From the NCBI GenBank assembly GCA_017433405.1, contig JAFRHH010000031.1, forward strand, positions 1 through 43,878: a stretch of DNA of 43,878 nucleotides. The letters run 5' to 3'. The notes under the pieces were generated by a model. That model saw nothing but the letters and a program-made list of their open reading frames with translations. It was not told where the DNA came from and made no database searches. Origin of the DNA: Clostridia bacterium (lineage in GTDB: Bacteria > Bacillota > Clostridia > Christensenellales > Aristaeellaceae). Each line of letters starts with the position of its first letter. The first letter of the stretch is position 1. A program made the translations under genes and the position numbers. This document shows positions 1 through 43,878 of this stretch, piece by piece.

Positions 1-122
1 CCTGAATCATGAGCTGTGCAGTTGTCAGGATGCGAAAGTATCCGAAAGGGCCCTGGAGGAGGAAGAAAAGGACGACCGAAGGGGCCGACCGTTCCAACCG
101 GAACGGACTATGGAGATCACCA
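1..122. other. Upstream spacer of the rRNA operon, no gene seen
   Basis: I see no credible gene here. The stretch lies just before 5S rRNA and is probably the 23S-5S spacer, but I could not match it to a 23S 3' end. It holds a perfect 7-bp hairpin, arms CCGTTCC (89-95) and GGAACGG (100-106) around a 4-base loop. This could be an rRNA processing stem. Confidence 0.4.
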
Positions 123-241
123 TTTCCGGTGGTTATGACGAAGGGGTTCCACCTGTTCCCATACCGAACACAGAAGTTAAGCCCTTCAGTGCCGATGGTA
201 CTTGGCTGGTAACGGCCCGGGAGAGTAGGTCGCCGCCGGAT
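123..241 (+). rRNA. rrf: 5S ribosomal RNA
   Basis: Structural RNA of the large ribosomal subunit. The conserved core is readable: CCCATACCGAACACAGAAGT near 158-177 and a GGGAGAGTAGGTCGCCGCC-like 3' part. The terminal helix closes by pairing TCCGGTGG (125-132) with CCGCCGGA (233-240). Ends are set from this helix and may be off by a few bases. tRNA-Asn follows after about 7 bases, so this is the distal end of an rRNA operon. Confidence 0.93.
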
Positions 242-248
242 TCCATAT

Positions 249-320
<72 letters not shown>

Positions 321-326
321 CATCAA

Positions 327-353
327 GGCCGCTCAACGATGAGCGGTCTTTTT
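327..353 (+). terminator. Intrinsic terminator of the rRNA/tRNA operon
   Basis: The stem pairs GGCCGCTC (327-334) with GAGCGGTC (341-348), including one G-T pair, around loop AACGAT. A T-run follows (349-353). It lies directly after tRNA-Asn. Confidence 0.85.
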
Positions 354-423
354 GTTGCGACCGGAAAGCAGTAGGGATTTGCTTTTTCCCTAACCAGGAA
401 CAGATACCGCAATAAAAGGGGGA

Positions 424-1050
424 TCAGCCTGCCGGGGATGAATCGTCCCCGGCTTCATAAAGCTGAAGGGAACGGGTGATGGCCGTAAGTCGGTCCGCAA
501 GCGCCTTTGGACAATTGACAGCATAAAGGCCTTTTTCGGTCTTTACATGAATCCGAATAATCTGATCGTTTTCCATGCGAACCGACGCATTTCCGAATAG
601 CGAAGGCCCTGAAACCGGCGTAAAGTGAAAATCCTTTTCAAGCAGACTGAATGCCGAAGCAGGATAAATGCTTCGCAGAATCAGGGGCTGCCCGTCCTCG
701 GTCTGCCAGTAGAGAGAAGCGACCCGGGCAAATCCGTTTTCCAGTGCCGTGTCGGCAGAGGCTGCGGAAACAAAGCGCAGGCCGGAGCCGCTCATAAAGC
801 TCATAACGGGAATAGGAAAGGATGCGATCAGGCTGTGCAGATCGCTTTCTTCCGAAATATTCAGAGCCGGACTGGGCGTAAGGAGAGGCTGTGGGGACGG
901 AGAAGATGATTCCTCCGGCTTTGAATAAGCCATGATCAGGGAAAAGCAGGCGACAGCCAGCGCAATCAGGGAAAACAGGACACCCATGATCCTGAGAAAA
1001 ACCTTTCTGGTTTTTTGCCAGATACTTTTTTCTCCGGCTTTTCGGCCCAT
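424..1050 (-). CDS. Membrane-anchored protein of unknown function
   Basis: I do not recognise a family. The product is about 208 residues. It has a basic N-terminus, one hydrophobic segment (roughly residues 17-43) and then a Ser/Pro-rich stretch (SSSPSPQPLLTPSP). That pattern suggests an N-terminal anchor with an extracytoplasmic domain of about 130 residues. Two starts are possible. ATG at 1056 is only 2 bases from the GGAGG, while ATG at 1050 has an 8-base spacing and is preferred. A near-perfect minus-strand promoter lies at 1157-1129. The gene is divergent from the secreted protein at 1219 and ends shortly downstream of tRNA-Asn on the opposite strand. Confidence 0.7.
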   Translation of the reverse strand: MGRKAGEKSIWQKTRKVFLRIMGVLFSLIALAVACFSLIMAYSKPEESSSPSPQPLLTPSPALNISEESDLHSLIASFPIPVMSFMSGSGLRFVSAASADTALENGFARVASLYWQTEDGQPLILRSIYPASAFSLLEKDFHFTPVSGPSLFGNASVRMENDQIIRIHVKTEKGLYAVNCPKALADRLTAITRSLQLYEAGDDSSPAG

Positions 1051-1128
1051 GGACATTGCCTCCCTTCATGAAAGAACGGATGTGGAAACAAAGCAGTGTC
1101 GTTCCGCGGAACAGGCGTTCTTTTCCAT

Positions 1129-1157
1129 ATTATATGAAAGGTTTTTAGCACTGTCAA
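1129..1157 (-). promoter_or_regulatory. Sigma-A type promoter for the 424-1050 gene
   Basis: Read on the minus strand: TTGACA (1157-1152), 17-base spacer, TATAAT (1134-1129). Both hexamers match consensus exactly. It drives the minus-strand gene whose start lies about 75 bases downstream. Confidence 0.85.
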
Positions 1158-1167
1158 ACCGCGAAAC

Positions 1168-1196
1168 TTGCGCTTCTTTTGAAACGGATGTAAAAT
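1168..1196 (+). promoter_or_regulatory. Promoter for the secreted protein/ftsK operon
   Basis: TTGCGC (1168-1173), 17-base spacer, TAAAAT (1191-1196). The start codon of the first gene is only 22 bases past the -10, preceded by CCGGAGG. It lies back to back with the minus-strand promoter at 1129-1157. Confidence 0.6.
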
Positions 1197-1218
1197 AAAG
1201 GTTCCGGAGGTTGAGGGA

Positions 1219-2379
1219 ATGAAGAGCGCAAGCGTAAAAAAGCGTCTGGCGTCAGCGCTGGCCGCGGCGATGATCATGTTCAGCGGGACGGCCTGGGCAG
1301 AGCCGGCGTTGACGGAAAACAGCCTGGAACTGGGGAAAAGCAGGGTGGCCTATCCTGTGGTGCAGGGATTGAACCCGGCGGAAGAAAAAGAAATCAATCG
1401 GACGCTGACGGAGGACGCCCATGTCGCGGAATATCTGACCCGGATGAGTCAGCTGATTTCGAGCGGATGGATTCAAACGACCTGGCATGGCCAGATTATT
1501 GAAAACTTATTGAGCGTTTCGCTGCTGGCGGAGGGCATGGTGGAGACCACGAAGGAGACCTCCGTCTGGACGGCGGTGAACCTGGATCTGTTGTCCGGCC
1601 GGCGAATTGCCTGGCGTGAGCTGTTTGTCGATCCGAAAGCGGCAGAGACAGCGATAACGGATTATCTGGAAGAGACGGTCTCGCCGGAGTTGAGCCCCAT
1701 GCTTCCAGCTGGTCGGACAACACCGATCCCGGATGATTACCGCATGGACGAGACCGGATTAACCCTTCTGTATCCGGTCGGTCAGCTCAGCACCCTTCAT
1801 GACCGTGCCGGGGATGTTCATTTGGCCTGGTGCGAAATCGAAGCACTTCTCCGGCTTGATCCGGGCGGAATCCTGGACCGGCTTGGCGTACCGAAAATGA
1901 TCAGGCTTTCGGCGGACAGCGATGCGCTGATTCGGGACATGGCAGCCAGCGGGAGCCTTCCGGGCCTGCCTCTGAAAATCGGAGAAAGACTGAAGCCGCT
2001 TACGGATCGATATCATCTGGCAACGGATCCGGATGTGTACGAGGGAGGCAGGATGTTTTCCCTGGAGGGAGGATGCTTTCGGGGAATTTATGTGCTGACG
2101 GATTTTCTGAGCGAGGAGTGGGATCAAAGTGTCGTTCAGGGAATTCGGGCGGACAGGGGTAATTTTTCCGGCCTGTGTGTTGGGAAGACGCAAAAAACGG
2201 AATGGAGAAGTCTTCTGGGCGAGCCGGATTATTCGATTGAATGGGATGAAGAGAAGGCGGAACTGAACCGGAATCTTCAGGGTACCTGCGATTATTATTC
2301 CTGCGGTTCGTGCCAGCTGAGGCTTCTCAGCGATCTGGACGGAACGCTGAGAAGCGTTATTCTGATGGAGCAGGAATAA
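1219..2379 (+). CDS. Secreted protein, possibly DUF3298/RsiV-like
   Basis: A 386-residue exported protein. A signal peptide of about 28 residues ends in an AxA-type site (TAWA then EPAL), with no lipobox cysteine. The segment around residues 30-150 (a run resembling the secreted beta-rich region before WTAVNLDLLSGRRIAWRELF) recalls DUF3298/DUF4163 proteins such as RsiV, where an 'F-D-l-tG-k-i-l-dlF' pattern is typical. This is a weak resemblance from memory. The C-terminal part has a Cys-rich motif (CDYYSCGSCQ). The start follows CCGGAGG, and the gene ends 31 bases before ftsK, so the two are probably co-transcribed. Confidence 0.75.
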   Translation: MKSASVKKRLASALAAAMIMFSGTAWAEPALTENSLELGKSRVAYPVVQGLNPAEEKEINRTLTEDAHVAEYLTRMSQLISSGWIQTTWHGQIIENLLSVSLLAEGMVETTKETSVWTAVNLDLLSGRRIAWRELFVDPKAAETAITDYLEETVSPELSPMLPAGRTTPIPDDYRMDETGLTLLYPVGQLSTLHDRAGDVHLAWCEIEALLRLDPGGILDRLGVPKMIRLSADSDALIRDMAASGSLPGLPLKIGERLKPLTDRYHLATDPDVYEGGRMFSLEGGCFRGIYVLTDFLSEEWDQSVVQGIRADRGNFSGLCVGKTQKTEWRSLLGEPDYSIEWDEEKAELNRNLQGTCDYYSCGSCQLRLLSDLDGTLRSVILMEQE

Positions 2380-2410
2380 GATTGATGAAGACGAAAAAAC
2401 GGAGGAACGA

Positions 2411-5400
2411 ATGGCTCAGAGGAGCGGGGGAAGAAAACAGGCGCCGACTTATTCTGCGGATACGCTGGCGCTGAGGATGATCGCGGGGCTGGCGCTGGTC
2501 GCGTTGGGCGTTTTGATTTTCATGGCGGTCGATCTGCGGATGACCGGAAATATTTTCGAAGGACTTCGGAGGGTCTGCTGCGGATTATGCGGCAGCCTTG
2601 CGATGATTCTGGCGGCTGTACCGCTTTGGGCTGGAATTCTGGTGATCTGGTCCACCCAGCGCAAACCTCCTGTCAGACCCTGGATCTATTTTCTAATCTG
2701 TTTTTTCGCGGTCAGTGGGTTTATTATGCTGATCAGCGGGAATGCCATGGAACATCTGCACAGACAGTATGGGGGAACCTGGGGAGGCGTTGTATCCGGC
2801 GCCTTTCAGGACTGCGCGAGAACCGGAACGGGCGGCGGAGGACTGGGAGCCAGCCTGGCTTGGCCACTGTGGCGATTTCTCGGCAATATCATCGGGTCAA
2901 CGCTTCTGTTTCTGCTGACGGTTTTCTGTGCCCTGATGGCGGTGGGGATGACCCCGATTCGTCTTCGGGAGCTGATTACCGGACAGGCTGGACGCATAAA
3001 AGAGGATCAGCAGCAGCAAAGAAATCTTTCGGAACAGGAACAGATGGCCTGGCAGCAGGAACAGGCGCTTCGTCAGGCGGCCTGGCAGCAGGAACAGGCC
3101 AGAATTATTGAACAGCAGCAAATGGCGCAGCAGCAGGTACAGCAGCCTGGAGCAGGGTATAGCGCGCCGGTTCAGGGTCCGGCGCCCGTTTTCGGAAACC
3201 CGGAGAGAACGGGAAGGAACAGCTCGGTGGCCGCCTGGCAGGATCAGCTGACGGCCCGGCAGACCGCGGCGGTTCCTCAGGCGGGATGGCTCAGCCGGAT
3301 CTTTAATCGGCCCCCCCAGGAACGCTCCGCTGACGAAGCGCCCGCGCGCAGGAAGGGAATCTTCGGAACCTCCCGGGATGAATACGATGGGCTGAGCGAC
3401 GGATCGACGCTGCGGAATACCGCCGGCGAACAGGCGGCGCGTCAGCTTCGGGCTGAAGCGGAACGGAAACCCCGCCGCACGGTAACCGGTGAGGAAATTG
3501 GAAAACCGGAAACCCGCTGGACGATCGGCCAGGACCAGGCTCCTGGTGTCAGCCGGGAGCCTCTCCGGCAGGAGACAGATGTTGTCCGCGATCGGGTCGG
3601 CGGAGCGGTCCCCCAATCGTCATCCGGGCAGAACGGCAGACGTGAACTGCCGTTTACAGAGGAGAACCGGGAAGCCGGAAAGGCCGAGCCGCAGGAAGCT
3701 TCCGTGCCTCGAAGCAGGATTTTTGACCGCAGGGAAACCGACCACAGGGAAGCGCCGGCGGAGGACCAGGATGCGCAGGAGCTGGCGGCGGAGCTGAAAA
3801 ATCGATGGGGACGCGGACGTGCGGGCGAAGCTTCGAACGCCGAAGCACTGGCGGCGGAGCTGAGAAACAGGTGGGGACGCGGCCAGGCGGATGAGACCAT
3901 GCAAAGCCGGCCTCAGGAGACAGATTCTGTCCGCGAACGCGTCAGCGAAGCGGCTGCAAAATCGTCATCCGGGCAGAACGGCAGACGTGAACTGCCGTTC
4001 ACAGAGGAGGAAGAAAGGAAGCAGGAGCAGCGCCCTGCCCTGAACCGGAATCAGCAGGAGGCGAAGCGGGAGAACGCTCAGCCTCCGAAGCCGGCAGTTC
4101 CGGTGGTCCAGATGACGGTCGGCGTGGAGGCCTATAAGCCAGCGCTGAAGGTGCCCCCAAAGGCGGAAAACGAGATCGACGCGCCTGGGGAAGCCTTCTG
4201 GGAGCCAACGCCTTATTATGCGCCTCCTCTGACGGATCTTGCGAGGCCTGCCCCCTCCCAGGAGGATACCGCGGCGGAGGATGAGATGCGCTCCCGCCGG
4301 CTGGAGGAAACGCTGCAGAGCTTCCGGGTTACGGCGCGGGTGGTGCATGTGACCCACGGTCCGGCGATTTCACGCTTTGAGCTGGAGCTGGCGGCGGGAA
4401 CGAAGGTAAACAAGGTCGCGGAGCTGGAGAAGGATATCGCCTACGGGATGGAAGCGACCTCCGTGCGGATTGAGGCGCCGATTCCGGGCAAGAGCCTGGT
4501 TGGCGTGGAGGTGCCGAACCGGAAGGTTTCGATGGTAACGCTGCGGGAGGTTATGGAAAGCGAGCGGATGCAGAACGCGAAGTCGCTTCTGACGGTGGCG
4601 CTTGGGAAGGATATCGCCGGAACGCCGATCATCTGCGATCTGGCAAAGATGCCGCATATGCTGATCGCAGGTCAGACGGGAAGCGGTAAATCGGTCTGTA
4701 TCAATACGATTATTAACAGCCTGCTCTTCCGGGCGAGTCCCGATGAGGTCAAGCTGATCCTGGTGGATCCGAAGGTGGTGGAGCTGCAGTGCTATAATGG
4801 CATTCCCCACCTGCTGATTCCGGTGGTTAACGATCCGCATAAGGCAGCGGCGGCCCTGGCCTGGGCGGTAGCGGAGATGATGGAGCGGTACGACCGGTTC
4901 GCGGAGCGGAAGGTTCGCAATTTGGACGGCTATAACGCGATCCTCGGTCCGCATGAGCAGCCGATGAGCCGGATCGTGATCATTATCGATGAGCTGGCGG
5001 ATCTGATGATGGTCTGTAAAAAGGATGTGGAGGAATACATCTGCCGACTGACGCAGCTGGCGCGGGCGGCAGGCATTCATCTGATCGTTGCGACCCAGCG
5101 CCCCTCGGTGGACGTGATTACCGGCCTGATCAAGGCGAATATTCCGAGCCGGATCGCCTTTAAAACGGCCAGCGCGGTGGACAGCCGGACGATTCTGGAC
5201 CGGGGAGGAGCGGATCAGCTGCTGGGGTGGGGCGATATGCTTTATCTGCCGACGGGTTCCTTTGCGCCGACCCGGGTGCAGGGCTGCTTCCTGAGCGATG
5301 AGGAAGTGAACCGGATCGCGTCCCATGTTCGGGAGGCGAACCCCTCATCCTACGATCCGAATATTCTTGAAAAGCTGGAGGAAATTTCCGGAGGCGGAGA

Positions 5401-5683
5401 AGCGTCCGGAATGGATATGATTACGGGAGGCGCGGAAGCGGCCGGCGGGGATGAAAACCTGTTCGACCAGGCGGTGGAATACGCGATCAATGACGGCCAG
5501 ATTTCGACCAGCACCCTGCAGCGGAGGCTGAAGATCGGCTATGCCCGGGCAGGCCGCCTGACGGATGAGATGGAGGAGCGGGGAATTATTGCCGCGAAGG
5601 ACGGCAGTAAACCCCGGAAGTGCCTCATCACCCGCGAGGAATGGGATGCCCTGAAAAAATCGACGGAGGGAATGAATCTTTAA
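2411..5683 (+). CDS. ftsK: DNA translocase FtsK/SpoIIIE family
   Basis: A membrane-anchored DNA pump that moves chromosome ends through the closing septum. The product has 1090 residues, longer than the usual 750-850. Four membrane segments lie in about the first 195 residues. A Gln-rich coil (about 197-245) and a long polar linker (to about 600) follow, then the beta and alpha motor domains. The Walker A motif GQTGSGKSV is near residue 754, Walker B is the IIIIDELADLMM region, and a winged-helix gamma domain is at the C-terminus (QRRLKIGYARAGRLTDEMEE). The linker is inflated by two kinds of in-frame repeat: a 32-codon duplication (3569-3664 and 3914-4009) and a tandem WGRG unit (about residues 453-497). 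The motor looks intact. SpoIIIE versus FtsK role cannot be decided from sequence. The DUF2974 gene starts 1 base after the stop. Confidence 0.95.
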   Translation: MAQRSGGRKQAPTYSADTLALRMIAGLALVALGVLIFMAVDLRMTGNIFEGLRRVCCGLCGSLAMILAAVPLWAGILVIWSTQRKPPVRPWIYFLICFFAVSGFIMLISGNAMEHLHRQYGGTWGGVVSGAFQDCARTGTGGGGLGASLAWPLWRFLGNIIGSTLLFLLTVFCALMAVGMTPIRLRELITGQAGRIKEDQQQQRNLSEQEQMAWQQEQALRQAAWQQEQARIIEQQQMAQQQVQQPGAGYSAPVQGPAPVFGNPERTGRNSSVAAWQDQLTARQTAAVPQAGWLSRIFNRPPQERSADEAPARRKGIFGTSRDEYDGLSDGSTLRNTAGEQAARQLRAEAERKPRRTVTGEEIGKPETRWTIGQDQAPGVSREPLRQETDVVRDRVGGAVPQSSSGQNGRRELPFTEENREAGKAEPQEASVPRSRIFDRRETDHREAPAEDQDAQELAAELKNRWGRGRAGEASNAEALAAELRNRWGRGQADETMQSRPQETDSVRERVSEAAAKSSSGQNGRRELPFTEEEERKQEQRPALNRNQQEAKRENAQPPKPAVPVVQMTVGVEAYKPALKVPPKAENEIDAPGEAFWEPTPYYAPPLTDLARPAPSQEDTAAEDEMRSRRLEETLQSFRVTARVVHVTHGPAISRFELELAAGTKVNKVAELEKDIAYGMEATSVRIEAPIPGKSLVGVEVPNRKVSMVTLREVMESERMQNAKSLLTVALGKDIAGTPIICDLAKMPHMLIAGQTGSGKSVCINTIINSLLFRASPDEVKLILVDPKVVELQCYNGIPHLLIPVVNDPHKAAAALAWAVAEMMERYDRFAERKVRNLDGYNAILGPHEQPMSRIVIIIDELADLMMVCKKDVEEYICRLTQLARAAGIHLIVATQRPSVDVITGLIKANIPSRIAFKTASAVDSRTILDRGGADQLLGWGDMLYLPTGSFAPTRVQGCFLSDEEVNRIASHVREANPSSYDPNILEKLEEISGGGEASGMDMITGGAEAAGGDENLFDQAVEYAINDGQISTSTLQRRLKIGYARAGRLTDEMEERGIIAAKDGSKPRKCLITREEWDALKKSTEGMNL
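3569..3664 (+). repeat. SD-hairpin repeat, coding copy 1 (in ftsK linker)
   Basis: A 96-base unit duplicated in frame at 3914-4009. Its last 50 bases (3615-3664) are the core repeat seen upstream of many genes here. The hairpin arms AACGGCAG (3632-3639) and CTGCCGTT (3647-3654) are perfect, followed by ACAGAGGAG. Translated, the core gives GQNGRRELPFTEE. Confidence 0.9.
3766..3900 (+). repeat. Tandem 16-20 residue WGRG repeat in ftsK linker
   Basis: Two consecutive copies of a unit reading xLAAELKNRWGRG and ALAAELRNRWGRG, separated by RAGEASNAE. The DNA copies (GAGCTGGCGGCGGAGCTGAA and CACTGGCGGCGGAGCTGAGA type) are also close, indicating a recent duplication inside the disordered linker. 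Confidence 0.75.
3914..4009 (+). repeat. SD-hairpin repeat, coding copy 2 (in ftsK linker)
   Basis: Second copy of the 96-base unit, the same length as the first. The core at 3960-4009 differs from copy 1 by a single base (TTCACAG versus TTTACAG). The 5' part (QETDSVRERVSEAAAK) has diverged more than the core. GTCAGCGAAGCGG inside this 5' part recurs at 15957 before purN, so the longer unit is not confined to ftsK. Confidence 0.9.
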
Positions 5684-5684
5684 A

Positions 5685-6851
5685 ATGGCGAATATGACGG
5701 ATTACGTGGCCTGGCGCGGAGATATGGAGATGGCGCATTCGCCCTGGAACTGTATTGATGCCCTGCTGATGTCGACAGTCTGCTATTTGAATTTTCATGG
5801 CGTGGACAGCGCGCAGGGGTGGACGATGGAGGAAGCGGCCCGGATTGATCTTCTGCAGGACAGTCCGTTCGCAAGCTTTCCGCCCCGAAAAGAAGCGTTT
5901 CTGGCCATGGCGAAAAGCCCCCGGTTCAGGCAGTGCAGGATGCATTATTTCATCGCGCTGACGGATCCCGAAAAGCGGATGCAGTTTTCGGCCATGTGCA
6001 TAGATTTGCCGGACGGAACCGTCTGCGTGGCGTTCCGGGGAACGGACAATACGCTGATCGGCTGGCATGAGGATTTCGACATGGCTTATCAGCCGGTCGT
6101 TCCGGGCCAGCAGGCGGCGAAGGCTTATCTGGAGCAGGTAGCGGAGCTGACGGATCGGCCGCTGAGGCTGGTTGGCCACAGCAAGGGCGGCAATCTGGCG
6201 GTTTACGCGGCAGCCTGCGTGGCTCCCACGATTCAGGACCGGATTGAAAGCATCTGGAATTTTGACGGGCCGGGCATGCATCATGATGTTTTCAGGAGCG
6301 AAGGCTATGCCCGGGTGGTGGATCGGATCCATACCTATATTCCGCAGACCAGCATCATCGGACTCCTGATGGATTACAGCGAGCGTTATACGGTGGTTTA
6401 TTCCACGGCGTCAGGCATTACCCAGCATGATCCGATGACCTGGCAGGTTTACGGGCCCCGCTTTGAGGAGCGGCCAGGGATTGATCAGACGGCCTCCGTG
6501 GTCCGCGACACCCTGCATGACTGGCTGGAGAATTCGACGCCGGAGCAGCGGGGCGCTTTTGTGGATACGATGTTTCGCCTGGCCGAAACGACGCAGGCCA
6601 AAACGATGAGCGAGCTGGCGAACGAAAAGCTGAAGAGCGTGATGACGATGATCGGAAACCGGAAAGAGATTCCGCCGGAAGCCAGAAGGGTCTTCAGCCG
6701 GCTGGTCGCCCAGGCGGTGACCCTGGGTTTTGGCAATGTCATCGAGCGGGTTCGGGGCCGGAAGGAAGAGGAAGAAGAGGACAATGGAAGACATGAACTG
6801 ACGGTCACAGAGAGGAAAAAAGAGCTGAAAAAGAAACCGCCGGAGGCGTAA
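5685..6851 (+). CDS. DUF2974 (Mbeg1-like) alpha/beta-hydrolase
   Basis: A 388-residue lipase-like protein. The N-terminus (MANMTDYVAWRGD) matches the usual start of DUF2974 proteins. A class-3-lipase-like core carries the nucleophile elbow GHSKGG (about residues 164-169), preceded by CVAFRGTDNT. The physiological substrate of this family is not known to me. ATG at 5685 has only a distant GGAGGG (14 bases), but the start is supported by the conserved N-terminus and by tight coupling to ftsK. The Lys/Glu-rich C-terminal tail contains a copy of the dispersed repeat, read as NGRHELTVTER, in the same frame as the two ftsK copies. The last residues (KKELKKKPPEA) look like added tail. Confidence 0.85.
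   Translation: MANMTDYVAWRGDMEMAHSPWNCIDALLMSTVCYLNFHGVDSAQGWTMEEAARIDLLQDSPFASFPPRKEAFLAMAKSPRFRQCRMHYFIALTDPEKRMQFSAMCIDLPDGTVCVAFRGTDNTLIGWHEDFDMAYQPVVPGQQAAKAYLEQVAELTDRPLRLVGHSKGGNLAVYAAACVAPTIQDRIESIWNFDGPGMHHDVFRSEGYARVVDRIHTYIPQTSIIGLLMDYSERYTVVYSTASGITQHDPMTWQVYGPRFEERPGIDQTASVVRDTLHDWLENSTPEQRGAFVDTMFRLAETTQAKTMSELANEKLKSVMTMIGNRKEIPPEARRVFSRLVAQAVTLGFGNVIERVRGRKEEEEEDNGRHELTVTERKKELKKKPPEA
6782..6815 (+). repeat. SD-hairpin repeat, coding copy 3 (end of DUF2974 gene)
   Basis: Degenerate copy: AATGGAAGACATGAACTGAC, then GGTCACAGAGAGG. The arms no longer pair well. It is translated in the same frame as the ftsK copies and lies about 40 bases before the stop codon. Confidence 0.7.
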
Positions 6852-6856
6852 ATCCC

Positions 6857-6886
6857 TTGACAGTTTCAGGGTGATTATGGTAAAAA
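6857..6886 (+). promoter_or_regulatory. Promoter of the pyr operon
   Basis: TTGACA (6857-6862), 18-base spacer, TAAAAA (6881-6886). The -35 is consensus and the -10 is weak. It begins 5 bases after the stop of the DUF2974 gene and precedes a leader of about 220 bases. Confidence 0.6.
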
Positions 6887-6921
6887 ATGTCCGGAGCCTT
6901 TGTTTCGGAAGGAGCGGCGGC

Positions 6922-7113
6922 ATGGAAAGAAAAGTGTTCCGTTTTGCGAAGGATGGTGCCCCGGTGGCCTGCAACAATGATATACAGGATACTTTTCCCG
7001 GCTTCTGTGATGGATATACACATTTCAGGAAGCCGGGTTTTTTGTATATGTCTGCCCCTGGCGGCGGATCGATTGGCGGCGGGGAAAGGGAAAGAAAGGG
7101 GCGGCAGGACTGA
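6922..7113 (+). CDS. Candidate pyr leader peptide
   Basis: A 63-codon reading frame with a good ribosome site (AAGGAG 6909-6914, 7 bases before ATG). It starts MERKVFRFAKDGAPVACNND and ends with TGA at 7111-7113, overlapping the pyrK ATG as TGATG. The terminator-like hairpin at 6997-7043 falls inside codons 26-41. In E. coli pyrBI a leader frame running through the attenuator lets coupled translation suppress termination when UTP is low. The same geometry is visible here. No similarity to a known protein is claimed, and it could be a fortuitous frame. Confidence 0.45.
   Translation: MERKVFRFAKDGAPVACNNDIQDTFPGFCDGYTHFRKPGFLYMSAPGGGSIGGGERERKGRQD
6997..7043 (+). terminator. Candidate attenuator in the pyr leader
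   Basis: CCCGGCTTC (6997-7005) pairs perfectly with GAAGCCGGG (7029-7037), followed at once by TTTTTT (7038-7043). It lies between the promoter at 6857 and pyrK at 7113, where a terminator would switch the operon. I see no PyrR-box-like sequence in the leader. Confidence 0.75.
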
Positions 7114-7856
7114 TGAAGCAGGAGTGGCTTGCGATTCGGGAAAATACGGCCATCGCGCCGGGCGTATACCGCGTCACCCTGGAGGGGGAGACGCTGGAGG
7201 AGCTCCATCCGGGAAGCTTCGTGAATCTGCGGATGGACGGGCTCTTTCTTCGCCGGCCTCTCTCCGTTTTCGATTCGGAGCCGGGACGGCTGAAGCTGAT
7301 CTATAAAGTAGTAGGAAAGGGAACGGAGCGCCTTTCCGCGCTGGCCCCGGGCAGCAAGCTGGACGTTTTGACGGGCCTGGGCAATGGCTATGATCTGGCT
7401 AAAGCCGGATCCCATACCCTGCTCCTGGGGGGCGGCGTGGGGGTTCCGCCGCTGTATTTTGCGGCGCGAAAGCTCCTGGCCGCGGGAAAGCGGGTTACGG
7501 CGGTGCTGGGGTTTAATTCCGCCGCAGAGGTCTTTGGCGAAGCGGAATTCCACGCCCTGGGGTGCGCCGTCACCGTTACGACGGTGGATGGAACCTTTGG
7601 GACAAAGGGCTTCGTGACGGATGCCCTGCCGGAGAAGTATGATTATTTCCTGTGCTGCGGCCCCATGCCGATGCTCCGGGCGGTGGCCCGGGCGACGCGG
7701 ACGGACGGCCAGTTCTCCTTCGAGGAGCGGATGGGATGCGGCTTCGGGGCCTGTATGGGGTGCAGCATCCAAACCCGCGGCGGGGCGAAGCGGGTCTGTC
7801 GGGAGGGGCCGGTGTTCGAGAAGGCGGAAATCCTCTGGGACGGGGAAGAAAAATAA
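7113..7856 (+). CDS. pyrK: Dihydroorotate dehydrogenase electron-transfer subunit PyrK
   Basis: Iron-sulfur flavoprotein that passes electrons from PyrD to NAD+ in class 1B dihydroorotate dehydrogenase. The product has 247 residues, normal for the family. The N-terminal FAD-binding barrel carries RRPLSVFD (about residues 49-56). An NAD-binding part with GGGVGVPPL follows. A C-terminal 2Fe-2S domain has Cys209, Cys214, Cys217 and Cys229. ATG 7113 overlaps the stop of the leader frame. pyrD starts 20 bases downstream, as expected for subunits of one complex. Confidence 0.96.
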   Translation: MKQEWLAIRENTAIAPGVYRVTLEGETLEELHPGSFVNLRMDGLFLRRPLSVFDSEPGRLKLIYKVVGKGTERLSALAPGSKLDVLTGLGNGYDLAKAGSHTLLLGGGVGVPPLYFAARKLLAAGKRVTAVLGFNSAAEVFGEAEFHALGCAVTVTTVDGTFGTKGFVTDALPEKYDYFLCCGPMPMLRAVARATRTDGQFSFEERMGCGFGACMGCSIQTRGGAKRVCREGPVFEKAEILWDGEEK

Positions 7857-7875
7857 GGAAGGAAGTGCCGGAATA

Positions 7876-8811
7876 ATGGGCGCGGAGAGGCTTGCGGCAG
7901 AGCTCTGCGGAAGGCGGATTGATAATCCGGTCATTCCTGCCAGCGGGACCTTCGGGTTCGGGTATGAGTTCGCCGAAATTTATGATATCAACATTCTGGG
8001 AAGCATCAGCATCAAGGGGACGACCCGGGAGCCGCGATACGGGAATCCGACGCCCCGCATCGCGGAGGCGCCCGAGGGGATGATCAACAGCGTTGGGCTG
8101 CAGAATCCGGGGGTCGAGGCGGTGATCCGGGAGGAGCTGCCGCGGCTGGGAAAGGTTTTTCAAAAGCCCGTCATCGCCAACGTCAGCGGCTTTTCCGTTG
8201 AGGAATACGCCGATGTCGCGTCCCGGCTCGACGGGGAGGATCAGGTCGGATGGATCGAGGTCAACATCAGCTGTCCAAACGTTCACGGCGGGGGCATGAG
8301 CTTCGGGACGGAGCCAGCCGCCGCGGAGGCGGTGACCCGGGCCGTGCGGCGGGTCTGCCGGAAGCCGATCATACTGAAGCTGAGCCCCAACGCGGGCAAC
8401 ATCACTGAGATCGCGAAGGCCTGCGAAGGGGCCGGGGCGGACGGGGTCAGCCTTATCAATACCATTACGGCGATGCGGATCGACCTGAAGACCAGGAAGC
8501 CCGTTCTCAGGAATGTGATTGGGGGTCTCAGCGGGCCGGCGGTGTTTCCCGTCGCGCTACGCATGGTATACCAGACAGCCAGAGCCGTTTCCATCCCGGT
8601 CGTCGGGATCGGCGGGATTCGCAGCCCGGAGGACGTGCTCGAGATGATGATGGCCGGGGCGTCGGCGGTTCAGGTTGGGGCGGCGAACCTTGTCGATCCC
8701 CTGGCCTGCAAAAAAATCATCGAAGGTCTTCCGGCGGCCATGGACCGATACGGCATCCGAACACTTTCGGAGCTGCGGGGACAGGCCCGGGAGGACGGAG
8801 GACGGGAATAG
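7876..8811 (+). CDS. pyrD: Dihydroorotate dehydrogenase class 1B catalytic subunit
   Basis: Oxidises dihydroorotate to orotate using FMN, in complex with PyrK. The product has 311 residues. FMN and substrate motifs are clear: IINSVGLQNPG-like MINSVGLQNPG, NISCPNV with the class-1 catalytic Cys at residue 133, and GIGGI plus GASAVQVG near the C-terminus. The start at 7876 follows AAGGAAGG. A longer upstream frame overlaps pyrK and lacks family sequence, so it was discarded. A repeat copy begins at the stop codon. Confidence 0.97.
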   Translation: MGAERLAAELCGRRIDNPVIPASGTFGFGYEFAEIYDINILGSISIKGTTREPRYGNPTPRIAEAPEGMINSVGLQNPGVEAVIREELPRLGKVFQKPVIANVSGFSVEEYADVASRLDGEDQVGWIEVNISCPNVHGGGMSFGTEPAAAEAVTRAVRRVCRKPIILKLSPNAGNITEIAKACEGAGADGVSLINTITAMRIDLKTRKPVLRNVIGGLSGPAVFPVALRMVYQTARAVSIPVVGIGGIRSPEDVLEMMMAGASAVQVGAANLVDPLACKKIIEGLPAAMDRYGIRTLSELRGQAREDGGRE

Positions 8812-8836
8812 CAGAGGTGAACTGCCGTTCACAGAA
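8806..8836 (+). repeat. SD-hairpin repeat before pyrF
   Basis: GAATAGCAGAGGTGAACTGC then CGTTCACAGAA. The left arm is truncated and overlaps the pyrD stop (TAG 8809-8811). The core CTGCCGTTCACAGA is identical to the ftsK copy. Here the repeat does not supply the ribosome site; a separate GAGAGGAG follows about 20 bases later. Confidence 0.8.
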
Positions 8837-8871
8837 TTGAAACAAAACAAGAGAGGAGAAGAAGGGACATC

Positions 8872-9582
8872 ATGGGTAAGGACGTTATTATCGCACTCGA
8901 CTTTCCAGGCGCGGAGGAGACGCTCCGCTTTCTCGATCAATTTCAGGGAGGGCGGAAGCCCTTCGTCAAGATCGGGATGGAGCTGTACTACAGCGCGGGG
9001 CCGGAGATTGTCCGGCGGATTCGGGAGAGGGGTCACCGGATTTTTCTCGACCTGAAGCTGCATGATATTCCGAACACGGTGAAGAAGGCCGCGGCGGTGA
9101 TTCGGGATATTGGGGCGGATATTATCAACGTTCACGCCGCGGGAGGAAGTGCCATGATGAAGGCGGCGGTCGAAGGGGCCACCCGGGCGGACGGGAGCCG
9201 GCCGATCGTGATTGCCGTGACCCAGCTCACCAGCACGGACCAGGAAACCCTTGAGAAGGAGCTTCTCATCGGGCGGCCCATCGATGAGGTTGTGATCGCC
9301 TATGCCGAAAACGCCCGGCGGGCAGGGCTCGACGGTATTGTCTGCAGTCCCCGGGAGGCGGCGAAGGTGCACGAGGCTTGCGGGGCGGGATTCCTGACCG
9401 TGACGCCTGGAATCCGGTTCCCGGAGGGAGAGCGGGGGGATCAGAAGCGTGTAACCTCCCCGGCGGAGGCGGCGAAGGCCGGGAGCGACTATATCGTCGT
9501 CGGGCGGCCGATTACCGCGGCGGCGGATCCGACAGCGGCGTACGAACGCTGCATACGGGAATTCCTTGGGGAAGAAGCATAA
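8872..9582 (+). CDS. pyrF: Orotidine-5'-phosphate decarboxylase
   Basis: Decarboxylates OMP to UMP, the last step of the pathway. The product has 236 residues, the size of the E. coli/Bacillus-type enzyme. Catalytic D-x-K-x-x-D is complete: Asp60, Lys62 and Asp65 in DLKLHD. The phosphate-binding end (TPGIRF ... YIVVGRPIT) is present. ATG 8872 follows GAGAGGAGAAGG. It is the third gene of the pyr operon. Confidence 0.97.
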   Translation: MGKDVIIALDFPGAEETLRFLDQFQGGRKPFVKIGMELYYSAGPEIVRRIRERGHRIFLDLKLHDIPNTVKKAAAVIRDIGADIINVHAAGGSAMMKAAVEGATRADGSRPIVIAVTQLTSTDQETLEKELLIGRPIDEVVIAYAENARRAGLDGIVCSPREAAKVHEACGAGFLTVTPGIRFPEGERGDQKRVTSPAEAAKAGSDYIVVGRPITAAADPTAAYERCIREFLGEEA

Positions 9583-9586
9583 ATAA

Positions 9587-9630
9587 GAGAAACGACAGAC
9601 GTGAACTGTCGTTCGCAGAGAAAAAGGAGG
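9587..9630 (+). repeat. SD-hairpin repeat before pyrE
   Basis: The arms are AACGACAG (9591-9598) and CTGTCGTT (9606-9613), a perfect 8-bp stem with loop ACGTGAA. Relative to ftsK copies both arms changed at the matching position (G-C to A-T), so pairing is kept. The ribosome site AAAAAGGAGG (9621-9630) lies just after. Confidence 0.9.
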
Positions 9631-9642
9631 AGGACGACAAAA

Positions 9643-10290
9643 ATGACCAGAGAGGAATTAAGCAGGCAGATCGCCCGGGATCTGCTGTCCATTCGGGCGG
9701 TTTTTTTCCGGCCGGAGGAGCCATTTACATGGGCCAGCGGGATCAAGAGTCCCGTATACTGCGATAACCGGCTTACGCTGACGGCGCCGGAGGTCCGGAA
9801 CCATGTCGAGGAGGGGCTGGCCCGGATCATCGGAGAAGAGTATCCCGGGGTGGAGGTTCTCATGGGCACCAGCACGGCGGGGATTGCCCACGCGGCGATT
9901 ACCGGGCATATCATGGGCCTTCCCATGGGATACGTTCGGAGCGGAAACAAGGACCACGGGCGGCAGAACCGGATCGAGGGCCGGCTGGAGAAGGGACAGA
10001 AGACGGTCGTCGTCGAGGATCTCATCTCCACGGGGGGCAGCGTGCTCGAGGTCGTCGAAGCGCTTCGGGAGGTCGGTGCGGAGGTGCTCGGGATTGCCAG
10101 CATCTTTACCTATGGCATGGCCAAAGGCCGGGAGCGGCTCGCGGCGGCGGGGGTCAAGAACGTATCGCTGACGGATTTTGATGCCATCGCCGAGGAAGCG
10201 GCGCGGGAGGGATATATCCGGCCGGAGGACATCAGCCGGCTGATTCGCTTTCGGAATAATCCGGCGGACGGGAGCTGGGCAGAGAGGTGA
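9643..10290 (+). CDS. pyrE: Orotate phosphoribosyltransferase
   Basis: Joins orotate and PRPP to form OMP. The product has 215 residues. The PRPP-binding signature VVVEDLISTGGS sits at residues 122-133, and GTSTAGIAHA and RSGNKDHG carry substrate contacts. ATG 9643 follows GGAGGAGGACGACAAAA. An in-frame upstream ATG at 9601 lies inside the repeat and is rejected. pyrB starts 10 bases later. Confidence 0.96.
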   Translation: MTREELSRQIARDLLSIRAVFFRPEEPFTWASGIKSPVYCDNRLTLTAPEVRNHVEEGLARIIGEEYPGVEVLMGTSTAGIAHAAITGHIMGLPMGYVRSGNKDHGRQNRIEGRLEKGQKTVVVEDLISTGGSVLEVVEALREVGAEVLGIASIFTYGMAKGRERLAAAGVKNVSLTDFDAIAEEAAREGYIRPEDISRLIRFRNNPADGSWAER

Positions 10291-10299
10291 AAGAACGGG

Positions 10300-11244
10300 A
10301 TGAGAAGCGTCATCGACATATCAGATCTCAGCCTTCGTGAGCTCGACGGGCTCATGGACACGGCGGAGGATATCATCGCCCGGCCGGGGGCCTACGCGGA
10401 GCGGATGCGCGGGAAAAAGCTGGCGACCCTTTTTTTCGAGCCCAGCACCCGAACCCGGCTGAGCTTTGAGGCGGCCATGTACGAGCTTGGGGGCAACGTC
10501 CTTAGCGTCGCCGGGGCCGGGAGCAGCTCCGCGGCGAAGGGGGAAAGCGTCGCGGATACGGTGAAGACGGTCAGCTGCTACGCGGACATCATCGCGATGC
10601 GCCATCCGAAGGAGGGGGCGGCGCTCGTGGCCGCCCGGGCGGCGGAGGTGCCCGTCATCAACGCCGGGGACGGGGGGCACTGCCATCCGACCCAGACGCT
10701 GGCGGACCTTCTAACGATTCGGCGTGAGAAGGGTCGGCTGGACGGGCTGACCATCGGGGTATGCGGCGATCTGAAGTTCGGACGGACGGTTCATTCGCTG
10801 ATCGGAGCGATGAGCCGATATCCGGGGAACCGGTTCATTCTGATCAGCCCGGAGGAGCTTAAGCTTCCCAGCTATGTCAAGGGGGAGGCCCTTAAAAAGA
10901 ATGGCATTCCCTATCGGCAGACGACGGACCTTGAGGAGGTCATCGGGGAGCTGGACATCCTCTACATGACCCGGGTTCAGCGGGAGCGGTTTTTTAACGA
11001 GGAGGACTATCTTCGGCTCAAGGACAGCTATATTCTTACGCCGGAGAAGATGAAAAAGGCGCGGGCGGATCTCGCTGTCATGCATCCCCTGCCCCGGGTG
11101 AACGAGATCAGCGTTCAGGTGGACGAGGATCCACGGGCCTGCTATTTCAAGCAGGTTCTTAATGGGAAATACATGCGGATGGCGCTGATCCTCATGCTGC
11201 TTCAGGAGGGCGGGGCCGCCGGGAGAAGGGAGGCGCGGGCATGA
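10300..11244 (+). CDS. pyrB: Aspartate carbamoyltransferase catalytic chain
   Basis: Condenses carbamoyl phosphate with aspartate, the committed step of UMP synthesis. The product has 314 residues. The carbamoyl-phosphate motif FFEPSTRTR is intact (Ser49-Thr50-Arg51-Thr52-Arg53), as are [16 protein letters not shown] and the HPLPRVNEI aspartate site. It overlaps pyrI by 4 bases (ATGA), so translation is probably coupled and the two chains made together. The presence of a regulatory chain indicates an E. coli-like allosteric holoenzyme. Confidence 0.97.
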
Positions 11245-11663
11245 ACGTAGACGCTATTCGGGACGGGATTGTTATCGATCACATTACCGCCGGGCGGGCG
11301 ATGACCCTTTACCGGCTGCTTGGGCTCGAGGGGCTCGATGTGCCCGTCGCCATGATTACCGGGGCGGTTTCCGGGCGGCTCGGGCGGAAGGATATCATTA
11401 AGATCGACGCGGATATTCCGATCGATTTTAACGTCATCGGATACGTGGATCCCGGGGCGACGGTCAACCTGATTCGGGACGGGGAGCTGCGGGAGAAGAA
11501 ACAGATTCAAATGCCGGAAAAGCTGGTCAATGTGATCGCCTGCCGGAATCCGAGATGCATTACCGGCACGGAACAGGAAATAGACCAGATATTCTTTCTT
11601 GCCGACCGGGAGAAGAAGGAATACCGGTGCGCCTATTGCGAGACGAAGGCTGCGGTAATTTAA
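11241..11663 (+). CDS. pyrI: Aspartate carbamoyltransferase regulatory chain
   Basis: Binds nucleotides and zinc and controls PyrB. The product has 140 residues. The N-terminal allosteric domain has [14 protein letters not shown], in the family position for CTP/ATP binding. The zinc domain carries Cys101, Cys106, Cys130 and Cys133 in the same C-x4-C ... C-x2-C arrangement as E. coli PyrI. Last gene of the pyr operon. No clear terminator is visible before the purine promoter. Confidence 0.97.
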
Positions 11664-11695
11664 GAACGGCGGCGGGCGATGGGGGCTGGCCGATT

Positions 11696-11784
11696 AAAAC
11701 ACGAACGTTCGGTAACGAACAATCTTGAAAATCAAGGAAAAAGACGAACATTATTCGTAAATTCGTTGACGATGTTCGGGTTTT
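11696..11784 (+). promoter_or_regulatory. PurBox-like operator cluster
   Basis: CGAAC cores occur at 11702-11706, 11716-11720 and 11745-11749, and inverted GTTCG at 11707-11711 and 11774-11778. AAGACGAACATTA (11741-11753) and the inverted GATGTTCGGGTTT (11771-11783) are 17 bases apart. This resembles the pair of Bacillus PurR boxes (AWWWCGAACWWT, inverted). The second box overlaps the -35. Inference: purine/PRPP-responsive repression by a PurR-type protein encoded elsewhere. Confidence 0.6.
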
Positions 11785-11793
11785 TGATAAGAT
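11766..11793 (+). promoter_or_regulatory. Promoter of the pur operon
   Basis: TTGACG (11766-11771), 16-base spacer, TAAGAT (11788-11793). It overlaps the inverted PurBox-like site, which fits repression. The first gene, purE, starts about 160 bases downstream. Confidence 0.6.
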
Positions 11794-11813
11794 TGGACTC
11801 GTTTTTCGGAGAC

Positions 11814-11832
11814 TTCGGAGCGCCCGGAAAAC
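11814..11832 (+). repeat. 19-base direct repeat, copy 1 (before purE)
   Basis: TTCGGAGCGCCCGGAAAAC, identical to 12450-12468 before purC. This copy forms the left flank of the leader inverted repeat. Confidence 0.85.
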
Positions 11833-11877
11833 TGTCCATGCCGCGTGCGGTGCGCGTGCACTTCCCTGACAGTTTTC
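11827..11877 (+). promoter_or_regulatory. Leader inverted repeat upstream of purE
   Basis: GAAAACTGTC (11827-11836) pairs perfectly with GACAGTTTTC (11868-11877). The 31-base interior is GC-rich. No T-run follows, so it is not an ordinary terminator. It could be an RNA switch element or a processing stem; I recognise no known riboswitch. Confidence 0.5.
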
Positions 11878-11953
11878 AGCGGAGAACGGGCGGCAGCCAG
11901 GACTTCGGAGAGCGACCGGGCCGGGAAAGAAAAAGAAGGAGGGGCGGAGAAAC

Positions 11954-12442
11954 ATGAAAAAAGTCGGGATCATCATGGGGAGCGACAGCGATTTGCCGAT
12001 AGTTCAGAAGGCGGTGAAGGAGCTTCGGGCCTTCGGGATCCCCTTCGAGGTTCACGTTTATTCCGCGCATCGGACGCCGGAGGCAGCGCGGGATTTTGCC
12101 GTCGGGGCCCGGGAACGGGGCTTTGGCGTCATTATCGCCGCAGCCGGGATGGCGGCCCATCTCGCCGGGGCTATCGCCGCCAACACGACCCTGCCGGTGA
12201 TCGGGATCCCCTGTTCCGGGGGGCGGGTTGACGGGATCGACGCGCTGCTCAGTACGGTTCAGATGCCCTCCGGGATTCCGGTAGCCACCGTTGCCATCGA
12301 CGGCGGGGCCAACGCCGCGCTGCTGGCCGCCCAGATCCTGGCGGTTTCGGAGGAGGAGATCGCCCGGAAGCTCGCCGAAAAGCGGGCGGCGGACGCGCGG
12401 GCCGTACTCGAGAAGGACGCGGGGATCGCCGGGAGGCTTTAA
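11954..12442 (+). CDS. purE: N5-CAIR mutase PurE (class I)
   Basis: Interconverts N5-CAIR and CAIR in purine synthesis. The product has 162 residues, typical of class I. The N-terminal nucleotide loop GSDSDLP (residues 10-16) and the SAHRTP catalytic motif (about 36-41) are intact, as is the GMAAHL segment. The start follows AAGGAGGGGCGGAGAA. First gene of the pur operon. The partner PurK is not in the window. Confidence 0.97.
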
Positions 12443-12449
12443 GGCGGAG

Positions 12450-12468
12450 TTCGGAGCGCCCGGAAAAC
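12450..12468 (+). repeat. 19-base direct repeat, copy 2 (before purC)
   Basis: Exact copy of 11814-11832, placed between the purE stop and the purC ribosome site. The matching GTTTTC arm of copy 1 is absent here, so it does not form the same stem. Confidence 0.85.
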
Positions 12469-12501
12469 AATTTTTCAAAAACCGAAGGAGGATGGATCAC
12501 C

Positions 12502-13188
12502 ATGGAGAAGAAACTTGTCTACACCGGGAAGACCAAGAATGTCTACGCGCTGGAAAACGGAAACTATGAGCTGCTGTTCAAGGACGACTGCACGGGCAAG
12601 GACGGGGTCTTCGATCCCGGCGAGAACAGCATCGGGCTGACGATCGACGGCGTTGGGGACGTCAATCTTCGGATGAGCATCTATTTCTTCGAGAAGATCA
12701 ACCAGGCCGGGATCGCCACCCATTTCGTCAGCGCCGACCTGGGGAAGACCACCATGGAGGTTAAGCCGGCGAAGGTTTTCGGAAAGGGGCTTGAGGTGAT
12801 CTGCCGCTACCGGGCGGTCGGAAGCTTCTACCGCCGGTACAGCGACTATATTCAGGAAGGGGCTCCCCTTCCCGCCTACGTCGAGACCACTTTCAAGAAC
12901 GACGCGAAGGGCGATCCGCTGGTCACAAAGGACGGGCTGATCGATCTTGGGATCATGACAGGGAAACAGTACGACGACATCAAGGACATGACCCAGAAGA
13001 TTACAAAGATTGTTGCGGACGAGATGACGGCGCGGGGCCTGGAGCTTTACGATATCAAGTTTGAATTCGGATACGACGCCGACGGAAGCGTCATGCTGAT
13101 CGACGAGATCGCCAGCGGGAACATGCGGGTTTACAAGGACGGGAAATATATCGATCCCATGACGCTGAGCAAGCTTTTCTTTGCATAA
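12502..13188 (+). CDS. purC: SAICAR synthetase
   Basis: ATP-dependent ligation of aspartate to CAIR. The product has 228 residues. The N-terminus [14 protein letters not shown] matches the nucleotide-binding start of Pur[17 protein letters not shown] corresponds to the conserved V-R-x-x-A-x-G-S segment, and [13 protein letters not shown] to the usual LIDE-x-x-P-D-S-R; here the P-D-S-R part is replaced by ASGNMR, a divergent form. The start follows GAAGGAGG. Function is assigned from overall pattern and operon context. Confidence 0.92.
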
Positions 13189-13201
13189 GACAGCGAAACA
13201 G

Positions 13202-13233
13202 CCGCGCGGAGCCGGAGAACCGGTTCCGCGCGG
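13202..13233 (+). other. Strong hairpin between purC and purF
   Basis: CCGCGCGGA (13202-13210) pairs with TCCGCGCGG (13225-13233). An inner CCGG/CCGG stem surrounds loop AGAA. No T-run follows, so it is more likely an mRNA-stabilising or processing stem than a terminator. The purF repeat copy follows within 20 bases. Confidence 0.6.
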
Positions 13234-13250
13234 TGGTGTCCTTTGAGGGA

Positions 13251-13286
13251 AGAACAGCAGACGTGAATTACCATTCACAAGAGGAG
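13251..13286 (+). repeat. SD-hairpin repeat before purF
   Basis: AGAACAGCAGACGTGAATTA then CCATTCACAAGAGGAG. The loop and SD end are conserved, but the right arm has lost pairing with the left. GAGGAG (13281-13286) is the purF ribosome site, 7 bases before ATG. Confidence 0.85.
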
Positions 13287-13293
13287 AAAGAGC

Positions 13294-14715
13294 ATGGGCG
13301 GATTCTTCGGAATCGTATCGAAACAGGACTGCATGCTGGACGTTTTTTTCGGGGTCGACTATCACAGCCACCTTGGGACGAGGCGGGCCGGGATGGCCGC
13401 CTGGGATCCGGAAATCGGGCTGCAGCGAAAGATTCACAACATCTGCAACGCGCCGTTTCGGACAAAGTTCGAGCATATCTTCGAGGAGATGCGCGGGAGC
13501 AGCGCCATCGGATGCATCAGCGACAGCGATCCGCAGCCGCTTTTGATTCGATCCAGCCTCGGGACCTACGCGATATGCATGACAGGGGTCATCAACAATT
13601 CGGATCAGCTGATCGACCAGTATCTCAGCTTCAGCGGAGGGCATTTCGACAGCATGACCGGGGGGCGGATCAACCAGACGGAGCTGCTCAGCGCGCTGAT
13701 CAACCAGAAGAGCAACTTTGCCGAGGGGATTCGATTTGCCCAGAAGTCCATCGAGGGGACGGCCAGCATTCTGATCCTGACGGAGAAGGGGCATATTATC
13801 GCGGCGCGGGACCGGATGGGGCGACTGCCGGTTTCCATCGGAAAGCGGGAGGACGGATACGCCGCCGCCTTTGAGAGCTTCGCCTACCACAAGACCGGAT
13901 TCGAGGACGAGAAGGAGCTTGGGCCCGGGGAGATCGTTGAGATCAGCAGCGAGGAGATGACCGTACTCAGCCCGGCGCGGAAGGAGAAGAAGATCTGCTC
14001 CTTCCTCTGGAGTTATTACGGATATCCGACGTCCACCTACGAAGGGGTTAACGTGGAGGAGATGAGATACCGCAACGGTGCGATTCTCGCGGAGAACGAC
14101 GAGGCCGCCGGGCGGGAGGATCCCATCGACTATGTCGGCGGGGTTCCCGACAGCGGGACGCCCCACGCCATCGGATACGCCAACCGGAGCGGAAAACCCT
14201 TTGCCCGGGCCTTTATCAAGTATACCCCGACCTGGAGCCGGAGCTTTATGCCCGCCAGTCAGAAGGACCGGGACAAGATCGCCAAGATGAAGCAGATTCC
14301 CGTCAACGAGCTGATTCGGGGGAAGAACCTGCTTTTCGTCGACGACAGCATCGTCCGGGGAACGCAGCTTCGGGAGACGGTCGAGTTTCTCTATGAGAGT
14401 GGGGCGAAGAGCGTTCATATGCGCAGCGCCTGCCCGCCGATCATGTACGCCTGCAAATATCTGAACTTCAGCCGGTCCAACAGCGATCTTGAACTCATCG
14501 CCAGGAGGGTGATCGTTGAGCTCGAAGGCGAGGAGGGGTTCCGGTATATCGCGGAATACGCCGACGGGAATACGGAACGGGGGAAGAAGCTTCGGGAAAC
14601 AATATGCGAGAAGTTTCACTTCGCCTCCCTCGAGTTCCAGACCCTGGAGGGGGTCATTCGGGCCATCGGGCTTCCGGAATGCGAGCTTTGCACGTATTGC
14701 TGGAATGGGGAGTGA
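13294..14715 (+). CDS. purF: Amidophosphoribosyltransferase PurF, glutaminase Cys missing
   Basis: First committed step of purine synthesis: PRPP plus an amino group to phosphoribosylamine. The product has 473 residues. The C-terminal phosphoribosyltransferase domain is intact (LLFVDDSIVRGTQLRE, about residues 348-363). Cys235, Cys380 and a C-terminal CELCTYC cluster (Cys463, 466, 469) fall where Bacillus PurF binds a 4Fe-4S cluster. The N-terminus reads MGGFFGIV, whereas canonical PurF has Cys-Gly-(V/I)-x-G-I with Cys as the glutaminase nucleophile. Here Gly occupies that position, and no cysteine-bearing extension lies upstream in frame. I recall similar GGFFG variants in gut anaerobes. It may use free ammonia or a partner glutaminase; this is inference. 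Confidence 0.9.
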   Translation: MGGFFGIVSKQDCMLDVFFGVDYHSHLGTRRAGMAAWDPEIGLQRKIHNICNAPFRTKFEHIFEEMRGSSAIGCISDSDPQPLLIRSSLGTYAICMTGVINNSDQLIDQYLSFSGGHFDSMTGGRINQTELLSALINQKSNFAEGIRFAQKSIEGTASILILTEKGHIIAARDRMGRLPVSIGKREDGYAAAFESFAYHKTGFEDEKELGPGEIVEISSEEMTVLSPARKEKKICSFLWSYYGYPTSTYEGVNVEEMRYRNGAILAENDEAAGREDPIDYVGGVPDSGTPHAIGYANRSGKPFARAFIKYTPTWSRSFMPASQKDRDKIAKMKQIPVNELIRGKNLLFVDDSIVRGTQLRETVEFLYESGAKSVHMRSACPPIMYACKYLNFSRSNSDLELIARRVIVELEGEEGFRYIAEYADGNTERGKKLRETICEKFHFASLEFQTLEGVIRAIGLPECELCTYCWNGE

Positions 14716-14864
14716 GCCAAGCGTCAGCCCGGTGGGCTGTCCGGCGAAGCCGGAAGCGAGGCGAGCGAGTCAACCGAAACGAGCAACGGCGCCTGGGAAG
14801 GGGCCGGGGCGACGATTGAGGTTGCGGGGGAAATAACGAGCGATAGAAGAGCGAGGTTTTTTTC
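14716..14864 (+). other. purF-purM spacer, two small hairpins
   Basis: 149 bases with no gene and no copy of the dispersed repeat. Two small hairpins, CAGCCC/GGGCTG and TCCGGC/GCCGGA, stand near the 5' end. A run of T precedes purM, whose ribosome site is a modest GCGAGG. Confidence 0.5.
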
Positions 14865-15908
14865 ATGAATATGAATTCGAAATCGGAGGCCTACGCGGCG
14901 GCGGGGGTAGATATTACCGCGGGATATCGGGCGGTTGAGCTCATGAAGAAGCACATCCGGCGGACCACGACGCCGGGGGCCGACACGGACGTCGGCGGAT
15001 TCGGCGGGCTGTTCGCGCCGGATCTGGCGGGGATGCGGAAGCCGGTGCTCGTTTCCGGGACGGACGGGGTCGGAACCAAGCTTCGGATCGCTTTCCGGAT
15101 GGACCGCCATGACACGGTCGGGATCGACTGCGTCGCCATGTGCGTCAACGACATCATCTGCTGCGGGGCGCGGCCGCTGTTTTTCCTCGATTATATTGCC
15201 TGCGGAAAGAACGTGCCGGAGCGGATCGAGCAGATCGTGAAGGGGGTCTGCGACGGATGCGTTCAGGCCGGGGCCGCCCTGATCGGCGGGGAGACGGCGG
15301 AGATGCCGGGGTTCTATCCGGAGAACGAATACGATCTCGCCGGATTCGCGACGGGGATCGTTGATGAGGAGAAGATCATCCGGCGGGAGGAAATGCGGGC
15401 CGGGGACGTGATTCTGGCGCTTCCCTCCTCCGGGGTGCATTCGAACGGGTTCAGCCTGGTCAGGAAGATTTTCGATATCGACGACGCGGGGTTCGAAAAG
15501 CCGGTCGAAAGCCTTGGAGGGCGGAGCCTCGGGGAGGCGCTGCTGGAGCCGACGAGGATCTATGTACGGCCCGTTTTGGCGCTTTGCGGGGAAATCCGGG
15601 TTCGGGGAATCAGCCATATTACCGGCGGCGGATTTTATGAAAACATTCCGCGGAGCATCCCGGACGGACTTGGGGCCGAGATCGACCGGGAACGCATCCG
15701 GGTTCCGGAGATCTTCCGGATCATCGCCGGGAAGGGCGGCGTCAGCGAGCGGGATATGTTCAATACCTTCAACATGGGGGTCGGCATGAGCATCATCGTC
15801 GCGGAGAAGGATGCCGGACGGGCCCTCGAGATCCTTCGCGGGCAGGGCGAGGAGGCCTGGGAGATCGGGCGGATTCGCGAGAGCGGGGAGAAGATTATCA
15901 TTCGGTAG
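14865..15908 (+). CDS. purM: AIR synthetase (FGAM cyclo-ligase)
   Basis: Closes the imidazole ring of FGAM with ATP. The product has 347 residues, normal length. Motifs include the GTDGVGTKL start of the core (about residues 65-73), CVAMCVNDI, GGETAEMPG and HITGGGFYEN. Two near starts (14865 and 14871) are possible; 14865 gives the better spacing from GAGG. Followed by a spacer carrying the long repeat copy before purN. Confidence 0.97.
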   Translation: MNMNSKSEAYAAAGVDITAGYRAVELMKKHIRRTTTPGADTDVGGFGGLFAPDLAGMRKPVLVSGTDGVGTKLRIAFRMDRHDTVGIDCVAMCVNDIICCGARPLFFLDYIACGKNVPERIEQIVKGVCDGCVQAGAALIGGETAEMPGFYPENEYDLAGFATGIVDEEKIIRREEMRAGDVILALPSSGVHSNGFSLVRKIFDIDDAGFEKPVESLGGRSLGEALLEPTRIYVRPVLALCGEIRVRGISHITGGGFYENIPRSIPDGLGAEIDRERIRVPEIFRIIAGKGGVSERDMFNTFNMGVGMSIIVAEKDAGRALEILRGQGEEAWEIGRIRESGEKIIIR

Positions 15909-15956
15909 CCCCGAGCACGGGATCCTGCGGCCGCGGTGCGCGCGCGATTCCAGGGG

Positions 15957-16028
15957 GTCAGCGAAGCGGTTATAAAAATCGTCATCCGTCGCAGAAGGAC
16001 AGACGAGAACTGACGTTAAACAGAGGAG
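15957..16028 (+). repeat. SD-hairpin repeat, long copy before purN
   Basis: Begins GTCAGCGAAGCGG, identical to part of the ftsK long unit, then AAAATCGTCATCCG, AGACGAGAACTGACG and ACAGAGGAG. The arms are degenerate. GAGGAG (16023-16028) is the purN ribosome site, 5 bases before ATG. This is the most complete non-coding copy. Confidence 0.9.
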
Positions 16029-16033
16029 ACAGG

Positions 16034-16654
16034 ATGGAAACGAAGGGGAAAAAGGCACGGATCGCCGTGCTTGTCAGCGGCGGCGGGACGAATCTGCAGG
16101 CCATTCTCGACGCGGAGCGGGAAGGAATCATCCGCAGCGGCGAGGTCACCCTCGTCGTCAGCGACCGGGCCGGGGCATACGCGCTGAAGCGGGCGGAGGC
16201 GGCCGGGATTCCGGTGGCCGAGATTCTGAAGAAGGAATGCGGCGGGCAGGCCGCTTTTGAGGAGCGGCTGAACGGGATGCTGGAGGAGAACCGGACGGAG
16301 CTCATCGTGCTGGCGGGGTTCCTGAGCATCCTGAGCGAAGCGTTTACCCGCAAATGGGAGAAGCGGATCCTCAACATTCACCCGAGCCTGATTCCCAGCT
16401 TCTGCGGGGCGGGATATTATGGACTGCGGGTTCACGAGGCGGCGCTGGCCCGGGGGGTCAGGGTCACCGGGGCCACGGTGCATTTCGTGAACGAGATTCC
16501 CGACGGCGGGGAGATCGTTGATCAGAAGGCGGTTGCGGTGCAGCCCGGGGATACGCCGGAGACGTTGCAGCGGCGGGTCATGGAAGAGGCCGAGTGGGTG
16601 ATTCTGCCCCGGGCGATTGAGCGGGTGCTGGCGGAGCGGCAGGCCGGGCGGTAA
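16034..16654 (+). CDS. purN: GAR transformylase
   Basis: Transfers a formyl group from 10-formyl-THF to GAR. The product has 206 residues. SGGGTNLQAI is the phosphate-binding loop, NIHPSLIPSF carries the catalytic Asn and His, and VNEIPDGGEI holds the catalytic Asp region. The ribosome site comes from a repeat copy. Fhs at the end of the operon can supply its cofactor. Confidence 0.96.
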   Translation: METKGKKARIAVLVSGGGTNLQAILDAEREGIIRSGEVTLVVSDRAGAYALKRAEAAGIPVAEILKKECGGQAAFEERLNGMLEENRTELIVLAGFLSILSEAFTRKWEKRILNIHPSLIPSFCGAGYYGLRVHEAALARGVRVTGATVHFVNEIPDGGEIVDQKAVAVQPGDTPETLQRRVMEEAEWVILPRAIERVLAERQAGR

Positions 16655-16706
16655 GCGGCCGGAAACGGGCGCGGAGGATGTAAAGATGAAGGAGGAAGAA
16701 GAGAAC

Positions 16707-17426
16707 ATGGAGATTTATCGCATGGGGACGGTGGAGGAGCTCATCGGAAGGGATCCCTATCCGGGCAGAGGGATCATCATTGGGAAGACGCCGGACGGGA
16801 CCAGGGCGATGACGGCCTATTTCATCATGGGGCGGAGCGCCAACAGCCGGAACCGGATCTTCGCCGAGCGGGACGGGGCGGTGTTTACCGAGCCCTTCGA
16901 CGCGTCGAAGGTTCAGGATCCGAGCCTGATTATCTACGCCGCGGTTCGGTGCGTTAATAACCACCTCATCGTGACCAACGGGAACCAGACGGATACCATC
17001 GCCGAGGGACTTCAGGCGGGAAAAAGCTTTTCCGAGGCGCTCGAGAGCCGGACGTTTGAGCCGGACGGCCCGAACTGGACGCCGCGGATCAGCGGAATGC
17101 TCAGTTTCGGGGAGGGAGATTTCAGCTATCAGATGAGCATTCTTAAGAGCGCAGACGCGGAAGGAAGCGCCTGCAACCGGTTTACCTACAGCTACACGCC
17201 GGTCGCCGGGCTGGGGCACTTTATCCATACTTATGTTGGGGACGGGAATCCGCTGCCGACCTTCCAGGGGGAGCCGGAGCGGATCGCCGTAGCGGACGGG
17301 ATTGACGAGATGACAGACCGGATCTGGAAGGCGCTCGACGGGGAGAACAAGATCAGCCTTTTCGTTCGGTATATCGGACTGAAGGATGGGACGGTTGAGA
17401 GCCGGATGATGAACAAGAATCAGTAA
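16707..17426 (+). CDS. purO: IMP cyclohydrolase, archaeal PurO type
   Basis: Predicted to close FAICAR to IMP, the last step. The product has 239 residues. The sequence YPGRGIIIGKTPDG ... YFIMGRSANSRNRIF and the conserved region around CVNNHLIVTNGNQTDTI match the PF07826 family, which includes archaeal PurO, not the MGS-like N-terminal domain of ordinary PurH. ATG 16707 is preferred because GGAGG lies 11 bases upstream; ATG 16686 is in frame but has a weaker site. The next gene is a stand-alone AICAR transformylase, so together they replace bifunctional PurH. Confidence 0.88.
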   Translation: MEIYRMGTVEELIGRDPYPGRGIIIGKTPDGTRAMTAYFIMGRSANSRNRIFAERDGAVFTEPFDASKVQDPSLIIYAAVRCVNNHLIVTNGNQTDTIAEGLQAGKSFSEALESRTFEPDGPNWTPRISGMLSFGEGDFSYQMSILKSADAEGSACNRFTYSYTPVAGLGHFIHTYVGDGNPLPTFQGEPERIAVADGIDEMTDRIWKALDGENKISLFVRYIGLKDGTVESRMMNKNQ

Positions 17427-17427
17427 G

Positions 17428-17488
17428 GCGTTGCCAAAATCGTCGTCCGTCGCAGAAAGGCAGACGTGAAGGGACGTTCATAGAGGAG
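17428..17488 (+). repeat. SD-hairpin repeat before purH
   Basis: Starts 2 bases after the purO stop: GCGTTGCCAAAATCGTCGTCCG, broken here as GCGTTGCC and AAAATCGTCGTCCG, then GGCAGACGTGAAGGGACGTT and CATAGAGGAG. The right arm is changed and pairing is lost. GAGGAG (17483-17488) serves purH. Confidence 0.88.
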
Positions 17489-17500
17489 GAGACACCAAAA

Positions 17501-18685
17501 ATGAAGGAATTTGAGCTCAAATACGGATGCAATCCGAACCAGAAGCCGGCGAAGATCTATATGAAGAACGGCGGGGAGCTGCCCATCGAGATCCTCAGCG
17601 GGCGGCCCGGGTATATCAATTTTCTCGATGCTTTTAACAGCTGGCAGCTGGTGAAAGAGCTGAAGGAGGCGCTGGGAATGCCGGCGGTCACCAGCTTTAA
17701 GCATGTCAGCCCCACCAGCGCCGCCGTCGGGATTCCGCTGAGCCCGGAGCTGAAGAAGGCGTGCTTCGTCGACGATATCGAGGGACTTGACGAGTCCCCC
17801 CTCGCCTGCGCCTACGCCCGGGCCCGGGGGACGGATCGAATGTGTTCCTTTGGGGACTGGGTCGCGATGAGCGACGTATGCGATGTTACGACGGCGAAGA
17901 TGCTCAGGCGGGAGGTTTCCGACGGGGTGATCGCGCCGGGCTATGAGCCGGAGGCGCTGGAGATTCTGAAGACCAAGCGGAAGGGGAACTACAACATCGT
18001 CCGGATCGATCCGGATTATATTCCGGAAGAGCAGGAGACCAAGCAGGTTTTCGGGATCACCTTTGAGCAGGGGCGGAACAATTTCAGGATTGACCGGGCG
18101 CTGCTGGAGGAGATCGTAACGAAGGAGAAAGAGCTGCCGGAGAGCGCGAAGCGGGATTTGATTATTGCGCTGATTACGCTGAAGTACACCCAGTCCAACA
18201 GCGTATGCTACGCGGTCGACGGTCAGGCCATCGGCGTCGGCGCCGGTCAGCAGAGCCGGATTCACTGCACGCGGCTGGCGGGGAGCAAGGCGGACACCTG
18301 GTTCCTGCGGCAGCACGAGAAGGTGCTGAATCTTCCCTTCCGGGCGGATCTCGGAAGGCCGGAGCGGGATAACGTCATCGACGGATACATCAACCAGAAC
18401 GAGGAGAACGTGACGGCGGACGGAAACTGGCAAAAATATTTTACCGAGCAGCCCAAGCCGCTGACGGAGACCGAGAAGCGGGCCTTCCTCGATACCCGTC
18501 GCGACGTCGCCCTCGGAAGCGACGCCTTCTTCCCCTTCAGCGACAATATCGAGCGGGCGTACAGGAGCGGGGTTCGGTATATCGCCGAGCCGGGCGGATC
18601 CATCCGGGACGATGCGGTGATCGAATGCTGTGACAGGTACGGGATGACGATGTGCTTCACCCATATGCGGCTTTTCCACCATTAA
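17501..18685 (+). CDS. purH: AICAR transformylase (stand-alone PurH C-terminal domain)
   Basis: Formylates AICAR with 10-formyl-THF. The product has 394 residues, against about 510-530 for bifunctional PurH. The first residues, LKYGCNPNQKPAKIY, already match the transformylase domain, so the IMP cyclohydrolase domain is absent rather than lost to a frameshift. The catalytic Lys-His pair is in SFKHVSPTSAAVG (about residues 66-78). SNSVCYAVDGQAIGVGAGQQSR is also conserved. It pairs with the PurO-type cyclohydrolase just upstream. Confidence 0.93.
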   Translation: MKEFELKYGCNPNQKPAKIYMKNGGELPIEILSGRPGYINFLDAFNSWQLVKELKEALGMPAVTSFKHVSPTSAAVGIPLSPELKKACFVDDIEGLDESPLACAYARARGTDRMCSFGDWVAMSDVCDVTTAKMLRREVSDGVIAPGYEPEALEILKTKRKGNYNIVRIDPDYIPEEQETKQVFGITFEQGRNNFRIDRALLEEIVTKEKELPESAKRDLIIALITLKYTQSNSVCYAVDGQAIGVGAGQQSRIHCTRLAGSKADTWFLRQHEKVLNLPFRADLGRPERDNVIDGYINQNEENVTADGNWQKYFTEQPKPLTETEKRAFLDTRRDVALGSDAFFPFSDNIERAYRSGVRYIAEPGGSIRDDAVIECCDRYGMTMCFTHMRLFHH

Positions 18686-18728
18686 TCCGTCGCAGCATGG
18701 CAGACGTGAAGGAATGTTCAAAGAGGAG
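18684..18728 (+). repeat. SD-hairpin repeat before purD
   Basis: Begins inside the purH stop codon: AATCCGTCGCAG, then ATGGCAGACGTGAAGGAATG and TTCAAAGAGGAG. Pairing is lost, but loop and SD are kept. GAGGAG (18723-18728) is the purD ribosome site, 10 bases before ATG. Confidence 0.87.
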
Positions 18729-18738
18729 GAAGAGCTCC

Positions 18739-20064
18739 ATGAGGATCATGGTGATCGGCGGCGGCGGACGGGAGCACGCCATTATCCGGAAGATCAGGGA
18801 GAATCCGGCGGCGGAAACAGTCTATGCCCTGCCGGGGAACGGAGGGATCGCGGCGGACGCGGAATGCGTCGCCATCGGTGCGAAGGACATCGAGGGAATC
18901 GTTCGCTTCGCGAAGGAGAAGCAGATCGATTACGCCGTCGTCGCGCCGGATGATCCGCTGGTTTTGGGCTGCGTCAACGCCCTCGAGGCCATCGGAGTGC
19001 CCTGCTTCGGGCCGCGGAAGGAAGCCGCGATCATCGAGGGAAGCAAGGTTTTTGCCAAGGGTCTGATGAAAAAATACGGGATTCCGACGGCAGAATATGA
19101 GGTTTTCGAGGAGGCGGAGGCGGCCCTCCGGTATCTTGAGACGGCTCCCGTTCCGACGGTGATCAAGGCGGACGGGCTCGCCCTGGGCAAGGGCGTTACT
19201 GTCGCCATGACCCGGGAGGAGGCCGCGGCGGCGGTTCGGGAGGCCATGGAGGACCGGAAGTTCGGCGAGAGCGGAAGCCGGATCGTTATCGAGGAGTTTC
19301 TCGAGGGACCGGAGGTCTCCGTGCTGAGCTTTACGGATGGGGAGACCATTGTGCCGATGGTTTCCAGCATGGATCATAAGCGGGCGCTGGACGGGGACCG
19401 GGGGCCGAACACCGGCGGCATGGGCACGATCGCGCCGAATCCCTTCTATACGGAGGGGGTGGCGCGGGAGTGCATGGAGCGGATCTTCCTGCCGACGATC
19501 CGGGCGATGAAGGCGGAGGGCCGGGAGTTCCGGGGATGCCTGTATTTTGGGCTCATGATCACCCGGGAAGGGCCGAAGGTCATTGAGTATAACTGCCGCT
19601 TCGGGGATCCGGAGACCCAGGTGGTGCTGCCGCTGATGGAGAGCGACCTTTTGGATGTCATGCGCGCGGTTACGGAGGGGCGGCTGAAGGACTGCCCCGT
19701 TCGGTTCCGGAAGGGGGCCTGCTGCTGCGTCGTCGAGGCGAGCGAGGGGTATCCCGGGACATATCGGAAGGGGTTTGAGATCCGGATTCCGGAGGAGATT
19801 CGGGAACATGTGTATGTCGCCGGGGCGGAGCTGAAAGCGGACGGCGGCGAAGCGAAGGATGCCGGAGATGAGACGGCCGGCGGGCATCTGGTGACCTCCG
19901 GCGGACGGGTGCTCGGGGTGACGGCGACGGGAAGAACGCTGAAAGAGGCGGTTCGGCTGGCCTATGAGCGGGCGGAAAAGGTGACCTTCGGGAACCGGTT
20001 CTATCGGAAGGATATCGGACGGGCCGCGCTCGAGGCCGTAGCGCTGGCGGAGGTTAAACGATAA
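18739..20064 (+). CDS. purD: GAR synthetase
   Basis: ATP-grasp ligase joining phosphoribosylamine and glycine. The product has 441 residues. The N-terminal GGGGREHAI loop (about residues 6-14), VIKADGLALGKGV in the ATP-grasp fold, DHKRALDGDRGPNTGGMG and EYNCRFGDPETQ are all intact. ATG 18739 follows the repeat-borne GAGGAGGAAGAG. An in-frame extension to 18652 overlaps purH and is rejected. Confidence 0.97.
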   Translation: MRIMVIGGGGREHAIIRKIRENPAAETVYALPGNGGIAADAECVAIGAKDIEGIVRFAKEKQIDYAVVAPDDPLVLGCVNALEAIGVPCFGPRKEAAIIEGSKVFAKGLMKKYGIPTAEYEVFEEAEAALRYLETAPVPTVIKADGLALGKGVTVAMTREEAAAAVREAMEDRKFGESGSRIVIEEFLEGPEVSVLSFTDGETIVPMVSSMDHKRALDGDRGPNTGGMGTIAPNPFYTEGVARECMERIFLPTIRAMKAEGREFRGCLYFGLMITREGPKVIEYNCRFGDPETQVVLPLMESDLLDVMRAVTEGRLKDCPVRFRKGACCCVVEASEGYPGTYRKGFEIRIPEEIREHVYVAGAELKADGGEAKDAGDETAGGHLVTSGGRVLGVTATGRTLKEAVRLAYERAEKVTFGNRFYRKDIGRAALEAVALAEVKR

Positions 20065-20102
20065 GGCGGAAGTCCCGGCGTTCCGGGGCAGCGCACGAAC
20101 GG

Positions 20103-20138
20103 AAAAACGGCAGGCGTGAATGAAGGTTCACAGAGGAG
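20103..20138 (+). repeat. SD-hairpin repeat before purL
   Basis: AAAAACGGCAGGCGTGAATG then AAGGTTCACAGAGGAG. The left arm AACGGCAG is conserved and the right arm is lost. GAGGAG (20133-20138) is the purL ribosome site, 9 bases before ATG. Confidence 0.85.
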
Positions 20139-20147
20139 ACGGACAGG

Positions 20148-23100
20148 ATGGTTTATCGGATTTACGTGGAGAAAAAGCCGGGGCTGGATCTGGAGGCCAG
20201 AGCCCTTCTGAAGGAGGCCCGGGGGCTGCTTGGGATTGCGAATCTTCAGCGGGTTCGGATTTTGAACCGGTATGACGTTGAAAACATTGACCGGGAGCTG
20301 TTCGAGGAGGCGGTGAGAACCGTCTTTTCCGAGCCGCAGCTGGATATCGCGTCGGAGACGGTGTGGTATGAGGATGAAGGCGTCCATGCCTTCGCGGTGG
20401 AGTATCTGCCGGGACAGTTCGACCAGCGGGCGGATTCCGCCGCCCAATGTATTCAGATGATGAGCCAGGGGGAGCGGCCGCTGATCCGCAGCGCGAAGCT
20501 GTATATCCTCTATGGGCCTGTGTCGGAGGAAGAGCGGGCGGAGATTCAGAAATACGTCATCAATCCGGTCGAGGCCCGGGAAGCCTCCCTTGAAAAGCCG
20601 GAGACCCTTCGAACCGAGTGGGCCGCGCCGGCGGAGGTGCCGGTGGTCGACGGTTTTACCGGGCTGGACCGGGCCGGGCTCGGGGAGATGATCGGGCGGC
20701 TCGGCCTCGCCATGGATATTGACGATCTTGCTTTCTGTCAGGATTATTTTAAAACGGCGGGCCGGGAGCCGACGCTGACGGAGATCCGGATGCTGGATAC
20801 CTACTGGAGCGATCACTGCCGGCATACGACGTTTCTGACGGAGATCGACGGGGTCCGGTTTGAGGATCCCGGAATGCGGAAGGTCTGGGAGGAGTATCTC
20901 GCGGTCCGGAAAGCCACCGGGCGGGAAAAGAAGCCGGTGTGCCTGATGGATCTGGCGACGGCCGCGATGCGGGAACTGAAGCGGACCGGGCGGCTGGAGA
21001 AGCTCGACGAGAGCGAGGAGATCAATGCCTGCACGGTCAAAATCGAGGTCGAGGCGGACGGGCGGAAGGAGCCCTGGCTGCTCCTGTTCAAAAACGAAAC
21101 CCATAATCATCCGACGGAGATCGAGCCCTTTGGCGGGGCCGCGACCTGTATCGGCGGAGCGATTCGCGATCCGCTGAGCGGGCGGGCGTATGTCTACGGC
21201 GCGATGCGGGTGACCGGGGCGGCGGATCCGACCCGGCCGGTTTCGGAGACGCTGCCGGGGAAGCTGCCCCAGCGGAAGCTGGTGACCACCGCCGCGGCGG
21301 GCTATTCCTCCTATGGAAACCAGATCGGGCTGGCGACGGGGATCGTGGATGAGCTGTACCATCCCGGATATGCGGCCAAGCGCATGGAAATCGGGGCAGT
21401 CATCGCCGCCGCGCCGCAGGAGAACGTGCGGCGGGAGCGGCCGGAGGCCGGGGACGTCGTGATCCTGCTGGGCGGAGGAACCGGGCGGGATGGCATCGGC
21501 GGAGCCACTGGATCCAGCAAGGCGCATAACGCCCACAGCGTCGAGGAATGCGGGGCGGAGGTTCAGAAGGGCAACGCGCCGGAGGAGAGAAAGCTGCAGC
21601 GGCTGTTCCGGAACCCGGAGGCGACGAGGCTGATCAAGCGGTGCAACGACTTCGGGGCCGGCGGCGTCAGCGTCGCCATCGGGGAGCTGGCGGACGGGCT
21701 GGAGATCAACCTGAACGCCGTGCCGAAGAAATATGAGGGGTTGGACGGAACCGAGCTGGCGATTTCCGAAAGCCAGGAGCGGATGGCGGTCGTCGTCGCG
21801 CCCCAGGATGCGGAAGCGTTCCTGGCCCTGGCCGCGGAGGAGAATCTGCAGGCCGTTCCCGTTGCGCGGGTGACCGGGGAAGCGCGGCTCAGGATGAACT
21901 GGAACGGGAAGACCATCGTGGACCTGAGCCGGGAATTCCTGAATTCCAACGGCGCGCCGAAGCATATGGATGTTACGGTGCCGCGGGCGGAGGCCTGGGA
22001 AAAGGCCGATGGCGCGGCGGGCGCCGGGTTTGCGGAAGCCCTGCGGGAGACGGCGAGGTCGCTGGCGTGCTGCTCCAGGCGGGGGCTGGCGGAACGGTTC
22101 GATTCCACGATTGGGGCCGGAACGGTGCTCATGCCCTTCGGCGGGAAGAATCAGCTGACCCCGGCCCAGGCGATGGTTCAGAAGGTCAGCATGGAGAAAA
22201 AGCATACGGAGGACTGCTCCTTTATGGCCTGGGGATTTAATCCGCGGATCATGGAGAAGAGTCCCTACCACGGGGCGTATCTCGCGGTCGTCGAATCGGT
22301 CGCGAAGCTGATCGCCTCCGGCGCTTCCTTTGAGGACGTCTACCTGACCTTCCAGGAATATTTTCCCAAGCCCGGGAAGGATCCCCGGCGATGGGGGCAG
22401 CCGCTGGCGGCGCTGCTGGGAGCCTTCCGGGCCCAGATGGATCTGGGAATCGCCTCCATCGGCGGGAAGGACAGCATGTCCGGCTCCTTTGAAAAGCTCG
22501 ATGTGCCGCCGACGCTGGTTTCCTTTGCCGTCACCATGGGAAGGACGGCGGAGGCCATGAGCCCGGAGACGAAGCAGGCGGGGCATCAGCTGATTCTCCT
22601 GGCCGTGCCCCGGAACGCCGAGGGGCTGCCGGAGGTTGAGGGACTGAAGGCGGTCTTCCGCCGCGTGACGGAGCTGCAGCGGAGCGGGAAAGCCTTCGCC
22701 GCCTGCACGCCCGGCGAGGGCGGCGTGCTCGAGGCCGTGATGAAGATGAGCTTCGGAAACGGGCTCGGATTCCGGTTCGCGGAGGGCTGGAGCCTTGCGG
22801 AGCTGGAGGCGTACCGGTACGGGGATTTCATCGTCGAGGTGGAGCGTGGCGAGGGCCCGGAGGATAGGGTTCTGGGCGAGATCACGGCGGACGCCGCCCT
22901 TTCCCTCGGCGGGGAGAGCGTCGGGCTTGAAGCGCTGAGAGAAATCTGGGAAGGGCGGCTGGAGGCCGTCTATCCCTGCGAGGCCCAGGCGGCGGAGACG
23001 AAGGCCGAGACCGTCTCCTTTGAAATAAAGGAGACGGAGCGGAAGGCGGACGCTGCCTTTGGAGCGCCGGCGGTTCGGGGAGCGGCTCCCCGGGTGCTGA

Positions 23101-23885
23101 TTCCGGCGTTCCCGGGAACGAACTGCGAATACGATACCGCCAGGGCCTTCCGGGACGCGGGGGCCGAGGCGGTCATCCGGGTCATCCGGAACCGGAGCGC
23201 CGAGGACATCGCCCGAAGCGTGGCGGAATTTGCGGAGGAGATCCGGCGGAGCCAGATTGTTTTCCTCCCCGGCGGCTTCAGCGGCGGGGACGAGCCGGAC
23301 GGCAGCGCGAAGTTTATCACGGCCTTCTTCCGGAATCAGGCGGTTGCGGAGGCGGTGACGGAGCTGCTGGAAAAGCGGGACGGACTGATGGGCGGGATCT
23401 GCAACGGGTTCCAGGCGCTGATCAAGCTCGGTCTCGTGCCCTTCGGGCGGATCACCGATCCGGACGAACACGCGCCGACGCTGACCTTTAACACCATCGG
23501 CAGGCACCAGAGCCGGCTTGTGCGCACCCGGGTGGCCAGCTGCCGGAGCCCCTGGCTGAGCCTGAGCCGGGTCGGGGAGATTGTGACCGTTCCTATCAGC
23601 CACGGCGAGGGCCGGTTCCTCGCGGAGGCGGAGGTGATCCGGCGGCTGAAGGAAAATGGGCAGATCGCGACCCAGTATGTCGATCCCGACGGAAGGGCTT
23701 CCATGGATATCCGGTTTAATCCCAACGGCAGCGCCCAGGCCATTGAGGGGATTACCAGTCCCGACGGGCGGGTGTTCGGAAAGATGGGCCACAGCGAGCG
23801 AATCGGAGCCGGGCTTTATCGGAATGTGCCCGGGGATTATGATCTGAGGATGTTCGAGGCGGCGGTACGGTATTTTCAGAGGTAA
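20148..23885 (+). CDS. purL: FGAM synthase, single-chain PurL
   Basis: Converts FGAR to FGAM using glutamine and ATP. The product has 1245 residues and fuses the PurS-like, PurL and PurQ parts in one chain, as in many clostridia and Gram-negatives; Bacillus uses three proteins. The middle part has SDHCRHTTF and [15 protein letters not shown]. The C-terminal class-I glutaminase begins near residue 980 ([14 protein letters not shown]) with nucleophile Cys1085 in [13 protein letters not shown] and a later [11 protein letters not shown] 20148 follows GAGGAGACGGACAGG. In contrast to PurF, its glutaminase centre is intact. Confidence 0.97.
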
Positions 23886-23895
23886 ACCGGGGGCG

Positions 23896-23918
23896 GAAGA
23901 CGGACGTTCCCAGAGGAG
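23896..23918 (+). repeat. Degenerate SD-hairpin repeat before fhs
   Basis: GAAGACGGACGTTCCC then AGAGGAG. Only the right-hand end of the repeat is recognisable. AGAGGAGG supplies the fhs ribosome site. The assignment rests on position and the conserved 3' end. Confidence 0.55.
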
Positions 23919-23928
23919 GTTGAAGCGG

Positions 23929-25608
23929 ATGGCTTATTTATCGGATATTGAAATCGCGCAGCGGTGTGAAATGAAGCCGATTGGCGAGATCGCCCGGCGG
24001 GCCGGGATAGATGAGAAGTACGTTGAGCCCTATGGGCGGTATAAGGCGAAGATCGATCCGGCGCTGATTCGGGACAGAGCCGGACAGAAGGGCGGAAAGC
24101 TGGTGCTCGTGACGGCGATGACGCCGACGCCCGCCGGCGAGGGAAAAACCACGACGACCATCGGGCTGGCGGACGGGCTGTCCCGGATCGGAAAGCGGGT
24201 TACCGTCGCCCTGCGGGAGCCCAGCCTGGGACCCGTCTTCGGCGTCAAGGGCGGCGCTGCCGGCGGCGGCTATGCCCAGGTCGTGCCGATGGAGGATATT
24301 AACCTCCATTTCACCGGGGATTTCCATGCCATCGGCGCCGCCAACAACCTGCTGGCCGCGATGCTGGATAACCATATCCAGCAGGGGAATCAGCTCGGAA
24401 TCGATGTGAAGAAGATTACCTGGAAGCGGTGCGTCGATATGAATGACCGGCAGCTGCGGTTTGTGGTCGACGGGCTTGGCGGACGCGCGAACGGGACGCC
24501 CCGGGAGGACGGGTTCGATATTACGGTGGCCAGCGAAATTATGGCGGTCTTCTGTCTGGCTTCAGATCTGAAGGATCTCAGGCAGCGTCTGGGCAGGATC
24601 ATCGTGGGATATACCTTCGACGACCGGCCTGTTACGGCCGATGACCTGAAGGCGACCGGCGCGATGACGGCGCTCCTTAAGGACGCGCTGAAGCCGAATC
24701 TGGTCCAGACCCTGGAGGGAACGCCGGCCTTTGTGCACGGCGGACCTTTCGCGAACATCGCCCATGGGTGCAACAGCGTCATGGCGACCCGGATGGCGAT
24801 GGCCATGGGAGAGTATACGGTTACGGAAGCCGGCTTCGGGGCGGATCTCGGGGCCGAGAAGTTCCTCGATATCAAATGCCGTATGGCAGGGCTGAAGCCG
24901 GACGCGGTCGTCGTCGTCGGAACCGTCCGGGCCCTCAAGATGCACGGGGGCCTGGATAAGAAATCCCTCGGGAAGGAGAATCTTGAGGCGCTGGAGCAGG
25001 GCATTCCGAACCTGCTGCGGCATGTCCGGAATATCCGGGAGGTCTATCGGCTGCCCTGCGTCGTCGCCATCAACCGCTTCCCCACCGATACGGACGCGGA
25101 GATCGACATGATTATCCGACGGTGCCGGGAGCTGGGGGTTAATACCGTGCTGAGCACCGTCTGGGCCGAGGGCGGAAAGGGCGGCGAGGCGCTGGCCCGG
25201 GAGGTCGTCCGGCTCTGCGAGGAGGAGAAGGGGGATTTCACCTTCTCCTACGGCCTGGAGATGGGCATCGAGGAGAAGCTGGATGCCGTCGTCCGGAAGA
25301 TTTACGGCGGAAAAGGGGTTCAGCTGACGCCTGCGGCAAAGAAGCAGGCGGAGCGGCTGACGGCCCTGGGCTTCGGGGGAATGCCGGTCTGCGTGGCGAA
25401 AACGCAGTACAGCTTCTCGGACGATCCGGGGCTCCTTGGCGCACCGGAAGGCTTCACTGTTACGGTACGGAATCTGAAGGTCTCCGCCGGTGCCGGATTC
25501 ATCGTCGCCCTGACCGGCGAGATCATGACCATGCCCGGGCTGCCGAAGTCGCCGGCCGCCGAGCGGATCGATGTGGATGAGCATGGGGTGATTTCGGGCC
25601 TGTTCTGA
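23929..25608 (+). CDS. fhs: Formate-tetrahydrofolate ligase
   Basis: Makes 10-formyl-THF from formate, THF and ATP. The product has 559 residues, normal length. The P-loop [16 protein letters not shown] lies at about residues 64-79. [18 protein letters not shown] and [14 protein letters not shown] are conserved. The start at 23929 has AGGAGG 9 bases upstream; a TTG 9 bases earlier is in frame but unlikely. As last gene of the operon it can feed both formyl-using enzymes, PurN and the AICAR transformylase. Confidence 0.97.
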
Positions 25609-25640
25609 GGAAAAGCAGGGCAGGGAATAAGTTGTAAAAA

Positions 25641-25688
25641 AAGAGGCTGTCTCTTTTGATTTGACAATCAATTGAGACAGCCTTTTTG
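25641..25688 (+). terminator. Terminator of the pur operon
   Basis: AGGCTGTCTC (25644-25653) pairs perfectly with GAGACAGCCT (25674-25683). It is flanked by an A-run and followed by TTTTT, so it could act in both directions. Confidence 0.9.
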
Positions 25689-25806
25689 GACAGCACCGGC
25701 GATGAAACAATGCTCAAATTTTGTTTTTAAAAAATTTTTCAGGAAAAAACAACTATCGAATATTAGTACGAACAACCCTTGATTTACAATAAGGTTAACG
25801 ATAATG

Positions 25807-25820
25807 TGAACGATCGTTCA
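25807..25820. promoter_or_regulatory. Palindromic operator candidate
   Basis: TGAACGATCGTTCA is a perfect 14-base palindrome about 50 bases upstream of the -35 of the first sugar importer operon. Its centre is 27 bases from that of the next palindrome. Confidence 0.5.
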
Positions 25821-25832
25821 ACCATGTCGGAA

Positions 25833-25848
25833 ACGGTTCCGGAACCGT
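25833..25848. promoter_or_regulatory. Palindromic operator candidate
   Basis: ACGGTTCCGGAACCGT is a perfect 16-base palindrome 20 bases upstream of the -35. The CG-centred symmetric form resembles LacI-family operators. The regulator is not in the window. Confidence 0.55.
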
Positions 25849-25868
25849 ATAAATACTACATATAGTAC

Positions 25869-25897
25869 TTGCAAAAAATATGAAGAAGGGGTATACT
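25869..25897 (+). promoter_or_regulatory. Promoter of sugar importer operon 1
   Basis: TTGCAA (25869-25874), 17-base spacer, TATACT (25892-25897). The hexamers and spacing are identical to the promoter of importer operon 2 at 30126-30154. Confidence 0.75.
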
Positions 25898-25944
25898 CTG
25901 TAGCGATCAAAAAAAGGCATCCCTGGTTTTCCGGTTTGTCGATA

Positions 25945-25985
25945 ACAGCGGGAACGCTGTTTGAGAATACGCGGCTTTTGCCGCG
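25945..25985 (+). promoter_or_regulatory. Two stable hairpins in the 5' UTR
   Basis: ACAGCG/CGCTGT around a GGAA tetraloop (25945-25960), and CGCGGC/GCCGCG around TTTT (25970-25985). They lie directly before the AAAAGGAGG ribosome site of the binding-protein gene and may protect an abundant mRNA. Confidence 0.5.
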
Positions 25986-26008
25986 AAATTAAAAGGAGGA
26001 AACCCATT

Positions 26009-27373
26009 ATGAAGAAGGTCCTTTCCCTGGTCCTGGCTCTGGCCCTCGTGCTCAGCGTGATGAGCTTTGCGGGTGCTGAAGCTGCCAAAACCAAACTGGT
26101 CGTCTATTCCTTCACCAACGAACTGCAGGGCATGATCGAGAAGTATTATGCTCCGAATCATCCGGAAATCGAGTTCGATTTCCAGATCATCCCCACCGAC
26201 GGCAACGCCTATACTACCAAGATCGACACCCTGCTGGGCAGCGATGCCACCAGCGATGAAGCTCCCGATATCTTCACCCTGGAAGCCGCGTTCGTCAAGC
26301 ACTATGTCGAGATGGACTGGACCGGCGATCTGAAGACCATCGGCTTCACCGATGACGAGCTGTCCGTGGCCTTCCCGGTCATGGCCCAGATCGGCCAGAG
26401 CTCTGCCGGCGTGCAGAAGGGCCTGTCCTGGCAGTCCACCCCCGGCGTCCTGATGTATCGTGCCTCCCTGGCCGAGAAGTATCTGGGCGTGAAGACCCCC
26501 GAAGAGTTCCAGGAGAAGGTCAAGGATTGGGATACCTTCCTGGAGACGGCTGAAGAGCTGAAAGAGAAGTCTGAAGGCGCCTGCAAGATGGTCACCGGCT
26601 CCGGCGACATCTGGAACGCTTACGCTTATCAGCGCGCTGCCGGCTGGGTTGTCGATGGCAAGCTGAACATCGATGACGAGCTGCTCGACTTCGAAGAACT
26701 GGTTAAGACCATGTATCAGGATGACCTGACCCAGAAGGCGGGTGCCTGGGGCGAGACCTGGTTCGCCGGCATGCAGGGCGTGAACGAGACCCTGTGCTAC
26801 TTCCTCCCGACCTGGGGTCTGCATTACACCCTGAAGCCCAACTGCGGCCAGGGCACCAACGACAAGATGACCGAAGAAGAACTGGCCACCTACAACCTCG
26901 AGAGCGGCAAGGGCACCTATGGTGACTGGCGCATCACGGACGGCCCCGTGGCTTACAGCTGGGGCGGCACCTGGATGGGCATCAACGCTGCGAAGGCCGC
27001 TACCGCGGACGACGCCAAGAAGGCCGCCATGCATGACCTGATCAAGTTCTTCACCCTGGACGAAGACTTCCTGCTCCAGTATGCGAAGGATTCCGGAGAC
27101 TTCGTGGGCAGCGCGAAGGCCGTGGAGACCATCCTGGCCAACGGCGGCACCCCGAACCCCTTCCTGGGCGGACAGGATCATTACGCCATCTTCGCCAAGG
27201 CTGCTGCGCTGGCCAACGGTTCTCTGATGAGCCAGTATGATGATACCATCAACAGCCTGTGGAGCGACAACGTGACCTCTCCCTACGAGGCCGGTGAAGT
27301 GGATCTCGACACCGCGATCCAGAACTTCAAGAATGCTGTCGCCGCTGCGATCAACACCATCACTGTGGAATAA
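26009..27373 (+). CDS. Sugar ABC importer 1, extracellular binding protein
   Basis: Captures a carbohydrate outside the cell for the two permeases that follow. The product has 454 residues with the bilobal fold pattern of family-1 solute-binding proteins (KLVVYSFTNELQGMIEKY ... APDIFTLE). The signal peptide ends SFAGAEA then AKTK, an AxA site, with no lipobox Cys. ATG 26009 follows AAAAGGAGGAAACCCATT, nearly the same leader as the second binding-protein gene at 32282. Codon choice is strongly biased (GGC, CTG, AAG), as in highly expressed genes. The sugar cannot be told from sequence. Confidence 0.9.
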   Translation: MKKVLSLVLALALVLSVMSFAGAEAAKTKLVVYSFTNELQGMIEKYYAPNHPEIEFDFQIIPTDGNAYTTKIDTLLGSDATSDEAPDIFTLEAAFVKHYVEMDWTGDLKTIGFTDDELSVAFPVMAQIGQSSAGVQKGLSWQSTPGVLMYRASLAEKYLGVKTPEEFQEKVKDWDTFLETAEELKEKSEGACKMVTGSGDIWNAYAYQRAAGWVVDGKLNIDDELLDFEELVKTMYQDDLTQKAGAWGETWFAGMQGVNETLCYFLPTWGLHYTLKPNCGQGTNDKMTEEELATYNLESGKGTYGDWRITDGPVAYSWGGTWMGINAAKAATADDAKKAAMHDLIKFFTLDEDFLLQYAKDSGDFVGSAKAVETILANGGTPNPFLGGQDHYAIFAKAAALANGSLMSQYDDTINSLWSDNVTSPYEAGEVDLDTAIQNFKNAVAAAINTITVE

Positions 27374-27417
27374 TCGGCTGATGGCCTGACAAAAGACTGC
27401 TGATGAAGCAGCCTTGC

Positions 27418-27450
27418 GGGGCTGTCTCCTGCGAGGGGACAGCCCCCTTT
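27418..27450 (+). terminator. Hairpin between binding protein and permeases
   Basis: GGGGCTGTC (27418-27426) pairs with GACAGCCCC (27438-27446) and extends to a 12-bp stem. CTTTCTCT follows. A weak tail suggests partial termination or 3' end protection, which would lower permease expression relative to the binding protein. Confidence 0.6.
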
Positions 27451-27477
27451 CTCTATTACTTGAAAAGGGGTGGACGT

Positions 27478-28452
27478 ATGCAGGCTCAACCGGCGGTCAA
27501 GAAAAAGTATAAATCCGTCAGCTACAGCCACTGGGGCTATATTTTTATAGCGCCGTTCTTCATCGTTTTCCTGATTTTCCAGCTGTATCCGATTTTCTTT
27601 ACGTTCCGGACGTCGCTGACGGACGCGATGGGCTGGGAAAAGATCCTGAACAACAGCATTATCGGCTTTGAAAACTTCCGTCAGCTGTTCGATCCCGCCA
27701 GCCTGGTGTATCCGAAATTCTGGGGCGCGCTGGGAAACACGATGATCATGTGGTTTTTTAACTTCGTTCCCCAGCTGGGCTTCGCCCTGATTCTGGCGTC
27801 CTGGTTCACGGACAGCCGGCTGCATCTGAAGGGACAGGGCTTCTTTAAGACCACGATCTTCATGCCGAACATCATTACGGCGGCGACCATCGGTATGCTG
27901 TTCATGTCCCTGTTCGCCTTCCCGGTGGCGCCTGTGAACACCTTTCTGCAGACCTCGGGGATCGTCAACATGCCGGTGAACTACTTCCGTTCCGTGGAGT
28001 GGAGCCGCGGCCTGATCTCCTTCATTCAGTGGTGGATGTGGACCGGCAATACGATGATTATCATGATCGCCGGCATTTCCGGCATCAACCCCAGCCTGTT
28101 CGAGGCGGCGCTGGTGGACGGCTGTACATCGCGCCAGACCTTCTGGAAGATCACCCTGCCGCTGATCAAGCCTATCCTGGTCTATAACCTGACCACGTCT
28201 CTGGTCGGCGGTCTGACGATGTTCGATGTGCCGCATATGATGACCCAGGGTAACCCGAATGAAACGACCAATACCGTGGCCCGTTTCATCTACACCCAGG
28301 GCTTCACCGGCTCCCATAACTTCAACATGGCCAGCGCGGCCTCCATCGTCCTGTTCGGCATCATTATTGTCGGCTCCCTGGTGATTCGGTACATCCTGAA
28401 TGATCATGATCCCAAGCCGGGCAAGGCGGCCGGAAAGGGGGCGGTTAAATGA
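27478..28452 (+). CDS. Sugar ABC importer 1, permease (MalF/UgpA type)
   Basis: Inner-membrane channel subunit. The product is 324 residues with about six membrane segments. The EAA loop, contacting the ATPase, reads FEAALVDGCTSRQTFWKITLPLIKP. ATG 27478 (after AAAAGGGGTGG) gives an N-terminus that leads into the first membrane helix near residue 20; the in-frame extension upstream crosses the hairpin and is rejected. Overlaps the next permease gene by 4 bases (ATGA). Confidence 0.93.
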   Translation: MQAQPAVKKKYKSVSYSHWGYIFIAPFFIVFLIFQLYPIFFTFRTSLTDAMGWEKILNNSIIGFENFRQLFDPASLVYPKFWGALGNTMIMWFFNFVPQLGFALILASWFTDSRLHLKGQGFFKTTIFMPNIITAATIGMLFMSLFAFPVAPVNTFLQTSGIVNMPVNYFRSVEWSRGLISFIQWWMWTGNTMIIMIAGISGINPSLFEAALVDGCTSRQTFWKITLPLIKPILVYNLTTSLVGGLTMFDVPHMMTQGNPNETTNTVARFIYTQGFTGSHNFNMASAASIVLFGIIIVGSLVIRYILNDHDPKPGKAAGKGAVK

Positions 28453-29930
28453 AATTCAATAAGAAGATCATCTTCGCCGTCCTGATGGCTGTCACCCTGA
28501 TCGCCATGTTCCTGCCGGTCGCGAATTTCCCGGAGAACTCCGCCGGCGCGCTGACGGAGGATATTACGAAGCAGCAGGACAAGATCGAAAGCGCGGAAAA
28601 ACAGCTCCAGCGCTGGATCGATGGCGGCAAGAAATCCGAAGAGGATATCCAGAAGCAGCGGGACAAGGTTCAGAAGGAAAAGGACAAGCTGGAGGAGCTG
28701 CTCGCCAAACAGGAGCAGGAAGCCAGCGCGGCCGGCGGCGGAATCGGCTATTCCTTCCTTCCGGGCCAGCTGGCCGGCGAGCTGGAGATCGACCAGACGG
28801 TTGTGAACCAGTATAAGGTGTATGAAGCGAATTTCCCGGCCTATTATGCCTGCGTCTGGGCGGCCTTTGCGCTGATCCTGATCGCGCTGGTGCTGGTCAT
28901 GCTGACGGGGGATAAGCCGGTCAGCAAGCTGTATACCTTCGCGAGCTTCGCGCATCTGCTCGGCATCATCCTGATCGTTTACAACCTGCTCCGGCTGACG
29001 GCCTTCCCGATCAAGCTGCCTTACGGAAACGCGCAGCTCAGCCCGTTGGTGACGGTGCTGTTGGTGGCCTGCCCGATCGCGGCCTTCGCGATCCATATTT
29101 CCTCCGTGCATAACAGCAAGCGGAGCATGATCTATGTGTTCTGCACGGTGCTGAGCGTGCTGGCGATCATGCCCTTCTGGCTGATGATCGTGAACGCGAC
29201 CCGCTCCAGTCAGGATATTCAGCGGAGCGTCAGCATCATCCCCGGTACCTTCGTGGGAAGCAACTGGCAGGTGCTGTCCAGTAAGAACTGGAACGTTGCC
29301 ACCGGTTTCCGGAACAGCGCGATCATCGCCTTCGGATCCACGATCCTGAGCGTGTATTTCTCCGCGATGACGGCTTACGGCTTCAAGGTTTACCAGTTTA
29401 AGGGCAACAAGTTCCTGTATGCCGTGGTGCTGGCGATCATTATGATCCCCGGCCAGGTAACCGGTACCGGTTTCTTCATGTTCATGTACCAGATCGGCAT
29501 GACGAATAACCTGCTGGCCCTGATCATTCCCTCGATCGCGGCGGCCTCGACGGTCTTCTTCTTCCGGCAGTATCTGGAGGCCAATTTCCAGATCTCCCTG
29601 GTGGAGGCGGCCCGGATTGACGGCTGCGGCGAGTTCCGGATCTTTAACAGCATCGTGATTCCGATCATGGTGCCCGCCATGGCGACCATGGGCATCATGG
29701 CGATGATCGGCGCCTGGAATAACTACCTGACGCCCCTGATGCTGCTTTCCGATTCCAGCCTGAAGACCCTCCCGATGATGGTGCAGGAGCTGCGCGGCGA
29801 TATCTACCGGACGGAATACGGCTCCATCTACCTGGGCCTGACCCTGACGGCGCTGCCGCTGCTGATCGTCTACTTTGCCTTCAGCAAGTATATTATCGCG
29901 GGCGTGGCCCTGGGCGGCGTCAAGGAATAA
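28449..29930 (+). CDS. Sugar ABC importer 1, permease (MalG type) with coiled-coil extension
   Basis: Second channel subunit. The product has 493 residues, about 210 more than a usual MalG-type permease. The canonical part starts near residue 215 (YVFCTVLSVLAIMPFWLMIV) and carries the EAA loop VEAARIDGCGEFRIFNSIVIP. The extension has a first membrane helix (about 6-24), a charged heptad-rich stretch (about 36-93, many Glu/Lys/Gln, likely extracytoplasmic coiled coil), then three extra membrane helices (about 137-205). No frameshift or internal stop was needed to read it, so the fusion looks real. The function of the extension is unknown to me. Confidence 0.9.
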   Translation: MKFNKKIIFAVLMAVTLIAMFLPVANFPENSAGALTEDITKQQDKIESAEKQLQRWIDGGKKSEEDIQKQRDKVQKEKDKLEELLAKQEQEASAAGGGIGYSFLPGQLAGELEIDQTVVNQYKVYEANFPAYYACVWAAFALILIALVLVMLTGDKPVSKLYTFASFAHLLGIILIVYNLLRLTAFPIKLPYGNAQLSPLVTVLLVACPIAAFAIHISSVHNSKRSMIYVFCTVLSVLAIMPFWLMIVNATRSSQDIQRSVSIIPGTFVGSNWQVLSSKNWNVATGFRNSAIIAFGSTILSVYFSAMTAYGFKVYQFKGNKFLYAVVLAIIMIPGQVTGTGFFMFMYQIGMTNNLLALIIPSIAAASTVFFFRQYLEANFQISLVEAARIDGCGEFRIFNSIVIPIMVPAMATMGIMAMIGAWNNYLTPLMLLSDSSLKTLPMMVQELRGDIYRTEYGSIYLGLTLTALPLLIVYFAFSKYIIAGVALGGVKE

Positions 29931-29956
29931 AAACCGACTTCCCATAACCCAGTGAG

Positions 29957-29990
29957 GCACCCATCCGAAGGAAAGGATGGGTGCTTTTTT
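29957..29990 (+). terminator. Terminator of importer operon 1
   Basis: GCACCCATCC (29957-29966) pairs perfectly with GGATGGGTGC (29975-29984), followed by TTTTTT. Confidence 0.92.
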
Positions 29991-30053
29991 GACTTTTTTT
30001 CAGGGGAAAACAGGAAAAAATCAAAATGGGCGGAAGCATTGGAAATATTAGAT

Positions 30054-30067
30054 TGTAAACGGTTTCG
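30054..30067 (+). promoter_or_regulatory. cre-like / LacI-family operator
   Basis: TGTAAACGGTTTCG resembles the CcpA/LacI-family consensus TGWAANCGNTNWCA, with one end mismatch. It lies about 60 bases upstream of the -35. Inference: carbon catabolite or local repressor control of importer operon 2. Confidence 0.5.
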
Positions 30068-30125
30068 AAAAAGGCCAAAAGAGTATGATCTGGGATAAAA
30101 AACGAATAGATTCTACATCCGGCGC

Positions 30126-30154
30126 TTGCAAATTTGTTTTCTTTAGGATATACT
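30126..30154 (+). promoter_or_regulatory. Promoter of sugar importer operon 2
   Basis: TTGCAA (30126-30131), 17-base spacer, TATACT (30149-30154). Same hexamers and spacing as at 25869. Confidence 0.75.
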
Positions 30155-30256
30155 AATGGTCGTATAGGAAACAGAATCAGTTTTCAGGGAAAGTTGAATT
30201 GTTTGTTTTTATCATTCTTTCTTTCGCCTGAGACCATTCGGAAAGGATGCAGGAAA

Positions 30257-31237
30257 ATGAGTGTAGTCAACAGGATCCAACCCAGACCGCGCGGAAAGCA
30301 TGCGTCCCAGGGCGGATGGCAGCGTCAGGCGGCCTATCTGACCATGGTGCTTCCCGGCGTGATTCTGCTGCTGATGTTTGCGTATCTGCCGATGCCCGGT
30401 ATTATTCTGGCTTTCAAAAACTACCAGATGACCGTGCCGACGGAGACATCCTTCTTTAAGAACATCTTCCTGAACAGCCTGGTGGCGTCCAAGTGGAACG
30501 GGCTGAATAACTTCACCTATCTGCTGAAGGACGCCCCGATGCTGATCCGGAACACGGTGGGCTACAACCTGCTGTTCATGGTGGTCGGCGTGATCCTGCA
30601 GGTCGGCCTGGCCGTCGTCATCAATGAGATGCGGAACCGCCGGACGGCGAAGGTGTATCATACGATCGCCTTCATGCCCTACTTTGTCAGCTGGATCGTG
30701 GTCATGTACGCCCTGTACGCCATGATCGCCTTCAACGGCTTCTTTAATCAGGTGTCCGGCGCGGCGATCCGGTATTACAATGAACCCCGCTTCTGGCCAT
30801 GGATCTTCCTGATTGCTAATATCTGGAAATATACCGGCCAGGGCTCCATCATCTATCTGGCAACGCTGACAGGCTTTGATGAACAGCTTTATGAAGCCGG
30901 CGCCATCGACGGGGCCAGCAAATGGCAGCAGTTCCGCTATATCACCCTGCCGCAGCTGATGCCAACGATCGTCATGCTCCAGATCCTGGCGGTCGGCCGG
31001 ATCTTTAACGGCGACTTTGATATGTTCTACTCCCTGCCGAACGGATCCGGAACCCTGCGCCAGGTGACGACGACGATCGATGTCTATGTGTATGACATGC
31101 TGAAAAAGGGCAACCTGAGGAACTCCTTCGGCTATGCCGGCGCGGGCGCCTTCTTCCAGTCGGTGGTCGGCTTCGTGCTGATTCTGGTGACGAACCGCAT
31201 CGTGAAGCGGCATCAGCCTGAAATGGCGCTGTTCTGA
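30257..31237 (+). CDS. Sugar ABC importer 2, permease (LplB type)
   Basis: Channel subunit of a polysaccharide/oligosaccharide-type importer. The product has 326 residues. The N-terminal motif LPGVILLLMFAYLPMPGIILAFKNY is characteristic of the LplB/YtrF-like permease group. The EAA loop reads YEAGAIDGASKWQQFRYITLP. ATG 30257 follows AAAGGATGCAGGAAA; the upstream in-frame ATGs lie within the promoter leader. First gene of the operon, 17 bases before its partner. Confidence 0.93.
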   Translation: MSVVNRIQPRPRGKHASQGGWQRQAAYLTMVLPGVILLLMFAYLPMPGIILAFKNYQMTVPTETSFFKNIFLNSLVASKWNGLNNFTYLLKDAPMLIRNTVGYNLLFMVVGVILQVGLAVVINEMRNRRTAKVYHTIAFMPYFVSWIVVMYALYAMIAFNGFFNQVSGAAIRYYNEPRFWPWIFLIANIWKYTGQGSIIYLATLTGFDEQLYEAGAIDGASKWQQFRYITLPQLMPTIVMLQILAVGRIFNGDFDMFYSLPNGSGTLRQVTTTIDVYVYDMLKKGNLRNSFGYAGAGAFFQSVVGFVLILVTNRIVKRHQPEMALF

Positions 31238-31254
31238 GGAAAGGAGGAAGAAGA

Positions 31255-32211
31255 ATGACTAGTGTGGATCGCAGGGAAGCGAAGCGGCTGATGAAGCTGG
31301 AAAAGGAAGCCGCGAAGCACAGCATGGCCCGCAACCAGATTTCCCGCGGGACGAATACGGCTTTCAATATTCTGCTGATCATCTTCTGCGCGCTGATTAT
31401 TTTCCCGCTCTGGATTATCATCATCTCCTCCATTACGAGCGAGAGAGCGCTGACGACCTACGGCTACCGGCTCTGGCCCATGGAGTTCTCCGTCAACGCC
31501 TATACCTATCTGTTCAGGGACGGGTCGATTATCCTGACGGCGTATAAGAATACGCTGATCGCGACCGTGGCCGGGACGGTGCTCTCCGTGATTACCGTGG
31601 GCCTTTACGCCTACGCCCTGAGCCGGCCGGATTTCCGGTATAAGAAATTCTTTACCTTCTTCAGCTTCTTTACGATGCTCTTTGGCGGCGGCATGGTCAG
31701 CTATTATAATATGTGCCGCAGCGTGCTGGGTCTGAAGGATACGGTCTGGGCGCTCTTCCTGCCCATGTCCTTTTCCGCCTACTGGGTGATTATCATGAGG
31801 ACCTTCTATCAGTCGACTGTGCCGGAAGCGATTATCGAGTCCGCCCGGATTGACGGCTCCGGCGAATGGCGCACCCTGCTTCAGATCGTCTGCCCCCTGG
31901 CGCTGCCGGGGTTTGCGACGGTCGGCCTCTTCAGCGCCATCGGCGTCTGGAACGATTTCCGGAACTGCCTGCTGCTGAACGACTCCGCCCAGTATTATAA
32001 CCTGCAGTATACGATCTATCAGACGATGAACAACCTTCGCTTCCTGAAGGAAAACGCATCCCGGATGGGTGGCGTCAACGTGGCCAACCTGCCGGCCGAA
32101 ACCTTCCGGATGGCGATGGCGGTGGTCACGGTGGGCCCCATCATCATGGCCTATCCCTTCTTCCAGAAGTATTTTGTCAAGGGCCTGACCGTCGGTGCCG
32201 TCAAGGGGTAA
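31255..32211 (+). CDS. Sugar ABC importer 2, permease (LplC type)
   Basis: Partner of the preceding permease. The product has 318 residues: a cytoplasmic N-terminus of about 40 residues, six membrane segments, and the EAA loop IESARIDGSGEWRTLLQIVCP. The ending (FFQKYFVKGLTVGAVKG) is typical of the LplC/YtcP group. A small GAGCC/GGCTC hairpin follows the stop, before the ribosome site of the binding-protein gene. Confidence 0.93.
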   Translation: MTSVDRREAKRLMKLEKEAAKHSMARNQISRGTNTAFNILLIIFCALIIFPLWIIIISSITSERALTTYGYRLWPMEFSVNAYTYLFRDGSIILTAYKNTLIATVAGTVLSVITVGLYAYALSRPDFRYKKFFTFFSFFTMLFGGGMVSYYNMCRSVLGLKDTVWALFLPMSFSAYWVIIMRTFYQSTVPEAIIESARIDGSGEWRTLLQIVCPLALPGFATVGLFSAIGVWNDFRNCLLLNDSAQYYNLQYTIYQTMNNLRFLKENASRMGGVNVANLPAETFRMAMAVVTVGPIIMAYPFFQKYFVKGLTVGAVKG

Positions 32212-32281
32212 GCGGAGCCCCGTGCAACTATGATTTCGGGAGCCGGCAGGCTCTTGAAAAAAATAAAAGGAGGAACCCATT

Positions 32282-33781
32282 ATGCGTAAACTGGTATCCC
32301 TGATGCTGGCGCTGGCGATGATGCTGGCGCTGCTGCCCACCGCCATGGCGGCTGACTATACCCTGGATATCTACTGGGTCGGCAACGGCGACAACGAAGC
32401 GGTTCGCGCCGGCGTTGAAGCGGCTGTCAACGAGTATGTCGAGGATAAGATCGGAGCGAAGGTCTCCTATCATATCATCGGCTGGGGCGACTGGAACGAC
32501 AAGGCCATCAATGCCCTGCAGTCCGGCGAGAAGATGGATCTGATCTTCACGGCCGACTGGGAAGGCTATGGCGTTGAGGTTTCCGGCGGCCTGCTCATGC
32601 CCCTGGATGAGCTGCTGGATAAGTATGGCCAGGGCATTAAGGACACCCTGCCCCAGACTTTCCTGGATGGCGTCAAGGTGAACAACGTGCTCTACGGCAT
32701 CCCCACCAACAAGGAACTGTGCGTGCCGGAAGGCTTCATCATCAACAAGACCGCCGCTGAGGCGATCGGCTGGGATGTGAAGGCGGACGATCCCTCCATC
32801 AAGACCACGGCTGATCTGGAGCCCTGGCTGCAGAAGTACAAGGAAATGTTCCCCGACAAGTATCCCTATCTGATGGACGGTCAGGCTGGCCGCTGGGCCG
32901 ATGAACCCTGGTGCCCCGACTGGGCCGGCATGGGAACCAACTCCATCGCCATGAAGATGGCCAAGGGCGAGGATGGCAACTTTGACGAGACCATCTACAG
33001 CATCTTCGCGACCCCCGAGCAGGAAGAGCATATCCGCCTCATGTATAAGTGGGCGCAGGCCGGCTACATCAGCCCGGACGCCGCTCTGACCAGCTTTGAC
33101 TACAACGGCACCTTCGGCCGCGGCGACTTCCTGGTCTTCTCTCAGCCCCTGAAGGGCAACGGCATCAAGGCTGCTGAAATGTATCAGGCCAACGCGACCG
33201 CCGAGTTCGAGTGCGTTGAAATCACCATGCAGCCCAAGTATGTTGTGACCACGCATGCCGGCGGCTCCATGTTCGCGATTCCGGTCACCTGCCAGAATCC
33301 CGAAGCGGCCATGAAGTATCTGAACCTCATGCACAGCGATCCGACCCTGGTCAACCTCATGCTCTTCGGTAAGGAAGGCGTGAACTACACCAAGATCGAT
33401 GACACGACCGTTGAAGTGACCCCCGACGCCAACTGGTACGGCGTGCACGGCGGCGCCTGGACCGTGGGCAACACCCTGCTCCAGTATGTCACCAAGGGCG
33501 AGGATCCTCAGAAGAACGCGCTGCTGCAGTCCTATGCGGATGACGCGATCGCGACGGCTTCCCTGGGCTTCCGCTTCGTGAAGGACAATGTGGCCGATCA
33601 GATCGCGGCGGTGGACGCGGTGGTCAGCGAGAAGGCCAACCCCCTCATGTGCGGCCAGGTGGATCCGGATGATCCGAACCTGGGCATCGAAGCCCTGAAG
33701 GCTGATCTGACGGCGGCCGGCATGGATGCGATCATCGCAGAAGTGCAGAAGCAATATGACGCCTGGAAGGCTGCGAAGTAA
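32282..33781 (+). CDS. Sugar ABC importer 2, binding protein (LplA type)
   Basis: Extracellular solute-binding protein of 499 residues, the size of the LplA/YtcQ group that pairs with LplB/LplC permeases. The signal peptide ends LLPTAMA then ADYT, an AxA site without a lipobox Cys. The mature start DYTLDIYWVGNGDNEAV and the NKTAAEAIGWDVKADDPSIKTT segment are as in the group. ATG follows AAAAGGAGGAACCCATT, nearly identical to the leader of the first binding-protein gene. Codon use is strongly biased, suggesting high expression. Confidence 0.92.
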   Translation: MRKLVSLMLALAMMLALLPTAMAADYTLDIYWVGNGDNEAVRAGVEAAVNEYVEDKIGAKVSYHIIGWGDWNDKAINALQSGEKMDLIFTADWEGYGVEVSGGLLMPLDELLDKYGQGIKDTLPQTFLDGVKVNNVLYGIPTNKELCVPEGFIINKTAAEAIGWDVKADDPSIKTTADLEPWLQKYKEMFPDKYPYLMDGQAGRWADEPWCPDWAGMGTNSIAMKMAKGEDGNFDETIYSIFATPEQEEHIRLMYKWAQAGYISPDAALTSFDYNGTFGRGDFLVFSQPLKGNGIKAAEMYQANATAEFECVEITMQPKYVVTTHAGGSMFAIPVTCQNPEAAMKYLNLMHSDPTLVNLMLFGKEGVNYTKIDDTTVEVTPDANWYGVHGGAWTVGNTLLQYVTKGEDPQKNALLQSYADDAIATASLGFRFVKDNVADQIAAVDAVVSEKANPLMCGQVDPDDPNLGIEALKADLTAAGMDAIIAEVQKQYDAWKAAK

Positions 33782-33818
33782 TCTCTGACGTAAACCGGAA
33801 CCGGGAAACCGGGTCGGG

Positions 33819-33869
33819 GAGCCGTGAAGGCAGGGATTGAAAAATCCTGAGCCTCACGGCTCTCTTTTT
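33819..33869 (+). terminator. Terminator of importer operon 2
   Basis: GAGCCGTGA (33819-33827) pairs perfectly with TCACGGCTC (33854-33862), followed by TCTTTTT. Confidence 0.85.
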
Positions 33870-33923
33870 ATGGGAAAGAACCCTGAACAGGCAAAACTGA
33901 AAATAGAAAAAATAAAAAGGCTA

Positions 33924-33952
33924 TTGACAAGAAGACTGGAAGCGAATAGAAT
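33924..33952 (+). promoter_or_regulatory. Promoter of sugar importer operon 3
   Basis: TTGACA (33924-33929), 17-base spacer, TAGAAT (33947-33952). Both hexamers are strong. Confidence 0.85.
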
Positions 33953-33963
33953 GTCCTTGCTTT

Positions 33964-33979
33964 CGGTAACGTTTTCGGT
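33964..33979 (+). promoter_or_regulatory. LacI-type operator candidate
   Basis: CGGTAACGTTTTCGGT just downstream of the -10, around the expected transcription start. Its centre, AACGTTTTC, resembles LacI/CcpA half-sites but is imperfect. Confidence 0.35.
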
Positions 33980-34025
33980 TGCCGATTTGGACAAACAAAA
34001 GGAGAACAAAACCGGAACCTGTGGA

Positions 34026-34053
34026 TTTGAAACGACGGAGCGTCGTTTTCAAA
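34026..34053 (+). promoter_or_regulatory. 5' UTR hairpin before binding protein 3
   Basis: AACGACG (34031-34037) pairs with CGTCGTT (34041-34047), loop GAG. The outer TTTGA/TCAAA bases extend it with a one-base bulge. It lies in the leader before the AAGGAGGG site, in the same relative place as the hairpins of operon 1. Confidence 0.5.
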
Positions 34054-34091
34054 TAGCGGCTTTGGCCGAAAAATGAAGGAGGGTTATTCCC

Positions 34092-35324
34092 ATGAAGAAA
34101 CTGGTTGCTCTGGTTCTGACGCTGGCGCTGATGCTGACAGCGGTTTCCGCCCTGGCTGATATTGTGATCTGCCAGAACAAGGTGGAAATTACTTCCCAGA
34201 TGGAAGAGTTTGCCAAGGTTTACAAGGAGAAGACCGGCGTGGATGTCAAGGTTATCACCGGCGGCGGGTCTTCCGACTACAACACCGTGCTGAAGGCTGA
34301 AATGCAGTCCGGCCGGGAGCCTGACATCTTCGTGATCGAAGGCCCCAGCAGCTACGAGCTCTGGAAGGACAAGATTGCGGATCAGTCCGGCGCGGAGTGG
34401 ACCAAGTATACCGCCGCCGCCTACATGGTGGACGGCAAGGCGGTGGGCTTCCCGGTGGCCGTGGAAGGCTACGGACTGGCCTACAACAAGAGCATCCTGG
34501 ACAAGGCCGGGATCGATCCGGCGACGCTGACCACCTATGACGCCTATGCCGCCGCGTTTGAGAAGCTGGATTCCATGAAGGCGGAGCTGGGGCTGGACAT
34601 GGTGGTTTCCATGGTGGCCGGCACGACGACGGGCATGACCTGGGTCACCGGTCTGCATAACTTCAACGTTTATCTGACCGTGGGCAACGAGCGCAATGAC
34701 ACCACCTATATCGACCAGGTGCTGCAGGGCAAGGTGGACGAAGAGCGGTTCCATCAGTACTGTCAGTATGTCGCGCTGCTGTTCAAGTACAGCGATCCGG
34801 ACATGCTGCTGAACGGAACCCAAGACAGCCAGCTGGCTGCCTTCGCAAATGGAAAGGCTGCCTTCTATCATCAGGGCAACTGGATGGATCCTTCCCTGGT
34901 CGCCCTGAATCCTGATTTCGAAATTGCCTACGCGCCCCATGCGTTCCTGCATGAAGCGACCGACGGCATCCTGGTGAATCCTCCGTCCTGGTACGTCGTG
35001 AACAAGAACGGCAACGTGGATGAAGCGCTGGCGTATCTGAACTTCCTGGCGACCTCCGACGAGGGCGCGGATTACATGGTGAACAAGGCGGCCATGGTGC
35101 CGGCCTTCACCAATGTGACGCTCGCTCCCGCTACGCCCCTGTCCAAGTCTGTCATGGACTGGAACGCGGCCGGCAAGACCTATGACTGGCAGCAGTACAA
35201 GCTCCCCGACGGTTTCGGCATGGGAACCCTGGGCCCGATCTACGAGCTGCTGGCCTCCGGCGCGGTGGATGTGGATACCTTTGAGACCATGATGAAGGAA
35301 GCGATCGCGGGGATCGCGAAGTAA
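34092..35324 (+). CDS. Sugar ABC importer 3, binding protein
   Basis: Extracellular solute-binding protein, 410 residues, of the MsmE/UgpB-like group. The signal peptide ends AVSALA then DIVI, an AxA site without lipobox Cys. Mature-part landmarks are VKVITGGGSSDYNTVLKAEMQSGREPDIF and AFANGKAAFYHQGNWMDP, the latter being a typical family-1 binding-protein signature. Encoded just upstream of two permeases and a GH13 glucosidase, so an alpha-gluco-oligosaccharide such as isomaltose or isomalto-oligosaccharide is a plausible ligand (inference). Confidence 0.92.
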   Translation: MKKLVALVLTLALMLTAVSALADIVICQNKVEITSQMEEFAKVYKEKTGVDVKVITGGGSSDYNTVLKAEMQSGREPDIFVIEGPSSYELWKDKIADQSGAEWTKYTAAAYMVDGKAVGFPVAVEGYGLAYNKSILDKAGIDPATLTTYDAYAAAFEKLDSMKAELGLDMVVSMVAGTTTGMTWVTGLHNFNVYLTVGNERNDTTYIDQVLQGKVDEERFHQYCQYVALLFKYSDPDMLLNGTQDSQLAAFANGKAAFYHQGNWMDPSLVALNPDFEIAYAPHAFLHEATDGILVNPPSWYVVNKNGNVDEALAYLNFLATSDEGADYMVNKAAMVPAFTNVTLAPATPLSKSVMDWNAAGKTYDWQQYKLPDGFGMGTLGPIYELLASGAVDVDTFETMMKEAIAGIAK

Positions 35325-35343
35325 GGAATCCAGGAACCTTTTC

Positions 35344-35386
35344 GGGGATGGTATTCAGGGTTACCCTCTGGTACCATCCCCTTTTT
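35344..35386 (+). terminator. Terminator-like hairpin after binding protein 3
   Basis: GGGGATGGTA (35344-35353) pairs perfectly with TACCATCCCC (35372-35381), then TTTTT. No new promoter is evident before the permease genes. It probably acts as a partial terminator giving more binding protein than permease. Confidence 0.85.
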
Positions 35387-35438
35387 CGACAGCCGAAAAA
35401 CTGGATGAAGGAGCGGCCGTAACGCTCCGTGGGAGACA

Positions 35439-35483
35439 CATCCGAACAGAATGGCAGACGTGAACTGCCTTTCACAAAGGAGG
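35439..35483 (+). repeat. SD-hairpin repeat before importer 3 permease
   Basis: CATCCGAACAG, then AATGGCAGACGTGAACTGCC and TTTCACAAAGGAGG. The GGCAG/CTGCC stem and loop ACGTGAA are kept. AAAGGAGG is the ribosome site, 5 bases before ATG. This copy lies 11.5 kb away from the last pur copy, so the family is not limited to nucleotide genes. Confidence 0.88.
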
Positions 35484-35488
35484 ATTTC

Positions 35489-36388
35489 ATGACCAGCAAG
35501 CAAAAGAGGAAGCTGACGGAATTTCTGTTCCTTCTGCCGACTCTGATCGCCTTCCTGATGGTGATCATCATTCCGTTTATTCTGGGTATCTACTATTCCT
35601 TTACCAACTGGCAGGGAACCGGCGCGGTGACGGAATCCGTCGGCTTTGCCAATTACGCGGCCATCTTTAAGGAGCCGGGCTTCCTGCATTCCTTCCTGGT
35701 CACCCTGCTGTTTACCGTCCTGAATATTATCACGGTAAACGTGGTGGCCTTTATCATCTCCCTGCTGGTGACCAGCGAAATTCGGGGAAGGAATATTTAC
35801 CGGGCGGGCTTCTTTGTCCCGAATCTGATCGGCGGTATTGTTCTGGGCCTGGTATGGCAGTTTATTTTCTCGAACATTCTGCCCTCCATCGGTCAGTCGC
35901 TGGGGCTGCCGACCCTGAGCAAATCCCTGATCTCCAATAAGGATACGGTGATGTTCACCATGGTGACGGTGAACACCTGGCAGTATGCCGGCTATATCAT
36001 GCTGATCTACGTAGCGGCGATCCAGGGAATTTCGAAATCGGTCCTCGAGGCGGCGGAGGTGGACGGAGCCAAATACTGGACCCGGATCACCCGGATTCAG
36101 ATTCCGCTGATGGCGAACGCCTTTACCATCTCCCTGTTTCTGACGCTGACCAACTCCTTTAAGATGTACGATGTGAACGTAGCCCTGACCAACGGCGGTC
36201 CGGTATCCGTGTTTATGGGGAAACCGGTTCAGGCCTCCGAGCTGCTGGCGCTGAACATCTATAACACGGCGTTTAAGTATAACAATATGGCCCAGGGTCA
36301 GGCGAAGGCCGTGATTTTCTTCATCGTCCTGACGATCTTCTCCGTGATTCAGGTTTCCTGGAACAAGAGCAAGGAGGTGGAGGCATAA
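35489..36388 (+). CDS. Sugar ABC importer 3, permease (MsmF/UgpA type)
   Basis: Channel subunit, 299 residues. The first membrane helix begins near residue 9 (LTEFLFLLPTLIAFLMVIIIPF). The EAA loop is LEAAEVDGAKYWTRITRIQIP. ATG 35489 is chosen because AAAGGAGG lies directly upstream. An in-frame ATG at 35429 would add 20 residues translated from the dispersed repeat and has no ribosome site. Overlaps the next gene by 1 base (TAATG). Confidence 0.94.
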   Translation: MTSKQKRKLTEFLFLLPTLIAFLMVIIIPFILGIYYSFTNWQGTGAVTESVGFANYAAIFKEPGFLHSFLVTLLFTVLNIITVNVVAFIISLLVTSEIRGRNIYRAGFFVPNLIGGIVLGLVWQFIFSNILPSIGQSLGLPTLSKSLISNKDTVMFTMVTVNTWQYAGYIMLIYVAAIQGISKSVLEAAEVDGAKYWTRITRIQIPLMANAFTISLFLTLTNSFKMYDVNVALTNGGPVSVFMGKPVQASELLALNIYNTAFKYNNMAQGQAKAVIFFIVLTIFSVIQVSWNKSKEVEA

Positions 36389-37287
36389 TGGCGAAGCAGG
36401 CAGCCGCTCCCGTTGAGCGAATGGCAGGCTCCAGGCCGCACAAAGGCCGGCAGATTGCGCTTGAAATCGTAACCCTTCTTCTCTTTATTCTCTTCATGAT
36501 GCCCTTTATCATCGTGGTGTTCAACTCCATGAGAACCAACGCGGACATTATCAATCAGCCCGTGGGGGTTCCGACGGATCTGGGCCAGATCGGGCGGAAT
36601 ATTGGGGAAATCTGGAACAATCCGAACTTCAATTTCCTGTCCGCGCTGCGGGATTCCGTGATTATTACAGTGGTTTCCCTTGCGGTGATTTCTGTTTTCT
36701 CCTCAATGGCGGCCTGGGTGCTCGTGCGGAATAAAACCAAATGGTCCACCTTTCTGTTCATGAGCTATGTGGCGGCGATGGTGATTCCCTTCCAGGTGGT
36801 GATGTTCCCGCTGCTGACCTGGTTCAAGACGGTGGGGGATTTTCTGGGAATACCGATGCTTCGCTCCTATCAGGGCATGATTTTCGCCTACCTGGGCTTT
36901 GGCGAGGCCATGTCGATCTTTATCTTCCACGGCTTCATCAAGGGCGTTCCGCTGGAGCTGGAGGAAGCGGCGGATATCGACGGCTGCTCCCGGGCGGGCA
37001 CCTTCTTCCGCATTGTGCTGCCGCTGCTGCAGCCGGTGTTCGTGACGGTGCTGGTGCTGAACGGCCTGTGGATCTGGAATGACTATCTGCTGCCCCTGCT
37101 GGTGCTGGGCTCCAGCGGCAACATCCGGACCATTCCGCTGGCGGTGCAGGGCTTCAACGGCGCCTACGTCAAGCAGTGGCATCTGATCATGACCTCGACG
37201 CTGCTGGCGATGCTGCCCATCGTGATTCTGTACCTCTTTGCCCAGAAATACATCGTCAAGGGCATGGTGGACGGCTCGATCAAATAA
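36388..37287 (+). CDS. Sugar ABC importer 3, permease (MsmG/UgpE type)
   Basis: Second channel subunit, 299 residues. A cytoplasmic start of about 28 residues is followed by six membrane segments, and the EAA loop reads EEAADIDGCSRAGTFFRIVLP. It ends FAQKYIVKGMVDGSIK, the typical end of MalG/MsmG permeases. The ribosome site AAGGAGGTGG lies within the end of the previous gene. The GH13 gene follows after 14 bases. Confidence 0.94.
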   Translation: MAKQAAAPVERMAGSRPHKGRQIALEIVTLLLFILFMMPFIIVVFNSMRTNADIINQPVGVPTDLGQIGRNIGEIWNNPNFNFLSALRDSVIITVVSLAVISVFSSMAAWVLVRNKTKWSTFLFMSYVAAMVIPFQVVMFPLLTWFKTVGDFLGIPMLRSYQGMIFAYLGFGEAMSIFIFHGFIKGVPLELEEAADIDGCSRAGTFFRIVLPLLQPVFVTVLVLNGLWIWNDYLLPLLVLGSSGNIRTIPLAVQGFNGAYVKQWHLIMTSTLLAMLPIVILYLFAQKYIVKGMVDGSIK

Positions 37288-37301
37288 AGAGGGAAAGCGA
37301 C

Positions 37302-38978
37302 ATGAACAATGAAAAAAAGGCCTGGTGGAAGGAAGCGGTCGTCTATCAGATTTATCCGCGGAGCTTCGCGGACGCCAATGGCGACGGAATCGGGGATCTG
37401 AAAGGGATTACGGAACATCTGGACTACCTGAAGGAGCTGGGGGTGGACGTGATCTGGGTTTCCCCGATCTACGCCTCTCCCAATCATGATAACGGCTACG
37501 ATATTTCGGATTACCGGGCGATCATGAAGGAATTCGGAACCATGGAGGACTTTGATCGCATGCTGGAGGCGATTCATGCCAGAGGGATGAAGCTGGTCAT
37601 GGATCTGGTGGCGAATCATTCCTCCGATGAGCATGCCTGGTTCGTGGAGAGCCGAAAGGGAAAGGATAATCCGTACCGGGATTACTATATCTGGCGGGAC
37701 GGAAAGGAAAACGGTCCCCCGAACAACTGGGGCTCCTGCTTCTCCGGCTCCGCCTGGGAATGGGATGAAGCCAGCGGGCAGTATTATCTGCACCTGTTCA
37801 CGAAGGAGCAGCCGGATCTGAACTGGGCGAACCCGAAGGTCCGGGAGGGTGTATACGAGATGATGCGCTGGTGGTGCGACAAGGGCGTGGATGGCTGGCG
37901 TATGGACGTGATCGGCATGATCGGCAAGGAGAACTTCGATGACGGCCCAATGTCCCCGGGGGCCCTTTACGGCAGCTTTGAGCCCTCCTGCCAGCATACC
38001 GCGACGACCCACCGCTACCTGCGGGAAATGCGCCGGGAGGTGCTGGACCGGTACGATCTTCTGACGGTGGGCGAGGCCGGCGGAACGGTGGACAGCGCCG
38101 TGACCTACGCCAATGAGGACGGTTCGGAGCTGGACATGATCTTCTCCTTCGAGCATAACGATGGGCTGAACGACGGAACCCCGCTGGGAAAATGGAGCGA
38201 TCACGGCGCGCCGCTGAAGGATGTGCGGGCGGCGTTCAACCGCTGGCAGACGAGCCTTCAGGGAAAGGCCTGGAACACGGTCTATCTGGGTAATCACGAT
38301 CAGCCCCGCCAGGTGAGCCGCTATGGGAACGACAGCGAGCTTTTCCGGGCGGTCAGCGCGAAGATGCTGGCCACGATGATTCACATGATGCGCGGCACCC
38401 CGTATGTGTATCAGGGCGAGGAGCTGGGAATGACCAACGCTTACTTTACCCGCCTGGATCAGTATCAGGATGTGGAAGTGCATAATGCCTGGAAGCAGTG
38501 GGTGGAATCGGGCCTGGTGGATGGGCAGGATATGCTGCGATATTTCGCTCGGATCGCCCGGGATAACGCCAGGACGCCGATGCAGTGGAACCGCTCCGTG
38601 AACGCGGGCTTCACGACCGGAACGCCCTGGCTGCCGGTGACGGGCAACTATCCCATGATCAACGCGGAGGATCAGGTCAGGGATCCCGACAGCGTCTATC
38701 ACTATTACCGAAAGCTGATCGGCCTGAGGCACCGGCATCCAATCATCGTATACGGGGAATTTATCCCGATGCTGGAGGACCACCCGGAGGTCTACGCCTA
38801 TGCCCGCGTGCTGGACGGAGAACGGCTGACGGTGCTGCTGAACTGGACGGATCATACGGTGGAAAGTCCGCTGGAGACGGAAGGGCTGGGAGAGGAACTG
38901 ATTTCCAATTATCCGACGCATCAGCCCGGAAAGCTTCAGCCTTATGAGGCCAGGGTGTTTCTTCGGCAGGAACGATGA
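37302..38978 (+). CDS. GH13 alpha-glucosidase, oligo-1,6-glucosidase-like
   Basis: Hydrolyses non-reducing alpha-glucosides, probably in the cytoplasm since no signal peptide is present. The product has 558 residues, the same size as Bacillus oligo-1,6-glucosidase. The catalytic set is complete: Asp202 (GWRMDV), Glu258 (TVGEAGG) and Asp333 (LGNHDQPR). The residue after the nucleophile is Val, which in GH13_31 enzymes goes with alpha-1,6 (isomaltose) rather than maltose preference; maltases have Thr there. N-terminal WWKEAVVYQIYPRSFADANGDGIGDLKGI is typical. A ribosome site GAGGGAAAGCGAC precedes ATG 37302. Last gene of importer operon 3. Confidence 0.94.
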   Translation: MNNEKKAWWKEAVVYQIYPRSFADANGDGIGDLKGITEHLDYLKELGVDVIWVSPIYASPNHDNGYDISDYRAIMKEFGTMEDFDRMLEAIHARGMKLVMDLVANHSSDEHAWFVESRKGKDNPYRDYYIWRDGKENGPPNNWGSCFSGSAWEWDEASGQYYLHLFTKEQPDLNWANPKVREGVYEMMRWWCDKGVDGWRMDVIGMIGKENFDDGPMSPGALYGSFEPSCQHTATTHRYLREMRREVLDRYDLLTVGEAGGTVDSAVTYANEDGSELDMIFSFEHNDGLNDGTPLGKWSDHGAPLKDVRAAFNRWQTSLQGKAWNTVYLGNHDQPRQVSRYGNDSELFRAVSAKMLATMIHMMRGTPYVYQGEELGMTNAYFTRLDQYQDVEVHNAWKQWVESGLVDGQDMLRYFARIARDNARTPMQWNRSVNAGFTTGTPWLPVTGNYPMINAEDQVRDPDSVYHYYRKLIGLRHRHPIIVYGEFIPMLEDHPEVYAYARVLDGERLTVLLNWTDHTVESPLETEGLGEELISNYPTHQPGKLQPYEARVFLRQER

Positions 38979-38986
38979 GTTCAAAA

Positions 38987-39020
38987 GGAGCTGTGAATAA
39001 AGCCACAGCTCCTTTTTTTT
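38987..39020 (+). terminator. Terminator of importer operon 3
   Basis: GGAGCTGTG (38987-38995) pairs perfectly with CACAGCTCC (39004-39012), with flanking A- and T-runs. Confidence 0.92.
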
Positions 39021-39071
39021 ACGGAGGGGACGACAGTTTCGGTTTGTTCCATGGAAACAGCCTTTTTTCCA

Positions 39072-39100
39072 TTGCGTGAGCAGAATCTTTCTGGTATATT
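39072..39100 (+). promoter_or_regulatory. Promoter of the sugar-acid operon
   Basis: TTGCGT (39072-39077), 17-base spacer, TATATT (39095-39100). It lies 46 bases before the start codon of the dehydratase gene. Confidence 0.65.
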
Positions 39101-39145
39101 GCTTGTAATAGGTCAATTGAATAAAAATCCAGGGAGGAAAACGGC

Positions 39146-40501
39146 ATGGATGGAATGATTTCGGAAAAGGTGAACCGCTGCTCCGCGCCCAGCGAGCTGA
39201 AAATAACGGATATCCGCTTTGCGGATATTGTGGATGCCCCGATGCACTGCACGCTGATGAAAATCTATACAAATCAGGGAATTGTCGGGCTCAGCGAGGT
39301 GCGGGACGGAGGGAACCGGGTCTTCGCGGAGCTGCTGAAGAGCCGCCTGCTGGGGGAAAATCCCTGCAATGTGGAGAAGCTGTTCCGGCGCGTGAAGCAG
39401 TTCGGCGGCCCGGCGAGGCAGGGCGGCGGCGTCTGCGGGGTGGAGGTGGCCCTGTGGGATCTCGCCGGCAAGGCGTACGGCGTCCCGGTTTATCAGATGC
39501 TGGGCGGAAAATACCGGGATCGGATCCGCTGCTACTGCGATACCGATGTGGAGGGAAAGCACACCGGGACGGACATGGGAAAAGCGCTGAAGGCCCGGAT
39601 GGAAAAGGGCTTTACCTTCGCGAAGATGGATCTGGGGCTGGGGGAGCTGTTCGGCGAGCCCGGGACCCTGAACGCGCCGCTGGGGCTGATTGAGGAAATC
39701 CGGGAGGCCCACCGCCGCGCGGCGGAGGCGAAGACAAAGGAGGAAAAGCGCTTCTGGCGCAACCGGGCCTATGACTGGGAGAATATCCCGCATCCCTTTA
39801 CCGGGATTCATCTGACGGAAAAGGGGTTCGACCAGCTGGAGCAGTATGTAAAGGATGTCCGGGACGTGATCGGATATGAGATTCCGCTGGCGATCGACCA
39901 CTTCGGCCACATCGGGGTCGAGGACTGCATTAAGCTCTGCCGCCGGCTGGAGAAATATAATATCGCCTGGGCGGAGGATATGATCCCCTGGCAGTATACG
40001 GATCAGTATGTCCGCCTGTCGTCAAGCACAACGGTGCCGATCTGTACCGGCGAGGATATCTATCTGGCGGAAGGCTTTGAGCCGCTGCTGCAGGCCAGGG
40101 GCGTCAGCGTGATTCATCCGGATATCCTCTCCAGCGGCGGCATTCTGGAAAACAAGAAGATCGGTGATCTGGCGGCCCGCTATGGCGTGGCGATGGCGGT
40201 GCATATGGCGGAAACGCCCGTCAGCGCGCTGGCCTGCGTCCACTCCGTCGCGGCGACGGAGAATTTCTACGTGCTGGAGAATCACTCCGTGGATGTGCCC
40301 TGGTGGGATGATCTGGTGATCGGAACGGACAGGCCGCTGGTGAAAAACGGCTTTATCGACGTGCCGGACGCGCCAGGCCTGGGCGTGGAGGATTATAACG
40401 ACGAGGTGATCCGGGAGCATCTGCATCCGGATTATCCGGAAATCTGGGCGGAAACCAGCCGCTGGGACGATGTTTATTCTCATGACAGAACATGGAGCTG
40501 A
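39146..40501 (+). CDS. Enolase-superfamily sugar-acid dehydratase-like protein
   Basis: Mandelate racemase/muconate lactonising enzyme fold, 451 residues. Superfamily residues are visible: Lys160 in KMD, metal ligands Asp251 (DHFGH), Glu277 (AEDMIPW) and Glu303 (GEDIY), and His353 (HMAETP). This metal set with a C-terminal His recalls the mannonate/galactonate dehydratase subgroups. The insertion around residues 165-230 (GELFGEPGTLNAPLGLIEEI ... NIPHPFTGIHLTEKG) is long. The substrate is not determined. ATG 39146 follows AGGGAGGAAAACGGC. It heads an operon with a tandem SDR and an RraA-like protein, which fits sugar-acid breakdown. Confidence 0.88.
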   Translation: MDGMISEKVNRCSAPSELKITDIRFADIVDAPMHCTLMKIYTNQGIVGLSEVRDGGNRVFAELLKSRLLGENPCNVEKLFRRVKQFGGPARQGGGVCGVEVALWDLAGKAYGVPVYQMLGGKYRDRIRCYCDTDVEGKHTGTDMGKALKARMEKGFTFAKMDLGLGELFGEPGTLNAPLGLIEEIREAHRRAAEAKTKEEKRFWRNRAYDWENIPHPFTGIHLTEKGFDQLEQYVKDVRDVIGYEIPLAIDHFGHIGVEDCIKLCRRLEKYNIAWAEDMIPWQYTDQYVRLSSSTTVPICTGEDIYLAEGFEPLLQARGVSVIHPDILSSGGILENKKIGDLAARYGVAMAVHMAETPVSALACVHSVAATENFYVLENHSVDVPWWDDLVIGTDRPLVKNGFIDVPDAPGLGVEDYNDEVIREHLHPDYPEIWAETSRWDDVYSHDRTWS

Positions 40502-40506
40502 GGGCG

Positions 40507-41997
40507 ATGAAAAGGGTCGTAATCACGGATCTGCGGACCGTGGAGATGAGGGAAGCCCGGCAGGACCTGGCGCAAAGGGGCTGTGAGGTGCTGACTGTTC
40601 CGCCGGAGATCCGCCTCTGGGAGGAGGAGCCGCTGCGGCGTTTTGCGGAGACCTGCGGGGAACTGGACGGCGTGATTCATCCGGCGCCGCCGCTGTTCCG
40701 GTGCCCCCTGGAGGCGGCGCGGGAGGATGAGTTTGCCGCGGCCCGGGATGAGGGGGCGCTTGCGGCCTGGTGCGTGACGAAGGCTTTCGGGGACAGGCTC
40801 CGGAAGCAGGGTCGGGGCAGCCTGATTTATGTCAACAGCGTGCACGCGGAAAAGCCGGTGGGCGAGGGCTTTCTGTTCAGCGCCGGCTGCGGCGCGGTTC
40901 AGATGCTCAGCCGGGAGGTCAGCCAGGATTATGGGCCCCATGGGGTAAACAGCTTCTTTATCCAGCGGGGCCCCGGCCGGGAGGATCCGGACGGCCAGAG
41001 CGATGTCAGCCATTTCTATTACGGGGCGGATCTGCGCTATCCGCTGCGGAGATTCCCGGACCCTGGAAACCTGAATGGGCTCCTGGCCTTCCTGCTGACG
41101 CCGGAGGCGGGCATCCTCTCCGGGAGCGATCTGCGGGCGGATGGCGGTATGACGCTGTATTACGGCGAGCGGGCGGAGGAACCCGCTCCCGCCGTGGAGC
41201 TGAAGAGAATCCCCTGGAGCCCGGAGGCAAAGGACCCGGAGGGCGAGGATCGCGTGGCGGTGGTGACCGGCAGCGGCAAGGGGGTCGGAGCCGGTATCGT
41301 GAGGGTGCTGGCAAAGGCGGGAATCCGCTGCGTGATCAACTGCAATTCCAACCGCGCCCTGGCGGAGAAGACTCTGGCGGAAATCCGGGAGATGGGCGGG
41401 GAAGCCTTGATCGCGCAGGCGGACGTGAGCGATCCCGCCCAGTGCGAGGCGCTGGTTCGGGCGGCGGTGGAGCGGTATGGCCGGCTGGATATTCTGGTGA
41501 ACAACGCGGCGATGCAGTATAACCGCTTTGTGGATCAGTATGACGCGCCGCTCCTCCGCTCCCTGTGGGACGTGAACGTGGGCGGCTACTGGCGCATGAT
41601 CAAATATGCCCTGCCCGCTCTTCGGAAAAGTCCCCGCGGGAGGATCGTGAATATTGGAAGCGTCCATGGGAAAAGGCCGACCTGCTTTGACGCGGGCTAC
41701 GCGATGACCAAGGGCGCCGTCCGGATGCTGACCCGGGAGGCGGCCCTGGAGCTGCACGCGGACGGAATTCAGGTGAACAGCGTCACCCTCGGGGGCTGCT
41801 GGATCGAGTTTAAAACCGGGACGCCGCCCTTCCCGAACCGCCGCCCGCCGGAGGTCAGCAATCCGTCGATGCGGATCGGCCGGGGCCTGGTTCAGCCGGA
41901 GGAGGTCGGCGAGCTGGTTCGGTGGCTGGTGACGGAGGCGCCGGAGGCGATGACCGGCGACGCCGTCCGGATTGACTGCGGCCAGATGCTTTGGTAG
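40507..41997 (+). CDS. Tandem SDR protein, N-terminal half degenerate
   Basis: Two short-chain dehydrogenase domains in one 496-residue chain. The C-terminal half (about 245-496) is complete: TGSGKGVGAG (254-263), NNAA, Ser385, Tyr398 and Lys402. The N-terminal half (about 1-230) keeps the SDR layout and the final ADGGM motif. It lacks the Gly-rich cofactor loop, has Phe124 and Cys128 where Tyr and Lys should be, and so is very likely inactive. ATG 40507 is chosen because GGAG lies 8 bases upstream; ATG 40492 overlaps the previous gene. An oxidoreductase for the product or substrate of the neighbouring dehydratase is the simplest role (inference). Confidence 0.87.
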   Translation: MKRVVITDLRTVEMREARQDLAQRGCEVLTVPPEIRLWEEEPLRRFAETCGELDGVIHPAPPLFRCPLEAAREDEFAAARDEGALAAWCVTKAFGDRLRKQGRGSLIYVNSVHAEKPVGEGFLFSAGCGAVQMLSREVSQDYGPHGVNSFFIQRGPGREDPDGQSDVSHFYYGADLRYPLRRFPDPGNLNGLLAFLLTPEAGILSGSDLRADGGMTLYYGERAEEPAPAVELKRIPWSPEAKDPEGEDRVAVVTGSGKGVGAGIVRVLAKAGIRCVINCNSNRALAEKTLAEIREMGGEALIAQADVSDPAQCEALVRAAVERYGRLDILVNNAAMQYNRFVDQYDAPLLRSLWDVNVGGYWRMIKYALPALRKSPRGRIVNIGSVHGKRPTCFDAGYAMTKGAVRMLTREAALELHADGIQVNSVTLGGCWIEFKTGTPPFPNRRPPEVSNPSMRIGRGLVQPEEVGELVRWLVTEAPEAMTGDAVRIDCGQMLW

Positions 41998-42009
41998 GAG
42001 GAAAAAATC

Positions 42010-42891
42010 ATGTTTTTTAACGATCGGGAGACCATCATCCGCCTGACGCCCGAATGGAAGGGGGAACGCCTGGAGGACGGGCGGCCGAAGGTCAGCGCGG
42101 ATATTCTGGCGCGGATGCGGGAAATCACCTTTGAGGAGGCCTGGGCGCCGCTGTGGGATCGGGGCTACCGGAACAACTGGGAATGCAATTTCCGGATGAC
42201 CTCCCCGGGAACGGTGCTGGTGGGCCGGGCGGTTACGGCGGTGATGGTGCCGCGCCGGCCGGATCTGGATGCCGCGCTCATGGAAATCGGGACGAAGGAA
42301 GAAGGCCATAAGGGCTTCTATAACCAGTGGGTCATTGACAACCTGGTGGAAGACGATGTGGTGGTCGTGGATCTGTATGATAAAATTTTTGAGGGAACCT
42401 ATGTCGGGGGAAATCTGTCGACCGCGATCCGAACCCGGACCAAGCGCGGCGGCGCCGTGATCTGGGGCGGCGTCCGGGATCTGCAGCAGATCGCGGAGAT
42501 GCCGGGCTTCCAGATCTTCCATCGGGGGACGGATCCCACCGGCATCGGAAACTGCGTCATGACGGGATATAACGCGCCCTGCCGGATCGGCCAGGCGATC
42601 TGCATGCCGGGCGACGTGGTGCTGGGAACGATCAGCGGCGTGATCTTTATTCCGGCCCATCTGGCGGAAACCGTCGTGGTTCGGGCGGAAAAGAACCATG
42701 TGAAGGATATTTTCGGATTCGACCGGCTGAAGAGCGGAACCTATACGACGGCGCAGATCGACCGGCCCTGGACGCTCCCGATGATGGAGGATTTCCTGGC
42801 CTGGTTTGCCGCTGACCCGCGGGCGGAGAAATACCGCCATCTGACCTGGGAGGAAGAGCTGGAGGAATCCGGAAAAGCGCAGCAGTTATAA
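42010..42891 (+). CDS. RraA-like / HMG-aldolase family protein
   Basis: A 293-residue protein with the RraA fold signature: GRAVTAVMVP, DDVVVVDLYD, GGNLSTAIRTRTKRGGAVIWGGVRD and PGDVVLGTISGVIFIPAH. Members act as divalent-metal aldolases or decarboxylases on 4-hydroxy-4-methyl-2-oxoglutarate-like acids, or as RNase E regulators; the former suits this operon. It is longer than minimal RraA (about 160-230), with N- and C-terminal additions. The start follows TAGGAGGAAAAAATC. Its end overlaps the opposing gene by 6 bases. Confidence 0.85.
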   Translation: MFFNDRETIIRLTPEWKGERLEDGRPKVSADILARMREITFEEAWAPLWDRGYRNNWECNFRMTSPGTVLVGRAVTAVMVPRRPDLDAALMEIGTKEEGHKGFYNQWVIDNLVEDDVVVVDLYDKIFEGTYVGGNLSTAIRTRTKRGGAVIWGGVRDLQQIAEMPGFQIFHRGTDPTGIGNCVMTGYNAPCRIGQAICMPGDVVLGTISGVIFIPAHLAETVVVRAEKNHVKDIFGFDRLKSGTYTTAQIDRPWTLPMMEDFLAWFAADPRAEKYRHLTWEEELEESGKAQQL

Positions 42892-43695
42892 CGGAATACG
42901 GATCAGATCGAGCCGGGCCGGACGCAGACAGGTCGTCCGGCCCGGATATTTTGCGTCCAGATAGTCAGCGAAGGCCTCCGGATCCCCGGGGTTGTCGGCG
43001 AACAGATCCCAGTGCCCCGGCAGGACGGCGCGGAGGGAAAGGGAGCCGGCCAGGTCGGCGGCCTCCTGAAAGGTCATGTTGCCGATGCCGTTTCGCCGGT
43101 ACCGGGCGCCGTCCCGGCCGTTGATGGGAAGCAGGGCGGCGTCGAAGGTCCCGAAGGCCTGCAGCTTCGGCAGCATGCCCTCGTATCGGACGGTATCCCC
43201 CGCGTGATAGAGGCGGACGCCGTTTCCCTCGATGATATACTGCAGGCATGGATACAGGCCGGTGGCCGGGTCGGGATCCAGAAACTCGTGCGCGGCGGCG
43301 ATGGCGTGAATCGTGATGTCTCCGAAGCGGAAGCACCGGCCGTCGGAAAGACCGTGACACCGATCCGCCGGAATTCCGTCCGCCAGGATTTCCGACTGAT
43401 GAAGGGCCGGGAAGATAAAGCCGGCCTCCGGACAGGTCTGCCCCCAGATCCCCCAGGAAGCGTGGTCGATGTGATCCAGATGGTTGTGGGTGCCCAGAAA
43501 GAGCTGAACCCCGGAAATCTCCTCGGCCGGAACGGGCGGGGGGAACAGCCGGTCCGGGGAGCCGGAGGCATAGTAGTCCACGCACAGGATCGTTTCTCCC
43601 AGCTTGATCAGTAGCCCCATTTGCCCCAGCCACCAGAGGGCGGCGGTTCCGCGGGGCGTGGACGTATTGCGGATGGAATCCATGAACTGGCTCAT
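42886..43695 (-). CDS. UlaG-like metallo-beta-lactamase fold hydrolase
   Basis: A 269-residue metal-dependent hydrolase. The HxHxDH motif is present as THNHLDHID, and AAHEF, YHAGDT and LPGHWD-type motifs follow, as in L-ascorbate-6-phosphate lactonase UlaG and relatives. The start at 43695 (MSQFMDSI) has AAGGAG 10 bases upstream; an upstream in-frame ATG at 43764 lies in the promoter -35 and is rejected. It converges on the sugar-acid operon and may act on a lactone of the same pathway, which is inference from position only. Confidence 0.88.
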   Translation of the reverse strand: MSQFMDSIRNTSTPRGTAALWWLGQMGLLIKLGETILCVDYYASGSPDRLFPPPVPAEEISGVQLFLGTHNHLDHIDHASWGIWGQTCPEAGFIFPALHQSEILADGIPADRCHGLSDGRCFRFGDITIHAIAAAHEFLDPDPATGLYPCLQYIIEGNGVRLYHAGDTVRYEGMLPKLQAFGTFDAALLPINGRDGARYRRNGIGNMTFQEAADLAGSLSLRAVLPGHWDLFADNPGDPEAFADYLDAKYPGRTTCLRPARLDLIRIPL

Positions 43696-43735
43696 GCGGT
43701 TTACGCTCCTTTGCAGAAAGTGATCTTTTTCTGTC

Positions 43736-43764
43736 AATGTACCGGATTCGGCGGAACGTGTCAA
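43736..43764 (-). promoter_or_regulatory. Promoter of the UlaG-like gene
   Basis: Read on the minus strand: TTGACA (43764-43759), 17-base spacer, TACATT (43741-43736). Confidence 0.8.
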
Positions 43765-43769
43765 GCCTC

Positions 43770-43799
43770 TTCCGGAAAGGGGCTGTTATGGGTTATAAT
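43770..43799 (+). promoter_or_regulatory. Promoter of the gene starting at 43836
   Basis: TATAAT at 43794-43799 is consensus. The -35 is weak (TTCCGG, 43770-43775, 18-base spacing). It is divergent from the promoter at 43736-43764. Confidence 0.5.
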
Positions 43800-43835
43800 G
43801 AAAGAAAAACGGCGGAGGCTCAGGAGGACGGCAGA

Positions 43836-43878
43836 ATGAGAAAGGAATGGGATAAAGCGTTCGCGAACCGGTTCGCGC
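43836..43878 (+). CDS. Start of a gene cut by the window end
   Basis: ATG 43836 follows CAGGAGG at 8 bases. Only 14 codons are seen (MRKEWDKAFANRFA). The family cannot be assigned. A perfect 16-base palindrome lies in these codons. Confidence 0.55.
   Translation, partial: MRKEWDKAFANRFA
43862..43877. promoter_or_regulatory. Palindrome in the first codons of the last gene
   Basis: CGCGAACCGGTTCGCG is a perfect 16-base palindrome, CG-centred like LacI-family operators. It may be an operator within the start of a gene or a chance product of the codons. Confidence 0.3.

Follow-up and report, generated by a model that had tools for sequence, protein, structure and literature searches.

A dispersed repeat of about 90 nt in a Clostridia bacterium (Aristaeellaceae; GCA_017433405.1) is, in our judgement, likely to be a non-autonomous mobile element, probably of a single-strand (HUH) type, that targets GG^AG and rebuilds the Shine–Dalgarno site that it enters. 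One functional signal serves both as the target motif and as the end of the element, and insertion would put an equivalent ribosome-binding motif in place. Small mobile repeats are usually thought to gather in tolerant spacers; the arrangement described here suggests, in concrete and testable form, how a selfish repeat could colonize essential operons (pyr and pur), perhaps without switching them off.

The repeat was recognized in a window of 43,878 nt (the whole stretch of DNA analysed, from contig JAFRHH010000031.1), in which the original prediction had counted about twelve copies in one orientation. A profile built from 14 full copies detects 11, of which 10 score at least 15 bits and 1 is weak; every one is on the + strand. 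GGCAGACGTGAA with up to two mismatches has 15 matches in the window against 3.2 expected. The copy reported before fhs drops out, being just a short resemblance (ACGTTCCCAGAGGAG) that the profile does not detect and at most a remnant. The repeat unit itself is real and larger than reported; its left half is partly or wholly missing from every window copy except two in ftsK. Eight copies stand before pyrF, pyrE, purF (whose match scores below NCBIfam's own cut-off), purN, a purH-type gene, purD, purL and an ABC permease gene, and 8 of the 33 called genes in the window have an element upstream. Rfam at gathering thresholds returned no family for the repeat in the window, where only a 5S rRNA and a tRNA matched. 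The copies are as follows.

3570..3664, + strand, complete copy in ftsK, in frame, peptide QETDVVRDRVGG...FTEE
3916..4009, + strand, complete copy in ftsK, in frame, peptide QETDSVRERVSE...FTEE
6783..6812, + strand, weak right-end copy in a DUF2974/Mbeg1-like gene (12.7 bits, below the 15-bit cut-off for counting)
8806..8835, + strand, right-end copy between a DHO_dh (pyrD-type) gene and pyrF, without the terminal GAGGAG; a ribosome site follows
9591..9620, + strand, right-end copy before pyrE, starting 8 nt past the pyrF stop
13240..13286, + strand, right-end copy before purF; the profile match ends at 13280 and GAGGAG follows at the Shine–Dalgarno position
15955..16028, + strand, 5'-shortened copy before purN, with ATG 5 nt after GAGGAG
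17420..17488, + strand, 5'-shortened copy before the purH-type AICAR formyltransferase gene; it overlaps the preceding stop codon
18683..18728, + strand, right-end copy before purD; it also overlaps the preceding stop codon
20104..20138, + strand, right-end copy before purL
23903..23918, + strand, doubtful remnant before fhs (GACGTTCCCAGAGGAG), seen in the sequence only and not detected by the profile
35439..35482, + strand, right-end copy before the ABC transporter permease gene

The spacer before the gene at 7113 has no copy.

Genome-wide counts bear out the idea of a proliferating dispersed repeat. In the 2.53 Mb draft (89% complete, 92 contigs), a 12-mer of the right end is found 98 times without mismatch and its reversed control 0 times, a covariance model finds at least 150 matches, and the profile gives, in 519 kb, 231 hits of at least 15 bits, or 209 units once tandem arrays are joined (22 joins between copies are head-to-tail). 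Those 519 kb are the stretches around R1 matches, among the matches listed, and around exact 12-mer copies, and left-only and strongly mutated copies are under-counted because of this choice. Leaving out hits below 15 bits took the count from 247 to 231, some of which are possibly pieces of one copy. Genes were called with a purpose-written codon-usage script, GGAG availability was computed from the same 519 kb only, and the p-values given below assume independent units.

A complete unit consists of hairpin 1 (about 50 nt), a TCATCCG linker, hairpin 2 and a terminal GAGGAG, and it lies directly after a host GG(AG). For the right hairpin, arms of GGCAG/CTGCC had been proposed; the consensus is GTGAAC-N4-GTTCAC, but among six copies folded singly three favour the proposed arms, two favour GTGAAC/GTTCAC and one neither. 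Hairpin 1 covaries between subfamilies and hairpin 2 does so only partly. The left-edge tetranucleotide is GGAG in 75 of 127 cases, with conservation of the flank fading leftwards (G 99%, A 92%, G 86%, G 72%), and the four element bases at this junction are conserved at 97, 99, 76 and 96%; at the right edge GGAG is found in 143 of 181. Neither GTAG nor CGTC is among the 12 commonest left edges. The flanks after the right GGAG have A in 48% and G in 42%, against G in 69% at native sites, and these A-richer flanks mean either that the target is narrower than any Shine–Dalgarno site or that the element end is misplaced.

GGAG stands on both sides in 50 of the 86 unnested complete copies scoring at least 70 bits (one lacks a left flank, at a contig end), a pattern that would suit a MITE of the usual kind, mobilized by a DDE transposase and leaving a 4-bp GGAG target duplication. 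The two edges do not, however, vary together: among 29 readable left edges other than GGAG in this set, the right edge is the same in 0 and GGAG in 18. The flanking tetranucleotides do not covary and there is therefore no target duplication, and the element ends, with sub-terminal hairpins at both, are not inverted repeats. We regard a DDE-type MITE, which these unmatched edges contradict, as very improbable. Insertion beside a fixed short target with no duplication of it, as observed here, is a criterion of IS200/IS605-derived elements.

On these edges, the transposing unit would run roughly AGACAG, hairpin 1, TCATCCG linker, hairpin 2, GAGG, and would enter the mRNA-reading strand between GG and AG of a GGAG-like site, with the break uncertain by 1–2 bases. 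The DNA itself shows a GGAG-like site to the left and, to the right, a GGAG that belongs to the element; it shows no target duplication, a natively spaced Shine–Dalgarno motif, sense orientation, reading frames that continue through copies within genes, and relatives with empty sites. Many tolerated GGAG motifs are Shine–Dalgarno sites, and the element carries this motif at its end, so that a copy entering a ribosome site would leave one behind and the element could accumulate in essential operons. More tentatively, the chemistry may be single-stranded, carried out by an HUH transposase (IS200/IS605- or RAYT-like) that acts in trans.

Placement relative to genes agrees with the co-orientation and start-codon proximity seen by the original prediction. 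The next gene is on the same strand for 177 of 187 intergenic units and on the opposite strand for 10, compared with 478:128 for free GGAG targets (p = 2.7e-9). The bias holds for units more than 20 nt from starts (62:4 versus 287:119 for targets, p = 4.5e-6) and within genes (sense:antisense 19:0 versus 4125:1274 usable sites, p = 0.006). Orientation set by the replication strand was rejected, as copies track genes and not the contig's majority gene strand (the proxy used): 31 of 35 minority-strand copies still precede a same-strand gene. Of the 187 intergenic units 115 lie at starts, compared with 191 of 606 GGAG targets (p = 4e-17), with the 3' end at the Shine–Dalgarno position before the gene; in 113 of the 115 the start lies 0–20 nt past the element end and in 2 the called start comes before it. 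GGAG-to-start spacing peaks at 9–10 for the element and 8–10 for native sites, and the 113 units constitute a natural set with swapped sequence just before the start codon. Inside genes, all 15 complete copies are a multiple of 3 nt long (other copies are mixed), and nearly all of the 21 hits encode, by inspection, one peptide in the same frame; FtsK, MutL and a biotin ligase are among the proteins in which a copy adds about 30 residues in frame.

The original prediction proposed instead a ribosome-binding cassette that may set translation, coupling or mRNA processing; on this regulatory reading, selection would maintain the hairpin and Shine–Dalgarno module for its effect on translation or coupling of the genes behind it. 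Right halves do outlast left ones: 48 of the 98 exact right 12-mers fall in right-only profile hits, and of the exact left 13-mers, 80 in number, 12 are not part of complete hits (though one proved complete on reading). The last six bases are kept slightly better at starts (0.941) than far away (0.879). Yet the rest of the right end is conserved nearly equally at starts and more than 20 nt from a called start, copies also occur within genes and far upstream of starts, predicted folds leave the terminal GGAG roughly as accessible as native sites are (mean 0.498 versus 0.432, p = 0.05), and relatives lack the copy at the pur and pyr spacers compared below. As the right end is conserved away from starts too, most of its conservation looks like recent mobility and not regulatory selection. 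Insertion into existing Shine–Dalgarno sites and their restoration fits better than a regulatory cassette, which we hold to be unlikely.

Far from starts, and within genes too, the sense bias is stronger than the availability of GGAG accounts for; orientation follows the gene and not the majority strand, and many copies have an intact 3' end and scattered 5' breakpoints with no raised divergence. These features would also suit an element that enters mRNA, or the non-template strand of an R-loop, at GGAG and is fixed by reverse transcription or single-strand repair. A deletion process with a protected ribosome site yields the same truncation pattern, however, left-only copies exist, and selection alone could remove antisense copies; we consider such RNA-coupled insertion doubtful. 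Similarly doubtful is the broader proposal that the element reaches sense-strand ribosome-binding motifs through transcription, colonizes starts genome-wide and gives genes an element-owned Shine–Dalgarno site. A look for an autonomous parent between left and right halves found none: of eight left-only loci, one is followed downstream by a right end, and reading its frames by eye revealed no recognizable transposase.

Evidence for insertion as such comes from relatives, in which joined flanks align across the junction at no fewer than 14 of 30 sites tested, with at least 60 site–genome pairs showing an empty site among the matches listed. In 24 alignments (5 sites) read closely, GAG lies at the junction in 8 and the other 16 differ or are gapped there. 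The presence/absence comparison proposed earlier showed absence: at 7 pur/pyr spacers with a copy, none of up to 10 relatives carries it, and the type-1 profile at E 0.1 has no match in 231 kb of their DNA. These spacers are otherwise unrelated in the relatives and unalignable at such distance, giving absence without clean breakpoints. An R1 search found no match in 40 of 44 other genomes of the genus (many incomplete, and under stricter filters); the genus includes a Clostridiales MAG. G003 holds a single full copy within about 1.5 kb at 97–100% identity to G000, with flanks at 79–91% on both sides, and its copy was probably acquired by transfer, judging from this sequence pattern. An ordinary operon leader conserved among relatives, for which we found no supporting observation, is contradicted by this absence and has next to no likelihood. 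Neither few copies, nor a lack of start bias, nor a spacer fixed in relatives, the findings named beforehand as counting against a proliferating repeat, was encountered.

Three sister species carry a diverged subfamily whose hairpin-1 pairs covary; one of them has a single copy. In this subfamily 23 of 29 copies precede an open-frame start codon by 3–19 nt, whereas 334 of 1126 GGAG controls do so on a slightly stricter test. A stricter pattern for this subfamily matched 2 of 45 genomes, and model R2 did better. Family-wide, R2 matched 6 of 300 genomes. One of these is outside the genus (G198), and its match does not resemble the element on reading; a type-2 match at L241 (12.2 bits) looks like chance. 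In collections from which the window's own or near records may be left out, the pattern for both subfamilies found two stretches among species genomes, both from MAG RUG14271, and the type-1 pattern found 0 in viral contigs.

Comparison with known systems draws on excerpts of the cited papers. PATEs, palindrome-associated transposable elements derived from IS200/IS605, are short, without terminal inverted repeats, and have near-terminal palindromes, divergent subfamilies and repeat-mediated core deletions (PMC3119063), and the present repeat shares all of these traits. Like IS200/IS605 elements, which insert beside a short target and own the tetranucleotide at their right end (PMC6006769), it adjoins a short target and owns its right-end tetranucleotide. 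Unlike PATEs, it has no related IS605-type transposon found in its genome, its left hairpin touches the junction, its target is GGAG and the product keeps a Shine–Dalgarno motif in place. REPs carry an unpaired GTAG or CGTC tag at one end of a 20–40 bp palindrome and lie mostly downstream of coding regions, many as opposite-orientation pairs (PMC3733652, PMC2817692, PMC6006769). The repeat resembles REP/RAYT systems in its many copies, the tetranucleotide at a hairpin foot, some intragenic copies and a Y1 transposase gene in the genome; it differs in its GGAG tag, in its two different hairpins over about 90 nt and in preceding genes in one orientation. Rickettsia palindromic elements, about 150 bp with terminal inverted repeats, also insert in frame into protein genes with a conserved peptide (PMC10969869, PMC2229807), whereas our repeat has about 90 nt, two separate hairpins, ends that are not inverted and a host other than Rickettsia; the excerpts describe no targeting of ribosome sites. 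BOX/RUP/SPRITE, ERIC, Correia and other bacterial MITEs, several with terminal inverted repeats and target duplications, are likewise small, dispersed, structured and transcribed repeats, some with reading frames, and in the excerpts none is described as supplying a Shine–Dalgarno site (PMC3049150, PMC2229807). The portions of the open-access literature covered yielded no repeat that targets or supplies such sites.

The only Y1_Tnp gene found in the 89% complete draft, C5:1183-1512 (Pfam sees Y1_Tnp alone), is a candidate for the mobilizer of the repeat and no more. In IS608 the hairpin does not abut the junction, unlike hairpin 1 here. No IS200/IS605 element with a transposase sharing the repeat's ends was found in this draft. 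Where a REP system has its cognate RAYT gene flanked by the repeat, the Y1_Tnp gene has one complete element upstream only, with no right-hand copy in its 3 kb locus, and this neighbour may be chance, since 8 of 33 called window genes also have one. In length and C-terminal tail the encoded protein appears to resemble the class that is reported to lack REPs (PMC6006769). Its branch is long and stands apart from that of the transposase in G016, a sister-subfamily genome; G034 (77% complete) has the sister subfamily yet no Y1_Tnp match. Another repeat family adjoins the C5 transposase gene.

The repeat is a unit of about 90 nt running from ACAG to a terminal GGAG, as judged from copies inspected with their flanks; among 124 complete copies, 53 are 90 nt long, 69 are 89 or 91–93 nt and one each is 81 and 108 nt. 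Hairpin 1 lies directly 3′ of a GGAG (pairing a GAC..GTC foot, GATTTTGT..ACAAAATC, CCGC..GCGG and CGC..GCG), followed by TCATCCG, GGCAGAC, hairpin 2 (GTGAAC-N4-GTTCAC) and AGAGGAG, with neighbouring copies in tandem having a single GGAG in common. Allowing up to 2 mismatches, the window has 15 matches to the 12-mer GGCAGACGTGAA against 3.2 expected, and exact copies across G000, the window's own draft genome, number 98 (reversed pattern, 0). A covariance model built on 14 copies returned at least 150 matches in G000, and a profile scan of 519 kb, comprising the stretches around these matches and the exact 12-mers, returned 247, with 231 at ≥15 bits (131 complete, 85 right part only and 15 other). 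The original prediction of a proliferating, dispersed element is thereby borne out.

Its predicted placement close to start codons, oriented with the genes, also holds. With every tandem array represented by its final copy, there are 209 units, for which the next gene is on the same strand in 177 and the opposite strand in 10, with 19 intragenic in the sense direction and 3 lacking a next gene in the stretch. Same to opposite orientation (177:10) exceeds that of the stretches' free GGAG targets (478:128; p = 2.7e-9), as does location at a start codon (115 of 187 intergenic units, 113 of them ending 0–20 nt before the start, versus 191 of 606; p = 4e-17). The spacing from GGAG to start peaks at 9–10 for the element and at 8–10 for native sites. 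The sense bias persists beyond 20 nt from starts (62:4 versus 287:119 free targets) and inside genes (19:0 versus 4,125:1,274 usable sites), and orientation tracks the gene rather than the contig's majority gene strand.

At the left edge, the tetranucleotide is GGAG in 75 of 127 copies, with conservation dropping with distance from the element (99, 92, 86 and 72%); on the right, 143 of 181 copies have GGAG, the listed exceptions differing mostly in the last two bases alone. Of 86 unnested complete copies scoring ≥70 bits, 29 have a left edge that can be read and is not GGAG, and since in none of the 29 do the same four bases recur on the right, there is no target duplication. The edge pattern fits an element that enters between GG and AG and contributes GAGG as its own terminus. 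When the flanks of 30 copies were joined without the element and queried against 18 relatives, 14 sites gave element-free alignments across the junction (60 site–genome pairs among the 150 matches listed). Of 24 alignments inspected closely (5 sites), 8 have GAG at the junction, for example TTTCGGAG|GAATGCATG in the related genome G004 and AGAGGAG|AGGGATCAG in G009, the other 16 differing or being gapped there. Comparison of orthologous spacers, which the original prediction had called for, found the repeat absent at all 7 copy-bearing window spacers from the relatives compared (up to 10), and the profile of the window's subfamily (type 1) had no match at E 0.1 in 231 kb of relatives' DNA.

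Given the lack of target duplication, the near-terminal hairpins and the fixed tetranucleotide, our best guess from sequence is that the element would be moved by an HUH, single-strand mechanism. PF01797 has a single match in G000, a protein of 247 residues whose Y1 domain is nearly complete, and a complete, co-directional element lies upstream of its gene; this carries little weight because a copy also lies immediately upstream of 8 of the 33 called window genes. Judged by length and C-terminal tail, the protein resembles the transposase class for which, in the portion consulted, Quentin et al. (PMC6006769) found no REPs. The presence of its relatives in the genus does not follow the element's distribution. 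A second dispersed repeat, AGATACGTCC[CA]CG, adjoins the Y1 gene and occurs at 14 places in the 519 kb; this repeat, which centres on AGATACGTCCCCG(T/C)GTCTT, may be the family that belongs to the transposase itself (sites include G000 C5:1855, C5:2994 and C7:958), and some copies lie near the Y1 gene and adjoin the ribosome-site element.

Right-only copies have scattered breakpoints and conserve the tail as complete copies do (0.936 versus 0.927). Of the 98 exact right 12-mers, 46 lie in complete and 48 in right-only profile matches; 68 of 80 exact left 13-mers lie in complete matches and 12 outside (one complete on inspection). In certain shortened copies GGAGACAG is retained and the middle, lying between two ACAG repeats, is gone. 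Shortening could reflect either deletion, with the right end spared as a ribosome site, or insertion that truncates the 5′ side. Internal deletion and slippage apparently produced the tandem arrays of right parts with a short period (about 55–64 nt) at G000 C92:61391-61606 and C14:40145-40264.

In predicted folds the terminal GGAG is open to the same degree as native sites (accessibility 0.498 versus 0.432; p = 0.05). The last six bases are slightly better conserved at starts than elsewhere (0.941 versus 0.879), as expected if the element end serves as a ribosome site; beyond this, we saw nothing to suggest that it is maintained for regulation and not simply tolerated. GTAG/CGTC REPs, RPEs, PATEs and BOX/RUP-type repeats, as described in the portions consulted, each have one or two traits in common with it. 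The element belongs with small non-autonomous palindromic elements and its unusual part is the target, since the portions of the literature that were searched describe no repeat that targets and rebuilds Shine–Dalgarno sites.

The covariance model of the window's subfamily, R1, matches 5 of 45 genus genomes: 94 times in G000 at a stricter filter, once in G003, and weakly in G012, G016 and G034, where the matches lead to a sister subfamily of identical plan and different bases. Around the G003 copy, about 1.5 kb is 97–100% identical to G000 between flanks of 79–91% (L118 400-2000 versus L275; G000 C54, G003 C45), which suggests that this stretch was recently transferred, carrying an element tandem pair along. 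The sister model, R2, matched G016 20 times, G034 13 times and G012 and G003 once each among 38 genomes, the G003 match being the transferred type-1 copy. At 23 of 29 sister loci, a start codon that opens a reading frame follows the copy by 3–19 nt, versus 334 of 1,126 GGAG controls held to a slightly stricter test. Across 300 family genomes R2 matched six, five in this genus; the sixth, outside it, was dropped on inspection of the sequence. G034 sequence (L203, L206) matches the MAG RUG14271, an uncultured Clostridiales bacterium.

Over 31 copies from both subfamilies, hairpin 1 covaries at columns 10–53 (GC 16, UA 8), 17–45 (CG 13, UA 10) and 20–40 (GC 16, AU 8). In the entire structure 84.9% of cells are paired, versus 35.7–44.1% when slid, and 38 cells are changed on both sides, versus 14.9 in shuffles. 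Support for hairpin 2 across subfamilies is weaker (73.1% of cells paired); of six copies folded singly, two form it and three have a GGCAG/CTGCC hairpin in its place. In one sister copy (L223, G016 C88:23330), hairpin 1 is a nearly perfect palindrome that the profile matches on both strands.

All 21 intragenic profile matches are in the sense direction, and the complete ones are a multiple of 3 nt in 15 of 15, with mixed lengths elsewhere. The encoded peptide is near-uniform (ETDFVRERxSEAxTKSSSGQNGRRELxFTEE), the deviant being the copy at C9:28081, where the gene start is doubtful. Of 10 host proteins scanned, 9 matched Pfam; hosts include FtsK (two copies), MutL, an HI0933-like flavoprotein, an ABC transporter protein, an AraC-type regulator, a PP2C phosphatase, a biotin ligase and a YbeY–cytidine deaminase protein. 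Near its two element copies, ftsK also carries tandem coding repeats with 33-nt and 66-nt spacing (window 3041-3144 and 3782-3890).
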